In this document: positions 1-64,000 of the stretch, in pieces | Layout: each line of letters begins with the position of its first letter | Numbering within the stretch: position 1 is the stretch's first letter | Source of the DNA: Sugiyamaella lignohabitans | Taxonomy: Eukaryota; Ascomycota; Dipodascomycetes; Dipodascales; Trichomonascaceae | Assembly: GCF_001640025.1 (NCBI RefSeq) | Contig: NC_031671.1 | Location: 682,001-746,000, forward strand | Direction of reading: 5' to 3' | Length of the DNA: 64,000 nt | Notes under the pieces: generated by a model | What the model saw: only the letters and a program-made list of their open reading frames with translations | The model's database searches: none | What the model was told of the DNA's origin: nothing | Made by a program: the position numbers and the translations under genes

Positions 1-62
1 ACTTCAACACTTTTTTCACATAAACACATCGCATATCAACCCACAGCCAAATTTTTTTCACT

Positions 63-410
63 ATGGTCGAAGCAACTCTTGTTCAGGATATCGACGAGCT
101 GTACCGCGAGCAAATGCAGGCTCGATGCAGAATCTCATCCTTGTACGGCGACTTGCTATTGTCACAAGGCGCTCCTGACGGCAAACTTGCTTGTGCGTCG
201 CACGACTGGTCATTGAGATCCATTCAATCTATCACTGAAGATCTCCATGACCGTCTCCCCTCTGGCCAAGAGCCCGTCAACCCCTACTCCAAATACTTCC
301 TTACCGACTCAAAGGACCACAAGGCTGTTCTCACTGAACTTCGCGGCACCCTCAGACGCCACAGCGAAGTCTCTACCCGCATCGAGCAACACGGCAAGGG
401 CGTTCTCTAA
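63..410 (+). CDS. small hypothetical protein, 115 aa
   Basis: An intact ATG-to-stop frame of 115 residues. The 62 bases before it look like a yeast leader: A/C-rich, with a T-run just before the ATG. I do not recognise the family. The protein is hydrophilic, has no signal peptide or membrane segment, and its charge pattern suggests mostly helix, with a basic C-terminal third. The gene is convergent with PHO8 downstream. An upstream exon outside the window cannot be excluded. The real-gene call rests on frame length and the leader, so it is moderate. Confidence 0.55.
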   Translation: MVEATLVQDIDELYREQMQARCRISSLYGDLLLSQGAPDGKLACASHDWSLRSIQSITEDLHDRLPSGQEPVNPYSKYFLTDSKDHKAVLTELRGTLRRHSEVSTRIEQHGKGVL

Positions 411-734
411 GCGACCTGCAACCTGCATTGATGATATATGATTTATGATTTACACGAGTTTGGTTTTTTTGTTTTCTCTGTTTGCTATTTAATAAAATTT
501 AATAATTTAATAATTTAATTTACTCACTTCTTTTGTGTCTTCGTGCCTCCTGATGTGTCCAGCAGTCCTAGTTACTCTCCAGCTCCTCTTCGTTTGGCTC
601 GAGTCGTCAACGTTCGCCATGATCTCATGCGGAGCAACGAGGTCTGGACCAATGCCCTACTCGCCGGAGGCTGGCAAGTGTGCTCGGTGTTTAGCAGCTA
701 TGTTTAATAATTTACAGTTGAAAAAAGAGGGGAT
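411..734. other. intergenic, convergent 3' ends
   Basis: Spacer between the convergent small gene and PHO8. It contains an AT-rich tract with repeated AATAATTTAAT-like words around 490-525, suitable for polyadenylation signals. No gene is supported; short frames here have no family features. Confidence 0.5.
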
Positions 735-2348
735 CTAGAGCCCGTTGGTGACAGCCATGATGTGGGCATGATAAGAGTCGAGCCCATGTGGGTCGTCGAG
801 GTCGTCAGTGGTGATATCATCTTGTTGGAGAAGGTCTGTCACTTTGGACACATCGACGTCGAGGTAGTCGGCAAGGAACTTGCCAATGTCGGTGTTCTCG
901 TTGCTACCTCCTAGGGTCTTGAGGATACGACGGTTGGCCCGTTTGTGTCCCGAGAATCCGTACACATTGACGTCGACTGCCGAGTGGCCGTGGGTACTCC
1001 AGCCGGTCTGAGATCTCAGAGAGATAATATTGGCAATGTGGTCTTCAGACCGTTTTTTGTTATCAGCCAGAAGCTTAATTTGTTCTTCTGTTGGTTCTGG
1101 AATACCCAGACCCTCTTTCAGAATGTCAGTCTTGATAAAATCATATACATCCTTCCCATTGTAATGTCTTAGAGCATGACCCAAGTATTCCGCAGAATGG
1201 GTGGCATTGTCCAGAGCTTCAGGATACCACAGATAATCGGGGTAGGAAGGAGTCAATTGGCGAGCAGTAGCTAACCCACCAGTTTCGTGGTCAGAGGTAC
1301 TGACGACAATGGTCTCGACATTAGACTTCTTGGAGAACTCAATAGCAGCCTGGAAAGCCCTGTCAAAAGCCAGCACCTCGCGTACTTGAGCAGCAGGATC
1401 ATTCTGATGACCGGCATGGTCGATTCTCGATCCCTCAACCAAAAGGAAGAATCCCTTATCAGAGTGCTTAGTAGCCAACTCTAATGCACGGATAGCAGTT
1501 CTAGTGGTGTCCTCCAAACTTGGGTATACAGAGTCGTCTCTATCAAGATCATATGGAATATCGCCAGGGGCCAGTAACGCCAATAATGGCAGCGAAATGT
1601 TGTTACCGCCCTTCAATAAATCGTATTGCTCACGATTCTCAACATATTGCCAGCCGTCCTCCACAGCTTCTTCAACAAGATTTCTACTATCATGACGACA
1701 GCCACCATCAACTGACCCAGGCAAAAAGTGGCATCTGCCACCACCAATCATCAAGTCGACCATTCTGCCTAAAGGATACATACCCAGTTGGTGCTCGGCA
1801 ATGAGATCCTCCTCTTCTCTGTGCAACACATGGGCTGAGAAAGAAGCAGGTGTGGCATCAGTGATACGGGTTGTGACAACCATACCAGTATGATAACCAC
1901 GTAACTTAGCTCCTTCTAACACGGTACCACAAGGATCAGTATCTGGGAAAACACCAATAGCTCCATTATATGTCTTGAATCCACAGGCAAAGGCAGTGGC
2001 TCCAGCGGCACTATCAGTTACCAAGCTATCACTGCTTCTCGTTCTAGAATGACCGATAAAATGGTCGTCCAAGTGCAAAATGTCATCAATTGGCAAATTG
2101 TCTCGATATTGACGGAAACTTCTAGTCAAAGACAACGAAGCAGGTCCCATACCATCTGACACAAAGAAGATAACATTTCGTTTAGGGCTCTGGTGGGACT
2201 TGAAAAGATCTGAAAAGTGGCCTGGACTGTAATACAATGCTAAAAAGGTTGCCAGGGTAGCCCATATGCCTAAAAATACCATGGTCTTATTGTGCTCCTG
2301 GCTGCGACCGCCCCTTCTCCAGGCGGGCAGTAGTGTTTCGTCGGCCAT
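735..2348 (-). CDS. PHO8: vacuolar repressible alkaline phosphatase (Pho8-like)
   Basis: A 537-residue alkaline phosphatase, close to the fungal Pho8 length, that hydrolyses phosphomonoesters in the vacuole lumen. A short basic cytosolic tail (1-22) is followed by one membrane anchor (about 24-40), the type II topology of Pho8. The metal ligand motif FFVSDGMG lies at 61-68. The signature VTDSAAGAT holds the nucleophilic Ser at about 113. SDHETGG at 352-358 and STHGHS at 451-456 carry further zinc/magnesium ligands. I chose the ATG at 2348; an in-frame ATG-less extension of 23 codons upstream is unlikely because the cytosolic tail then begins normally. The C-terminus is acidic. No Pho4-type CACGTG is evident just upstream. 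Confidence 0.93.
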   Translation of the reverse strand: MADETLLPAWRRGGRSQEHNKTMVFLGIWATLATFLALYYSPGHFSDLFKSHQSPKRNVIFFVSDGMGPASLSLTRSFRQYRDNLPIDDILHLDDHFIGHSRTRSSDSLVTDSAAGATAFACGFKTYNGAIGVFPDTDPCGTVLEGAKLRGYHTGMVVTTRITDATPASFSAHVLHREEEDLIAEHQLGMYPLGRMVDLMIGGGRCHFLPGSVDGGCRHDSRNLVEEAVEDGWQYVENREQYDLLKGGNNISLPLLALLAPGDIPYDLDRDDSVYPSLEDTTRTAIRALELATKHSDKGFFLLVEGSRIDHAGHQNDPAAQVREVLAFDRAFQAAIEFSKKSNVETIVVSTSDHETGGLATARQLTPSYPDYLWYPEALDNATHSAEYLGHALRHYNGKDVYDFIKTDILKEGLGIPEPTEEQIKLLADNKKRSEDHIANIISLRSQTGWSTHGHSAVDVNVYGFSGHKRANRRILKTLGGSNENTDIGKFLADYLDVDVSKVTDLLQQDDITTDDLDDPHGLDSYHAHIMAVTNGL

Positions 2349-3018
2349 AATGATAACACAACAGATATAGCGGATAAGAAATTCGTGATCTAAAGTGAGA
2401 ATACGTAAAACGATCAATCAAATGACACTAGAGTAGGAAACACAAGACCAAATTGAAACTTAAATCCAAAATCCAAAATCAGTTCAAACCAGATAGACCA
2501 AGTCCTAAATATAAAATGCCGTTTGCTCTGTCTGATCTACTAAATTACCAATTACAGTGTACTGGTTGAAACCTTATCAAAGATTAGATCCCGGATTACA
2601 AACTTAAAACAACAGCCACAAATAAAAGGGTAATGTGCCTGCTGTACTCAGACTTGCCACCGGTGAATACAATAATCAGCGACCTAGTGCTTTGATCTCA
2701 GTGATTTGAGACGAGATGATGAACGACGAACCGCAATCGAAATGCCTAACTAATACTAATACCAATTCGGAATGGCAAATTAAAAAGACAACTAACCGAG
2801 CAACAAATCGAACAAGTATCACAAAAGTTTCCAACGATGCTTGTCGAAGATATATATATCAACAATGCCAGATCAGTGAACCAATATTATGACTGTATCT
2901 ACTACAGCCCTATATATAAACAGATCGAGGCAGCCGTTCGCTCATCAGGTGCACTGAGATACATCGCAAGATCAGCGTGCTCGACCTAACCACTGTTGAC
3001 GTGGGGCTGTATCAGACA

Positions 3019-3069
3019 GCCTCTGGCGGCTGGGGCGCTGCCCCAGACCCCGTTGTGCTCCCCGAAGCT
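3019..3069 (+). repeat. GC-rich palindromic module, copy 1
   Basis: Matches the window-wide module: a CCTC(C/T)GGC start, then CTGGGGC-GCCCCAG hairpin arms, then a CCAGACCCC run leading into a weaker CTCC arm. Flanks are AT-rich, so it stands out by composition. It lies about 0.7 kb upstream of PHO8. Confidence 0.7.
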
Positions 3070-3740
3070 GAGTATTCTGGGCTGCCAGCTATCGACAGTC
3101 GACTTTGTCGATTTATTGAAGTGGTGGAAGCAAGAGGGTCCAGGAAAAGTCTCAAAATACGGGAGTAATCACTCGCCCAGGTTTGTTTACATCGCAGGAA
3201 TGCAAATGGGTACTAGTGCTAAATACCTGCAATTTAACTTTCTAAGATTAGTGTCTGTTCAACGATATTATATTAGCCTCACATCACGTGTTAACAATAG
3301 AGAGCATTTTTCGTCTCGCGAAGGCGGTAATTAAGCTGACGGATGACGGATGACTCCATTTATGAGTGAAGGGAGGCTGTTCTTGAATATGACTGTGGGA
3401 TGGGATTCAAAAAGCTTTTAACCTATATTTCAAAAGACTTCTTGTTTTTGTTCCTGTTTCCGGTTAATTTCGTTGTATATAAACCGATAGCTAAATAGTA
3501 TATATATAATATATGCCAATGCAAAAGACTGTTGAAATTTGTGAGCTCTATAATTAGATAGGATGGAATTAAAAAAAAAAAAAAAGAAAATAGAATAATC
3601 AACGTTAGGAGTATATTGGTAGCCAAAACTTAAGACGGTATGGTGCTGGGCCCATTGTTATCATTGAGTCGATCATGGCAGAAACCTGCATAGATAAGCC
3701 TATCAGCAGCGATAAGCATCACTCACACCGCGTGGGTATT

Positions 3741-3796
3741 CTCCTGCGAAGCAGGAGCAACGGGGTCTGGGGCGGAGCCCCAGCTGCCGGAGGCAA
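3741..3796 (-). repeat. GC-rich palindromic module, copy 2
   Basis: Reverse-orientation copy: GGGGTCTGGGGCGGAGCCCC followed by AGCTGCCGGAGGC. It starts with a perfect small hairpin, CTCCTGC-GAA-GCAGGAG. It sits 46 bases past the stop codon of the aminotransferase gene, so it could form a hairpin in that transcript's 3' end. Confidence 0.7.
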
Positions 3797-3841
3797 AAGA
3801 CCGACTGTAGAATATTCTAAATGTCTCTTTATATTATAAAG

Positions 3842-5775
3842 TTAGCAGCCAAAAACGGATTTGAAAGAAGTAGGGTCGAAGTTGAGGTCGTTGGATTCGA
3901 TGTCGCGAGTCGAATCAATCAGCTCTTCAACAGTGTCTTCATCTACGGACCAGAAGCTGTGGATGGCCGATGCGATACGCTGAGATGATGCCTTGAGTTC
4001 GTCCTCGGCAATAGCAGCAAAACATAAACGGAAGTATAAACTGGCATCCTCAATGAGACTCTCAGCGGGGCTGAACATACGGCCAGGAGAAACGAGAACC
4101 AGATTAGGAGCTCGTGTCATCCAGACCCACAATGCAGTGGATAGTTCTTCATTAGAATATGAGTTGGAGGCCAGAGGATGCTTGTCTAAATGCACCTTGA
4201 GCCAGACAAACATGCCGGCACGGGGCCAGTCGAAGTCGTAGTAGACATTTTCCAAATTAGACACCGAAGTCCAGCCTTGTTCGTCAGACATCTCGTCAAC
4301 TGAGATCTTGGCGTCATCCAGAGCTTGGCACATCACTACCATTCTACGCTGGTACTGGTCACGGAGACCGCTGAGCCATTGCACCCAGCCGTCAAAAGAC
4401 CAGCTGGCTGCTTCTGGCACAGGTTCTCGTTTGGACCGAGCCAATGTGCTCACAAAGCTTCCGGGACCAGTTTCAGATACAGCAGAAGAGTTGGGTGCCC
4501 CAGCCCCAACAAGCTTGGCAATCATCGACTGCACAAAACCCGATGGCTGTTGTGTAGACCCCTCAGTCATTCTTGTGATTCTCTCAATGACAGCAGGCTG
4601 GGCAGTAATCCAACCTAAACGGCATCCAGGAGCCACATTCTTTGAGAACGTGTCAAGTCTTACCACCCGTCCATCAGTATCAATTTCCAAATAGCTCTGA
4701 ACAAGTGAATCAAGGAACTCATAACCAGAAGACTTCTTCGTACCAGCATGACCATCTGTAGAACCTGGATCAGTGCTTGGTGGGTTGGGATCCTCCTCGT
4801 CTGCAGCAGGATATTGTAAGAACCAGTAAGGTTCGTCTTCAATAATGACCACATCATACTTGCTACACACTTTGTAGATTTCCTTTCTTCTTTCAACAGA
4901 AACAACGCCACCAGTTGGATTCTGTCCCGTAGAAACTGTATACAGTAAATGAGGGCGCTTGCCAATACTATAATCCCAGTTGGCCAATACAAACTCCAAA
5001 CTGTCGGCTAGTAAGCCCTGGTAATCAATGTCTACAGGAACGATATTCAGTCCTTTAAACTTGGCAGAATCAACTGCACTCATGTAACAAAACTTCTCAA
5101 CCAGCAAACCTTCTCTCTCACTGACATCGTTTCTAGCAGGAGACCAATCATTTGCCAGTGTAGCCAGAGTCTTGTGCATACCATCAGTGTTTCCACATGA
5201 CAGAATAATATCGGCCCCTCCATCATATGGGATATTGGGATGCAGATTCTTAGTAGTAAACTCCTTGAGCCACTCGTAAAGCACAGGGATTCCCTGAGCA
5301 GTTCCATATTGCAAAACGGTGGCAATATCTAACGGAGAAGCATTGACACCGCTGCTGTCCACCTTTGGCACTACGATATGACTGCTCTGGGCCCGTCCCT
5401 TATCACTGCCCGAAAACCGATGTGGTTGGGCTACCGCCGCCTCCAAAGTGTCATACGGAAAGTAAGAGTAATGCGGGAGTCCTATTTCATTGTTAGTAAC
5501 CATTCACAATAGGTCTCTGCCTCCGGCAGTTTGAGGTGCTGCCCCTAACTCCAATGTTCCTCTCGCTAGGCTCCAGCAGTTCTGTCTGGGGTCCAAGCAA
5601 TCTCCTGCAAAGCACGAGCTTTGGGGGTTGAGACGGGGCTTTCACATAACTTACCGCCGGCAAGATTGCCAATGCCCTTGATGGCAAAGTATTTGTAAAA
5701 CTTCTTGAACTCGCTGCCCTGCCTGTTTTTGGCATTTTCGCTATAGTAGTGCGATAAGTCTCTTGGAGGTGCCAT
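3842..5775 (-). CDS. ARO8: aromatic/2-aminoadipate-type aminotransferase, two exons
   Basis: A PLP-dependent fold-type I aminotransferase of the Aro8 family, which transaminates aromatic amino acids and 2-aminoadipate. The spliced model is join(3842..5481,5655..5775), 586 residues. Exon 1 encodes 40 residues from the ATG at 5775, ending GIGNLAG; exon 2 resumes GLPHYSYFPYDTLE, restoring the family's conserved LAGGLP...FP N-terminus. The donor is GTAAGT; TTACTAAC precedes the acceptor ATAG. Visible motifs (spliced numbering) are QNPTGG around 228, EDEPYW around 255-260, and the PLP lysine in DTFSKNV at about 321, followed by CRLGW. Without exon 1 the N-terminal substrate segment would be missing. 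The exact paralogue (Aro8 versus other members) is not certain. Confidence 0.88.
5482..5654 (-). other. intron of the aminotransferase gene, built largely of GC-rich module
   Basis: A 173-base intron with donor GTAAGT at 5654-5649, branch-like TTACTAAC around 5494-5501 and acceptor AG at 5483-5482. Splicing joins G|GA to make a Gly codon (phase 1) and restores a conserved protein segment. Most of the intron (5515-5640) is GC-rich sequence related to the palindromic module. Confidence 0.85.
5515..5640. repeat. GC-rich palindromic module, intronic copy, diverged
   Basis: Begins TCTGCCTCCGGCAG, then a degraded GCTGCCCC part, then GTTCCTCTCGCTAGGCTCCAG and an AGTTCTGTCTGGGGTCC stretch. These are pieces of both arms of the module found elsewhere in the window, so this looks like an old inverted-pair copy. 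Confidence 0.6.
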
Positions 5776-6319
5776 AGTCAGATGAGTTTCTCCCTTGGCC
5801 TGACAAACTATGCTATTACTGTCGTCTAAAAATATGTTCCCAAATGGTAAAGAGATGTCTGGCAGGTAGTTCTGTGGTGCGAGCAATATGAATGGAGAGG
5901 ATGCTATTACGCAATTCCTGATGTAGGTTTATAAACTTTCGGTCTGGTGCGCTGACGTTAGATAAGAGCTGGTACACGGCACTAAACGAGATCGAGTGAC
6001 GCAGCGACCTGCTTATCTGCCTTATCTCTATCTGATGCATGATATCGAGCGGAATCCGAGCGTAACGGCTGCAGCTGCCAACTCCTAGCTCCACCTCCGC
6101 CAGGTCTCTTTCTATCTGGCCAAACGAATTCACTCATGTCTATTCTTTCATTTACCTATTTAACTTCTCTGCTCTAGCACCCAGATCTTGTCATTTTCCA
6201 CCATAGACCCATATCGGCCTATAATCTACTGCCAGCCGCTAAAATAGCCCCTTGCATGGGAGCTTATCAGTAGTGCGGTTAAATTGGTAAGCGTCTGACG
6301 GGCTCGAAATGAACTAGTT

Positions 6320-6510
6320 ATTTCCTGCGACGACTGGAGCTCCGTCCCGGACCCCGCCGTTCCTCTCGCTTTTTACTCAAGTGGGGTCTCGGCTTGGCCA
6401 GTGCTCCCCTTTCGTCGAAATTCGCAAGAGTATGACCCCCATACCCAACTCAAGCGAGATGAGAAGAGCACTGGAGTCTGGGACGGAGCCCCAGCCGCTG
6501 GCAATTACCC
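6320..6510. repeat. GC-rich palindromic module, inverted pair
   Basis: Left arm around 6333-6385 (GGAGCTCCGTCCCGGACCCC then CCTCTCGC). Right arm around 6450-6505, reverse-complementary in kind (CTCAAGCGAGATGAGAAGAG, then GTCTGGGACGGAGCCCCAG). About 65 bases separate them. The right arm ends roughly 40 bases after the ARL3 stop, placing a potential long hairpin at that gene's 3' end. Confidence 0.7.
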
Positions 6511-6548
6511 ACCACCTGTCAAGTATAAGTTGAAATAAATAAATACAA

Positions 6549-7145
6549 TTACCTGAGCTTAGGGGGACGCTGCTGTTTGTTACGAACGAGCCGCGATACA
6601 AGCCATTCGGTAGCGTCTTCGACACCAGTTCCATCAAGGGCACTGATGGGAAGCACACGACTGTCTCTGGCGCTCATTTTCTCTGCTATTTTGTTGAAGA
6701 TCTCTTTAATGTCCTCAACTTCGAGCCTATCTTCTTGGTCCTGTTTGTTCGCAAGCATGAGAATGGGCGTGCCTTCTATTGACTCTGATGACACTATCTT
6801 ATCAAGAGCGTCCCGACACTGCTCAATTCGTGTCCTGTCTGTAGAGTCGACGACAAATACCACTGCATGCGCTTCAGTATAGTAGCTCTCCCATAGTGTA
6901 CGCAGGGCCTCCTGACCGCCCAAGTCCCATATCTTTAACATAACTCCGTTCTTCGTAATATGGGCCACGTTCTGACCCACAGTAGGGGCAATTTTGTCAG
7001 GAGCTAAACCCTTTGTGTTCGAGTATTCAGTTTTTAACCGCTCCAAAAGGGTCGTTTTTCCGGCATTATCCAGACCTAGAATCAGAACGGCATACTCTTC
7101 CTTTCTCGTGAAATTGGCATACAATGACCTCGCCAGATGGTACAT
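6549..7145 (-). CDS. ARL3: Arf-like small GTPase Arl3 (ARFRP1 orthologue)
   Basis: A 198-residue Ras-superfamily GTPase that recruits the Arl1-golgin pathway to the trans-Golgi. The P-loop GLDNAGKT is at 24-31, the switch II WDLGGQE at 73-79, NKQD at 133-136 and the SAL motif at 168-170. The N-terminus begins Met-Tyr-His-Leu with no Gly2, so it cannot be myristoylated. Known yeast Arl3 likewise begins with Met plus a bulky hydrophobic residue that is acetylated by NatC and binds Sys1. The insertion near switch I and the C-terminal RNKQQRPP also match Arl3/ARFRP1. Single exon. A known Arl3 partner family (Slo1/SCOC) is also encoded in this window at 51458-52279. Confidence 0.93.
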   Translation of the reverse strand: MYHLARSLYANFTRKEEYAVLILGLDNAGKTTLLERLKTEYSNTKGLAPDKIAPTVGQNVAHITKNGVMLKIWDLGGQEALRTLWESYYTEAHAVVFVVDSTDRTRIEQCRDALDKIVSSESIEGTPILMLANKQDQEDRLEVEDIKEIFNKIAEKMSARDSRVLPISALDGTGVEDATEWLVSRLVRNKQQRPPKLR

Positions 7146-8025
7146 TATATCTCTGTTAATATCACCACACTAGTGGACCAGCCTTTTGTAATTCCAGATA
7201 TATTGGAAACCAGGATCCTGATAGAACTCACACAGTTGACTTGGTAATCAACGACGAGACTACGGCACAACTGGAAAATATTAAAGTACAGACGGAAGTC
7301 GTAAGAAGTTTATTTCAAGCCAAGAAAAATCAAGTAAAAAAAAAAAAAAATTATGATAATAAATTAAGGCTCTTTTTTTCTTTCGTCGAATTTGAGGTAC
7401 GGTCTATGTTCTATGATGACCCCAAAAAAAGACAGAGGAAAGTGTAGTGAACAATGATTAGACCGAGAATATTATAGACCCTTAACGCGATTTCCAAGCT
7501 GATAACACAGCCATATAGTGTAAAGAGGCGGAACTGGAATAGGCTCAATGTAAGCGCACGGTGTCAAAAATGTCGAAAACAATCCACCAGATCTGCCAGC
7601 TATCAGATCAGATATCAGCAGTATGTATGTCTGTCGCCCTTTAGGGTCAAGTCGCACGTCTGCATATGGCTCATCTATGACTGCCGCTGACGCGCTTCAT
7701 CATTATCAATGCACGTGACAGCCTAACTCTCCAGTATCCAATCTTGAACCACTTTGACACAATCCTATCTCTTCGACGGCGTATATTGCTTATAGTGGCA
7801 TCTCCATCAATTCTGAGAAGGTAAAGACAAATGATTGAACGTAGCAGGAGAAGTCATCGAGGCTGAACCCCAGCCGACCTAGCCCCGGCCCTCGAAATTT
7901 TCTCAGCCGCACATGTGATTGAGAGCCGATCCAAAGCAGCAGTAGAGTCAGACATCTTTTATTGTCTTGGATAGCGCAAATAAGTTTGAAGACGAGATTG
8001 TGATCTTTTTTGTTGCTTTGATAGG
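7146..8025. other. divergent intergenic region, ARL3/ADE1 promoters
   Basis: About 0.88 kb between divergent start codons. It has an A14-type run near 7328-7341, a GCACGTGAC E-box near 7711, a weak GC module-like patch near 7865-7895, and a GAGTCA site close to ADE1. No gene is supported. Confidence 0.5.
7945..7950 (-). promoter_or_regulatory. TGACTC site upstream of ADE1
   Basis: GAGTCA on the plus strand is TGACTC on the minus strand, the core bound by Bas1 and Gcn4 in Saccharomyces purine and amino acid promoters. It lies 75 bases before the ADE1 ATG. The match is short and could be chance; conservation of Bas1 control in this lineage is an inference. Confidence 0.4.
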
Positions 8026-8946
8026 ATGTCTGTGGTAACTACTGATCTCCAGGGTACATTGCCATTGATTGCCAGAGGAAAGGTTAGAGACCTTTACCAG
8101 TTGTCTGACGACAAGCTGCTCTTTGTAGCGACTGATCGTATCTCAGCTTTCGATGTAATCCTCAACAATGGTATCCCATCTAAGGGCAAGCTTCTGACTG
8201 GATTGTCAGAGTTCTGGTTTGAACTTCTTGCCGATGTCACCAAGAACCATCTTGTTCCAGGTGTCAATTCTCACAACTTGGCCAAGGCTCTTCCCCAATC
8301 TGTGAGCTCAAACGATGAGCTTATTAGTCAATTAATTGGCAGAAGCATGGTCGTCAACAAGTATAAAGTACTTCCACTTGAGGTCATTGTCCGAGGATAT
8401 ATCACTGGCTCTGCTTGGGCTGAGTACAAGAAATCGGGCACCGTTCATGGTATCCCACAAAAGGCTGGCCTTCAGGAAAGTGAGGCTTTCGAGACCCCTA
8501 TCTACACGCCTAGTACTAAAGCTGAGCAAGGCGAACACGATGAGAACATCCATCCAGATGAGGCTGCCAAGATTGTGGGCCCTGAACTGGCTGCTAAGCT
8601 TGAGAAGCTCGCACTCAAACTCTACACTACGGCACGTGACTATGCTCTCAGTAAGGGAATCATTATCGCTGATACCAAGTTCGAATTTGGTACTGACGAG
8701 AATGGAGACATTGTTCTTCTTGACGAAGTCCTAACTCCAGATTCCTCACGATTCTGGCGTAAAGATACATACGCTCTTGGCAAGAGTCAAGATAGCTACG
8801 ACAAACAGTTTGTGCGTGATTGGCTGATTTCCAACAATCTCAAGGCCGTTGATAACGTAACTATTCCCGACGAAATCGTCGAAAAAACCAAGGCCAAGTA
8901 TGTCGAGGCTTACGAAACCTTGACCGGTAATAAATGGGTCGAGTAG
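8026..8946 (+). CDS. ADE1: SAICAR synthetase (phosphoribosylaminoimidazole-succinocarboxamide synthase)
   Basis: A 306-residue cytosolic enzyme that joins CAIR and aspartate using ATP to form SAICAR in de novo purine synthesis. It has the expected length and motifs: RGKVRDLY near the N-terminus (18-25), the signature ATDRISAFDV at about 36-45, EVIVRGYITGSAW at about 118-130, and the C-terminal DEVLTPDSSRFW around 237-248. Single exon. The ATG at 8026 matches the family start. In yeast, loss of this enzyme or the previous step causes adenine-linked pigment phenotypes. Confidence 0.96.
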   Translation: MSVVTTDLQGTLPLIARGKVRDLYQLSDDKLLFVATDRISAFDVILNNGIPSKGKLLTGLSEFWFELLADVTKNHLVPGVNSHNLAKALPQSVSSNDELISQLIGRSMVVNKYKVLPLEVIVRGYITGSAWAEYKKSGTVHGIPQKAGLQESEAFETPIYTPSTKAEQGEHDENIHPDEAAKIVGPELAAKLEKLALKLYTTARDYALSKGIIIADTKFEFGTDENGDIVLLDEVLTPDSSRFWRKDTYALGKSQDSYDKQFVRDWLISNNLKAVDNVTIPDEIVEKTKAKYVEAYETLTGNKWVE

Positions 8947-9511
8947 GTGTGTAATATCTAAAGAGGACAATTAAATGTATACTACTTGGGCTGGTTCACT
9001 GCCCTCAGGCACCTGAGGTTGGGTGGTAACGCAAGCTCCCCGAAACCCAAATGATTTATTCAAATAATTCCCTGGAGAGCGATGCTTTCTCTATAGCAAC
9101 TTAAAGTGTTGGGCCCGAAGCACCGTCTGGCGACCGACTACTATTCAGTTGCCTCGGAGCAGCACCCCGGTGTCGATATCGGCACAGCCGCATGTTTGTG
9201 GGGAACCGGGATAAGGCGATGAGGGCAGGATAGGTAGGAGGATTGAGTAAATGACGCCTGGCTGTGTTTGAGTGGTAACGAATCTGACGCAAGTAATTGT
9301 TGTATATTTATTTGTACCGACTGTGGAAATAGCGACAGAGAACCATTCTACAGCTGAAGACTGAAATTCCTACTTCATCTGATTGCTGTGTCCAAGACAC
9401 GGTATCGGCGGCTTTTTGTTATCAGAAGTTCGCACAGTTCCAGTTTCGTTTTCTTATGAATCTTGCTTTGGAGACTGGCTATTTTGTTGGTTTACTCACT
9501 TTGGATGAGCC
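8947..9511. other. intergenic ADE1-PTC6
   Basis: About 565 bases in tandem orientation. It contains ADE1 termination and the PTC6 promoter. A CTCAGGCACCTGAG palindrome lies near 9004-9017. No gene or RNA recognised. Confidence 0.45.
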
Positions 9512-11089
9512 ATGCTGAGAAAACTGGGGAATGTGCCCAGAACTGTACAGAACAAAAAAGTAGGGCAGTGCTGCCATGAATTACACCCATTTGTGGGCAT
9601 GCCGGCGAGATTGTTTGGCCATTCAGTCCTCGGTGGTAATCCCAATCATGCCAATGGCACTAGGCTGTTATATAAGTCCTTGTTTCAATCTGATAGGATA
9701 GTTTCTAGCATTTTTGATACTGGGTCACGGCGTACAATAATGCTAAGACGACCAAGATCGTACGATCCTGCGAGCATACACCCAGTGCCCACGAATGTGC
9801 CAAAGTTGGCAAGATCTGTCTCGGCTTATTATACAGTGGAATCGGATAATCACTCCAAAGCGCGAATCAATTTATTAAAAAATCCATCGTATTTGGGTCA
9901 CTATACGTCTCGTGTGAATAGAACTTACAATGAGGATAGATACTATGCTGGAGTCTTGAAACTACCAGTGGGATCCAGTTTGACATCCAAATATGTTCGC
10001 CAGAAATTTACCCATCATGACCGGCAGGTGTTTAATTTCGCTGTATTTGACGGGCATGGTGGATCCGAGTGTAGTCAATTTCTGCAGGATCATCTTGCAG
10101 AATACGTGGAAAATTGCGACTTATCATCAGGAACTGCTCTTCGCGATTTATATAGAAAAAACGTTGGCGGGTATTGGCGAGCATGGGGTCCAGAACTAGA
10201 TCGTTATGTCAGTAGGTTGACAGCAGTGGATGATTTCCAACTCCGGCTTCCATTATCGTTCTTGAAGGCTGATTACGAGTTCAGTGAGAAATTCGAGCGC
10301 GCCGGGTCCACCGCCACCAGTGTATATTTATATTCAGATGAGGAGTCCATTAGTGCCAATGGAGACGGCACCAACCTGATAGGTAAGACTGCAGCGGCCA
10401 ATGATAGCGAAGATGCGGTCGACTATTCGAGGACTCCAAAAGCGTTCTGGGACCAGGATCAAGTAACAACTCTTGTTGTTGCTCATGTGGGTGATACGAG
10501 ATGTATATTGTGCGACCACCATGGCAATGTACATCAACTTACTACCAACCACCACCCATCAACATCTGTGGAAAACACACGTCTAAAACGTTATGCAACC
10601 TCCTTCTTCACTGACTCGTTTGGTGAGGAGCGTTTCGGTAGCTTTGCAAATACTAGAGCATTTGGAGACTTTGCAGCGAAAGCAAAGGGAATTACTGCAG
10701 AACCTGAGATTGTCGAGTGCCGAATAGGTGACAAAAGGAAAATAAAGTCCCTGTCGTCAACTTATCCGAGACATATTAAGACTTTCACTGGAGACGAAGC
10801 ATTTTTGGTGCTAATGTCGGACGGTGTAACTGAAATGATATCTGACCAAGAAGTTGTTGACCTGGTTATCAACACAGCCAATAAAGCTGGATCTGGCAGG
10901 GGTACGCCTCAGGATGCTGCCAAGGAGATTGTACATTACGCAGCTGCTGTTGGTGGAGATGACAATGCTACCTGCATGGTTATTCGTCTAAGTGGCTGGG
11001 GAAAGTGGGATACTTGGTACGACCGCACCGCCCCTCGTCGTGAAGAAAAGCTCTCGAGCTATTCAGTACGAGCCCCACGAAGAACTTAA
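9512..11089 (+). CDS. PTC6: mitochondrial PP2C-type protein phosphatase (Ptc6-like)
   Basis: A 525-residue metal-dependent Ser/Thr phosphatase. The N-terminal ~110 residues are basic and Arg-rich with few acidic residues, consistent with mitochondrial import. The PP2C core follows: DGHGG around 190, AHVGDTRC around 325-332, the SFANTRAFGDF stretch, MSDGVTEMISD around 443, and GGDDNATCMVI near residue 490. The acidic metal-binding residues expected of PP2C are visible. In Saccharomyces, Ptc6 acts on the pyruvate dehydrogenase complex and in mitophagy. The long atypical N-terminus and the insert between core motifs match Ptc6 better than Ptc1-Ptc5, but I did not align them. Confidence 0.8.
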   Translation: MLRKLGNVPRTVQNKKVGQCCHELHPFVGMPARLFGHSVLGGNPNHANGTRLLYKSLFQSDRIVSSIFDTGSRRTIMLRRPRSYDPASIHPVPTNVPKLARSVSAYYTVESDNHSKARINLLKNPSYLGHYTSRVNRTYNEDRYYAGVLKLPVGSSLTSKYVRQKFTHHDRQVFNFAVFDGHGGSECSQFLQDHLAEYVENCDLSSGTALRDLYRKNVGGYWRAWGPELDRYVSRLTAVDDFQLRLPLSFLKADYEFSEKFERAGSTATSVYLYSDEESISANGDGTNLIGKTAAANDSEDAVDYSRTPKAFWDQDQVTTLVVAHVGDTRCILCDHHGNVHQLTTNHHPSTSVENTRLKRYATSFFTDSFGEERFGSFANTRAFGDFAAKAKGITAEPEIVECRIGDKRKIKSLSSTYPRHIKTFTGDEAFLVLMSDGVTEMISDQEVVDLVINTANKAGSGRGTPQDAAKEIVHYAAAVGGDDNATCMVIRLSGWGKWDTWYDRTAPRREEKLSSYSVRAPRRT

Positions 11090-14000
11090 TGTAATACCTT
11101 GCTTCCATGGAGGCTGCAAAATATTTAATTTAATAGCATCTTGTCTTGCATACTATACTATCGCACTATGTCTTTGCCTCGGGCTGATCAGCATTGGTCA
11201 GGTATTATGCTGACCCAATCTTATAAAACTTATTGTGGATGACTGTTCTCAGAGCGTAGCGACAACCTTAATAGGACACTCCTGGTCGGTTCAGCAGTCT
11301 TTTCACGTAAGAACTCATTATAATTTCTATTCTCCAAACAGCAACTAGACTCCACTAAATAAACCATGCCAGGTGTAGGTTCACGAAAATATGGGGCAAC
11401 CTCTTCCAGTGGCCAAGGCTCCGCCCCCCATCGGTAGAGCCCACATGACCGGAGTAATCGGCACTTGCACCTATAAGTCTTGGAATCATCCCTCTTGATC
11501 TTGGAAAGCTAATATTGATTAATATTAGCAATATCCATGTGTGTTCCAGCCCACAGGACAGCCAGCAGTGCGGATACAAACCACTACCCATACTTGTCTC
11601 CAGGCTCAAAGAAGCTCCTTCATGTAATCTGTGTCATACCGATCGCGTGACTTCATGGCGGTTACGTTGGCATTGTGCGATATACTACTACGTTAATATC
11701 GACGCTTCACACGTCTCCATCAGTTCCCTCAACAGTTGGTCCGGATGAACTCCAAAGACTGGCTATCACTAGTACTCTATCAACAAGGTATAGTATATAT
11801 TGCAGAAGCTCCTCACCATAGTAGTTATAATCGATCAATGCCATCTCAAAAATGTACCACTTAGTCAAGAAGGTGGCTAGACAATAAAACAACGGTGTAG
11901 CTACTTGCCGGACCCCTTTCTGCTGGCATCATTTCCAAGTGTACTCTTACCTTCCTAAGCAATATATTTCACCCAGCCCAGTAGATTCCAAGAGACTGCT
12001 GACATCCCAGCATAAATGGTGACTAAAAATGTAGGATCTAATTGAAGCCGGACGGTGGCTACTCCAGTCAGTAGATTCTGGATCTATACAACCCAAAGCC
12101 ACCAATACACGCCTTCCTTTTTATGCAGATGTGATCCTAATAACTGAGTGCCTTGACTGGAATATTTGAGGTATACTGCCCAGTATAGACGGTATCACTA
12201 GTAAAGCCCCGGTCCATACTCAATCAATAATAAGATACTGTCAATTGCTCTCAACCTACCTGGATTGCACACCTCAATTCCAGTAGTCCAGTCCCAGGAT
12301 TATAATATAATAGATATAATGATATATTTATGGTAACATTAAAATATGTTAGATGTATATATTAATTCTGGGCGTGTGCCTTGAAGGCAGCCAGGGCCGG
12401 CGCCAGTCAAGCTCAGTACCAGTCGCCGATATCAGCGCCGGGTACTTTCACAGCCATCCTAGGCAGAACATGACAAGTCGCCATGACAGGCGCCAAGTAT
12501 GTCCTATTATCTCCGGTAGCTTGACATATATTACCTGTCATAGACCGCAGCTGTTACCAGCGCCTGTCTATAGTCGGAGCCAGAGAGCCATGGTTGGCGC
12601 CAGTTAGACTAGTTCCAACAACGCCAGGATCTGATCCAAACGGTGAATCTAGCATAATAGGCAGCCATTAACCATTTACAGTCTGAGTTACCAATGTAAT
12701 ATACTGTAGAGCCACCTTCGATACCACCTAGTGTCACAAGAATTGGAAAGAATCTAGGAAGAATTTAGTAATAGAATCCAGTCCTGTTACCAGTACTGGT
12801 CACCGGTACTTACGTAGATTGAGTCCATGTATGTGACAGTCCATGACTAAAATATCTGTTAATGTTAGGGTCTTCGGAATAGTGGGTTATGAGGGTCAAT
12901 TGGAATTTGGTCAAAAAAAAGTGGTGTGTAAGAGGGAAATAGAAGCAGGGGATTTGACCCCTATTTATAATATTTTGAGAGGTCACGCGGCTAGAACACC
13001 ACGGTGGGTGACCAATGCCATAACATTCAAACCGCTGCATACTGAGGTGCAGATATCTTGCTTGCAGAGTCATCATGATATAGCTTTATGGGCACCATTC
13101 GATAGAGAAAAATCAGCGGATTAAGATGAACAAGTAATGAGACGAAATGACCGTAAATATGAGTTGCAATTGTGATTTGAGGCAATTTTCCCAGCTTTTA
13201 GGCTAGTCTGGCTTTACTAGTCCAGAATAAGCTTCGCTTGTCCGTTATGCAGGCGGATCATCTCATTAGTAGCCAAGTTCGATAAACGGAAAAAAAGAAA
13301 GTACCATGCAAGGATGTTATTTATTATGCATAAACTGTCAGACAGTAAATAGATAACAACTATGTGACATCAGCGGTAACCACTGTTTGACAATGAGATA
13401 TGACTGATGAAATTAACAAGACACTGGGGTTTTCCCTAGTTTTACATAAAAATCTGTTTTTTTACCTGCATAAATTGCACTTATTGACTGTCACTGCTAG
13501 AAGCTAGGCAATGACCAGGGCCTTTATGATTGGTTTTCTCGTCATTAAGAGGGTCCTCTGTCATTAGGAGAGCCTGTTTTTGGTCATAAGTATTATTAAA
13601 TGGAAGTGGTCCTGGCCCGGTATTAATGAGGACAAACTATTGTATCGTTAGGAATCGAAAAGGTGGTGCTGGTTTCAAATGCGACTGTTTTGCCTCTAAC
13701 TAACTAGTACCAGGGTTATGAATAGTAAAGCTCGGCCGTCACTAGACAGCCATTGCATGCCTGAGTCCCTCTGTCTCCCTCAAATAGAATCATTCTTTTC
13801 TACGGGTTTAAGAGAAATGCATACCCCAACTGAGGTTGTAAATACTAGTGTTCTTTGAAACCTATCAAGTATCACAGTTGTAGTGCACTAACTTCTCAGC
13901 TTCGATGTACTTGGGAATCCTTTGATTGAAGAATATGATGAGAACGTAGCCATTCAATGATTTTAAAGAGTTGATATGATGTATCACAGATCTAAGACAA

Positions 14001-14159
14001 CATTTCTAGTAAGATAATTTCGTGCCGACCTCTGCCGCTATTACTCAATTTGATTTATAGTCCAATGAAGGAACTCACTGGCCCGCCTTCTCTTTTCTTA
14101 GTTACAAATCTTTGTCTTGGACCTAAGCTTCTTTTATCTATACTATAGTTGACTATATC
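11090..14159. other. 3 kb gene-free AT-rich region with a diverged repeat
   Basis: Start of the accessory island. Short frames here have no conserved features. Contents that can be named: the dispersed repeat copy at 11873-12456, and on the minus strand near 12840-12980 a promoter-like arrangement (TATAAATAGG near 12970, then a CT-rich leader) without a convincing coding frame. Nothing else recognised. Confidence 0.5.
11873..12456 (+). repeat. dispersed noncoding repeat, copy 1
   Basis: Aligns by eye with 29226-29726. Shared words in the same order include ACAACGG, TGTGATCCTA-TAACTGA-TGCC, CAGTATAGACGG / CAGAATAGACGG, CTACCTGG, AATTCCAGTA / TTTCCAGTAA, GCCGGCGCCA and TCAGCGCC-GGTACTTT. Copy 1 carries about 70 extra AT-rich bases near 12300-12370. 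No open frame is shared, so it is probably a dead element or an old segmental duplication. Confidence 0.65.
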
Positions 14160-14313
14160 CAAATACTAGATGAGAATTATATTGATGAATAACGAATATC
14201 GGGCTCTGCCCGAGCTCGTTTGCCGGAGGCAATCAGAGGCACTCGTTGGGGGGACTACATACTTATGTATTTATAGCTATGGTGGTGGTTGCTTGTGGCC
14301 CGAGACCCTAAGC

Positions 14314-15588
14314 TTATTCCGATTCAAGCGTGATCTTGGCGATATCGCAGAATCGATCTAACTTACCCAAACTCATGAGAATCTCTGACTTCTTGGTCTG
14401 ATGTAGGTCCAAGGTATCAACTCCCATATCAAGGAGCTTCAGGTAAGCTTCATTGACTGCTAGTAGGTGTTTCAAGAGGGCTCGTCGGTGAATTCTAGCT
14501 TGCTCGACAGTAACCTTTAAACAAGTGAAGGTCAGCTTGTCATCGCAAGCACCACTGTAAGCGTAGCTAAGGTTCAAGCTATCCATAAAAGCTTCGAACT
14601 TCAAGTACTCTTTGGAACCATAGGAATAGTTAGTAAGTCTGGAAGGCAGGTTAGCAAGTCTGTTCAACAGACGTTGAGAGGGAACAGCGGTGGTGGCGAC
14701 CGAGGTGGGGTAAGCGGTGGTGCGAGGGGATGGCTTCGATGGCCTGGGAATAGAAGGGGCCTTGCGGGGGTTCATGTAGGTATCAGAGAGGGTTGAGGTT
14801 GTGGAGCGAGACGAGTTGTGGCTGGAGTGGTGACGGGAGCTGGGGTTAGAGCTGGAGTGAGAGCCGGAGTGAGAACTAGAGTGAGAGCTGGAGCGAGCGC
14901 TGGTGTGAGAACTGGACTGAAAGCTGCGAATTGAGTTAGGAGCACGGGTGGTTGAAGAGATAGGAGCTGCCATGGGGATAGAGGGGCAGGAGGTAGAGCG
15001 GGTATATCGAGACGAGAAAGGTGCGAGTGGAATGCGTTGAGAAGGAACGGATGAGGAAGAAACAGACCGGGTACGAGTTGCGGGTAATGGGGTAGAGGTT
15101 GCAAGTGGGGTGAATTGGTAGGTAGTGGGAGAACGTGAGCGGGAAGAAGAAGAGGAATGAGAGCTGGAGCGAGACGAGGAAGCAGTGGATGTTGAGCGGG
15201 TGGTGGAATGCGATGACAAATCGGAGCGAGTAGCAGAGTGTGAGGAGGATGATGTGGTTGAGTGGGTGGCTGAGTGTCTGGAATAGGAGGGAATTGATCC
15301 AGAAGAAGACGAAGCTGTAGAATGATGGAAAAGACGAGCTAGAGTGGCTGTGCTACCAGAAGTAGAAGCACTGCCGGAAGTTGTGGTGGAGGAAGAACGA
15401 GAACTGTGGCGGGAACTCGTAGTAGATTCGGTGCGGGAGACATTGGTAACAGTTCTGAGAGGGGATTGAATGGGTGGAGAGAAAGTGCGTTTGATAACGG
15501 TTGGGCGAGGTCTGGATTTGTAGGGTATGCGAGGGATAATTCGTAGAGCGGTTGCAGAAGTAGTGGCGTTGACAGTAGCACGATACAT
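14314..15588 (-). CDS. serine-rich protein of an unrecognised family, copy A, 424 aa
   Basis: I do not recognise a known family. Three parts are visible. A basic, Pro/Arg-rich N-terminus (1-50) contains PRIPYKSRPRP and the SPLRTVTN motif. A long low-complexity middle (about 50-290) is made of Ser with Thr, Arg and His. A non-repetitive, probably helical C-terminal domain of about 125 residues runs from RLANLPSRLTNYSYGSKEY to the end and has a Cys pair (CDDKLTFTC). The C-terminal domain is nearly identical in copies B and C while the middle varies in length, so the ends carry the constrained function. TATATAAG lies 65 bases before the ATG. The Ser/Arg middle suggests phosphorylation or an RNA/cell-wall scaffold role, but that is a guess. 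Confidence 0.8.
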   Translation of the reverse strand: MYRATVNATTSATALRIIPRIPYKSRPRPTVIKRTFSPPIQSPLRTVTNVSRTESTTSSRHSSRSSSTTTSGSASTSGSTATLARLFHHSTASSSSGSIPSYSRHSATHSTTSSSSHSATRSDLSSHSTTRSTSTASSSRSSSHSSSSSRSRSPTTYQFTPLATSTPLPATRTRSVSSSSVPSQRIPLAPFSSRYTRSTSCPSIPMAAPISSTTRAPNSIRSFQSSSHTSARSSSHSSSHSGSHSSSNPSSRHHSSHNSSRSTTSTLSDTYMNPRKAPSIPRPSKPSPRTTAYPTSVATTAVPSQRLLNRLANLPSRLTNYSYGSKEYLKFEAFMDSLNLSYAYSGACDDKLTFTCLKVTVEQARIHRRALLKHLLAVNEAYLKLLDMGVDTLDLHQTKKSEILMSLGKLDRFCDIAKITLESE

Positions 15589-15970
15589 TTTTGCTTAGTA
15601 CTAGAGAGAAAAGAAAAAGAAGAAAACAGAAGCAACAGCGGCCGAACGCGCGCTTATATAGACAGAAGAATTTCTTTTTCCACTTTGTTGTTGTGTCTGG
15701 TCATGTGGGTCGATATTTTCTTTTTTACAGTACACTTGCTGTGTGTGACCCTATTTCGTCAATGTACCCATTAATAGATACACAATCACACCGCACGCTC
15801 TTTATATGGTTCAAGGACCTAATGCCTTGTTTTTTCAATAAATCCCTGAGATACATCCTCTGCAATTTGAATCCTCAGCTCATGACATGGGTAACTTAGA
15901 CCACGCATGATATAAATCGCCTCAGGTAATTTAGCTCCATCACGATCTACGGATGATTGCATATTCCTTG

Positions 15971-16010
15971 TCTTATCTGCGTTATCTGAGTACGTGCTTA
16001 TCTTATCAAG
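15971..16010 (-). promoter_or_regulatory. GATA-site cluster upstream of copy A
   Basis: On the minus strand, CTTGATAAGATAAG (16010-15997) followed by two more GATAA/GATAAG words. Equivalent tandem GATAAGATAAG sites occur at about the same distance (about 410-430 bases before the ATG) in copies B and C. GATA factors in fungi control nitrogen, iron or light responses; which applies is unknown. Confidence 0.6.
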
Positions 16011-16020
16011 ATGCATATAA

Positions 16021-18528
16021 CTGGGACCCTATTATAGCGAGACCCGAAAAGAATGTCAGTCTCGTATGCCTAGATGATTCTTTAATAATCATTTCCTGTA
16101 CAACCGCCATGGTTTGCAAGAACTTAATTTTTAAAAGAATAATTATAACTTTTCAGCTTTCCACCTTGGGTGCAAAGTAACTCGATATAGGGGCATATCA
16201 CATAAGGAAGTGACCTGTCATTTGTAATATTTAGCCACAATCACCCACCTGTTTATTCTTTAGGAACCTCAACATTTTTCTGTAAATGATCTATCATCGT
16301 CACCAACAACTGCCAATTGTTGTTACGAGTAGTCTAAGTGAATTGTTGAGTTATTTTCGCTTGAGTACGAATTAAAGTCAGAATGTGTCATAAACTATAT
16401 ATAAGCAAGTGGTAGCACCTGTCATGTCATATGCACCTGCTCTTCTGTATTAAAGAAACAAGCCATATGAACAAGTAGAAGAGGTAACAAAATATAAAGA
16501 TATAGGAAAAGTGCACAATATATGTAAATGCTCAATGTGGCAAGGATATTGTCCTCAACGTGCTTACATAAGTTAGGTCTGGATCCAAAACAGGGTCTTG
16601 TCAGTATAGTATAATTATCTGCCCAGAATCTCATCGCTCATGATCGCGGTACACATGTCAAGGATATGCTTAAGAAATTTCAATGAATGTGACCTGCATT
16701 AAAAAAAGTACAGGTCACGAAATTATCCCTGTTACAGATCTTCACTAGTGGAGGCGAGCAGGATAAGAATGTAGCTTGGCCACTGAGCAAATACTGCTAT
16801 AGTACGTCATCGCTCATACAGTATGCCTAAGGCTTGTCTCTGGCACATGAACGTCGGACCCACCGAGAGTCCTTAATATCATCTTAACCAGCCTATACTA
16901 TTTTCAGGATTCATAGTAGAAGCATGTTAACATATTATGATTTGAGACATACCTCGGTCAAATAATCCATGTATTGACTGGAGGAGTTGACCAGGTAACA
17001 AGAATTATCATCACCCTCTGAGGTTTTTTTAAATGACAGGCTATTAAACGATTATATACAGGGATGCAATACCAGGATATCCCGACCCCAACTCAATGGT
17101 CAATAATAATTCTGAACAACGAAACCACGATCATTCTAAAACCAGGTCCAATTTGAGGCCATTTCAGCCCTCTCTCATTCGACCATTGTCCAAATAAAAA
17201 TGTGCTAAACGGTTTACGAAAAGGATCATCAAATGATTGGTACACGGTGAGTAATGACCATAAAAACTATTTACATGGAATGGTCTGTGGTATCAACTTA
17301 TATTTCGCAATATCACTCGATACCCGCTAATTCTATTAGAATTATACATACGCTGGAGTCGAGTTACTAAGCTCTGGCGCGTTGCTGCTGCATGGGTTTT
17401 GCAATATAGTTATGGCCTCCTTTGAGTCGTTACCTTCGGATATGACACTAGCCACCTCTTCTGAATGGATACCGCTACTAAACATTGATAAACTACCTAT
17501 TTGTACTACTTGGACAAAATCGCTGCGTTGTACCCAGATTTGGTGTATTATTCTTTCATGGCTCTTCATCTTTTTATTTCACACTACAGCATGACACTTC
17601 ACAATTGGTCAGTCTTACTCTCATCGCATTGCTTAATTATTCAATGCCTAGTTATGCAAGTTTTGGTTCAATCTATTTCTTTTTAGTGATATAGTCAGGG
17701 TTCTAGACTCAGCCTCCTACTCAGTTCGATGAGCACAACGGGCACTCTCACTATTCTACTTAAATATGTCACAATATATTAATATGTTGAACGTTTTCAG
17801 TAAAGTTGTTTCGGTCTGATGGCTGATCTTAATGATGTCCTATGCGACCCTAGATGGTAGCCCCGCAATATTCTAGCCGTTACTTTCATGATTTACCGAT
17901 ATTAGCTGGTGTGACCTTTAATCGATGACAATCAGTTTCCTACACAGATAAAATGTGTCTCTACTTTGAGTGCCCAATGATATCGCCAAATTCGAAACAG
18001 TGCTCAGGTGTCTTGGCTTGCGCTTTCAGGAATTGGACTTTTTCTAAGCCCACCTATATTTTAGATCCGATGGAGGATGGCTCTACTAACAAAGCCGTTC
18101 ACCATTTATCCGTCGGAACACTGATACTATATCTATCTGACTAGTACTCTTTCCCCAGATTGCTATCTTTGTATACTCTATAAGCCCCCCTCTCCACCAG
18201 CAGAATAACATGCGTCTGGATTGTAAGCAGCAGAATAATTTTACCATATACCCATAGAAAACACCATGATGAGAATTTGACGCCAACCCATGTTTGATTA
18301 GTAGACACTACTGGCATTTGGCCCGATATACAGAAAGACAGGAAATACTTATTGAACATTTCAGTAGAGATATATGTGCTTGAAGGAATCAATAATATGA
18401 AACCTTAACACAGGTAATTTAGAGTCTACATGTTGGCGAATGAGAGCTTGGGTAAAAAGCCCAGCTGCCTGTGACAGCCAGGCTAGTTTATTGGCTATAT
18501 ACATATAGAAATAGACTATATAAAGAAC
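16021..18528. other. 2.5 kb gene-free AT-rich region
   Basis: No frame above about 75 codons, no recognisable protein motif and no RNA gene seen on either strand. Probably decayed or regulatory sequence in the accessory island. Confidence 0.5.
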
Positions 18529-19539
18529 TTACAGGTAACTTCCAAGGAACGATTTCTTGGCCCAGGTACAAATAGAGTTAGATAGTCTAGAAGCAGTATT
18601 AGTGAGAAAGTTGTACCAGCCTGTTTCAGTTATTTGTATTGGTTCCACGATTCGATTTGTATCAGAAGTAGGCTGAGGCATCTCTGTCTGCTTGTTGTTG
18701 GTATCAGAAAGAGGGACTTCTTTCTCAGTAGCTTTGTCGTTGGAATTGGAAACTGATTCAGCGATTGATGCGGGGGTATTGGTGCGAGTATTCGCAGCAC
18801 AGACACGGCGTAAAAACTCAGGAGGGTATGCAAAGATCGAGCGGTAGACAGGGGGTTGGAATGTAAGTGGAACTGGACTGCTGGGGGTAGGGCAGCAACA
18901 AGTGTAAGGGTATGAAGGAGGGGGTCGGCCAGAAGGTGGGTATAAGGGCTTGCGCTTCTTGTACTCTCTCAAGTGAGGCACCGGCTTAGCACTGGCGAAC
19001 ATCGCTTTATATCTATCCGGTTCCGTGGGGTAAGGTTGCCATTGTTTTGATCGGTTGTCAGCCATAGTTTTCTCATTCTTTTCATTCTTCTCATTCTTCT
19101 CAATGTTCGCGTTGTTCTCATTATTCTCATTGCTCTCATTGCTCTCATTGTTGTTGTTTTGCGTTCCCTTCTTGTTCTTCTCACTGTTCTTGGCTTGCTT
19201 TCTCTTTTTTCTCTTCTCACTCTTTTTGATCATCTTGGCCCTTAGACGAAAAAACTGAGCCAAGCTAGAGGAAGAAGAACTTTTAGAAGTCGAAGTTGTA
19301 GCTTTCTTTATAGAACTGAAAGAAGAGTGTTCCAATTTGGCGGCTTCAGGAGTTTCGGCACTGTCAGAATCGGCATTGGAATCAAGGTCGGAGGCATTGG
19401 TAACTTCCCGGAGTGGGCTGTGCTGGTAAGGTATATGGTTGATGTTAAGGGTGGTGCGAGTAGGCCTCTTACGGTAAGGTACGCGAGGGAGAATCTTGAT
19501 AGAATTCACAATCAATGGTGCAGCTGAAGTAGAAGACAT
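18529..19539 (-). CDS. diverged paralogue of the serine-rich family, 336 aa
   Basis: The N-terminus repeats the family pattern: I-x-PR-x-PY-(K/R)-x-RP near residues 17-27, then SPLREVTN near 41-48 (SPLRTVTN in copies A-C). The rest differs: a Ser/Thr stretch, a highly charged Lys/Asn/Glu repeat region (about 110-165), a Pro/Tyr-rich segment with CCCPTPSSP (about 215-225), and a C-terminus without the conserved helical domain. I start at the ATG at 19539, which has the same AAAA-ATG context as the paralogues, rather than 19 codons upstream. TATATAAA lies about 65 bases before it and a GATAAGATAG site about 200 bases before it. Function unknown; secretion is not indicated. Confidence 0.72.
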   Translation of the reverse strand: MSSTSAAPLIVNSIKILPRVPYRKRPTRTTLNINHIPYQHSPLREVTNASDLDSNADSDSAETPEAAKLEHSSFSSIKKATTSTSKSSSSSSLAQFFRLRAKMIKKSEKRKKRKQAKNSEKNKKGTQNNNNESNESNENNENNANIEKNEKNEKNEKTMADNRSKQWQPYPTEPDRYKAMFASAKPVPHLREYKKRKPLYPPSGRPPPSYPYTCCCPTPSSPVPLTFQPPVYRSIFAYPPEFLRRVCAANTRTNTPASIAESVSNSNDKATEKEVPLSDTNNKQTEMPQPTSDTNRIVEPIQITETGWYNFLTNTASRLSNSICTWAKKSFLGSYL

Positions 19540-19687
19540 TTTTCCTAAGGAGGATAAGAAAAAAGAAGAAGAGAAGGAAGGATGCATCAACGCCACCCAT
19601 TTATATAAACAAATCCCCGTTTCTTTTTGTTGTTATTTTTGTTGTGGTAGCTGCGGCTAACTCGTTTCTTTTTTTAACAAGCGCGAC

Positions 19688-19746
19688 TATTAGTGCATAT
19701 TAGTGCATACTGAACTTAAATTCAATATCGATCTATCTTATCTCTT
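19688..19746 (-). promoter_or_regulatory. GATA sites and tandem 11-mer upstream of the paralogue
   Basis: The minus strand reads AGAGATAAGATAGAT (about 19744-19730), matching the tandem GATA sites of the other family members. Beside it the 11-base word TATTAGTGCA(T) is repeated in tandem at 19688-19709. Confidence 0.45.
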
Positions 19747-20269
19747 AAGATCTGCCAGTACCGATGCAATGTAAACGTGATAGCTGCACATTCTAATCAA
19801 CCTTAAATTTAAACACTCTGGGAGGATGCTGTGCGAGATGTTAACAACTTAAAGCATGTGGTGCGAGCAGCCTCATGTAATAGTGTCTCTTTATACGATA
19901 ATGTTAGACGGAAGCCGCCATACAATTTTAGCATTTAATCGTGAGAAAATCTTCTAGTTTCCTTTAAGCAATGAATGACTTAACGTCGAGGGTAGAAGAA
20001 TAAGTACATGGCTCGATGAAGTAATATAGATAGTGCAAGGTATCTTGCCAAAAAAAATAAGGGGGTGTAGTTCCTCAGCCGTGCTCGCTGTGATCGTTAC
20101 AGTTGTTTGTTGAAGTGTATCTCATAGGATTCCAGTATTAGAAAGTTTAGAAGTAATCACTAATGTGAAATTATTTGGGATAACAATAATTGGTATTGGG
20201 AGAGCTCTAGTTTTGTTTTATAGTGAGTAAACTTCTCACACTGAATTACTTACTCTAATGCTAACCTCT

Positions 20270-20281
20270 TTTAAGCTATAC
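20270..20281. repeat. candidate target-site duplication, left
   Basis: TTTAAGCTATAC, identical to 25744-25755. The pair brackets both LINE ORFs and fits a target-site duplication. On the element's strand it is GTATAGCTTAAA. Confidence 0.75.
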
Positions 20282-20557
20282 TATAATAATAATCAATATT
20301 AAAGTCCTAACACAATTATACAACAACATTAAAAATATTACTATACTCTCGGAATGATAGTAGGACTATTCTACTATTGGCCCCCTACAGGCTATACCTT
20401 CGTGTTGGTTTCAACATGTGCGCTAGATAGGCCGGATTCCCCAGAACCTCCCTTTCCGAGCAGTGGAAAACCTGAACACCTTTGAGTAACCTTAGTATTT
20501 ACTCCAGTGGTCAGGGGAAACCGCTGCTAGCTAATTCTCCTCAGAGAACGTGCTATC

Positions 20558-23500
20558 TTAGCTTAAAAGTGACGGATTCGCCTTAAGGAAGGAGGCGACC
20601 GCTTTGAGACCCTTTCGGGTATCAAGAAGAGATGGTAGATCCAGCTCACGGGATGCGTCGCGGAGGATCGGTCGATGTTGTTCAGTAAGTGGACAGTCTC
20701 GGAGGATATGCTCCACCGTTTCTTCAACTCCACATCGGCAATCATATCTACGATTACTGATTCGAAATCTCTGAAAGAACGAGCCCATTGCACCCATACC
20801 CGTTCTTAACTGAACCAACTTGCTTAGTTCTCCTCGCGGACTTTCATAAAGAAAAGGTCGCAGTGCATTCGCGTGCTTTGTAGAGTAGAGCCGGGGAGCT
20901 GTGAAGGACCGGTAAAAAGCTCCTTTCGGCGACTGAGTGTACTCTATCTCCCATTTTTGGTAGCATTGTGATCTAATTTCCTTGCGTATAGATTTCTTCT
21001 GGCTGCTTGCCTTAGATATGGCTTCACTGTCTCTGGAAGCCCAGGGGGGTTTCCAAAGTCTGTACCTGTCCTTTTTGATGTCCGTAACTTCAACTGTCCT
21101 ATACAATTCATCCAATCGGTCACCCAACATGGTTCCAAAGTATAGCTTTCTAGCTCGAATACGGTGGGGGTTATACCTATGAAGGTCACGATGGAGTCGT
21201 ACTAAATAATATTGTTCAGTTTCCAGCATTCTATGCTCAACAGGGGGGATTTCCGCGTCTCGGTGAAGGCTGACGATGGCCGTTGGTTTGTAGGCCCCTA
21301 AGATACTTCGGAGAGCTGCATTTTGGATCCTTTGGATAGCATCCTTTAATCCTTTTCTGATTCGATTGTACCAAATTGGACTGGCATACTCGAGTATAGA
21401 CCTAACACAGCTTTTGTAGAGGCATCTCATGGTAGCGCCAGTTACTCCTCGAGTAACTCCTCCCAAGCGACGAATGACATTTAACGCTGACTGGCCTTTG
21501 TTGATTACTGATTTAGCGTGCTCTTCGAACTTAAGTTGGCGGTCTATAGTGACTCCCAATAACTTTAGGGAGCTAGTTGCTTGAATTCTCTCCCCCGTGG
21601 GGAGTATGAGCCGCCTACACCCCTTTGGAGTTACACGTTTTGCAATGTGCATGAATCCCAGCTTCTCGCCGTAGTCAATGAACGCATGTGCTGAAGTTGC
21701 CCATTCATGGCATCGAGCTAAGATATTGCTCAGCTTGGCCGTGTTTTCTGCGTATCTAGTGCTCGATACATAGATGGTGATATCGTCGATGAATCCAATG
21801 ACTTTGCCGCCCATGCTTTTGATCAACGGATATAGCGGGCTCGTGTATATCAAGAATAGTAGTGGGGATATGGGCGAGCCCTGAGGAATACCCGTTGCTA
21901 TTCTACGCTCTTTAGTACGCTTCCCATCAATCACCAGGCTTGTTCGTCTTCCTCTCATAAATTGGTAAACCCAGTTCTGCACTGCTGTAGGTAGCCCCAT
22001 TCCCCCCATAGTGTTGAGGAGCGTGTCCCGGTGGACGTGATCAAAAGCTCCTTTGATATCTATGGCAAGGACTGAAGTAACCTGATCCCGCTTCATTCGT
22101 TTTTCAGCGTGATGCACAAGCTTGTGGGCTGCTTCCACTGCGGAGTAGCCATGACGACCACCATACTGATCTACTGGCAGCATTCCACTGGTTAGAGCTG
22201 TCAGTCGACGTTGCATAATCTTCTCCAGAACTTTGCCTAATGTACTCAGTAGTGTAATCGGCCGGTAGGACCGCGCCAATGCAGGATCTCGCTTTCGTTT
22301 GGGAATAACGACAGTGATTCCTTCTCGAAAGCATTTTGGATGATAGCCAACTCTAACACAGTACTGTAGAAGGCCCTTCAGCAGTTTACGGAAGCGTATC
22401 ACTGCCCACGCTCGTTTGATAGCGACTGTTTTGACTCCATCGGGCCCGGGAGCCTTGTTGGGCGCTTGATCGCGTATGGCGTCTTCGATTTCTTGCATAC
22501 GTAGGCTCTTCCATTGGCCGGTTTTGACCACTTTGAGCAATCTTCTCGTCGAGGGCTTGACCTGCGGAAACAAACCCCGATAAAGTTCCTCTTCCTGCTC
22601 TTCAAATGTTTGAGCCAATTCGCCGGTTTCCAACCGGAGGGCGGGCATTATCGGTACTGGTTCGCGAGGTTTGATCATCTTAAGTGCGTCATAAATGTCG
22701 GTTCCACGACATGAGGCGAGGTATGAGTTCCAGGTGTTGGTCTTGGCCTCTAGAATCTTAGAGGCATACTCCTCGTTAGCTTGCTGCCGCAGCCTTCTAT
22801 TCTCCTCAGTGGGCTGACTGCGTGCTCGTCTTCGAGCTCTAACAGCGTCGCGCTTGGCCTGTCGTAATTCAGGTGTCCACCACCTCTTGCTCCTAGGAAC
22901 AATCTTCAATTTTGGCACCGCCTCATCCAAACAATCACAGAGCAATCCAATAAGCTGTGTGGCGTATCTGTCTGCGACTTTGTGTGTGGATTTTCGATTG
23001 CTGTAGCCCCGGAGTTTCTTGGGAATGGTTATCAGAGCCGCTCGGGAGTCCAAAACCTTCTCGAACTTTTCCCAATCAGCCCGCTTATAATTGTACCTTC
23101 CACCATAGGTTTGAAGCAACTCAATGTCTAATGGATTGGTGTCGATCCTCCATTTCTGAAGGTAATGGTCTGAGCCTACATCTTCACTCTTCTCTGGCGT
23201 GATGGTTATGTTTGGGGTTGCGAATGTTAAATCGATCGTATTGCCAAAAATATGAGTTGGAACATTCGGCACCGTAGCTAGTAGGAGTCCATTGTCGTTA
23301 ACCCAATCTGCCCAGCTGTTTGCCTCTCTGGTGACTTGCTCAGTGCTCTGCCACATAGGATGATGAAGATTAAAATCTCCTGCGATAATAATGAGTTCTG
23401 GAATTTGAGGGAGTAAAGTCTTGTAATATTCCACGGGGTGGATATCTTCGCTCATGCGGTTGTATATGTTAGTGATATAAAGTTGACCAAGTTGGATAGT

Positions 23501-23806
23501 AACCACATTCTCGGTGGTGAGTTCCCCCACCATTTTCAGTTGAGACTGGCCGTATATTCTCTTGTTGATATAAGTTATTGCGTTGATTCTCCCTGTCTGG
23601 GACTGTGTGTGGACGGCTACCCAAGCGCTATGTTGGATCGGGTGCTGTCCCAGGTTGAGACCCGGCTCCTGGAGTAGAAGTAGGTCGAAGTCTGCAAACA
23701 TGTCCTGGACGTGGTGTGTTACCGATATTTGCTTTTGGCAGTTCAGCTGGGCTACTCGCAAAGGAGCGGTCAGCTTATTGTCGCTCAACTTCGTTCTCTG
23801 ATTCAT
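20558..23806 (-). CDS. LINE ORF2: endonuclease and reverse transcriptase
   Basis: An uninterrupted frame. I use the ATG at 23806, giving 1082 residues and a 32-base overlap with ORF1; the same frame is open to an ATG at 23971 (1137 residues). In 1137 numbering, endonuclease motifs are LNC (76-78), QEP (101-103), AGDFNLHHP (197-205), TIDLTF (245-250) and SDH (267-269). Reverse transcriptase follows: KAPGPDG (506-512), AIDIKGAFD (636-644), GIPQGSPISP (694-703) and the catalytic FIDD (727-730), a variant of YADD. The C-terminal C-x-C-x7-H-x4-C sits at 1078-1093, typical of RNase H-lacking LINEs. It nicks the target DNA and copies the element RNA in place. All catalytic residues that I can check are present. 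Confidence 0.92.
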   Translation of the reverse strand: MNQRTKLSDNKLTAPLRVAQLNCQKQISVTHHVQDMFADFDLLLLQEPGLNLGQHPIQHSAWVAVHTQSQTGRINAITYINKRIYGQSQLKMVGELTTENVVTIQLGQLYITNIYNRMSEDIHPVEYYKTLLPQIPELIIIAGDFNLHHPMWQSTEQVTREANSWADWVNDNGLLLATVPNVPTHIFGNTIDLTFATPNITITPEKSEDVGSDHYLQKWRIDTNPLDIELLQTYGGRYNYKRADWEKFEKVLDSRAALITIPKKLRGYSNRKSTHKVADRYATQLIGLLCDCLDEAVPKLKIVPRSKRWWTPELRQAKRDAVRARRRARSQPTEENRRLRQQANEEYASKILEAKTNTWNSYLASCRGTDIYDALKMIKPREPVPIMPALRLETGELAQTFEEQEEELYRGLFPQVKPSTRRLLKVVKTGQWKSLRMQEIEDAIRDQAPNKAPGPDGVKTVAIKRAWAVIRFRKLLKGLLQYCVRVGYHPKCFREGITVVIPKRKRDPALARSYRPITLLSTLGKVLEKIMQRRLTALTSGMLPVDQYGGRHGYSAVEAAHKLVHHAEKRMKRDQVTSVLAIDIKGAFDHVHRDTLLNTMGGMGLPTAVQNWVYQFMRGRRTSLVIDGKRTKERRIATGIPQGSPISPLLFLIYTSPLYPLIKSMGGKVIGFIDDITIYVSSTRYAENTAKLSNILARCHEWATSAHAFIDYGEKLGFMHIAKRVTPKGCRRLILPTGERIQATSSLKLLGVTIDRQLKFEEHAKSVINKGQSALNVIRRLGGVTRGVTGATMRCLYKSCVRSILEYASPIWYNRIRKGLKDAIQRIQNAALRSILGAYKPTAIVSLHRDAEIPPVEHRMLETEQYYLVRLHRDLHRYNPHRIRARKLYFGTMLGDRLDELYRTVEVTDIKKDRYRLWKPPWASRDSEAISKASSQKKSIRKEIRSQCYQKWEIEYTQSPKGAFYRSFTAPRLYSTKHANALRPFLYESPRGELSKLVQLRTGMGAMGSFFQRFRISNRRYDCRCGVEETVEHILRDCPLTEQHRPILRDASRELDLPSLLDTRKGLKAVASFLKANPSLLS

Positions 23807-25694
23807 TAGGCGAAGTGGTGCCTGAAGAAGCGGCACTGAGGGTTTCGACGTGTTGTGAAGGGGCAACCAACGGGGGAAGCGACGTAGTGGTGCTGGAAGA
23901 GACAGCGCTCTGAGGTTCGCGAGGCGGAGGGTGGGAATCTGAAGTTGACTCCTCTCCTGACCAAACCGCATTGCAGGATTCAGCCTGTTGCGATGTTACA
24001 TTCGGTGGGGATTGCAGTGAGGTGCCGGAAGAAGCAGCACTGTCAACTTCGCCAGGCGAAGTGGAAGAATCCGAGGTGTGATCTGATACCTTGTTGGAAG
24101 AAGCATCGTTGAGTGATTCAGCATGTTGGGAAGTGGCAGTCAGGGGAGACTGCGATGGAGTGTCAGAAGAAGCGACACGACTTTGTCCTAGGCTGGTGCC
24201 GGAAGAAGCAGCACTATCAGGTTCGCCAGGCGAAGTGGAAGAATCCGAAGTGGGGTCTGATACCTTGTTGAAGGAAGCACCGTTGAGAGATTCAGCGTGT
24301 TGGGAAGTGGCAGTCAGTGGAGACTGAGTTGGAGTGCCAGAAGAAGCGGCACTACTTTGTCCTGGACGTCGGATGAGAGTTACCGGTCGGATTGGACCGC
24401 GTTTGTCGCTAGCAGCCTGCCACGGATAGACTCTCCGCTTCATATCGGCGCACAGGAGACCGTAACGCAGAAGCTTGTTGCACTCAGTCAGTGAAACCAG
24501 AGTGAGAACTATAGACATAGCCTTCGTCGTGGGGTCGGACATTCTTTTGGGCGTGAGCCACCGGATTGGGCTTGCCAACTTCACATCGTTCGCAAACTCG
24601 ATTTCTTCGTGATATTCATCTAAGTTGGTGTCCTTCGGGATTCCATGGACTACACACTTATACCAAGGGGTGTTATCCATGACCTCACCGTACTGTTGAA
24701 TAGTCTCTGTAAACTTCTCAGGGATATCGCCTTTGAAATGGACTCTGACATTATTCTTGGGCGTGAGCGTAAGAGCCACGACCGATTTCCCTTCACCCAT
24801 TTGCTGATTAAGTTTACTTACCAGTTCACTGCGTGAAGGTACGTCGGGTCCAAGTTTGACAACCTTGAAATTAGACCGGGCTGGTAGACTAGCAACCTTC
24901 TGGGCTGCTTCGACCGCCTCCTGTTCGCGTATTATTGCTGCTAGATCCACAGATTGAAGTTTATTTGCTACCCATTTCTTGGCATGGGTAACTTCTCGGC
25001 GCATGAGGCCAGCTTTGGCTTGAACACGAGCTTCAGTTGCCGCAGTCTGCTCCGCGAATTTAAATTCACGAGAATTACTCTCACGCACCATCTTGCCAGT
25101 GTAAGTCGCGAGGCTTTCTTGACTCTTCTCTACCGTTTTAAGGCGTTCTTCTAGGTAGGCAATTTTCTCTTTGTGCTTGGTCTCGCTTGCGGCTACGTGT
25201 TTACGTATAGCTATCAACTCATTGTCTTTGGCTGCGCTGTCCTTCTTAATCCTTTCCATTGCGGTATTATACTTGTTGATAGTGGCATTGCTCTGTTTAA
25301 TTACTTCTTCTTGTTGTTTAAGGAGTTTGGCTTGTTGGTTGTTGGTTTCGGCTTGTTGATTGGCGATTGCTTTGAGCTTCTCGATTTCTGACGCGAGCAC
25401 CGCCATAGACGCGGCATCCTTTACCAAATTAATTGTTTCAGGCTCAGTAGGAACCGGGGTGGCTTCAAAGTATTCATCTTCGGCTTCAGAGCAGTCGGTT
25501 ACTTCATCCCATGGAAGTGAAAGCGTCGACGCGTTTACCATTGCGTCGCTGCTTGCGCGTTCCTCCATGGTTTGAGGCTCCATCACGTCCGGAGACCGCT
25601 GAATGCGGGTGCGCTCGGGGTTGTCAAGTAACTGAAATAAAGGTCGGCTTGAATTTCGCGTTGTTCTGGTCTTATTCGTGGTGTTTATGACCAT
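23775..25694 (-). CDS. LINE ORF1: coiled-coil RNA-binding protein
   Basis: 639 residues. An acidic N-terminal region (1-95) is followed by a long coiled coil rich in Gln, Lys and Glu (about 100-225). A globular segment follows (about 275-430) with the WYKCVVHGIPKDTN motif, which resembles the RRM-like domain of fungal Tad-type ORF1 proteins. The C-terminal 190 residues are Ser/Thr/Pro-rich and internally repeated. No CCHC knuckles are seen. The protein would bind element RNA and form particles. It ends 32 bases inside ORF2, a different frame, so ORF2 translation may depend on reinitiation; that is inference. Confidence 0.85.
   Translation of the reverse strand: MVINTTNKTRTTRNSSRPLFQLLDNPERTRIQRSPDVMEPQTMEERASSDAMVNASTLSLPWDEVTDCSEAEDEYFEATPVPTEPETINLVKDAASMAVLASEIEKLKAIANQQAETNNQQAKLLKQQEEVIKQSNATINKYNTAMERIKKDSAAKDNELIAIRKHVAASETKHKEKIAYLEERLKTVEKSQESLATYTGKMVRESNSREFKFAEQTAATEARVQAKAGLMRREVTHAKKWVANKLQSVDLAAIIREQEAVEAAQKVASLPARSNFKVVKLGPDVPSRSELVSKLNQQMGEGKSVVALTLTPKNNVRVHFKGDIPEKFTETIQQYGEVMDNTPWYKCVVHGIPKDTNLDEYHEEIEFANDVKLASPIRWLTPKRMSDPTTKAMSIVLTLVSLTECNKLLRYGLLCADMKRRVYPWQAASDKRGPIRPVTLIRRPGQSSAASSGTPTQSPLTATSQHAESLNGASFNKVSDPTSDSSTSPGEPDSAASSGTSLGQSRVASSDTPSQSPLTATSQHAESLNDASSNKVSDHTSDSSTSPGEVDSAASSGTSLQSPPNVTSQQAESCNAVWSGEESTSDSHPPPREPQSAVSSSTTTSLPPLVAPSQHVETLSAASSGTTSPNESENEVERQ
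24019..24367 (-). repeat. in-frame tandem duplication within LINE ORF1
   Basis: Two units of about 175 bases, each starting GTGCCGGAAGAAGCAGCACT on the plus strand (24019 and 24196), with more diverged partial units towards 23830. The unit length keeps the reading frame and produces the repeated Ser-rich C-terminus. Confidence 0.8.
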
Positions 25695-25743
25695 TCAATT
25701 CTCTATTAGAAACAGGGATTTTGCGCTCCCCAAAGTAAACTAC

Positions 25744-25755
25744 TTTAAGCTATAC
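25744..25755. repeat. candidate target-site duplication, right
   Basis: TTTAAGCTATAC, the partner of 20270-20281. It lies immediately outside the 5' end of the LINE on the minus strand. Confidence 0.75.
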
Positions 25756-25954
25756 ATTCTTATGTCGCGGTAATTTCCTAAAAAGGGCAAGGAACTGTTA
25801 AATCTGGGCTTGTTTCAAACACGCCTAATGATGTGTCCATCAACGAGATTATATTGCACGCTTTTACAATACTCACTTGAATCAACTATTAGGGTTTTTT
25901 TTCTGAAGGTGCGTTAAGACAGTCTAATAAGGAGAGTCTAAATATTAGAAAGTC

Positions 25955-26074
25955 AGTTACGGCCATATCTAGAGTAAAATAAGATTTCCCGTCCGATCAA
26001 TCATATTCAAGCCTCTAAGAGCCTTGATCAGTAATGCCGTGGGAGACCAGGCGTGAACAGAAGGTGCTGTAATT
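25955..26074 (+). rRNA. 5S ribosomal RNA gene (dispersed copy 1)
   Basis: A 120-base 5S gene recognised by conserved blocks: GGCCATATCT near the 5' end, CCCGTCCGATCAA in loop B/helix III, AAGAGCC in the box A region, and GGGAGACCAGGCGTGAA with GGTGCTG near the 3' end. Helix I closes between AGTTACG (5') and TGTAATT-type 3' sequence with A-U, G-U, U-A, U-A, A-U, C-G pairs, which sets the ends. T-runs follow directly (26073-26085), as expected for RNA polymerase III termination. It stands alone, away from any 18S/25S sequence. It differs from the other copy at about 20 positions. Confidence 0.93.
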
Positions 26075-26085
26075 TTTCTTTTTTT
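26073..26085 (+). terminator. RNA polymerase III T-run terminator
   Basis: T5 at 26073-26077 and T7 after one C, immediately at the 3' end of the 5S gene. Confidence 0.8.
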
Positions 26086-26503
26086 ATTTCTTGGTATCGG
26101 GAATACCATCTGAAGAGCTACTTGACAATCCGTGATCGAATACTCCAGATTAAATTTATGTGTATCAGAGAATTTGTATTGGACGGATAATAAAAATGAC
26201 GAGTCGCTAACGTCTCCTTGCGACAATCGAGGGTATAGGGATACTTTACCTACGGTAATATGAAAACCTGCGATCTAGAGAGCATCTGCTCCATTGAGCA
26301 CTGAGCCGCAAAAGCGGTAGTAAGTCAACAACTGATATGAAATGTAGCTAGAAATATTGGTTGGAAACATAATTGGTTGTGTGGCTGTTATGATATTCCT
26401 TGAGCTATGCTCTTGTCCACATTACTTGCCAATACTCAACCACACCAGTGTGGAATCATGAGTTTCTTTTCGAAGGAGGGAAGTTCAGCTACATGCACTC
26501 ATA

Positions 26504-26516
26504 TTGATAAGATAAG
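26504..26516 (+). promoter_or_regulatory. tandem GATA site upstream of copy B
   Basis: TTGATAAGATAAG, 402 bases before the ATG at 26918, with another GATAAG about 25 bases downstream. Same word and spacing class as copies A and C. The TATATAAG box is at 26848-26855. Confidence 0.6.
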
Positions 26517-26917
26517 CCGCCACAGACATAGATCATGGTGATAAGGTGCGGATTGTGTGATCACCGGTCGATCATGTTGAAACTTAATTACTTAATGCAA
26601 CTCAAATCGTGCGTAACCTTGATTATCCTTGTTATGAGGGATGGACAAATCCAAGTCGACTTGTAGCTCAAAAAAAAAGAACCATTAGGCACTGTAAATA
26701 ATGGTCAGAGAGTGCGGCGTTAACTTTGTATCTATTAATGGGTACATTGACCGAAATAAGATCACAGCAACTGCAACAGAAAAAGAAACCGTCAATTCAC
26801 ATGACCACTCAATCAAAACGAACCAGAAAAAGAAACATTTTTTTGTTTATATAAGAGTGCTTTCGGCTGCTGCTGCTCTCTTCTTCTTTTTCTACCCCCT
26901 TACAGTTACAAGCAAAA

Positions 26918-28135
26918 ATGTACCGCGCTCGTGCTACTGCCGCTACCGCCGCTACTTCTGCAAACGCCCTTCGCGTTATTCCTCGCATACCCTACAAATC
27001 CAGACCTCGCCCAACCGTCATCAAACGTACTTTCTCTCCACCCATCCAGTCCCCTCTCAGAACTGTTACCAATGTCTCCCGCACCGAATCCACTACGAGT
27101 TCCCGCCACAGTTCTCGTTCCTCCTCCACCACAACTTCCCGCAGTGCTTCTACTTCTGGTAGCACAGCCACACTAGCTCGTCTTTTCCATCATTCTACCC
27201 CTTCGTCCTCTTCTGAATCCGTTCCCTCTTACTCCAGACACTCAGCCACCCGCTTTACCTCATCATCCTCTACCTCTTCTTCTTCCTCGCATTCCACCAC
27301 CCACTCCACAGCTACATCCTCATCTCGCTCCACCTCTCATCCCTCTTCTTCTCGCTCACGTTCTCCTACTACCTACCAATTCACCCCACTCGCCACCTCT
27401 ACCCCATTACCAGCAGCTCGCACCCGTTCTGCTTCTTCCTCATCCCTTCCTTCTCACCGCATTCCACTCGCTCCTTTCTCATCTCGAAATACCCGCTCTA
27501 CCTCCTGTCCCTCTATCCCAATGGCAGCTCCTATCTCTTCAACAACCCGCACTTCTTTTAACTCAGTTCCCAGCTCTCGCCCCAGCTCTCACTCCAGCTC
27601 TCACTCCAGCTCCCATCACCACGCCAGCCACCATTCATCTCGCTCCACAACTTCAACCCTCTCTGATACCTACATGAACCCCCGCAAGGCCCCTTCTATT
27701 CCCAGACCATCGAAGCCATCGCCTCGCACTACCTCTCACCCCGCATCCATCACCACCACCGCGGCTCCCTCTCAACGTCTGTTGAACAGACTTGCTAACC
27801 TGCCTTCCAGACTTACTAACTATTCATATGGTTCCAAAGAGTACTTGAAGTTCGAAGCTTTTATGGATAGCTTGAATCTGAGTTACGCTTACAGTGGTGC
27901 CTGCGATGACAAGCTGACCTTCACTTGTTTAAAGGTTACTGTCGAGCAAGCTAGAATTCACCGACGAGCCCTCTTGAAGCAACTACTGGCAGTCAATGAA
28001 GCTTATCTGAAGCTCCTTGATATGGGAGTTGATACCCTGGACCTTCATCAAACCAAGAAGTCAGAGATTCTCATGAGTTTGGGTAAGTTAGATCGATTCT
28101 GCGATATCGCTAAGATCACGCTTGAATCGGAATAA
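26918..28135 (+). CDS. serine-rich protein of an unrecognised family, copy B, 405 aa
   Basis: Intact paralogue of the protein at 14314-15588 with the same three-part layout: a basic N-terminus with PRIPYKSRPRP and SPLRTVTN, a Ser/Thr/His low-complexity middle (about 50-270), and a C-terminal domain from LLNRLANLPSRLTNYSY onwards that is almost unchanged (one visible change in the HRRALLK(H/Q)LLAVNEAYL segment). The middle lacks several Ser-His repeats present in copy A, a pattern expected from slippage in low-complexity DNA. ATG in AAAA-ATG context, TATA box 63 bases upstream. Codon choice keeps the coding strand strongly pyrimidine-rich in the middle. Function unknown. Intact frame plus conserved ends argue that it is expressed. 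Confidence 0.8.
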   Translation: MYRARATAATAATSANALRVIPRIPYKSRPRPTVIKRTFSPPIQSPLRTVTNVSRTESTTSSRHSSRSSSTTTSRSASTSGSTATLARLFHHSTPSSSSESVPSYSRHSATRFTSSSSTSSSSSHSTTHSTATSSSRSTSHPSSSRSRSPTTYQFTPLATSTPLPAARTRSASSSSLPSHRIPLAPFSSRNTRSTSCPSIPMAAPISSTTRTSFNSVPSSRPSSHSSSHSSSHHHASHHSSRSTTSTLSDTYMNPRKAPSIPRPSKPSPRTTSHPASITTTAAPSQRLLNRLANLPSRLTNYSYGSKEYLKFEAFMDSLNLSYAYSGACDDKLTFTCLKVTVEQARIHRRALLKQLLAVNEAYLKLLDMGVDTLDLHQTKKSEILMSLGKLDRFCDIAKITLESE

Positions 28136-28330
28136 GCTTAGGGTCTCGGGCCGCAAGCAACCACCACCATAGTTATAAATACATAAGTATGTAGTCCCCC
28201 AAACGAGTATCTCTGATTGCCTCCGGCAAATGAGCTCGGGCAGAGCCCAATATTTCATATTTATCAATGTAATGCTCATTCTGAGTATTTTTATATAATC
28301 AAGTATAGTTCAGATAAATAACGCTTCAGA

Positions 28331-29225
28331 CTGGGCCAAAGGCTTGTGACTAAAATAATAAAAGAATGGCCCTGAGCTCCTTCTAACTATAAAACTAATT
28401 GATTCAAGGTGAAATATGGAGGCATGAGCTTGTTTAATATAGATTCTATATGTGTTTGTCTTAAATATTTCGGATTGCGTCACAATAACGTCCAAAAATC
28501 ACCGAATGGATATGTAGTCTTACCCTATGCTTTGTTTACTTGATGTGCAAGTTAGCCTACAGTGAGTAGCATAAACGATACATCTGTGATACTTTATATA
28601 CATGAAATTCGAAAAGACGAACACCTGCGTTGTCACGGGTTATGTTCCTAGTAAGCCCAGATAGCGCAACCCTGTAGTATGGTAAGGTAATATTGAAACT
28701 CACGGTTACTATTTGTCAGCTGTTTTCGATGCAATGCAATCCCAACTTACCTGTTTGCCTATCGACAATCCCAGATGATAATTGCAACTCTTCGGACATT
28801 AGGGCAAGCTACTACTGACAATGGCATGCCTCTGGCACCATCAGTTTTATTTAAAGACAGTAAAATGCATACCCTCCTTACTAGATTTCTGTCAGCCACA
28901 GCGACAACCTTCACTGAAGTTTATCGTAAAGAGTTACCATACCAAAATACATCTCCCAGTTTTCCTCGGAGCAGTTAATCAGTTGATCAACATCATCCTA
29001 AATAATAGAGATGTTCCGATTAGTCAAAACAGCTAGAAGCTCAAATCATTGCACCACTACTTGCCCGTTACATCCCTGCTGGTATCAGCATCAACTACAT
29101 TTCCACCCACTAAACAACACTCCTCTCGTAATTCAGTCTCAGAGATCAACTCAGTCCCATGTCCCGTGAATCGTAAAGAATGCCCCTTGATGATCGTAAA
29201 AATGCCCCTTGATGAAGAAGACAGC
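28331..29225. other. gene-free AT-rich spacer
   Basis: No supported coding frame and no RNA gene recognised. Only short accidental frames under 75 codons are open. Confidence 0.45.
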
Positions 29226-29726
29226 CAGCAGACAAAACAACGGCTTCTCTACTAGCCCGGCATCTGTCTGCTGACACCTGTTTCGAGTGCTCACCCATCC
29301 TCCTAAGCTGTACACCTCACCTAGTCCACTATTCTAGGAGCCCGGCGATACCCCTGCATCCCTGCTGCAAGCTGTAGAATATAAGCCAAGTCTGCCAATG
29401 AATGTCCCGTCAACATGGCTCCATATCCCCAAAAACGCCAATAGGACTTCTCCACTTTATCCACCAGGTGTGATCCTAGTAACTGACTGCCCTCACTGGA
29501 TAGCTTGGAGTGTACCACCCAGAATAGACGGCAGTGAATAAATAGCGCCGATCTATATCCGACCCCTGTCCGCTAACTGAGATAGCATCAGATACACGAC
29601 CACCCTACCTGGGTAGTACTCCCAATTTCCAGTAATTCAATCTCATTTGCAGGGTATAGACGGCAGCCAGGCCGGCGCCAATCTAGTTCGGCATCTATAG
29701 GCCTATTTCAGCGCCAGGTACTTTAG
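29226..29726 (+). repeat. dispersed noncoding repeat, copy 2
   Basis: Partner of 11873-12456, same orientation, about 17.3 kb apart. Collinear conserved words include ACAACGG, GTGTGATCCTAGTAACTGA, CAGAATAGACGGCA, CTACCTGGGTA, TTTCCAGTAATTC and GGCCGGCGCCAAT. Many scattered substitutions suggest that it is old. Confidence 0.65.
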
Positions 29727-31367
29727 ACTAAGCTAGTCGAACATTTTGCGGAGTCACAGCTAACTGTTTTCAGTTCGATTGTGGAACTTTGATTCAGCTA
29801 ATGGTCTCCGGAGATATTGATAGGTTATTGGGGCTATTAGACTGGACCGAACAAGACGAGACGTGCTGGTACTTGCCTTGAAAAATTCTCTTGCTACTAT
29901 TGGTGGTCGAAAATTTCATAGCAAGTGTGTCCCAGTAGACCCAAATTAGTCACTCCTGAACCAAAACAGATATACTTCATCGAAATATGATTTATTTTCA
30001 ATATTAACGGGATATTGCTCTCCTGCTTGGTGAGTACTTTGTTCCCGTTTGAATTGGTAGAAATCTGGGGCTCGTAATACTAGTCTAAACCATACACACA
30101 AGATGCACTAAAGTTCCTTTGAAGTGTGTCATATTTTGGCAACATTGAGGTGAGAGGATGAAGTATCTCATGTCATATTAACAGGGTTCCTACACTGCTC
30201 ATGATAACTTTGTATCAACCATAGCACTCGATCAAACAGCATACATGAACCTCCCTTACTTCTTACTACCGCCTTGAATTGCATGTGTTCTAAGACCATG
30301 GTTAACTGCGACTTTCACTAACTTCACTAATATCTGGGCACGCAACTAGTCCCATAATGGGTATGCGGATTGGAATAACTGTGAATAGCCGATTAAGCTA
30401 GATAATATACCACTTGTCGTCATACTCGGTATTATATATGAATAGTCGCAGGCAGGTATGAGCAATTTGATATATTAGCCCCAGCCCCATGGTTCTTCAA
30501 TCGGAAACTGTTCAATCTATATCGTGTAACCGAACACATGAGTTATTCAAATAGAGGATGGACACAGTAGTAGATATGCTTTATTCAAGTAGAGTATATT
30601 AGTAGTTACAGTAGTAGAATAGAGTACAATAGAGTAAAGTAGAATAGAGTGGTAGAGACCAAGTAGAGACTAAGTAGAGTGATGTCCATGAGACACAGTA
30701 GAGAGTAGAGCTTTTTTTTTTCAGGGTTTTCATTTAGGATTCTTTTTTTTTTTGCGAGGGTTTTCATATTTTCCTTTTTTCAAACAGAGGTAGTAGAGAG
30801 TAGTAGAGAGTAGAAAAACCAGACAGAGACCGAGAAACCAAAGAGAAAATAGACCAAGAGAAGAACAGAGAGCCATTGAGAGAAACCAGAGCAGCGTGAG
30901 TTGTAATGTTACCAAAGTGTAGTGGTGTGGTGATGGAGCCAGTTTTAGCGAACAACAATCTGTGTGATGATTTAAATTGACACCCGATCTTGTGATGAAG
31001 GATTGTGAGTTTGAAAACATGTCGAACCGCAGACAGCGGCGCCAGTGTAGTAAAACCTCAGTAGGGGTGGGAGATCGGGATGACTAGAAGTGATATCCAA
31101 GGATGGCGACTCTGAGGAAGCCACAATCAAATTGCAAAACTAGGCGCAGCAAGGAGCGCGCCACTGTTAAGACTCATGATTTCAATGGATGATTGTTGTA
31201 CTAGTAGTCATAGTCAAGTGGTGTGTTGTTGTCCAGATTGTTGAACGACTGGATGCAAGTGATGGTGAAGTAGTGATGAGTCGGTGCTTTGGTGTGGTTC
31301 CAGTGCTGCAAAAGACTGGCTGGTTCCTCTATTGAATGGCAGTAATAACCAAGAGCGGTTGATGGCT
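29727..31367. other. gene-free region with AG-rich satellite
   Basis: No convincing gene. 30570-30720 is a low-complexity tract of AGTAGAGTA-type words, and 30714-30755 holds T-runs. A minus-strand frame at 30730-31020 is hydrophobic but arises largely from this low-complexity DNA, so I do not call it. Confidence 0.45.
30570..30840. repeat. AG-rich low-complexity satellite (AGTAGAGTA words)
   Basis: Irregular repeats of GTAGA, AGTAGAGTA and GTAGAGA over about 270 bases, broken by two T-runs near 30715 and 30745. Confidence 0.7.
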
Positions 31368-31820
31368 TTAATAGCCGAGAGTGCGGAGCGTGCATTTTCG
31401 CACCGCTTTCCAAGACCTGGTGATGGCACGTTTAACCGTAAGAGGCTTGGGTTTAGGTGGAGGTGGTGGTTTGGGATAGACTGGGACCGGAATAGTTCGA
31501 AAGACCCGTTTGGGAGGAGGAGGAGGACGGTTGGCACGTTCAAGAGCCCGTTGAGCCTTCCATTCCTGTGTTTCCCGCCACAACTTTTGAATCTTCTCTC
31601 TCTCAGTCAAGGCTCTAGGTGGGTCCTCGACAACTTCAACCACAACAACAGGTTCAGGTTCAGTTACCTCACCACAGTCAACAAGGACTAGAGCGGGGTG
31701 GATGTCATACCAATACCAGACAGTGAGGAGTAAAAAGGTAAACAATAGGTGAAGAGGGTCCTCATGGACAGAAACACTGAAGATAGCGTGAGCTAAAACA
31801 GTAGACACAATAAAAGTCAT
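31368..31820 (-). CDS. small membrane-anchored proline-rich protein, 150 aa
   Basis: Unrecognised. The ATG at 31820 (context CAACA-ATG) is preceded at 97-103 bases by TATAAAT, so the transcript likely begins after an upstream in-frame alternative start, which I reject. Residues 1-45 contain a hydrophobic N-terminus and a strong membrane segment (about 22-42) ending YWYDIHP. Next comes an acidic Val/Glu/Pro stretch, then a charged helix (about 72-92). A proline-rich tail follows with PPPPPKR and PKPPPPPKPKP, ending in a basic Arg/Lys segment. The tail order R-x-IP-x-P-x-Y...KP...VKR faintly resembles the basic N-terminus of the neighbouring serine-rich family. Confidence is limited to a plausible gene. 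Confidence 0.5.
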   Translation of the reverse strand: MTFIVSTVLAHAIFSVSVHEDPLHLLFTFLLLTVWYWYDIHPALVLVDCGEVTEPEPVVVVEVVEDPPRALTEREKIQKLWRETQEWKAQRALERANRPPPPPKRVFRTIPVPVYPKPPPPPKPKPLTVKRAITRSWKAVRKCTLRTLGY

Positions 31821-33170
31821 TGTTGATCGACGAAGAAGTAATTTTGACTTGAGAGAATTGATTTGTGAAAAAAAGTGATAGTGAAGAAGAAGAGAATACG
31901 GGGGGAGAAGACGCATATTTATAATTTTTGGGCTCTAGCGTAACCTGCCGTGCTTGTACATAGCCCCCATAACGAGTTCGCCTTTTGTTGTTGTTCCTAC
32001 AGAAGCAACGCACTGAATGCGGTATCGGTACACTGTGCCCATAAACTTCCCAAAAACTACCCCTAACCTACTGCAATGCAATGCGAGGTGATGCATGGAA
32101 GATGCAGGGAAGGTCTGGAAGGGGTATTCTTAATCAAAATCCATAATATTCCCAAAAACTACCCGTAACCTGATGCAATGCAATGCAGCACCTGTGGGGA
32201 GCAGTGCCTAATCTGGTATTTAAGCATAAATTTCCTAAAACCTATGCCTAACCTGATGCATAGTCCCGTGCAAATCGGTTGAAGCCATCGGTGACCCGGT
32301 GCGGTCTAAAGCATGGAACCCCAGTATTCCGTAACTTATATCACAAGCTGACAGGTTTAATCTTCAGTTTACTTCAGTAGTCTAGAGAGACCATGCCTAG
32401 GGTTCAATCAGGAGTAAGCCCATCGTGGCGGCTGGTAAGCTAAACCCGATCGTGATGACTCTCGCTCGTCACAAGTTGATATACCTGTTCTCCGCAGTTG
32501 TGTTTCCTGGGGTTACTTTTCAAGCACTACGTCCACTAAAAGTGTCCGTGCTGTTTCATTTAGCTAACCTTTGACAAGTCCCAATCCGTCTCGGCCTAGT
32601 TTGCTTCTTCGCTTACTTCAGAACGCAATTACCTGAGTGATTTTGTCCAGATACTCCAAGGGGATAGCTTAAATGCGCGCTATCATTCAATTGCTATTAG
32701 ATGCCTGTCAATATCTGATTCCATTAAGATGTATTCGTCAACTGAGTTGAACATCACAGTCCCAGAATGCTATTAAGTACAATGCCTGCGAAAACTAAAA
32801 AACGAACATGGACAAATATATTCTACTAATGCTGAGTAAGTATTCTGCCCTTACCTTATTGGTAAACTGTACATGCTGACATTGGACCCTGAAGGAAATG
32901 CAGATGAAATAGAGGGAGGTCATCTAATTCTATTATCGCGTTCCATTTACAGCGTAGGGCCCCACCCCCCGAACTCTTCGCTGGAATGATCATATATCCT
33001 GTTATTACAATAGTCTATGTGATACAAGACCGTCTAGACAAAGCGTACGATGGCAGGCTCAAAAACCTCATTCACTGGCAAAAATACAAACCATAGTCAG
33101 TACGGATTCGATCCATTCATAATGTGACAGGTCAGCAATGAGCTCAGATTTCTAGCAGGGCTTGTATGCA
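31821..33170. other. spacer with short tandem repeats
   Basis: Carries the promoter of the small proline-rich gene (TATA at 31917-31923, minus strand) and three imperfect repeats at 32046-32262. No other gene seen. Confidence 0.45.
32046..32262 (+). repeat. three imperfect repeats, period about 80-100 bases
   Basis: Cores start at 32046, 32149 and 32229: TTCCCAAAAACTACCC, TTCCCAAAAACTACCC and TTCCTAAAACCTATGC, each followed by (G/C)TAACCT-TGCA. The first two continue into GCAATGCAATGC. Each is preceded by CATAA. Confidence 0.75.
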
Positions 33171-33176
33171 TGCACG

Positions 33177-33190
33177 CTGATAAGATAAGC
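33177..33190 (+). promoter_or_regulatory. tandem GATA site upstream of copy C
   Basis: CTGATAAGATAAGC, 430 bases before the ATG at 33607, followed within 25 bases by AGATAAGATAG. TATATAAG is at 33535-33542. The promoter is kept although the gene is frameshifted. Confidence 0.55.
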
Positions 33191-33606
33191 ACGTAACTAG
33201 ATAGCACAGATAAGATAGAAATATGCAATCATCGGTCGATCGTGATGGAGCTTAATTATCCAGGCGATTCGAATCGTGCGTATTCTTGGATATCCTTGTT
33301 TGGTCTAAGGATTCTATAAGTCGCCGATGTGTAGTTCAGGGCTTTATCGAAAAAAACGAATCATTAGGAGCCATGGTCTATAGTCACAGGGTGCGGCGTG
33401 ACTTTGTATCTATAAATGGAGACATTGACCGAAATAGAGTCCTAGCCACAACAAATGCACCCGGAAAAAGAAATTCTCAACTCAACATGATCCAAGCACA
33501 AACACAACAAAGTGGAAAAAGAAATTCTCCTGTCTATATAAGGGCGCGTTAGGCCTCTGTTGCTTCTGTTCTCTTCTTCTTTTCTTCTCTCTAGTACTAA
33601 GCAAAA

Positions 33607-34793
33607 ATGTATCGTGCTACTACCACCGCCGCTACTTCTGCAAACGCCCTTCGAGTTATTCCTCGCATACCCTACAAATCCAGACCTCGCCCAACAGTCA
33701 TCAAACGTACCTTTTTCTCCACCCATCCAGTCACCTCTCAGAACCGTTACCAATGTCTCCCGCACCGAATCTACTACGAGTTCCCACCACAGTTCTCGTT
33801 CTTCCTCCACCACAACTTCCCGCAGTGCTTCTACTTCTGGTAGCGCAGCCACTCTAGCACGTCTTTCCATCATTGTACTGCTTCGTCCTCGTCTAGCTCC
33901 AATCCCTCCTACTCCAGACACTCGGCCCCCCGCTCTTCCACGTCATCCTCTACGCCTTCTTTTTCCTCATATCCCACCACCCATTCCACATCCACTGCTT
34001 CCTCGTCTTGCTCAATCTCTCACTCCTCTTCTTCCCGCTCACGTTCTCCCACTACCTACCAATTCATCCCGCTTGCCACCTCTACCCCATTACCTGCAGC
34101 TCGCACCCGGTCTATTTCTCCTCATCCGTTCCTTCTCAACATGCTCCACGCGCTTCTTTTTCGTCTCGCAATACCCGCTCCACCCCCTGTCCCTCTATCC
34201 CCATGACATCTCCTATCTCTTCAACCACCCGCACTTCTTCTAACTCAGTTCCCAGCTCTCACTCCAGCTCCCGTCACCACGCCAGTCACCATTCATCTCG
34301 CTCCACAACCTCAACCCTCTCTGATACCTACATGAATCCCCGCAAGGCCCCTTCTATTCCCAGACCTTCGAAGCCATCGCCTCGCACTACCGCTTATCCC
34401 ACTTCCATCACTACCACCGCTGCTCCCTCTCAAAGTCTGTTGAACAGACTTGCTGACCTGCCTTCCAGACTTACTAACTATTCATATGGCTCCAAAGAGT
34501 ACTTGAAGTTCGAAGCTTTTATGGATAGCTTGAACCTTAGCTATGCTTACAGTGGTGCTTGCGATGACAAGCTGACCTTCACTTGTTTAAAGGTCACTGT
34601 CGAGCAAGCTAGAATTCACCGACGAGCCCTCTTGAAACAACTACTGGCTGTAAACGAAGCTTACCTGAAGCTCTTTGATATAGGAGTTGATACCCTGGAC
34701 CTCCATCAAACCAAGAAGTCAGAGATTCTCATGAGTTTGGGTAAGTTAGAGCGATTTGGCGATATCGCCAAGATTACGCTTGAATCGGAATAA
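33607..34793 (+). pseudogene. frameshifted serine-rich family member, copy C
   Basis: Aligned by eye with copy B it shows three frame changes: one extra base in the T-run near 33711-33716, one lost base in CGTCTTTCC near 33863-33866, and one lost base near 34112-34120. The starting frame therefore stops soon after the conserved N-terminus. The final third (about 34210-34793) is open and still encodes the conserved C-terminal domain with only a few substitutions (for example a Cys-to-Gly change in the last 20 residues). It is either a young pseudogene or expressed from an internal start; sequencing error in homopolymers is also possible. I describe the breaks only. Confidence 0.75.
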
Positions 34794-35010
34794 GCTTAGG
34801 GTCTCGGGCCACTAGCTACCTCCACCATAGCTATAAATACAAGTATGTAGTCCCCCAAATGAGTACCTCTGATTGCCTCCGGCAAACGAGCTCGGGCAGA
34901 GTCCGAGTTTTGTTACTTATCAATGTAATGCTCATTCTGACTATTTCATGAATAATAAAGTTTAGATAATGAGGGCTCGAGTCCAAGACAAAAATTTCTA
35001 CCTAAGATAT

Positions 35011-35613
35011 GTAAAGACTGGTCATAGGAGACCCCTACTTGAAAGAATAATATGGACAACCCACAAAACTATTCAAAGCTCATTATCCGAGGACCAAGTA
35101 ATAGCTTAAAGTCTTGTCACCAAAAGTATACATCAATGACTATATCAAAGTAGCCATAGTAGACATATTGCTGCAATCATATATTGACAAATTGGAGGTA
35201 CGTGGTCGCCTATTCAAATTATCAAATGAGAATGGCTAATATTTGAATAAGACACATCAATGCAAATAGATTATATCCGCCGGTCGGATCTTTCAGATTT
35301 GACTTCATTTCTCTCAACAGTCACACCAAGAGTACTATGTTTATAGCTTTCATTCCATACCCACAATTTATAGGTGATTAGATAGCAAGTACCAGCTTTC
35401 AAGTAAAGCTAAGTAGATTTCTCTAACACGTAGTTAGAACTGTGGACAAGAACCCAATGATGGACTGCGAGTTGCTTCTCGAAACAAGCGAAGTCCTCAA
35501 ATACCGGTTGCAATCTATTTGTAACTGCTCTTTCTTCGCTTGATACCTTCGTTCAAAGAAACTCGAACTATAAAGCATAAGGATAATTCCACTGGAAATC
35601 GACAGATACCGAT
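35011..35613. other. AT-rich spacer at the right edge of the island
   Basis: No gene or RNA recognised; marks the return to housekeeping genes. Confidence 0.45.
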
Positions 35614-36165
35614 TTAACTTCGTGAGTGCGTGCTCGTTTCATATCCAGAAGCCGAATTAGCCGGGATAATTCTACGATTATCAGTATCAGCCGCCAGATC
35701 TGCCGGCAATTCGATGGAGTGTGACGTCGCAAGCTCGCGAAGTGCCTTATTCTCTTCCATCAAATGTAATAAAAACGACACTGTTCTTTCAAGGACAACC
35801 ACTTCACTCCTACTTTTAGACAAATCTAAATCTGGTACAAGCTCACAAATTTTATCAAATTCCTGTCTGATAGCTTGTCGGCGTCTTTGCTCAGATGCAA
35901 TATGGTTGGCTTTTTTTTCTTCCAAAGATAGAGCAGCTCCCTTGTCTTTTCGCGCTACTGGTGGTGGTAAGGTGCTTGCTTTCCTTCTAATTTTCTTAGG
36001 CGGCAACGGCTCTAAGTTACTTGCTTGCGGTTCATGTTTGATACCATTGGTTGCTTTAGCAGCTGTATCTTGAAATTGTTCCTCATGCCTATTATTACTT
36101 TGATCATTGACATCACTAGCTTTACCTGGTAAGAGGTCATTCGAGGCATGGTAATTGTCAGTCAT
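35614..36165 (-). CDS. bHLH transcription factor, Ino4/Yas2-like
   Basis: 183 residues with one basic helix-loop-helix domain at about 82-138. The basic region reads NHIASEQRRR with His88, Glu92 and Arg96, the set that contacts the E-box CANNTG. Helix 1 ends ICELVPDLDL, and helix 2 includes SRSEVVVLERTVSFLLHL. A short leucine-containing extension follows. The RSE...L-x-x-TV pattern is typical of Ino4-type partners, which pair with Ino2 or Yas1 to activate phospholipid or alkane genes in yeasts. The N-terminal 80 residues are hydrophilic with a KKIRRK nuclear-localisation-like cluster. Single exon. bHLH identity is firm; the Ino4/Yas2 assignment is tentative. Confidence 0.82.
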   Translation of the reverse strand: MTDNYHASNDLLPGKASDVNDQSNNRHEEQFQDTAAKATNGIKHEPQASNLEPLPPKKIRRKASTLPPPVARKDKGAALSLEEKKANHIASEQRRRQAIRQEFDKICELVPDLDLSKSRSEVVVLERTVSFLLHLMEENKALRELATSHSIELPADLAADTDNRRIIPANSASGYETSTHSRS

Positions 36166-36556
36166 GGCTAAATTTTTTCACCAAATGAAACTGGGCTGGA
36201 ACTTGCAAGAACTAAGTATTCTAGTCTATCACATAGATATTAGCTCAGTATTTATAAGGCTAAAGCTGTTTGGCTTGAAAATATTCGCGAGTGAAGACTA
36301 CTGTCACATGTCAATCTGATGGCGATTTGGGGTACAGTGTACGCGGCAAAGTTTAAGCATTGTAAGCGATTTTCATGCGTTTACAAGACATCTTCATAGA
36401 TTAGTATTTTTCACTTTAATACATCATCTGTAGCTTACGAACGCCCGGAATATTACGTTTAAGGTCAAAGGGTATCATTTTTGGCCATTTGGTAATCACA
36501 ATTGCCTAACACCCGAAGCGCATCTTATAGATATCAAACGGATTAAACATAAAAAT
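36166..36556. other. intergenic, bHLH promoter
   Basis: About 390 bases upstream of the bHLH gene and before tRNA-Pro. TATTTATAAGG-like TATA sequence is near 36250 for the minus-strand gene. Nothing else identified. Confidence 0.4.
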
Positions 36557-36674
36557 GGCCCGATGGTTTAGGGGTATAATACTCGCTTAGGGCAAAAGCC
36601 GTGTTATTCATAATGTTGGCTTATAACTCTAAGTCGTTTGCGAGTGGTCCCGGGTTCGATTCCCGGTTGGGCCC
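36557..36674 (+). tRNA. tRNA-Pro (AGG) with a 46-base intron
   Basis: Acceptor stem GGCCCGA pairs with TTGGGCC(C). The D-arm contains TTTAGGGG, and the anticodon stem CTCGC pairs with GCGAG around loop TT-AGG-G...T, so the anticodon is AGG. The T-arm is CCGGGTTCGATTCCCGG. The intron (36593-36638) follows the base 3' to the anticodon, the canonical position; removing it leaves 72 bases. T7 follows at 36675, an RNA polymerase III terminator. Confidence 0.95.
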
Positions 36675-36681
36675 TTTTTTT
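36675..36681 (+). terminator. RNA polymerase III T-run after tRNA-Pro
   Basis: Seven T residues immediately after the acceptor stem. Confidence 0.8.
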
Positions 36682-36814
36682 ATCATGTTACTTTATACAA
36701 TATCTTGCTCTGAGTGTGATCGGAGCTCATTTATAAATAAATATATTACTATTAACTGGCAAACAATCAGTGAACCTGTACGATCAAAAAGTGACGTGTT
36801 TATTATTTTATGGT

Positions 36815-37544
36815 TCACTTTAGAGGCGGAATCTTGCTAGCGAACTTAGTTGTATAGTAATGTACAAGTCCATTATATCCAGATTTTTCACCACATCTAA
36901 CGAGATTTGCAGCATCGATATTCAATGGACTGTCTGGTTCTGGATCTGTCAACATCGCCTGCACAGCCGTCAGAGCAGAAGAAATAGTCCAGGCCGGAGT
37001 CCACTGGCCTTTTAGCACGTCTAAACAAACTTCTCCGTTCTATTTTTGTGTTAGGGACAATACCATTACAAGCCAAGTTCAAAGCCATAGCAAGGTCAGG
37101 AAGTGGAATGAACAACAGAAATTGGAAGTTTAACAGAGTGTCTATCCATAAAAACTACAACTTATGGCCCTTCCTCTACCAGTTACGATTTATCCCCGCT
37201 TTATTACTTAGTAACTTACTTCAAAATGGATATTCGGATGACAGATGCTAGTAAGAAATTGCATCGTCGGCGGTTGAAGAGGATAACTTTGTGGAACCTT
37301 TATCCGTATAAGCCAGTGTCCACCTACGTTGAGTTAATAAATAGAAAGCGAATACACAATGCAAAGCATTGAGATCATTTTCATACTGACCTTCATAAGG
37401 GCTGTCAGCTGGCCCTCGCAGCACAGCAAGCCATGTGAACAAATCATCCTCAGACTGTAGCTGTAAAGCATCAAGAGCTGGATTAGGATCATGGCTGAAA
37501 GCCGATAACTCTTTAATCAAGCGTTTTGATGCAGCTGATGACAT
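36815..37544 (-). CDS. PEX4: peroxisomal ubiquitin-conjugating enzyme Pex4, three exons
   Basis: The spliced model is join(36815..37039,37220..37323,37391..37544), 160 residues. Pex4 is the E2 that, with Pex22, mono-ubiquitinates Pex5 for recycling at the peroxisome. Exon 1 ends SPYEG, exon 2 reads GHWLIRIKVPQSYPLQPP...HPNIHFE, and exon 3 starts NGEVCLDVLKGQWTPAW. The catalytic Cys sits in EVCLDVL, preceded by the E2 HPN motif. The C-terminus, with DSPLNIDAANLVRCGE and the Tyr-rich end, matches Pex4 rather than Ubc4-type E2s. Donors are GTCAGT and GTAAGT; acceptors GTAG and ATAG. All three exons stay in frame. It is divergent from XDH. Confidence 0.88.
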
Positions 37545-38034
37545 CTGAGTTTTCAAGGAAAGTAATACTCGTTAAATGATGATCTTGTTATTCTGAGTCG
37601 AACTAACCAATATTTATGAAACTACTGTCCGATATACGTAAATGGTTAGAGACATCCAAATGTCGTAAATATGAAGTTCTATTATCTAGGATTGGATTTT
37701 ATTCAATAGAAAGCACAAATGATGATGACAGAGGGATCTCCACTTCAACTTCTCCACATTTAGCTCAGCCTGCCTCGGCTGATACAGATTAATCCGATGG
37801 GTTAGGTGAGTCCTTTAAAAATATGGCATCCTTATATAGAGGCAAAATGGAAGCAGCTTGATCTTGCTGAAGGCTTGACTGATCTGCCGCGGCATACCGG
37901 GGGTTGATATCTCCACATTTAGATCAACGGAATGCCTTATCACAGAGACTGAGATGTCTCAACCCTCCCCACTTTGGCAGTTCTTTCTAAATATTTATTT
38001 ATGGAGTTGATATAGGGAAGTCTAGCTCAATGAA
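37545..38034. promoter_or_regulatory. divergent PEX4-XDH promoter region
   Basis: About 490 bases between the two start codons. The 13-base word TCTCCACATTTAG occurs twice (near 37751 and 37910). CGG-N4-CCG at 37890-37899 resembles a zinc-cluster factor site. CTTATC near 37937 is a GATA word. TATTTAT near 37994 may serve XDH. Two short upstream ORFs precede the XDH ATG. Roles are inferred. Confidence 0.4.
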
Positions 38035-41000
38035 ATGGTCCCTCCTACTTCGATAATAAATCAAAATGGCTTTGCTGGCCAGCCAGAGCTTATGAATCAG
38101 TTTACTAGCAACCGGATCACGTTTTATTTGAATGGTGTGAAGAAGGTTGTTTCGGAACCTGATCCAGAGGCAACTTTAGTCGAATTTATTCGTGGAGAGT
38201 TGGAGCTCCCTGGAACTAAAATTGGCTGCTCAGAAGGCGGGTGTGGAGCATGTACAGTTGTTATTGCGCAATGGGATAGGTCTTTAGGACGAGCAGAGTA
38301 AGTCAATCAAGTAGCAAACTGTTTTGACTTGGATTCACTAACTTGATTACAGTCATAAAGCGGTCAACGCGTGTATTGTACCTCTAATTTCAATTGATGG
38401 TAAACATTTGATTACCGTAGAGGGTATTGGCTCCTCGGAAGTTCCGCATCCTGTTCAGGAAAGAATCGCACTTTTTCATGGATCGCAATGTGGCTTTTGT
38501 ACCCCCGGCATAGTTATGAGCCTATATGCCTTATTGAGGAATTGTTATAATCGACATCCCACTCAGCAGGAGATTAGTGAAGCATTTGATGGAAACTTGT
38601 GTAGATGTACAGGTTACAAACCCATATTGGACGCTGCAAACTCGTTTGTTGAGGGAGGAGGTATAGTGTCTAAAGAAAACGGAAATGCTGAAACAAATGG
38701 GACTTCTACAGGATCTGGGGGCTGCTGTAGAATGTCAAATGACCAGGCATGTGCCTGTATGAGGAATCAAAAATCCCCTAATGGGTTTCCATTAAAAGAG
38801 CACAACTTCCATGAGCAAGCAAGAGGCCAGTCGGGATCCCCTGTAGAGCTTATATTCCCTCCCGGGCTAAAAAAGTTCGAACCAGTACCGCTTTTTTATG
38901 GGAATGAACGTAAAGTATGGTTTAGGCCTTTGACAAAACGACAGCTGCTTGAAATTAAAGATCGATACCCGAAAGCTAAATTGGTGGGAGGTGCCACAGA
39001 AATACAGATTGAAATTAAGATGAAGCAAATGGATTACAACGTCTCAGTGTTTGCCAACGATATTGATGAATTGAAACAATTTCATTATGATGAAGAACGG
39101 AAAGGTGTTGAATTTGGTGCTAATATTGACCTATCAACTCTGGAACATCGTCTTAATGAAATGACAAGTCTAATCGGAACGGAAAAATCTCAGATTTACC
39201 AAGAAATTGTCAAGCAACTGAAATATTTTGCAGGTAGACAGATAAGAAACGTTGCAACACCTGCGGGAAATATTGCAACAGCTAGTCCTATTTCAGACCT
39301 GAATCCAGTTTTAGTGGCAGCAGATGCAGTTCTGACAGTTGAATCTCTCAGTGACGGCATACAGGAAATTCCCATAAGCAAATTTTTTATTGGTTACAGG
39401 AAAACTTTATTACCAGATGGTGGAATAATATCCAAAATATTTGTCCCCGAGAGTTTGCCCCAAAGAGAAGTTGTTCGTGCTTTCAAACAAGCAAAACGGA
39501 AGGATGATGATATTGCCATTGTAACAGCCTGTTTGAGACTGGTTGTTGATAAAGATTTCAAAATCACTAAAGCAAGATTGGCCTATGGTGGTGTTGCGCC
39601 TATGACAGTTCGTGCGTTGAAGACTGAAGAGCGTCTTCTAGGCATGGAAGTATCTGATAGTACATCTGATGCTATCATCAGCTTAAGTGTCAATTCATTA
39701 AACAATGATGATTTTAAAAACATCACCTTTGGAGTTCCTGGTGGTATGGCTATTTTTCGAAGAACTTTGGTAACATCGTTCTTTTACAAGTTCTATCAAA
39801 CAGTACTGCAATCGTTTGGGTTCATACGAACACTTGATGGGGATGCTGTTGAGGAGGTCACACGAAATTTCCCCATCGGTAAGCGAGATCTTGATAATGC
39901 TTTTGAGAAGAAAGTTTTGGGCAAGAGCAACCCGCATATGTCAGCTTTGAAACAAGTGACTGGAGAAGCTACTTATGTCGATGATATTCCCCCGTTCCAT
40001 AAGGAGTTGTTCGGAGTTCAAGTCATGTCCACTCGTGCCCATGCGCGCATAGTGTCAGTGGATTACTCACCGATTTTTGAAATTGATGGTGTTGTTGGCT
40101 ATGCGAATGTAGATGACATCGTTTCGAAACAAGCCAACATGTGGGGCCATTTTGAGGATGGAAAAGAAGAGTTCTTTGCTGACGGAAATGTACGATATAT
40201 TGGCCAGTGTATTGGCTTAGTAGTGGCTAAAGATAGAGAAACAGCAGCTCGTGGTGCGCGGGCTGTGGTTGTTGAATATGAAGACATAGACCCAAAAGTT
40301 ATCACGATTGAAGATGCCATTAAGTATAACAGTTTTTTCAATCTAGAGAGGAAAATTGTAAAAGGAGACGTTGAAAGTGCATTTCAAACTGCAGCCCATA
40401 TAGTTGAGGGGACAACTAGGATTGGTGCTCAAGAACATTTCTATCTCGAAACTCACGGGTGTATTGCAGTGCCAGAGGAGGATAATGAAATGAAGATATA
40501 TACGTCTGGCCAGGCCCCCAATGCTACCCAAGTCAGCGCAGCGCAGGTGTTAGGTATACCAGCTAACCGAATTGTTGCTCGAGTGAAAAGATTAGGAGGA
40601 GGATTTGGTGGTAAAGAAAGTAGGTGTTGTCAAATCTCATCCATTGCAGCGGTGGCAGCCCGAAAATTCAAAAAGCCAGTTAGGATCATTTTGACCAGAA
40701 GTGAAGATATGCTCACGATGGGACAGCGCCATCCATTTTTGATTCGATGGAAAGTTGGTCTGGATAAAAATTTCCGGTTTATTGGTCTTAAATCTAAGTT
40801 GTACGCTAATGCTGGATGGAGTCTTGACCTCACCGCCGGTGTCGTGGAACGAGCTTTGTTTCACATGGATAATTGCTATGATTTTCAAAATTGCCATTTT
40901 GAAGGATTTGCATGCAAGACCAATACGGCCTCTAACACCGCGTTCCGTGGTTTTGGTGGGCCTCAAGGAATGTTTGGAGCAGAATCATTGATTTATGAAG

Positions 41001-42226
41001 TGGCAGAAACACTTGGTATAGAACCTGATACTCTTCGTGAACTCAATTACTTCAGACCCGGATCCTCCACGGCGTATCAGCAGCCTATGAATGAAGACTT
41101 CACGGTGCCACTATTGGCGAAGCAAGTCAAGGAACAAGCGAATTTTCAACAACTCCGAGCTGAAGTTGACGCATTTAACAAAGAGCACAAGTGGATCAAG
41201 AGGGGATTAGCTCATGTTCCTACTGCTTTTGGAGTTTCGTTTGGTGCATTGTTCTTAAACCAGGCAGGAGCACTTATTCATATCTATGAAGATGGGTCTG
41301 TATTACTAGCCCATGGCGGTACAGAGATGGGCCAAGGTCTGTTCACCAAAATGGCCATGGTTGCAGCCGAAGAATTAGATGTTCCGTTAGAAAGTGTTTT
41401 CACATCTGAGTCAGCAACTAACACAGTTGCAAATGCATCTCCTACAGCTGCCTCGGCATCCAGTGACTTGAACGGAATGGCTGTTAAGGATGCTTGTGAT
41501 CAACTTAACAAGAGACTTAAGCCATATCGAGAGAAATTTGGCCCTGAGGCAACCATGAAGGAACTGGCCCACGCCGCTTACTTCGATCGTGTGAACCTCT
41601 CAGCTAATGGATTTTATAAAACACCCGATATAGGATATGTCTGGGGAGATCCCAATCCTAAACCAGCCTTTTTTTATCATACACAGGGCGCAGCTGTTTC
41701 AATGGTTGAAGTCAACACTTTGACAGGGGATTGGTCATGCCTCCGTACAGATATCAAAATGGATGTTGGGCGACCATTGAATCAAGCAATCGATTATGGC
41801 CAGATAGAAGGTGCCTATATTCAGGGCCAGGGGCTTTTTACAATGGAGGAGTCTCTGTGGTTACAAAGTGGTGCACTTTTCACCCGTGGTCCAGGGGCCT
41901 ATAAAATTCCGGGATTTCGAGATATCCCTCAAATTTTCAATGTAGGGATATTGCAAGATCGTCCATTCAAACATTTGAAAACTATCAACAGAAGTAAAGG
42001 TATTGGTGAACCTCCTTTGTTTCTCGGGTCAACAGTTTTTTTCGCCATCAGAGATGCATTACTAGCGGCCAGGAAACAGAATGGTAAAACAGAACCTCTT
42101 GTTGGAGTTCAGAGTCCATTAACAAGCGAGAGGATTCGTAATCTCTGTGGTGATAGTTTAGTTGATCTCTCAATTCAGGCTGTGCAACCCACAATGGACC
42201 AGAAAGAATTTTTTGTAGTTGCGTAA
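38035..42226 (+). CDS. xanthine dehydrogenase, two exons
   Basis: The spliced model is join(38035..38297,38353..42226), 1378 residues, the usual length for fungal xanthine dehydrogenase (hxA type). It oxidises hypoxanthine and xanthine to urate with NAD+. The first 2Fe-2S site is CSEGGCGAC (65-73) plus Cys95, formed only after splicing. The second is CGFC (134-137) and CRC (171-173). The FAD domain follows, with KLVGGATE and FFIGYRKT. The molybdopterin domain has GGGFGGKE, FRGFGGPQG and AHGGTEMGQG, and the catalytic Glu in GIGEPP near 1300. The intron is 55 bases with donor GTAAGT and CACTAAC before the acceptor. Saccharomyces lacks this gene. An upstream ORF overlaps the start. Confidence 0.95.
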
Positions 42227-42367
42227 GCTTTTTTGTTGATAGTATATATAGTATTACTTTAGTTAATAGGATATTATTGACATAAACATTAAATTCGCAC
42301 CTGGTAACAACATAAATATTACCATCAAATAAATAAATAAATAAGTTTAGAACAAGTATAACGACTA
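42227..42367. other. convergent 3' spacer after XDH
   Basis: Contains AAATAAATAAATAAATAAG near 42327-42345, a tetranucleotide run likely usable for 3' end formation on either strand. Confidence 0.4.
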
Positions 42368-42956
42368 TCACCGCTGTACCCAGTGAGCATAATGACCCTC
42401 GACTTGATTCACACACTGTGAGCAGTCTTTGCGAAAGCCCATGACAAGCCGAAATGAAGAGGGGTTGGTGGAGTACGTTTCAAGTACTGGATAGGGGGTC
42501 CCATTGTGGGGGCTAGCACCTTTCCAGATTCCCTGATCACCACCAAAGGGATCCTTGTCTTCTTCGGAAGATAAGATAGAATCAGCCTTCTTTGCTTCAC
42601 CACCACAAGTGCTACTTGTAGTATTTATCCCAAAAGTGCCTTCGTTTCGTCGAGCTTTAGCTGGACCCTTGTCGCCAACCAGTTGCAAGTCTACAGAAGA
42701 TGTAGGAAAACCATGACGTATATTATCGTTTACTTGATTCTGGTTGACTGTACTGAGCAGTAATAAAAGGCTCTGTCCTACCTCATCCCTGAAATCATTT
42801 TGACTGTGAAGAGAACTGTGGCCATCCCCTATCCTCAGTTTTTTCAAAACCTACTAGTTAGTATTCCATAAATAAGCTCTTGAGGCAAATGAAACTTACG
42901 GGCTCGCTATCCGAGACGTAGATGGCGGCGTCCAAAGCTGTACGAGTTATTCCCAT
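42368..42956 (-). CDS. hypothetical protein, two exons, 179 aa
   Basis: The spliced model is join(42368..42850,42900..42956). Exon 1 (57 bases) reads MGITRTALDAAIYVSDSEP and is joined in phase 0 to VLKKLRIGDG. The 49-base intron has GTAAGT, TACTAAC and a TAG acceptor, so the model is well supported. I do not recognise the family. Visible: a Leu run (QSLLLLLSTV) around 44-53, a polar middle, and a C-terminal segment (about 130-179) with WKGASPHNGTPYPVLETY and C-x2-C...H (KDCSQCVNQVEGHYAH), which could bind a metal or form a disulfide. Convergent with XDH. The clean intron argues for a real gene; function open. Confidence 0.72.
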
Positions 42957-43371
42957 TTTACATCGAGATTTTTAAATAAGTGGTTGATTGTTGACTGATT
43001 ATTTCGCAAAGTTACCAAACCGCCTTCTGATATTTTCAGATCAACACTGTTTATGAACCTTTATTACAATCAAATTCTGTTACATATATGCATGCTGCAG
43101 CCGCTTATCTTATCTAACGGTGAACAACCCATTTTCGATCAAATATATCAAATTCCTTGCCCTAAACTTTGTTCAACGTCGGCTGATGAGAAGTTTGATC
43201 TACTTGTCTTCAATTCTCTTTCTAATGTTGTAGCTACTAAATAAGCAATGTTTTACACAAGGCATGTTATAGCCCTCATATAGATAGTGTGACAAAAGTG
43301 AATTTTTGTGCGAACTTTACGCATAAAACACATAACAAGGTACACACGTCAACCTATCCCTTGAAAGATAA
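42957..43371. other. intergenic between two minus-strand genes
   Basis: About 415 bases holding the promoter of the hypothetical gene and the 3' end of the hydrolase gene. Nothing recognised. Confidence 0.4.
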
Positions 43372-44630
43372 TCATAATATAGTACTAGTACTAGAATCGA
43401 CAGATTTTGCTTCAAACACTCCTTCCAGAAATGCTATTATCTTATCATAGACGGGAGACTTTGACTGAAATAATACATCAACGTGAACACCGTTGGGAAC
43501 TTCGAACGCATTGCTTATGTTGGTCATGGACGCAAAGCGCGCTACATCGTCTTTCATAAGTTCTTCTTCTCCCCAGGTGATCAACGTACGCGCTGGTAAT
43601 ACATTTTCCCAAAAGCCAATGTTTTCCTTTATCAATAAGACAGGGCTAACCCAAGGAGACGTCTGTCTTGTAAGTTTGTCTGGGCAATACTCATTTGCCC
43701 AAAAGCATAACCGTTCAGTATTTAAAATATCCTCATGAGCATTCTTTACATATGAAGAGTCTGCATCGTGGACAACTGCTTCTATTGCAAGATTAACCCA
43801 TGGTGATATGAGTATGGCTCCCTTGACAGCAGTGTCCTTGCATTTACTTGTAGTGGGACTTGCGGTCGGAAACCCATGCTTTAGATGTGCTAACAAGGCA
43901 AGTATCAAATTTCCTCCACAAGATTCACCAGCAAGCACAATATTCTCACATGCCTCAACATCAAGCAAATGGCGATAAAGAGAAGCAATTTCTTCGATTT
44001 GTGTTGGGTATCTATGCTCTGGTGACAATGAATAGTCCAATATCAAGACGTTTAATCTTACGCTAGGGAATGCTCTCACGATAGCAGTCAACAACCAAAC
44101 TTGGGGAAGAGATAGCGGAAATACAAATCCACCTCCATGACAGAATATCAGAACAGGATCCTCTGGTTGTCTATCATCCAGTTCAACCAGCCAATAAGCA
44201 GTAAATCCATCTGAAGCGTACTTTTTGCCGTAGTTCTTAAACGGTTTCTTCATTGTCCATCCCAGAACCTTTGCGGCACTAGTAGGCATAAGGGCCCTTA
44301 AATAATCTGTTAGAATCACCAGTTCTCTTCCCGTGACAGGAGCTTCAATCTATAGACATTACTTACCTGATTTGGGCAGCGTTGAGATTGGAGTTAAGCT
44401 CGTTTATTATTCTGTATTTTAAAGTACTGGATAATGATCTATGATACTGAGTTCTCCCTGCAATGTACTTTCCTACTGTCCATAATCCTACAAAGGCTTA
44501 CCCTGTTAGTTTTTCACTTAAATCAACTGTTGTTGAAGTTATACTTACGAATAGTAGACAAGAACCCACCTAGTCCGAGAACATCAAGGACTGAGGACTT
44601 AACTTTCTCGCCACTCTCCCTATCAGTCAT
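43372..44630 (-). CDS. alpha/beta hydrolase, Say1-like (steryl acetyl hydrolase), three exons
   Basis: The spliced model is join(43372..44296,44367..44487,44549..44630), 375 residues. Exon 1 starts MTDRESGEKV; exon 2 encodes LWTVGKYIAGRTQYH...NAAQIR; exon 3 continues ALMPTSAAKVLGWTMKK. Donors are GTAAGT in both introns; CTAAC lies 10-12 bases before the last acceptor (TTTAAG). The catalytic core has the oxyanion motif FCHGGGF, the nucleophile elbow GESCGGN, the acid in TWGEEEL and a His in NGVHVDVLF. The HGGG family includes Say1, which deacetylates steryl acetates at the ER. The enzyme class is firm; Say1 identity is likely but unaligned. Earlier single-exon reading would lose about 67 residues. 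Confidence 0.8.
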
Positions 44631-46207
44631 TTGATGCCTGGAGGAGTACTGATTTATAGAGCTGGGAGTCAGGTGTAAAAGGGAGAGACATCAAATCATA
44701 AGTTCATGTTCTCTTTTATGAGTTAATTGTGCATATCTGATTACATCGTTGCGTCGATCGTTTCGTACAGCGTGCATAATCGACTAACCAGTCTCCACCT
44801 AAATACATTGCAGCTAGTTAATGAGGGGTAAAGCTGATTTCCTTATCAAAGGAATCTTTGTTCCTATTTTATGTCCTATGTACATAGTACACGAGTTTAA
44901 GATCCTGATGTTTGCTCTAATTGAGGTGGCCCAGTCTCGTATCTGCTAACAGCATCACGTGATATTTCGAAGTTCTAGTTAGATTAGCTAATTAACCTAA
45001 TACTTTCTCTGCTAGAAAGCTACAAGCCTTATATTTCGTATCCAAATAATGAGAAGGGTCTGAAGCAATCTCTTACTTTCTGAGTTATAGTCACCACGGG
45101 TCGGGACTTGAATGGGTGATTGATCCGGTTTCGTTTGGAAAGTCCAAATAAGGCTTACACTGTAGATATAACTTACAAGATAGAACTATTAAAGTTGCAT
45201 TCTAGTTTTGATTTAGACTCCTTTAGAGCCAAGCTAATTAACAGGTCGCATCAGATTTGTGTAGTCTGCCAGCTGAGGTATGCGTAGTATTTTATCTGCC
45301 ATGTGGAAGTGAGGAATAGCGAAAATACAGAGTGCTCTTAATGGTTTATGGGCTCAACCAACTAGCTGGTAGCGGAGTCCAAATATCCATAGAGAATAAA
45401 AGTATACTATACTTACGTTAGCAAGCCAGTATAATCCAGGGACACTTGGTCACCTTTAACTGACAACCATTAATTACAAATCTTGGACTACGGGCCTTGA
45501 AATTAATGATCGAAGATCAGACGTTATTGTACGCATACACGCAATGTGATAAGCCCTATAAACCAGCTGGGGTAGGGGAGAGGAATATTTGAGAGCGAGA
45601 ACTGGCTATCCTAGCCAGATCATAAGGGACATTTCATCTTCATCCACCCAATTTTGGTCCCAGTAAAATGTAGTGAAACAGCACCATAGTTTGGGCATAC
45701 CAGCACGGCTAGCAAGCCTATATATACAAGAGTGACCGACCTCCTTACTTCACTTTTATTGTTATAAATTGTAGTAGGAATTATGTTAAACCTCTTATAT
45801 GTAAAAGGCATTTGAGAGCTTCACTATAGAACTCTTAAATCCAAGTGCTTGAAATCAATTTCAGACAGATCGGTGCCAAATTCTCATTATATGCCTATTG
45901 AAGAAAAAGATCTGACGATCGTATATCGACTCAGCATGACTCGTAGTCATAGTCATGCCAACTTTTCAGTAACTTGGAATATTCAATTTCCAGTGGAAAG
46001 TCCCCTTATAATATAAGCCTGTCGGAGCAATGACTGATGCGTTTCCACTAGATATCGAACTTAGAAGGGCGTGTTCGGTTCCGACACGGCTTTCAAAGTC
46101 CGATTCGGGTTTGGACCTGCAGTAAGTACAATGTACCAATGTAAACATTGAGGGTCCAGCGAACTGATATATAAAAATACTGTTAACTGTGATCTAGACT
46201 GACGGAG
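44631..46207. other. 1.6 kb divergent promoter region
   Basis: Between the hydrolase and nitronate monooxygenase starts. It contains the E-box palindrome ATCACGTGAT at 44953-44962. No coding frame above 63 codons and no RNA gene recognised. Confidence 0.45.
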
Positions 46208-47293
46208 ATGAGACTTGCGCGATATAGATTATACTCAACAATGGCAACTAACTGGTTATTTACAGAATTAAAGCTGAGAATCCCAGTGATTCAAGCACCT
46301 ATGGCAGGTGTCAGCTCAAGTTCGATGGTAGTTGCTGCTAGTAAAGCAGGAATTTTGGGGTCTCTGGGAGGTGGAATGATGCAACCAGAAGTTTTAAGAA
46401 AAGAGATTGAAGCTATTCGCAATCAGACAGACCGGCCATTCAATATCAATCTATTTGTAATAGACAACTATGAACAAGGGTTTGACGTGCGTACCAAAGA
46501 CATCCAGTGGCTGAAAGATTATTATAAGCAAGAAGGCGTTGAGTTCAATCTTCCAAAATCATTTGCACCTAAATTCCAAGATCAATTTGAGACCTTGCTC
46601 GAATTGGCACCCCCTGTTGCAAGTTTTGCCTTTGGAATTTTGTCTGCCGAACAAGTCGATGCATGCCATGAGCGTGGCATCAGAGTAATTGGTACAGCTA
46701 CTAGTGGTGAAGAAGCCGTTGCTTGGGAAAAAGTTGGTGCTGATGCGATTTGCGCTCAAGGAACCGAGGCTGGTGGTCACAGAGGTAACTTTATTAATCT
46801 CGATGATCCTGGCCTGGGTCTATTCGCCTTAATTCCAGAGATTAAACGGCAAGTAAAAATTCCCGTGATTGCTGCTGGCGGAATCATGAGCGGCCAAGGT
46901 ATAGTGGCATCCCGTTTGCTAGGTGCAGATGTGGCCCAGCTAGGGACCTACTTTTTAGCCTCGACAGAAGCAGGAATACCCTCTGGTTATCTCAAATCAT
47001 TGGCTGGTCAGAAGTCTGGCTCAAACACATCGCTTACGAAAGGCTTCAGTGGGAGATATGCAAGAGGAATTGTCAACAAATTTATGAATACTAGTAAAGA
47101 GCACTCTATTTACCCATATCCTATCCAAAATGCGCTAACTCAACCTTTACGGAAAGCTACACTGGCTAAAGGTGACGCTGAGAGTTACTCACTATGGTCG
47201 GGCCAAGGTCTATACCAGGTCAAAGAGGGCGAATCTATTTCAGACCTTGTCGATAGCCTCGAAAGGGAGATATCACAGACTAAACTGCCATAA
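46208..47293 (+). CDS. nitronate monooxygenase (2-nitropropane dioxygenase family)
   Basis: A 361-residue FMN-dependent TIM-barrel enzyme that oxidises alkyl nitronates such as propionate-3-nitronate. The start has the family's PVIQAPMAGVSSS segment (28-40), followed by GILGSLGGGMM. The phosphate-binding and active-site segment GTEAGGHRG is near 186-194. IPVIAAGGIMSGQ is near 217-229, and GADVAQLGTYFLAS near 239-252. Two starts are possible: the ATG at 46208 adds 11 basic residues (MRLARYRLYST) that could aid mitochondrial import, while the ATG at 46241 begins MATNWLF as cytosolic homologues often do. Single exon. Confidence 0.88.
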   Translation: MRLARYRLYSTMATNWLFTELKLRIPVIQAPMAGVSSSSMVVAASKAGILGSLGGGMMQPEVLRKEIEAIRNQTDRPFNINLFVIDNYEQGFDVRTKDIQWLKDYYKQEGVEFNLPKSFAPKFQDQFETLLELAPPVASFAFGILSAEQVDACHERGIRVIGTATSGEEAVAWEKVGADAICAQGTEAGGHRGNFINLDDPGLGLFALIPEIKRQVKIPVIAAGGIMSGQGIVASRLLGADVAQLGTYFLASTEAGIPSGYLKSLAGQKSGSNTSLTKGFSGRYARGIVNKFMNTSKEHSIYPYPIQNALTQPLRKATLAKGDAESYSLWSGQGLYQVKEGESISDLVDSLEREISQTKLP

Positions 47294-47620
47294 CATGGTA
47301 TAGCATAAATGTTTATTGATTGAGGTCTCGGCGGCAGCACCTTCAAGGGCATATGGGATACAATTTCATGCAGGGTCCTAATAAACCTGCTAACCACTAA
47401 TACTTTTCTCTAAATAGGACACCAAAAAATGCTTTGCTCTTACAACAGTCTATCTTATCTTATTGATATATATACTAGGTATTATAATTACAGCCAGGAG
47501 CCAAAATAAATCAAGACGAAGGATTGGTAGCAGTCACGTGATCAACGGCATAGAAATATAAGGTGACCATCTCGAGATGACCTGCTTCTGTGTAAAGTGC
47601 TATAAAAAACTCAGATAAAT
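47294..47620. other. intergenic, COQ6 promoter
   Basis: About 330 bases; contains the TCACGTGA site and TATATATAC near 47466. No gene. Confidence 0.45.
47534..47541 (+). promoter_or_regulatory. TCACGTGA E-box upstream of COQ6
   Basis: Perfect 8-base palindrome 80 bases before the COQ6 ATG. CACGTG with this flank is the Cbf1 core and is common before respiratory genes in non-Saccharomyces yeasts. Binding is inferred. Confidence 0.45.
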
Positions 47621-49246
47621 ATGTCGGGGTTAATCAGGCTCGGTTGGCGCCCACTGAGTCGGGCACGGTTTATCCGAAAACCATCGCCTGCTGTTGGATC
47701 ACATTCTAAACTATTAGCTAGCCGATCTCAATGGGGCCTGATTCGACACCTCTCAACTGTTGGTCCAATTCTACAAGCAGAACCTTCCAGCATTGACAAT
47801 CAGAGTATTGATGCATCTAAAACAGACAAAGCTGGTGCTGTAAATGAACAAAAAGTATCATATCATGATGTTGTTATTATCGGTGGTGGTCCTGCTGGGT
47901 TGACATTGTTCACGGCTCTCAAAAATTCACCTGTCACATCCAACCTCGATATTGTCTTGGTTGAGGGCTCCAGTTTAGAACGGTTGCGGTCTTGGAGTCT
48001 ACCTGAGAATTTATATGAAAATAGAGTAAGCAGCTTGACTCCGAGGTCAGTGGAATTTCTCAAGTCCATTGGCGCCTGGGACCATGTTCATCACGAGCGA
48101 GTTCAGGATTATCATGAGATGAAGGTATGGGATGGTTGCTCCGACTCGCGAATTGAGTTTGATCCTTATATCTTGGGTGAGAACAACGAAATTGCCTGGA
48201 TGATTGAAAACTCGAATCTTCAGAATTCTTTACTTTCAAGGCTTGCTGAGCTGGATTCAAGTGCAAGTGTGAACAATGTGGTCGATTCTGCAAAAGTCAA
48301 ATCAATATCCAGACAACCATCAGAGCAAAATAACAAGCAAGATGGCCAAGTTTCACTAGGGGCTGCAACCTGGGATTCCTCTTCATGGCCTGTTGTTGAA
48401 CTTGAAAATGGCAGAAAACTGTCAGCAAGACTACTGGTCGGAGCTGACGGTGGCAATTCGCCTGTCCGTACCTTCGCTGGTATTCAATCCCGAGGTTGGG
48501 ACTATGAACGTCACGGACTTGTAGCTTCTGTGAAACTCGAATGGGAAGATTTCAGATCAATTGCATGGCAGAGGTTTTTAGTCACTGGGCCCATTGCACT
48601 ACTTCCGCTTCCTAATGGATTCTGCAGTTTAGTATGGTCTACAACGCCAGAGAATGCCCAACATCTGAAGTCGTTAACTCCTGCTGCATTCTGTGCGATG
48701 GTTAATGCTGCATTCCGTCTGGGCCCTGTCGATCTAAAGTATCTACACACTATAACTGATGAAGCTACTCTGATTGACGAAATAGAGTGGAGGATACAGA
48801 ATACAAACATAGTCGATGAAGACAATAACGTACCTGTCCCAATATCAGAAGTTTTAGACAAGTCTAGAGCCAGTTTCCCTTTGAAGATGAAACATGCTGA
48901 TACTTATGTTTCAGAGCGTGTTGCTTTAGTTGGCGATGCTGCACACACCACCCATCCGCTGGCTGGTCAAGGCTTGAATATGGGCCAATCAGATGTAGCA
49001 AATCTTGTTCAGGCCATTGAGACAGCTACTAAACGCGGTCTTGATATTGGCTCCCTTCTAGCACTTGAACCGTACTGGGCCTCCTCATACTGGTCGAATC
49101 ATATAAAGCTCGGAGTAGTCGACAAGCTGCACAAGCTGTATTCCTCGGACTTTGGTCCACTTGTTCAGCTGAGATCCTGGGGTCTAGACTTTTTTAACGA
49201 ATCTCCTTTCCTCAAGCGTTTGCTCATGAGTAACGCATCCAAATAG
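47621..49246 (+). CDS. COQ6: ubiquinone biosynthesis monooxygenase Coq6
   Basis: A 541-residue flavoprotein that hydroxylates the C5 position of the ring in coenzyme Q synthesis on the matrix face of the inner membrane. The N-terminal ~45 residues are Arg/Ser-rich with no acidic residues, a good mitochondrial presequence. The FAD Rossmann motif VIIGGGPAG is at about 85-93. The second FAD motif, VALVGDAAHTTHPLAGQGLN, lies at about 435-454. LLVGADGGNSPVR (the DG motif) is near 270. Length is a little above yeast Coq6 because of an insert near 220-250 that is Ser/Gln-rich. Single exon. Confidence 0.93.
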   Translation: MSGLIRLGWRPLSRARFIRKPSPAVGSHSKLLASRSQWGLIRHLSTVGPILQAEPSSIDNQSIDASKTDKAGAVNEQKVSYHDVVIIGGGPAGLTLFTALKNSPVTSNLDIVLVEGSSLERLRSWSLPENLYENRVSSLTPRSVEFLKSIGAWDHVHHERVQDYHEMKVWDGCSDSRIEFDPYILGENNEIAWMIENSNLQNSLLSRLAELDSSASVNNVVDSAKVKSISRQPSEQNNKQDGQVSLGAATWDSSSWPVVELENGRKLSARLLVGADGGNSPVRTFAGIQSRGWDYERHGLVASVKLEWEDFRSIAWQRFLVTGPIALLPLPNGFCSLVWSTTPENAQHLKSLTPAAFCAMVNAAFRLGPVDLKYLHTITDEATLIDEIEWRIQNTNIVDEDNNVPVPISEVLDKSRASFPLKMKHADTYVSERVALVGDAAHTTHPLAGQGLNMGQSDVANLVQAIETATKRGLDIGSLLALEPYWASSYWSNHIKLGVVDKLHKLYSSDFGPLVQLRSWGLDFFNESPFLKRLLMSNASK

Positions 49247-49486
49247 CAGTAATTCCCTTACTTTATAATACTACTCACAATTGCAAAATATATCCATTTG
49301 GTGAAATTCGAGACTTATTCTTCCGGATGTGGTCTCATTAAATACCAGGCTTTGCAATAAATAGCTATATATAACTTGGTTTCTAAAAGAGCATCCCCTG
49401 CGTTTCTTATCTTATCTTTTGAACTGCAGCCGTACTATATATAGATGATCTAATCTAGCTAGTGATCAGTTTGCCAAGAACAAGGT

Positions 49487-51311
49487 ATGAGTGTATTGTT
49501 AGAAACATCGGCTGGTAAGTATGAGTATTTTATGAGAAAGTGATAGTATTTGGGTCCCAAACATGAGCTTTTGAAATTTGTGTTTTAGAACTAACTTTAA
49601 AGGTGATTTGGTTATAGATTTGTTCGTAGATGACTGTCCTACAGCCTGTCTCAATTTCATAAAGCTATGCAAAGTTAAATATTATAATTTTGCGCCCTTC
49701 TATAATGTACAAAAAGGGTTCACCTGTCAAAGTGGTGATCCTGAATACCCTATTGGAGATGGTGGGACATCGATATGGGGACTAGTTGGACACGATGATA
49801 GTAGTCGCTTCTTCCAACCTGAGTTTGATATCAAGAAAAATGTACATAAACATCGAGGTACCGTATCAATGGTTGTTAAGAACATAGCATCAAATTCGGA
49901 CGAACCATCTCTCTTGGCAGGCTCTCAATTTATCGTCACATTGGGTGATGGGCTTGATAGTTTGGACTCTCGGGCAGTTGTGTTTGGTCGTGTTGAAGAA
50001 GGGTACGACACTTTAGACACTATTAGCAACGCAATTTGTGACTCGGACGGTCGTCCTCTGAAGGACATTAGAATAAAGCACACCTATATACTGGAAGACC
50101 CCTTTCCAGATCCTAATGGACTGGATGAACTAGTGAGACCAAATAGTCCCGAGCCTAGCGAAAAGCAACTATCAACAGTTCGGATTGGTGATGATAACGA
50201 TGAAAGTAATGAAGATGAAGAGAATGCTGAAAATAAGCATAAAGAGCAGGATGCTCGTGCACAGGCTTTAACATTGGAGATGGTAGGTGATTTACCTTTT
50301 GCAGAAGTAAAGCCCATGGAGAATGTTTTGTTTGTTTGTAAATTAAATCCTGTTACAAATGACGAGGATTTGGAGCTGATATTCTCCCGTTTTGGCCCGA
50401 TTATCTCTTGTGAAGTAATTCGAGATAAGGATACAGGTGATTCACTTCAGTATGCATTTATAGAATTTGAAGATCAAGAGGCTTGTGAGAGGGCTTATTT
50501 GAAAATGGATGGTGTATTGATTGATGATAACCGAATTCACGTTGATTTTTCTCAGAGCGTTAGCCGCTTAAGTGATGGATGGAGAAACGAGACTAATGCT
50601 AAGAGAAAGAATGTTCATGGATCAAAGTTCATCAGCAATGCTAGCACCAGTGTCAAGTCAAGGAACGTCGACCAGCGAGATATCAAGAGACAACGGCTAA
50701 GAGACGGCAACGTGAATAGTACAAGATATGATGGTAGGGAAAGTAGGAGGTACGGTATGGATGAGACACATTATGAGCGGAAAGTCGATAGCAGATATGA
50801 AGACAAGAAAACTCACGAGTCATATCGCCAAGATGAGAGATATGAGGAGGATAGGCTGGATAAGCAGTACCACCGGAAGCATGACAAGTCAGATAACAAA
50901 AGAGATGAGAGACGAGGCAACAGACGTGATGACAGACGTGATGACAAACGTGATGACAGACGTGATGACCAACGTGACGACAGACGTGATGACAGGCGTG
51001 ATGACAGGCGTGAAGACAGACGTGACGACAGACGTGACGACAGACGTGATCACAGACGTGATCACAGACGTGATGACGGACGTGATGAAAAGTCTGATGA
51101 CAGGAGGAGTCATAGGAGAGACGACACGAAATACGACAGAAGCGATAGTACAAAAGATAGGGAAGACCGCAGTTATAGGGACCGGGAGCGATATGGACAT
51201 AGCAGGGACTCTTACAGGGATCGCAGAGACCGCGATCAAGGACGACACGCAAGGAGAGATGAGGGTCGGCATAATAGACATAATTCTGATCGAACTCAGA
51301 GTCGAGATTGA
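49487..51311 (+). CDS. cyclophilin-RRM protein (PPIL4/Cyp6 type), two exons
   Basis: The spliced model is join(49487..49514,49603..51311), 578 residues. The tiny first exon gives [10 protein letters not shown] and completes the cyclophilin N-terminus (SVLLET...GDLVIDLF); donor GTAAGT, branch ACTAACT, acceptor AAAG. The cyclophilin domain (1-170) is the divergent PPIL4 type. An acidic linker follows. An RRM (about 247-327) has RNP2 VLFVCKL and RNP1 LQYAFIEF. The C-terminal 170 residues are Arg/Asp-rich (DDRR repeats) like RS/RD splicing-factor tails. Members act in nuclear RNA processing, with weak or no isomerase activity. The repeated tail is encoded by a 12-base minisatellite. Confidence 0.9.
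50920..51085 (+). repeat. 12-base minisatellite (GACAGACGTGAT) in coding sequence
   Basis: About a dozen near-perfect units of GACAGACGTGAT with variants (GACAAACGTGAT, CACAGACGTGAT, GACAGGCGTGAT). The 12-base period keeps the frame and encodes Asp-Arg-Arg-Asp. Reverse-strand frames are open as a by-product. Confidence 0.9.
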
Positions 51312-51457
51312 TCTTACCAAGTAAGCGCTGTAAGTGATAGTAATAAGTCTGTACAAAGTTACACATCCCTCTACAATAGATTCATATACATTAGTATGGG
51401 GTATTACAGGATTATATAAACAGAAGAAAACAAAATATAAATACATGCACTCTCAGG

Positions 51458-52279
51458 CTATGCATGGCCAGCTTTATTCAAAATATTGCTAGTACTCATA
51501 AGATTTCCAATGTAATCTTGCAAAAACCTGTTTTCATTGCTTAGACGGTCATAGTCTTCTTTGACTTTAATAATACGCTCTAAAATATCCGTCAGCGATT
51601 CTTGAATTAACTGAGCCTCTTTCCGTAATACTTGAACTTTCTCTCGACCAATTTTTTCAATTGCGACATTATCGCGACGTGGAGAAGTACACCGCTCTGG
51701 TGGGTCAGACGAGGTCACAAGAACTGAACTGGCTTCTATCTGCGTATCAGAAAAGGGTATTGTTATAGTGCTGGATGTTTTCTGTGTAGCAGGTCCTAGT
51801 ATAGTGTTCATTATAGTGGGAGATGATGGGAGGGGTGATGCAGGGGAAGAATTAGCGGCAGAATGAGTAGTAGAATTGGCTGTGCTTCGAATATTGCCAT
51901 CGTTATTATTTTCAGAAGCTGACTCGTTGTGATCGCTTTCTTGTGAATTGGAACGTATAGTAGCTGAAGATGCCATATTAATCGCTATATTTGTTTGAAC
52001 AGCGGTCGCCAAAAAGTCGTTCGTCTTTGAATCGGCGTGTGTACCACTGGCAGACTCTGTAGATGATAATGAAGAGATATCTGTGTTTCTGTCGGATAAT
52101 GAATCTTGAGATCCCTCTGTTATATCGCTCGAGGTAGTTCTAATCGATCCTTCAGTTCCAACGGACGTATCCTCAGCAGAGGCAGTGGTATTCTTGAACC
52201 CAGAAGAGCCCAACACAATAGTGGACGGGGTTATTTGTGAAATAGGAAACGGTTTATGAATGAAAGAAGGTGATCCCAT
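51458..52279 (-). CDS. SCOC/Slo1-like short coiled-coil domain protein with long Ser/Thr-rich N-terminus
   Basis: 273 residues. The C-terminal about 65 residues form a coiled coil ending SNENRFLQDYIGNLMSTS, very close in pattern to the SCOC signature (EN-x-LxxYIxNLM-x-S). SCOC proteins bind Arl GTPases at the Golgi; the yeast member Slo1 was found as an Arl3 partner. The first 195 residues are low-complexity Ser/Thr/Asn/Asp and unlike the short Slo1/SCOC proteins, so this is either a lineage extension or a different protein with an SCOC end. Convergent with the cyclophilin gene. ARL3 itself is at 6549-7145. Confidence 0.72.
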   Translation of the reverse strand: MGSPSFIHKPFPISQITPSTIVLGSSGFKNTTASAEDTSVGTEGSIRTTSSDITEGSQDSLSDRNTDISSLSSTESASGTHADSKTNDFLATAVQTNIAINMASSATIRSNSQESDHNESASENNNDGNIRSTANSTTHSAANSSPASPLPSSPTIMNTILGPATQKTSSTITIPFSDTQIEASSVLVTSSDPPERCTSPRRDNVAIEKIGREKVQVLRKEAQLIQESLTDILERIIKVKEDYDRLSNENRFLQDYIGNLMSTSNILNKAGHA

Positions 52280-54050
52280 TAGGTTTTAAAAAAAAACACC
52301 AGAAAAATATCGTGCTCAGTGCTTAGTGACTCTTCTTCTATCCACAAACAGATAACAATCGGATATGACGAATTCAAATTACGGTAGCAGCCTCGATAAA
52401 TTTTGACTGGACAATATTAAAATTCGTCCAAAAAAAGCTATTACAAATTATGCCGAGTCACACACTGATCGATTTAAACACGATTATTCACGTTATGACA
52501 AGGTATTATAACAGCTCCTTCGAATAGCCTGCGACCGCTATTTTATATTCTCGAAAAGATTTGAATCAACAGTCGGAATAACTTAATTTGTTAAAAGGGA
52601 TTTGTCCGACTGTTTAACTACGGCCGATTAACGACAAACGCCAATATCTAATGCCAGAAACGAAATCGAATTTCGAGCTTCTCCACAAATACCAGAGGAG
52701 TATCCAGTATAGGTCTATGTTATTCCTAGAATCGCTGTCGACTAACTTTTTCTTCAGCTAGTGATTATGTTTTGTTTTAACCTCTTTCTGGGCTGTAAGG
52801 TACCTGTATTCTTAGTCTGACTCTGTTTCTGACTGGTTCGTTAGATGAAATTATCCTGTCCAAATTCACTGCATGTTTCTTACTCTCACTTCGCTCACAA
52901 ATCTAGCGCTGGATGACGTAGTACCTGTAAATGGTCACCTAACCACATTTGCTATGATTGGCTGTTTTTGATACTGTGTACGTCATATGATCGGCAGGTG
53001 GACATCGACACTTCTCCGCTCTTCACCGGTTTTCAGCCGCATGTTTTGATTGCCCCATGTGGGGTCAAGAAACAAGATGTCAATTGCTACTGGGGGGTTC
53101 TGGGTTGCTGGTTCTTCATTGGTCCTGGAGGCAGAGGTGCTACCCATACACTGCTGCTCCTCTCTCTCTCTCTGCCCTCTAATCTGGTTTAGAAGTTGCG
53201 AAATTGATTGCATTATTGGGACATCCCACCTAGGCCCAACTATCGAGTCGCGACTATCTTTGTCTAATTTATAGCTGAGGTTATGGATGATAGTCTAGTC
53301 GGTTAGACAGGTGGACTTTACAACAATCACTTATAGACTACCTACGAACAGGTTATCTGCTTATAGAAGGCGTGATAGTCCAATTAGAGACTTGTATACA
53401 AGATAACCTTACAAGCTATTATTCTCTTTGTATCGAGCTTCTTAATATGGCTATAGTTTTCAAATTTGATGAGTTATTTCAAGCTGGTGAATACAATCTG
53501 TTGAGAATATTTACCAGGTTATAGCGAGGCGTGGTGTTATCAAGCTCAATTGTTCTCGAGAGTGCATTGTCGTCGCAGACTCAATGTCCTATATAAGCAA
53601 CATAATAGTCAAACAGAACAAAAGCACAAGCCAGTTGTTTCTCTAATACTCTGTTAATTCAAATTAAAAGGTGTAAAAAGGTAATTCCCAACTACTACAA
53701 TACTATTTCTATTTATGATTTAGCCATACTTTTGTATGGTTCGTTATCATGTTATCACGTGTACTATATATTAGGATAAGGAGAAAATGTCAGTCTGTAA
53801 ACGGAAGGGATCTGCTACTTTGTTTTTCCCAGTACTAGCCTTTTAAATTGATCGCATAAATATTAGCAGTCTGCAGTGTGACTTGTTGCAAGTCGCTGGT
53901 ATTTCGTCAAACCACTAAAAACCAAATCACATATCTGGCGGGCATTTTTGATACCCTCTCGAGTCCGGTTCCGTTTGGCGGCGGATATCGATTGTTTGCT
54001 CAGTTCCCTAACCGCTTTGCCACTTTAAACGACCCCTCCACTGCCGCCTG
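52280..54050. other. 1.8 kb divergent promoter region
   Basis: Between SCOC-like and TGL2 starts. Features: a (CT)n run near 53158-53175, TATCACGTGTAC near 53753, and many short AT-rich words. No coding frame or RNA gene supported. Confidence 0.45.
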
Positions 54051-55364
54051 ATGATGTCCAGTACTGATCTGCTTCTAGCATACTCTGCTGCATCCCAACA
54101 ACGATATCAAAAAGAAACTGACGATTCAGGCAATTCTCGAGCACGACTAATGGTCGTTCTAAAAGGGGTTGGAGTGAATGGTGGTATTGCGGCAGTTGCT
54201 GGTTCAGCAGCTAAGCATTTGTCTTTTCTCTGCAAAGTAGGTGGCCCGTATGGCTTGGGGCTATTCAACACCACTACACCTGCAAGGTTTTATAGTGATA
54301 ACAACGGCAGTGGCACCGGTAAGGGCGGGAATCCCAATGATCAAATAGATGGTCTGAAGAATAGAAAAGAGATAGAGGGAGATCCTGCTAATGTTCGGGA
54401 TGGAAATTTGCGAAAAGAGGAGTCGTCGGATTCCACAGTTATTGGAAAGCCAGGGTCTTCAAAGTCACCACCAAAAACGCTGTTGCTGAAACACGAGTTC
54501 GAAAATTTAAAAGCCAAGTATACACCGACAAAATATCCCATTATTCTCTGCCATGGCTTATTTGGATTCGATACGTTAAAGTCCCCAGTTCCAATTATTG
54601 TCAAGGACCTCTCATACTGGCATGGCATCAAGGAGGCATTGGTAGACGCGGGGGCAAAAGTGTTGTCAGCTAGTGTTCCACCTGTTGGGCCGATAGAAAC
54701 AAGAGCGGAATACCTGGCCCAAGTCATAGAGCGATGGGTGAAGGAAGAAAATCTGGATAATGGTAATGGTGAATCAGACGAGCCCCTGAAGCTCAATTTA
54801 ATTGGTCATTCTATGGGTGGTCTGGATGCCAGATACATGATATCAGTGTTGAAACCACCAAATATCAAAGTTCTCTCACTCACTACCATTGTAACTCCAC
54901 ATCAAGGAACATCTTTTGCCGACCACATTTTCAAAGAAAATCCTCTTTATATCACCAAGCTTTTGAAGGCCATTGCATGTGTTGGCGGGGTAGAGGAGCC
55001 GTCAGGCATAAAGCAACTTACCACTGAGCACATGCAAAACGCATTCAATCCACATGTACCGGATGATAAAGATGTTTATTATTCAAGCTATGGAGCCCGA
55101 ATTGGATCCAGATGGACGACAGTTCTGAAGTATTCCGCAGATTACATCAAGTCAGTTGAAGGCGATAACGATGGGCTTGTTAGTGTGGAGTCTGCCAAAT
55201 GGGGTGAGTATCTGGGTACCATTGAAAACTGTGATCACTTAGATGTTGTAAATCTGGTAGGAGTCACCCATTGGTTGAAGTGGGCTACTTTCCAGAAAAG
55301 TTCTTTTAATGCCATTGCATTATATTTGCATATCATGGATAGCCTAGCAAAAAAAGGATTTTGA
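54051..55364 (+). CDS. TGL2: mitochondrial triacylglycerol lipase Tgl2
   Basis: 437 residues. The catalytic domain starts at about 160 with KYPIILCHGLFGFD (oxyanion region), has the nucleophile elbow GHSMGG with Ser254, an acid candidate in GDNDGLVSVES (about 374-377) and the His in GVTHWLKW near the end, as in bacterial-type lipases and yeast Tgl2. The N-terminal 150 residues include a hydrophobic, basic-flanked stretch (about 34-62) and a low-complexity Asn/Gly/Ser linker. This is consistent with mitochondrial targeting, but the exact start is uncertain: other in-frame ATGs occur at residues 2 and 34. It acts on di- and triacylglycerols. Confidence 0.85.
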   Translation: MMSSTDLLLAYSAASQQRYQKETDDSGNSRARLMVVLKGVGVNGGIAAVAGSAAKHLSFLCKVGGPYGLGLFNTTTPARFYSDNNGSGTGKGGNPNDQIDGLKNRKEIEGDPANVRDGNLRKEESSDSTVIGKPGSSKSPPKTLLLKHEFENLKAKYTPTKYPIILCHGLFGFDTLKSPVPIIVKDLSYWHGIKEALVDAGAKVLSASVPPVGPIETRAEYLAQVIERWVKEENLDNGNGESDEPLKLNLIGHSMGGLDARYMISVLKPPNIKVLSLTTIVTPHQGTSFADHIFKENPLYITKLLKAIACVGGVEEPSGIKQLTTEHMQNAFNPHVPDDKDVYYSSYGARIGSRWTTVLKYSADYIKSVEGDNDGLVSVESAKWGEYLGTIENCDHLDVVNLVGVTHWLKWATFQKSSFNAIALYLHIMDSLAKKGF

Positions 55365-55538
55365 ATGCATCACCGATATCTTGCGACCTATTTATTTAAT
55401 AAAATATTTACTTTATAGATCTTATGTGGGAACCGCCTGTATACATATCTAGAGTAGCAGGAGGGGGTCGCCAAATGCATGACTCAAAAAAAAAAAAAAA
55501 GCTTTTGCTGACTAGAACATGCCTAGAATATGGCAGGC

Positions 55539-56930
55539 TTAAACTGGGTAGGTGATAGTTTTTATAACTGTAAACTCATCAATTCCCCACTGGCCATTAA
55601 ACCTTCCGAAGCCACTGTTTTTGACACCTCCATGAGGGACGCTACCATGATCGAATACAGTGTTGCCGTTGATGTGGACAGTGCCAGAGTTGATCTTCCT
55701 GGCAATCTCGATTCCTTTGGCTGTATCAGCCGTCCAGACAGAGCTGTTCAGTCCGAACTTGCTGCTGTTAACCAAATCTATAGCCTGATCAACCGAGTCG
55801 ACAATGTTGAAGAAAGCGAGGGGTGCAAATGTCTCGCTATCAAATAATTCGCTATCTTGTGAAACATTTGTGAGGATGGATTTAGACACATCGCCATCTT
55901 TAGCCTTTGGAATACCATTGACAATCGACGTAGCACCTTTGCTAACTGCATCTTTTGCAAGCTGTTCGATACGCTTGGAGTTCACAGGGGATATCTGGCG
56001 GCATTGCAGATAATCCTGGTTCAGTTCTTCGTGAGATACCTTTGTGATTGCCTTATTGAAACCGTCAGCAGCTTCCTTGGTCACAAAGATCCGCTCAGTG
56101 GACATGCAAATCTGGCCAGAATTGGCCCATGCACCCAGTACAATATTCCGAGCTGCAGTTTCAAAATCAGCTGTCTCATCTACAATTGCTGCAGCTTTAC
56201 CGCCCAACTCCAGTAGTATAGGCTTAAGATGTGTACCAGCTAGTCCAGCAACAATAGCACCAACTCTACCAGATCCGGTGAAGTTAACCTTTCTAATTCT
56301 GAAATCAGAAATCACTTGTTCTACCACAGCAGGACTATCTTCCAGTGGAACTTCGAGAATGTTGACCACACCCTCGGGCACACCGGCATCTGTGAGCGTT
56401 TGTAAAGTTAGCCGTTGAGTCAGAGGTGTATATTCTGAAGTTTTGACTACAACAGAGCATCCGGCTGCCAAAGGACAAGCTGCTGCCCGTAGACCCAAAA
56501 TGGTGGGAGCATTCCATGGAACAATACCAAATACCGGTCCAATAGGCTCCCTGACAACAATTGGCTGTCTTCCCTTGACAGGAGGAAGAAACTGGCCATA
56601 ACCAGAATTTGTTACAAGGTCACCCATGGTAGTCATGAAGTCTACAGCATCGTCTACGAAAAACCCAGCAAACAAGCTGGGAATGCCGACCTCTTGATTT
56701 GTCAACTTGACCAATTCCTCACGACGCTCCTTCAACAACTTGGAGGCATTGTAAAAGATATCCCTCTTCTCTTCTACGGGAACATTTTTCCAAGTGGCTG
56801 ACGATTTGAAAGCAGACTCCACTGCCTTGTCTGCAATATCAGAAGATTTGGACGACGAATACTGTCTGACGGTTTGTCTGAATCCTTTAGTCCACTGAGA
56901 ACTTTGTGACCTGAGAATTCCTCGAAGCAT
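55539..56930 (-). CDS. aldehyde dehydrogenase (NAD(P)+), probably mitochondrial
   Basis: A 463-residue ALDH-superfamily enzyme. A basic Ser/Arg/Gln-rich N-terminus (1-30) suggests mitochondrial import. The Asn of PWNAP (140), NFTGSGRVG (216-224), the general base Glu241 in LELGGKAA and the catalytic Cys275 in NSGQICMSTER are all present. HINGNTVFDHGSVPHGG precedes the C-terminal SGFGR. The C-terminal motifs and overall pattern resemble the salicylaldehyde/vanillin dehydrogenase-like group of fungi more than Ald4/Ald5 acetaldehyde dehydrogenases, so the substrate may be aromatic; this is an inference. Convergent with TGL2; a 15-A run lies just past its stop on the plus strand (about 55486-55500). 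Confidence 0.88.
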   Translation of the reverse strand: MLRGILRSQSSQWTKGFRQTVRQYSSSKSSDIADKAVESAFKSSATWKNVPVEEKRDIFYNASKLLKERREELVKLTNQEVGIPSLFAGFFVDDAVDFMTTMGDLVTNSGYGQFLPPVKGRQPIVVREPIGPVFGIVPWNAPTILGLRAAACPLAAGCSVVVKTSEYTPLTQRLTLQTLTDAGVPEGVVNILEVPLEDSPAVVEQVISDFRIRKVNFTGSGRVGAIVAGLAGTHLKPILLELGGKAAAIVDETADFETAARNIVLGAWANSGQICMSTERIFVTKEAADGFNKAITKVSHEELNQDYLQCRQISPVNSKRIEQLAKDAVSKGATSIVNGIPKAKDGDVSKSILTNVSQDSELFDSETFAPLAFFNIVDSVDQAIDLVNSSKFGLNSSVWTADTAKGIEIARKINSGTVHINGNTVFDHGSVPHGGVKNSGFGRFNGQWGIDEFTVIKTITYPV

Positions 56931-58027
56931 TGAATATAATTTACCGATTCAGTTCTTATTTGTCCCTACCATAAAAACCGAACAATATATAAAAAGAACA
57001 ACGATTGACCGATGTAGACAAAGTTGTAACTTTTATATATCTGGAGATAAGCGTCAACCCAGCATCTCGTCATCACTGTTTATAGAGTTTGAAGGTGCAG
57101 CAGATCTTCGACGGGGAACATGCATATCCGTTGAGATCTAGCTCAGTACGGCTAAAGATAACTCCATCCAGCTAATGCTCGGAACCAGGTACCGAAGGGG
57201 AGCTAAAAGTGGGCGGAGTGCCTACCTGCCTCTGGCAGCTGGGGCTCTGCCCCAGACCCTTGGCTCCTTCTTCGAAGAAGATTGTGCGGGTGTATTGATA
57301 ATCTTTCTCGGGAATGCCTGTCTGGGAGCACGGCTACCAACATCATTTTAGGGTTGACACCGAGACTCATGATCTCATGACCTACATTGGTTCTACTGTT
57401 ATGAATGGGTCATTACACACCAATCTGTGAGTTAGTTGCAACATATATGCAACCTAGTTGATGAAAAGACTAACTGCTCTCTGAATTTTGAAATTTTACT
57501 TTGTTCTTTATGAGATTGAATGGCACCCATCTCAGTATCGTTTCACCTCCGCTTATTGCCACTTACCACCATCTGTTGACAGGCGGTAGGATCCGAACAA
57601 GAATGTACCGGATTGTTGCGGAAAAACAGAAAGCTATAGTAGAACAAACAACTTGAAAATACAGAGCCGAGTTTGGTTTTATGTAGAGTAGGCCCTCTCC
57701 ATAGGGACCCGCAGGGAAGATATTTGTTGATTTGTCCTGCTTTCATCATTGGACCCTGATTGGCAGTAGACGCCGCATATCGACATGGCAGGCGCAGTGG
57801 CAATATGCATATGCCGATCCGTATACAGGAATGGAGGCAAGATAGTTATAGATAAAGCTATCTAACAGATGATTTTATTGGTGAAATTTATGTTTGTTTG
57901 TGGGATTTTTGAAATATCTCTAGGAAAAGATTACAATTAGTTTTTGTGGTTTATACCTTTTTTGTGTGTATTATATTGTTTGAAAGTCCGGATCTATTTT
58001 GAGTATACTGGCAAGTAATTGTAAAAC
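56931..58027. other. divergent promoter region, ALDH/arrestin
   Basis: About 1.1 kb. Holds one GC-rich module copy (57226-57281) and TATATAAAA sequence near 56985 for ALDH. No gene supported. Confidence 0.45.
57226..57281 (+). repeat. GC-rich palindromic module, single copy
   Basis: CTGCCTCTGGCAG, then CTGGGGCTCTGCCCCAG hairpin, then ACCCTTGGCTCC and a CTTCTTCGAAGAAG palindrome. Same order as the other copies. Confidence 0.75.
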
Positions 58028-59807
58028 ATGTCATTCTCATCAGTTGGTGCTACTATTGAACGTGAGTATATATATGCTAGCTAATGAAGAGCTTTGAGTA
58101 AGAGATGTGATTTTTATTGGGTTATTATTAAAGGGGTTATAGATAGCCTGTTCTAACACAAACTTAGTGGATCCTCCTCCAGGAGGTGGAGATAGTTTCA
58201 GCAACTTGGATATCATTAGTGGAAGAGTGCACATGACACTGAAGTCAGAAACGTCACTTAAATCTGTCAATGTCAAGTTGGAGGGAATTGCCAAGACAGT
58301 CATTCAAGTAACTGAGGAGGTTAACGACAGAGGTAAAAAGAGAGAAACAAAAACTCGTGACGAGATTGAGATACACCATGTATTGTACAAGACTCAAACC
58401 GTGTTTCCGCCCGAAGACGTGCGTAAATCAAGCACTTCAAACCAGTTCACTCTTCCTCCTGGGTCATATACATATGCATTTAGATTCAAGATCCCTGTCA
58501 ATTCAGATTGCAGGCAGAATGCAGCTAGCAGCGCTTCTAACTCCTGGGGTAATGGGTCGAATGGATGGACTCCAGGCGGTCCAGGCGGGTCCTTTGCTGG
58601 TGGAGCATTCAGCTCAATAGCTAATGGGAGAATAGGAAGTTCAATCAGCAATTCTATTAATAACGTCGCTGGTCCAGGGAACAAGCTGCTTGTTACTGGT
58701 CGTGGCATAGATATCGCACGAGCCCCTTCATTACAATCTCATGACGGTGGTGTCCTGCCGCCATCACTGTCAGGCATTGAAAATTCTGCTTCTATCAAAT
58801 ATTTTGTCAAGGTAACAGTAGTACGTGCATCGATGTTGAAAATGAATACTCGATCGCATAAACCATTTATTTTCCTGCCACTGGACCCTCCAAGATTGTA
58901 TGACTCCAGCAAAATGGCATTCGTCAGACGACAGATTACAGTAGGCACATCTGTAACATCTCCAGGTGGCAGCAAAGGACGTAGTACCAGTAGTAGTGGA
59001 GGCGGCGGTTTCTTCTCTTCACTACTGTCAAGCCAGAAAGTATCGTCATTTATGGGAGTCAATACCTGGCCCGGAGAGACTCTATCGTTTACTTTTGAAA
59101 TGAGGTTCCCAAGTGTTGGCACATTTGTTCCTCTTCGCCCACTTCCTATTGAGCTTTATGCGCTGTTTCCAGCAAACCCTACAACTATGACGGAGCGTAA
59201 AGCTATCTATATTTCGTCGTTTAGTGTATTCCTATATGCTAGAACATTTATTAGAGCTCACGAACACAACAAAGAAATCCCACTTCAACTGAATGTATGT
59301 GATAAGAAGAACCTGCGTCTTGCTGTATCCCTTGCTGATGCTCAACCTGTGACGAGAAATGGACAAACGGTGTTTGAACTGAGACTGCCGAGCGACCTGC
59401 TTAATGGCGTACAGTTCCCAAGTTATGTGTCTCCCACTTTTACCACCTGTAATATTGCTCGTAATTATAGCATTGGAGTGGAGATGGGCTTCTACTGTGT
59501 CCAGGGTATCCCTGTAGACCACGTCGGTCTCCTTAGCGACATCATTGTGCGCTCAGGTGTCAGTGCTCCTTCCGAAAACACTTCGTCTGCACTGCCGCCA
59601 CCACCACCATCGAGACCGGTGCAATCGGATCCACCACCTGAAAAATTGAAGTATCATACAAATGCCGAAGACACACAGGAAAATGGCGAACTTCCCAGTT
59701 ACAACGAAGTAGTGGCGGCAACTGTGGGCACGTCTTCTAGCACCCAGCCGGAGCCACGACGGAAGTTCGAACAGGCCCCTGACTACTACAAAATCAGCAA
59801 GGAGTAG
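58028..59807 (+). CDS. arrestin-domain protein (alpha-arrestin/ART family), two exons
   Basis: The spliced model is join(58028..58061,58168..59807), 557 residues. Exon 1 gives MSFSSVGATIE and restores the first strand, joining to LDPPPGG...FSNLDIISGRVHM. The 106-base intron has donor GTGAGT and CTAAC before acceptor TTAG. The arrestin N-domain (about 10-210) is interrupted by a Gly/Asn/Ser insert (about 125-180), and the C-domain follows to about 460. The tail carries Pro runs (PPPPPSRP) and LPSY, a PY-like motif that could recruit Rsp5/Nedd4 ubiquitin ligases. Alpha-arrestins direct endocytosis of transporters. The exact ART member is unclear. Confidence 0.85.
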
Positions 59808-59883
59808 CAAATACGGTATTGGTAAGCATCTCATGTCTTTATAGTCAATATATTATTGCAGCTTCAAAATTTGGGGAGTGGGT

Positions 59884-60066
59884 CTGCCTCCGGCGGCTGG
59901 GGCTCCGCCCCAGACCCTGGTTGCTCCTCTCGCTTCGCTCGAGTCGTGCGAGAGTGTATCAAATAACCATCATTGGACACTGGCGCTCAGGGACCACCAC
60001 GCACGACTCGAGCGAAGCGAGAGGAACAACCAGGGTCTGAGGCGGAGCCCCAGCCACCGGAGGCAC
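59884..60066. repeat. GC-rich palindromic module, long inverted pair
   Basis: Left arm 59884-59950 and right arm 60001-60066 are near-perfect reverse complements (TGCCTCCGGCGGCTGGGGC... to CGCTTCGCTCGAGTCGTGCG against CGCACGACTCGAGCGAAGCG...), with a loop of about 50 bases. It lies exactly between the convergent arrestin and thioesterase stops. Confidence 0.88.
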
Positions 60067-60104
60067 ATACTTGTGAATAAACTAGCAGTTTAATCAATAA
60101 ATAA

Positions 60105-60776
60105 CTACGCAGTAGGCTGTTGTTGCTGAGCTTCGCTTGTGCCCTCTTCGGTGGCCAGTTCGGTCTTTCCCTCGGAGAATTTCGGGAGCTTTTCGACCCA
60201 GCGAGGTTCGACTAAGAGAACTTTGGCCTTGACAGCTGGCGTCAGCTCGTGGCCGGATTCGTATGCATCGGGATATGGCAGCGCAGACACAGCTCCCTCG
60301 ATCCAAACCTTTCTTCCCTCAACTTTTGTTGTCTTGGCTCGCACGACTATGATGCTTTCGGCCTTGGTAGGTGCCAAATACTGAATATCAAGGGTCGCAG
60401 TGACGCCCAACTTATTAGGCAACAGAGGAAATCCACATCTGCAGAACGTTTCATCAATCAAAGTCGCCAGCAAACCGCCATGGATAATACCCTTGTGTCC
60501 ACAGAGTCTTGATCCAAGATGGTAGAATACTATGAGTTCTGACTCCTGGCGTTCAGTTATGAGATCTGACCGAAGGAACAGAGCCAGAGGTGTATGCGAG
60601 ATCAAATCCTTTCCGATCAGAGTTCCAGCAGTAAGCGAGTGATCTTTTTGATCATCTGGCACATCATAAGCATGATTCACTTCGTAGTTTCCTGAATCCA
60701 GCAACTCGATAACATAGGGGTGATTGCGGATAACTTTGTACTCATCCGAATATGAAGAAGCAGTATCGTTCGTCAT
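60105..60776 (-). CDS. HotDog-fold thioesterase (4HBT/THEM4-like)
   Basis: 223 residues from the ATG at 60776 (context CAAA-ATG-ACG). The acyl-CoA thioesterase core has GHKGIIHGGLLATLIDE, the characteristic HGG plus acidic residue of this fold (about 120-136), followed by strands ending VRAKTTKVEGRKVWIEG. A C-terminal tail is Glu/Gln-rich. Fungal homologues are mitochondrial or peroxisomal; here no clear presequence is visible. The frame is open for 118 codons further upstream, but that extension runs into the GC-rich repeat at 61095-61237 and has no family similarity, so I exclude it. Confidence 0.8.
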   Translation of the reverse strand: MTNDTASSYSDEYKVIRNHPYVIELLDSGNYEVNHAYDVPDDQKDHSLTAGTLIGKDLISHTPLALFLRSDLITERQESELIVFYHLGSRLCGHKGIIHGGLLATLIDETFCRCGFPLLPNKLGVTATLDIQYLAPTKAESIIVVRAKTTKVEGRKVWIEGAVSALPYPDAYESGHELTPAVKAKVLLVEPRWVEKLPKFSEGKTELATEEGTSEAQQQQPTA

Positions 60777-61094
60777 TTTGTAGTTCCTTCTTATATTATC
60801 TTTTAAATTAAGGTGTGAATGTGACCAATAACCGGAGGCAAGCAAATATTGAGCAAAAATCAGTGGCAAGAAAATATCAACCGAGAAAGACCTTGATCCA
60901 GTAACGTTGAACCGTTGAGAGTACTGAAATAACCCGTGGACCTTTGAAAAGTGGGCAAGCCGAACCCCGGCCTTACAATTATTCCGGACGGAGATCCGCT
61001 TAAGGGGAACATGCATGCACAGCCCTTTATCTCCGGAACTATCTCGGTCCAGATATACACCTTCACCGGCGGCCAATGTGGGGTTGTTGTTGTA

Positions 61095-61237
61095 TGCCTC
61101 CGGCGACTGGGGCTCTGCCCCAGACCCCATTTGCTCCTGCTTCTAAGGAGAATGCTAAGAACGTCCAATTGACGACTCGAGCGTAGCGAGAGGAGCCAAG
61201 GGGTCTGGGGCAGAGCCCCAGCAGCTGTCAAAGGCAG
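61095..61237. repeat. GC-rich palindromic module, inverted pair
   Basis: Left arm TGCCTCCGGCGACTGGGGCT...CCATTTGCTCC. Right arm GACTCGAGCGTAGCGAGAGG...TCTGGGGCAGAGCCCCAGC. The spacer is about 30 bases. It lies roughly 320 bases upstream of the thioesterase start. Confidence 0.85.
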
Positions 61238-61420
61238 GTCCATAATAGCCCTTAAATTAGATTCTCTCATGGAAGGCTTCTCCGGTGCAACCATAGTAAC
61301 GTTATAATATTGATTACAGGGATCGGGGTAACACCATAGGGCCAATTTTTCTCGGTGTTAACACGGAGTTAATTATTGTCCTGTTTGGAAACTGGAGGTA
61401 AGGGCCAAAAAATAAGTAAG

Positions 61421-61540
61421 AGCTATGACACCTCCTGTTCACACCTGGTCTCCCACGGTATTACTGTAAAAGGCTCTTCGCGGCTTAAATATGATTGATC
61501 GGACGGGAAATCTTGCTTTACGCGAGATATGGCCATAGCT
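61421..61540 (-). rRNA. 5S ribosomal RNA gene (dispersed copy 2)
   Basis: 120 bases on the minus strand with the same conserved blocks as copy 1 (GGCCATATCT, CCCGTCCGATCAATCATATT, AAGAGCC, CCGTGGGAGACCAGG). Helix I is perfect: AGCTATG (61540-61534) pairs with CATAGCT (61427-61421). A T6 run (61412-61407, minus strand) follows as terminator. Copy 1 and copy 2 differ at about 20 positions, with paired changes, so both look functional. Confidence 0.93.
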
Positions 61541-63858
61541 GTATTTCAATTGAGCAAGAATCTACATGGATCTAACGGTATTAATACAGATTCCATGAGC
61601 CTGCCAGGGATGGTTCAGTCTGTAGACTGACACATTCTCAGCAATCTGTATCTGGCATTCATCTTTGGTAAAACAGATTAACAACATGCGACTATTGGAT
61701 TAAGAGATAAGATAGAGTGCTATCTGTGTGTGTGATATTCAAGCGAATCAATATCAGATGACGGGTCTAGTACACGCTAATAGTACACGCTAAGTGAGGA
61801 ATGAATGCTCTTAAGGGTCTCCTAGCCTTACGGCGTGGGGGGGCAGTTACTGTAAACAGTAACATCTAAATATGCTGCATTGAACTCGTACATACTGCAT
61901 AGTCAAGTAACCAGAACTTGTCAAGGAGTAACAGATTATCATAGCTCAGCTGGCAGTAAGCAGGAACAGGAATAAAATGAGTTTGTAGGAAGACCAGGCC
62001 AGACTTTCAATACATGTAAAACGCGAATGTGATGAAAATTTAGGAGCGAAAAGCTTTGAAATTGTGAACCAGGGCAGGGTATGTGGTGGGAGACTGCGGG
62101 GAAGCAAGAATCATCCTGGTCGACTTGCATATCAAGTGGAGAGAACTCCAACTCCTCGGTAATTGCTCGAAATGAAATAATTATTTTGTTCGACTACTTC
62201 TTTGTGTTTGACAGAAATAGTTCCTAATGATTTTTCCTGCAGCATGGAGACTAATTTCATCTTACATTGCGCTAAATTCAACCGACATGTGTCAATGAAA
62301 ACTTGGCTTGTGCGCTAGCACAAGTCAGTCGGAGGGGGTTTCCAGCAATTCCCACCCCTTCATTTTCACTAAGAGTGATTAGATCGCCCGTCACCCCTGC
62401 ACTACCCCTCTCATTACTCTCATTACCTATGCACCAATATTAGCAAAGGATAACACCATATGCCAGAAGACAAGTGATGATCCGCCTTCTCCGCCTTGAA
62501 CTGGCGGGGTATGCCTTACAGGTGCTTTCGAATACCCTCGGTAATGTCCTTGGTCGACGGTCAGGTTCATTAGCAACTGGTCAGTTATTTCTCAGTACTT
62601 TTTCTACACATAGTTTTTTTTTCGTTGCTTTTCTTGTAACTCATGAACCAATTTCTTGATCTGGCTCTGAGTGGTAGTCTGTACTAGACCATTGATACTG
62701 CGACTAAGGCCCTACAATTTAGAGAAGAGCAAAGGAGCAATGTTAGAATATATCTACAAAGAATGAAACTGTTTTCAATTCCAATTATTACGTTGTTTAT
62801 TATGTAAAAAAAAAAATGACTTAGTGCGAAGCTAGGGCCGGCACTTAGTCAACATCCTTGCTAGTTATACCCCTCACTCTTCAAATTCACTTCACCACTA
62901 ATGAATAATTTTCAAATGTTTACTGAGGATGGTGGCCATAAGATGGCGGGGAGGTGGTGAAGACAAACTAGTGGAGAGGGTAGGATGAACATACTAATTT
63001 CCCGATCTCTTGCGTCACCGCTCATCATGCCTTAAACTTCGAAGACGCGATCGAGATATCTGACTAGGCTGTATAAGGCAACTTTAGTACTCAAATCATT
63101 TACTGTTGCAAGCCAGCTTGTTAGCAAAATCTCATCGATTGACGGTTTACAGATATTTTAATCATATCTCTACATAACGTTGAACAACCTTATCTTTATC
63201 GAACAAGTTTCTGCTGGTATGAAATACTGCGAGATAAGCTTCGTAGATGCTAGCGCGTAAAAGTCTATTCATACCTTATGCCAGTTAAGCTCTCCATTAT
63301 ACTTAAAATATCTCTTCTAGGCTCAATGCATTGCATAACTATTGGTACCTGCTTAACTTTCAGGCACGGGGGTGGAAACTTTCATTTGCCAACGCCAAAC
63401 ACCCGTTGTTAAGTGCCGCTTGACCGCCATAATCTGTACTAGCGTGGGCGTTAGTCAATGCTAGTCTTCCCCGCTCTCTGCGTTGGAGATCATTGAAAGC
63501 CGACGAAAATGGGTCCAGACTCGCTTTTACGCCTAGCGGTTGAACTACGATCTTGCACAAAACGAGAAACTGCACGATTAACTTACAGATTTCTGCACGA
63601 CATTACTGTTCTTGCCATCCCGAATTTCGGGATAAACGTACTCAATGCCCCTCATTCCAGCTACCCGAGGAGTTTTGTGTCACAAGCCCTCATGGAAGAC
63701 GGTTTATATAGCCAACCACTCATGAGTCGAGCGTTAAGAAAAACTATATAAGAAGGGCCAAGTTCCTTGATAATATATATCCTTTTTCTGATATATCAAA
63801 CACAAACTATTAAGCCTCAAACCTAAAAAACTATCACTACTCTACTTTTAAAATCACA
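61541..63858. other. 2.3 kb gene-free region upstream of secreted-protein gene
   Basis: No supported gene on either strand. A G7 run lies near 61839 and an A-run near 62807. The last 250 bases become promoter-like (TATA box at 63745, then an A/C-rich leader). Confidence 0.45.
63745..63752 (+). promoter_or_regulatory. TATA box of the secreted-protein gene
   Basis: TATATAAG 107-114 bases before the ATG, followed by an A/C/T leader rich in CAAA and CTAAAAAACTA, typical for a strongly expressed yeast gene. Confidence 0.6.
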
Positions 63859-64000
63859 ATGAAGTTCTCTCTTACTCTTTTGGCTTTGGTTGGTGCTGCT
63901 GTTGCCCTTCCTATTGGTCCTGACACCATTGCTGCTGGTGGTGCTCAATTGGCTGACGACCTTACCAAGGCTGGTGAGACCATTGCTCAAGATGGCTCTA
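63859..64000 (+). CDS. secreted small protein, N-terminal part only
   Basis: The frame runs off the window; 47 codons are visible. The start MKFSLTLLALVGAAVA followed by LPIGPD is a textbook signal peptide with cleavage likely after the Ala at 16. The visible mature part is small-residue-rich (IAAGGAQLADDLTKAGETIAQ). Codons are strongly biased (GCT, GGT, ACC), pointing to high expression. The family cannot be determined from the fragment. Confidence 0.75.
   Translation, partial: MKFSLTLLALVGAAVALPIGPDTIAAGGAQLADDLTKAGETIAQDGS

Follow-up and report, generated by a model that had tools for sequence, protein, structure and literature searches.

Three closely similar serine-rich units lie within a stretch of 64,000 nt of contig NC_031671.1 (positions 682,001-746,000; the window) of the yeast Sugiyamaella lignohabitans, and they raise the question of what the repeated gene is and what has kept its copies on one chromosome. 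The genome comprises 15.93 Mb in four contigs. Positions given below are those of the window, unless they are preceded by C3, the contig that carries it.

Three interleaved families on one contig

The first unit (about 14045-16013) contains an intact gene of 424 amino acids on the minus strand (14314..15588), and the second (about 26560-28308) an intact gene of 405 amino acids on the plus strand (26918..28135). The third (about 33228-34965), taken for an intact gene in the preliminary description of this DNA, is actually a plus-strand pseudogene (33607..34793) in which the frame is lost near 33.71 kb, leaving ATG-started remnants of 78 N-terminal and 196 C-terminal codons. The promoter, gene and 3' flank (roughly 170-270 bp) are indeed common to the three units, at a DNA identity of about 82-90%. 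The count of three was right for the window, but the family, A, has 12 copies genome-wide, every one on C3 (644-1064 kb). The third window unit is the sole broken copy among them; the other 11 have full open frames of 405-432 amino acids, each one continuous frame. Across all 12 copies, a C-terminal domain of about 120 residues (27773..28132 on the plus strand in the second unit) is 95-100% identical. The Ser/Thr/His middle varies from 230 to 255 residues in the 11 intact copies, with 50-54% serine plus threonine. The nearly invariant C-terminus, and more generally the pattern of fixed ends, elastic centre and local amplification, are thus borne out by the 12 copies on C3.

Two further families, missed when the interval was described in terms of serine-rich units, are interleaved with A: B, with 6 copies, and C, with 6 close copies. 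In the window, an intact B gene (18529..19539, minus strand; 336 amino acids from MSSTS) carries the N-terminal module of A, and an intact C gene (31368..31820, minus strand; 150 amino acids from MTF) encodes a hydrophobic N-terminal part and a Pro-rich, basic tail. The 24 copies together lie at C3 640.4-1067.2 kb, or 427 kb of the 15.93 Mb, and 23 of them have open frames, the exception being the broken A copy. Under uniform placement, the log10 P of this clustering is about -35, a crude figure because the copies derive from one another; chance is ruled out as its source. A divergent copy of C lies outside this stretch, at C3:1167 kb; otherwise no clear copy is found elsewhere.

These three families are apparently undescribed. 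Searches of Pfam and NCBIfam with A, B and C gave nothing above the curated cut-offs, and the sub-threshold matches included MCD_N for A (E 0.19), TIGR00993 for B (E 0.032) and NF046050 for C (E 0.083). No match to the A C-terminal domain was found among PDB sequences. A database of 5.8 billion proteins was searched with A only, and neither the full protein (scored against the 7986 candidates with most words in common) nor the C-terminal part alone (106 candidates) found a match; candidates were limited to 0.55 to 1.75 times the query length, so short annotated pieces of A could be missed. The earlier view that the family is unrecognised therefore stands, with no known family matched. The same database holds ADE1 of this contig at 100% identity, along with orthologues from Blastobotrys, Trichomonascus and Nadsonia, and the gap for A is thus not due to missing yeasts; since the A proteins lack even a self-match, they seem to be unannotated. 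The model of the C-terminal domain, of low confidence (pLDDT 60), consists of a helix, two short strands and a helical hairpin, and a fold comparison with this weak model gave no significant match. Literature searches on Sugiyamaella lignohabitans and its gene families, passages of PMC5499181 among them, turned up no title or abstract opening concerned with these genes, and a search on amplified disordered yeast families returned nothing relevant.

A position near the mating-type locus was also considered. A MATalpha model had no match anywhere, and its controls were likewise silent. ANTH (SLA2-like) is matched best on contig C1 and weakly on C3 (2.08 Mb), a placement that argues weakly against linkage of the three families to that locus.

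The 5' ends of A and B

When the A and B proteins are compared, the profile match is confined to residues 13-59 (E 2.4e-7). Beyond this 47-residue basic N-terminal module and a homologous core promoter, nothing else in common is detectable. The A core promoter (26808..26917, plus strand), with TATATAA at about -70, is conserved across the 12 copies; that of B (19540..19649, minus strand), which reads AAAAAGAAA...TTTGTTTATATAA...CT-rich leader, is homologous to the core promoter of copy A709. Aligned with the core promoter of copy B700, that of A709 scores 54, where shuffled sequences reach at most 27; for A696 the figures are 26 and 23, a much less clear case. As far as these alignments reach, the kinship of A and B is shown to be restricted to their 5' ends, where one core promoter and one module precede two different bodies.

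C was rejected as a homologue of A or B, with hhalign E-values of 0.19 and 0.35 and promoter scores inside the shuffle range; by eye, the Pro-rich tail of C nevertheless resembles A and B. A spliced first exon for A was also considered, and was dropped because a KEN-like string present in 2 of 6 upstream open reading frames of one group is lost in the other copies.

The motif SPLR is invariant in the 17 intact A and B proteins. Sites for cyclin-dependent kinases (CDK) follow the consensus [ST]Px[KR], and the N-terminal module of all 17 contains such a site, a putative phosphosite. The consensus of the APC/C destruction box is RxxLxxxxN, which occurs in none of 11 A and none of 6 B proteins; QSPLRTVTN or HSPLREVTN is found there instead. 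The invariant PLR-x-VTN looks like the right half of the APC/C substrate box and overlaps the CDK-type SPxR, but the defining arginine is replaced by glutamine in A or histidine in B (17 of 17 intact proteins). Among promoter elements, tandem GATAAGATAA is present in 10 of 12 A promoters and in none of the 6 B or 6 C promoters, which gives the hint of nitrogen control of A some basis in the sequence. The meiotic FLEX core, GTAAAYA, occurs in 2 of 12 A, 2 of 6 B and 2 of 6 C promoters; at means per 600 bp of 0.17, 0.33 and 0.33, respectively, versus 0.18 for the window, it is hardly enriched.

Duplication, gene conversion and selection

The copies recur in blocks, B and A in the same orientation and C and A divergently. 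One C-A divergent block of about 4.4 kb (30608..35022, plus strand) recurs at C3:877.5-882.0, 961.4-966.0 and 1025.0-1029.7 kb, and two of seven clusters show the order B A C A. Each of the six B copies lies 2-3 kb from an A, but 6 of 12 A copies have no B within 3 kb, and A and B are therefore not obligate neighbours. The homology ends depend on the pair compared: on the left they precede the A start by anything from about 0.14 kb to over 3 kb, and on the right they fall about 0.1-0.7 kb past the A stop. One cluster contains a LINE, which inserted separately and recently and has a second copy of 98.8% identity.

Incompatibility between neighbouring sites is 0.388, compared with 0.504 after permutation (none of 500 permutations as low), and the nearest relative of an A copy switches along the gene. 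The copies have thus been mixed by gene conversion, and they have been kept working by purifying selection. Pooled pN/pS for the 11 intact A copies is 0.11 in the C-terminal part, 0.31 in the N-terminal part and 0.42 in the middle. The preliminary description had called these genes fast-evolving, a term that does not suit ends under purifying selection or a middle that is not above 1; length alone changes readily. For C, the value is 0.12 (6 copies), and for B it is 0.16 in the first 60 columns and 0.50 overall (5 of 6 copies), B as a whole being weakly constrained. At 0.13 substitutions per site, counting substitutions only, about 4% of neutral A frames would survive, compared with the 23 of 24 frames that are open. 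An intact, repeatedly copied cluster under selection points to a useful lineage-specific role.

Possible roles and known systems

We tentatively favour a lineage-restricted, locally amplified three-family host cassette, in which A and B would be disordered basic adaptors and copy number would have a dosage role. A, B and C have multiplied through segmental duplications confined to about 427 kb of one chromosome. A and B may be intracellular, largely disordered, basic adaptor proteins, their adaptor roles and phosphorylation being read from motifs alone. Through the shared N-terminal module with SPLR, A and B could bind a common partner or be its phosphorylation targets, the middle, variable and rich in Ser/Thr, could serve as a length-tolerant linker, and the distinct C-terminal parts of A and B could bind different targets. 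The copy number of the cassette may serve dosage, because conserved ends with a loosely constrained linker are unlike an arms race. The eleven intact A genes, clearly under selection, were not found in a protein database that covers many yeasts. With its amplification limited to one chromosome, its gene conversion and the 5' module that A and B share, the cluster offers a compact test case for the birth of orphan families, for how a promoter-plus-peptide module becomes attached to new bodies, and for distinguishing host dosage families from selfish ones by their substitution pattern.

Other accounts fit parts of this evidence. The A copies may all perform the same job, their number simply increasing expression, while B and C travel with them in the duplicated blocks. 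The near-identity of the A C-terminus, shared TATA promoters, gene conversion and the weak overall constraint on B are consistent with such pure dosage, but purifying selection also acts on C and on the N-terminal module of B, and the pairing of families recurs in several arrangements, which suggests more than hitch-hiking; this account is possible, though we doubt it. A mobile element that carries the units as cargo or as its internal genes could explain dispersed copies in both orientations and a LINE inside one cluster. This is very improbable, given that the LINE inserted separately, the homology ends vary between pairs on both sides of A, clear copies are confined to one 427-kb stretch (bar the divergent C), and no Pfam mobile-element domain matched A, B or C. 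Non-functional repeats, with frames open by accident of serine-rich composition, would suit the low-complexity middle and the seeming lack of annotation; unless the alignment is wrong, the C-terminal pN/pS and the 11 of 12 intact A frames leave this idea scarcely credible.

A and its partners could instead be selfish spore-killing drivers and suppressors resembling the wtf genes of Schizosaccharomyces pombe, which are biased to chromosome 3, encode multi-spanning membrane proteins and are represented by a Pfam model. Confinement to one chromosome, clustering, gene conversion, the variable length of the A middle and the lack of A relatives among 5.8 billion proteins are all as this would predict. 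However, purifying selection without pN/pS above 1 is not, nor are promoters hardly enriched in the FLEX core, nor is the lack of a strongly hydrophobic segment in A and B, where the hydropathy of 19-residue stretches peaks at 0.86 and 0.74, respectively (one protein per family); the C protein reaches a borderline 1.61 a single time. Broken copies are also few, 1 of 24, against 5 pseudogenes annotated among 25 wtf genes of the reference (PMC6526906). A driver is thus unlikely, and a weaker explanation than the host cassette. Similarly improbable is an undescribed module in which a 5' unit (a core promoter with a CDK-type and destruction-box-like peptide) would sit on different bodies and be co-amplified with a small partner, linked to the cell cycle or meiosis and possibly comprising a selfish driver and suppressors on one chromosome of one yeast lineage.

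Among known systems, wtf nonetheless shares many copies, gene conversion, length-variable internal repeats, lineage restriction and a one-chromosome bias with the cluster. PMC6526906 describes the wtf genes as lineage-restricted, subject to gene conversion and changing in copy number, with repeats that expand and contract, and PMC5478261 describes drive loci on chromosome 3. The cluster differs in its constraint, its single broken copy, the hydropathy of A and B and its promoters, and also in having two partner families co-amplified with A.

The DUP240 and PAU genes of Saccharomyces cerevisiae are locally amplified, species-specific families. They are similar in that lineage-restricted copies, dispersed or in tandem, are kept in one lineage. 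Here, in contrast, none of the families has a Pfam match, three of them are interleaved, and A and B have a common promoter and N-terminal module with no common body.

Three interleaved families on C3

The serine-rich family, here A, was introduced in the preliminary description as three units in the window, which spans C3:682001-746000. Its local amplification and elastic middle stand, but the number of copies is 12: across the genome examined (15,932,016 bases, four contigs), DNA matches define 12 A loci, all within C3 643.8-1063.9 kb, and the C-terminal domain gives 12 matches likewise confined to that interval (each of the 12 candidates was scored, with E allowed up to 10). Eleven copies, including those at window 14314-15588 (-) and 26918-28135 (+), are single open frames of 405-432 amino acids with MYR at the start. 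The broken copy is the third unit of the window (33607-34793, +), whose frame is lost near 33.71 kb. The A N-terminus is basic, with at most one acidic residue within the first 55; the middle comprises 230-255 residues, 50-54% Ser+Thr with 14-16 His, and the C-terminal domain 120 residues.

A, B and C are three families that have been co-amplified locally. The second, B (window ORF 18529-19587, -), occupies six loci near C3 640, 700, 959, 968, 1018 and 1066 kb, always with an A gene 2-3 kb away. The third, C (window ORF 31368-31916, -), has six close copies (88-100% identity) near 647, 713, 878, 962, 1026 and 1059 kb. The order along C3 is B A C A (640-654 kb), A B A C A with the final A broken (696-717 kb), a single A (774 kb), C A (878-882 kb), A B C A B (956-969 kb), B A C A (1018-1029 kb) and C A B (1059-1067 kb). 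In the DNA stretches compared, two blocks recur: B-A in the same orientation (4 of 6 B loci) and a divergent 4.4-kb C-A block (4 of 6 C loci). An interrupted, divergent C copy (39% identity) is located about 100 kb past the last cluster (C3:1167376-1167840, +); two weak matches to C on C1 and C4 (E 0.05-0.08) are regarded as chance.

The window also contains a LINE retrotransposon (20281-25743, -), flanked by the B gene and a 5S rRNA gene, with two ORFs and endonuclease and reverse transcriptase domains. A second copy is present at C3:655330-660499 (98.8% identity over 5.17 kb). The B locus near 968 kb is without the LINE and shows about 11 bases of overlap at the insertion junction, a candidate target-site duplication. 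Dispersed 5S rRNA genes occur at window 25955-26075 (+), L025:7029-7149 (-) and L026:8542-8662 (+), upstream of B in all three of the six copies with sequence extending far enough, and seem to have been duplicated together with B; a further one lies at window 61420-61540 (-). A 1.3-kb stretch without a convincing gene is duplicated near two clusters (C3:649556-650873 and 694314-695627, 90.8%). At window 49869-51311 (+), a protein that looks RNA-binding by eye has a long Arg-Asp-rich repeat tail; other frames of the repeat are open as well.

A 5' module common to A and B

A search with the A N-terminus retrieves every one of the six B copies, at about 40% identity and with E values from 5e-8 to 9e-7. 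Profile alignment places the match at residues 13-59, where 47 columns align at 49% identity (E 2.4e-7); a single further alignment was reported, at an insignificant E of 0.4. The core promoters match as well: the A copy near 709 kb scores 54 against the B copy near 700 kb (500 block shuffles: mean 15.3, maximum 27), compared with 10-20 for 11 other window promoters. The A copy near 696 kb is weaker (26; shuffle maximum 23), and the C promoter is unrelated by this measure, its scores of 24 with A and 26 with B both falling inside the shuffle range. A and B thus share one 5' unit, promoter plus peptide, on two different bodies. Every intact A or B protein (17 of 17) has SPLR[TE]VTN at the end of the module. 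SPLR is a CDK-type site (consensus [ST]Px[KR]); the arginine of the destruction box (RxxLxxxxN) is absent from all 17.

The A promoters have a TATATAA-type box near -70 and a pyrimidine-rich leader, and every one of the 12 copies carries CAAAAATG at the start. Two elements exceed the upstream mean major-base fraction of 0.77: GAAAAAGAAA at -92 (mean 1.0) and, near -423, a pair of GATAAGATAA (mean 0.92). Ten of the 12 A promoters carry this GATA pair, and none of the six B or six C promoters does; it makes nitrogen control a candidate but on its own shows nothing. CACATG or CATGTG is present in 11 of the 12 A promoters, and its density in them averages 1.33 per 600 bp, compared with 0.27 for the window. 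An INO4-like bHLH gene (window 35614-36165, -) adjoins the array.

Selection, gene conversion and relatives

All three families are under purifying selection. For A, pooled over its 11 intact genes, pN/pS is 0.31 in the N-terminus, 0.42 in the middle and 0.11 in the C-terminus; it is 0.12 for C (six copies) and 0.50 for B, falling to 0.16 in the first 60 columns (five of six copies, that near 640 kb being excluded for its different start motif). Mean pairwise dS among A copies is 0.26, or 0.13 per line if shared history and conversion are ignored. With substitutions only, a neutral A frame survives in about 4% of trials at 0.13 substitutions per site and 26% at 0.05, whereas 11 of 12 are intact. 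These values therefore leave the earlier label "fast-evolving" unsupported, the length changes of the middle excepted.

The copies have been mixed by gene conversion. The nearest relative of an A copy shifts along the gene, and mean incompatibility of nearby sites among the 12 copies is 0.388 against 0.504 permuted (coding part alone, 0.383 against 0.497), with 0 of 500 permutations as low in either case. The left ends of homology vary between pairs, lying anywhere from about 0.14 kb to more than 3 kb ahead of the A start, a pattern that fits segmental duplication better than a mobile element.

The family remains unrecognised, as first described. Pfam and NCBIfam give no match above cut-off for A, B or C, PDB sequences none to the A C-terminal domain, and 5.8 billion proteins no relative of A, self-match included (7986 candidates scored for full A, 106 for the C-terminal part; candidates were restricted to 0.55-1.75 times query length, so that short annotated pieces could escape). 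The contig's own ADE1 is present in the same database (nearest named orthologues in Nadsonia, Blastobotrys and Trichomonascus, 68-71% identity), and A genes are therefore probably absent from, or shortened in, the deposited annotation. A low-confidence model of the A C-terminal domain (pLDDT 60, pTM 0.48) consists of a helix, a pair of short strands and a helical hairpin, and fold-search matches to it are at background.

Possible adaptors or drivers

It may be that A and B are adaptor proteins with one N-terminal partner in common, and that dosage drove their amplification. That the families are instead drivers resembling wtf of Schizosaccharomyces pombe appears improbable: confinement to one chromosome, clustering and conversion among copies would suit such drivers, but the purifying substitution pattern opposes them, few copies are broken, the A and B proteins examined (one per family) lack strongly hydrophobic segments, and enrichment of the FLEX core (GTAAAYA) is nearly nil. 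Gene conversion among copies is also reported for wtf genes (PMC6526906).
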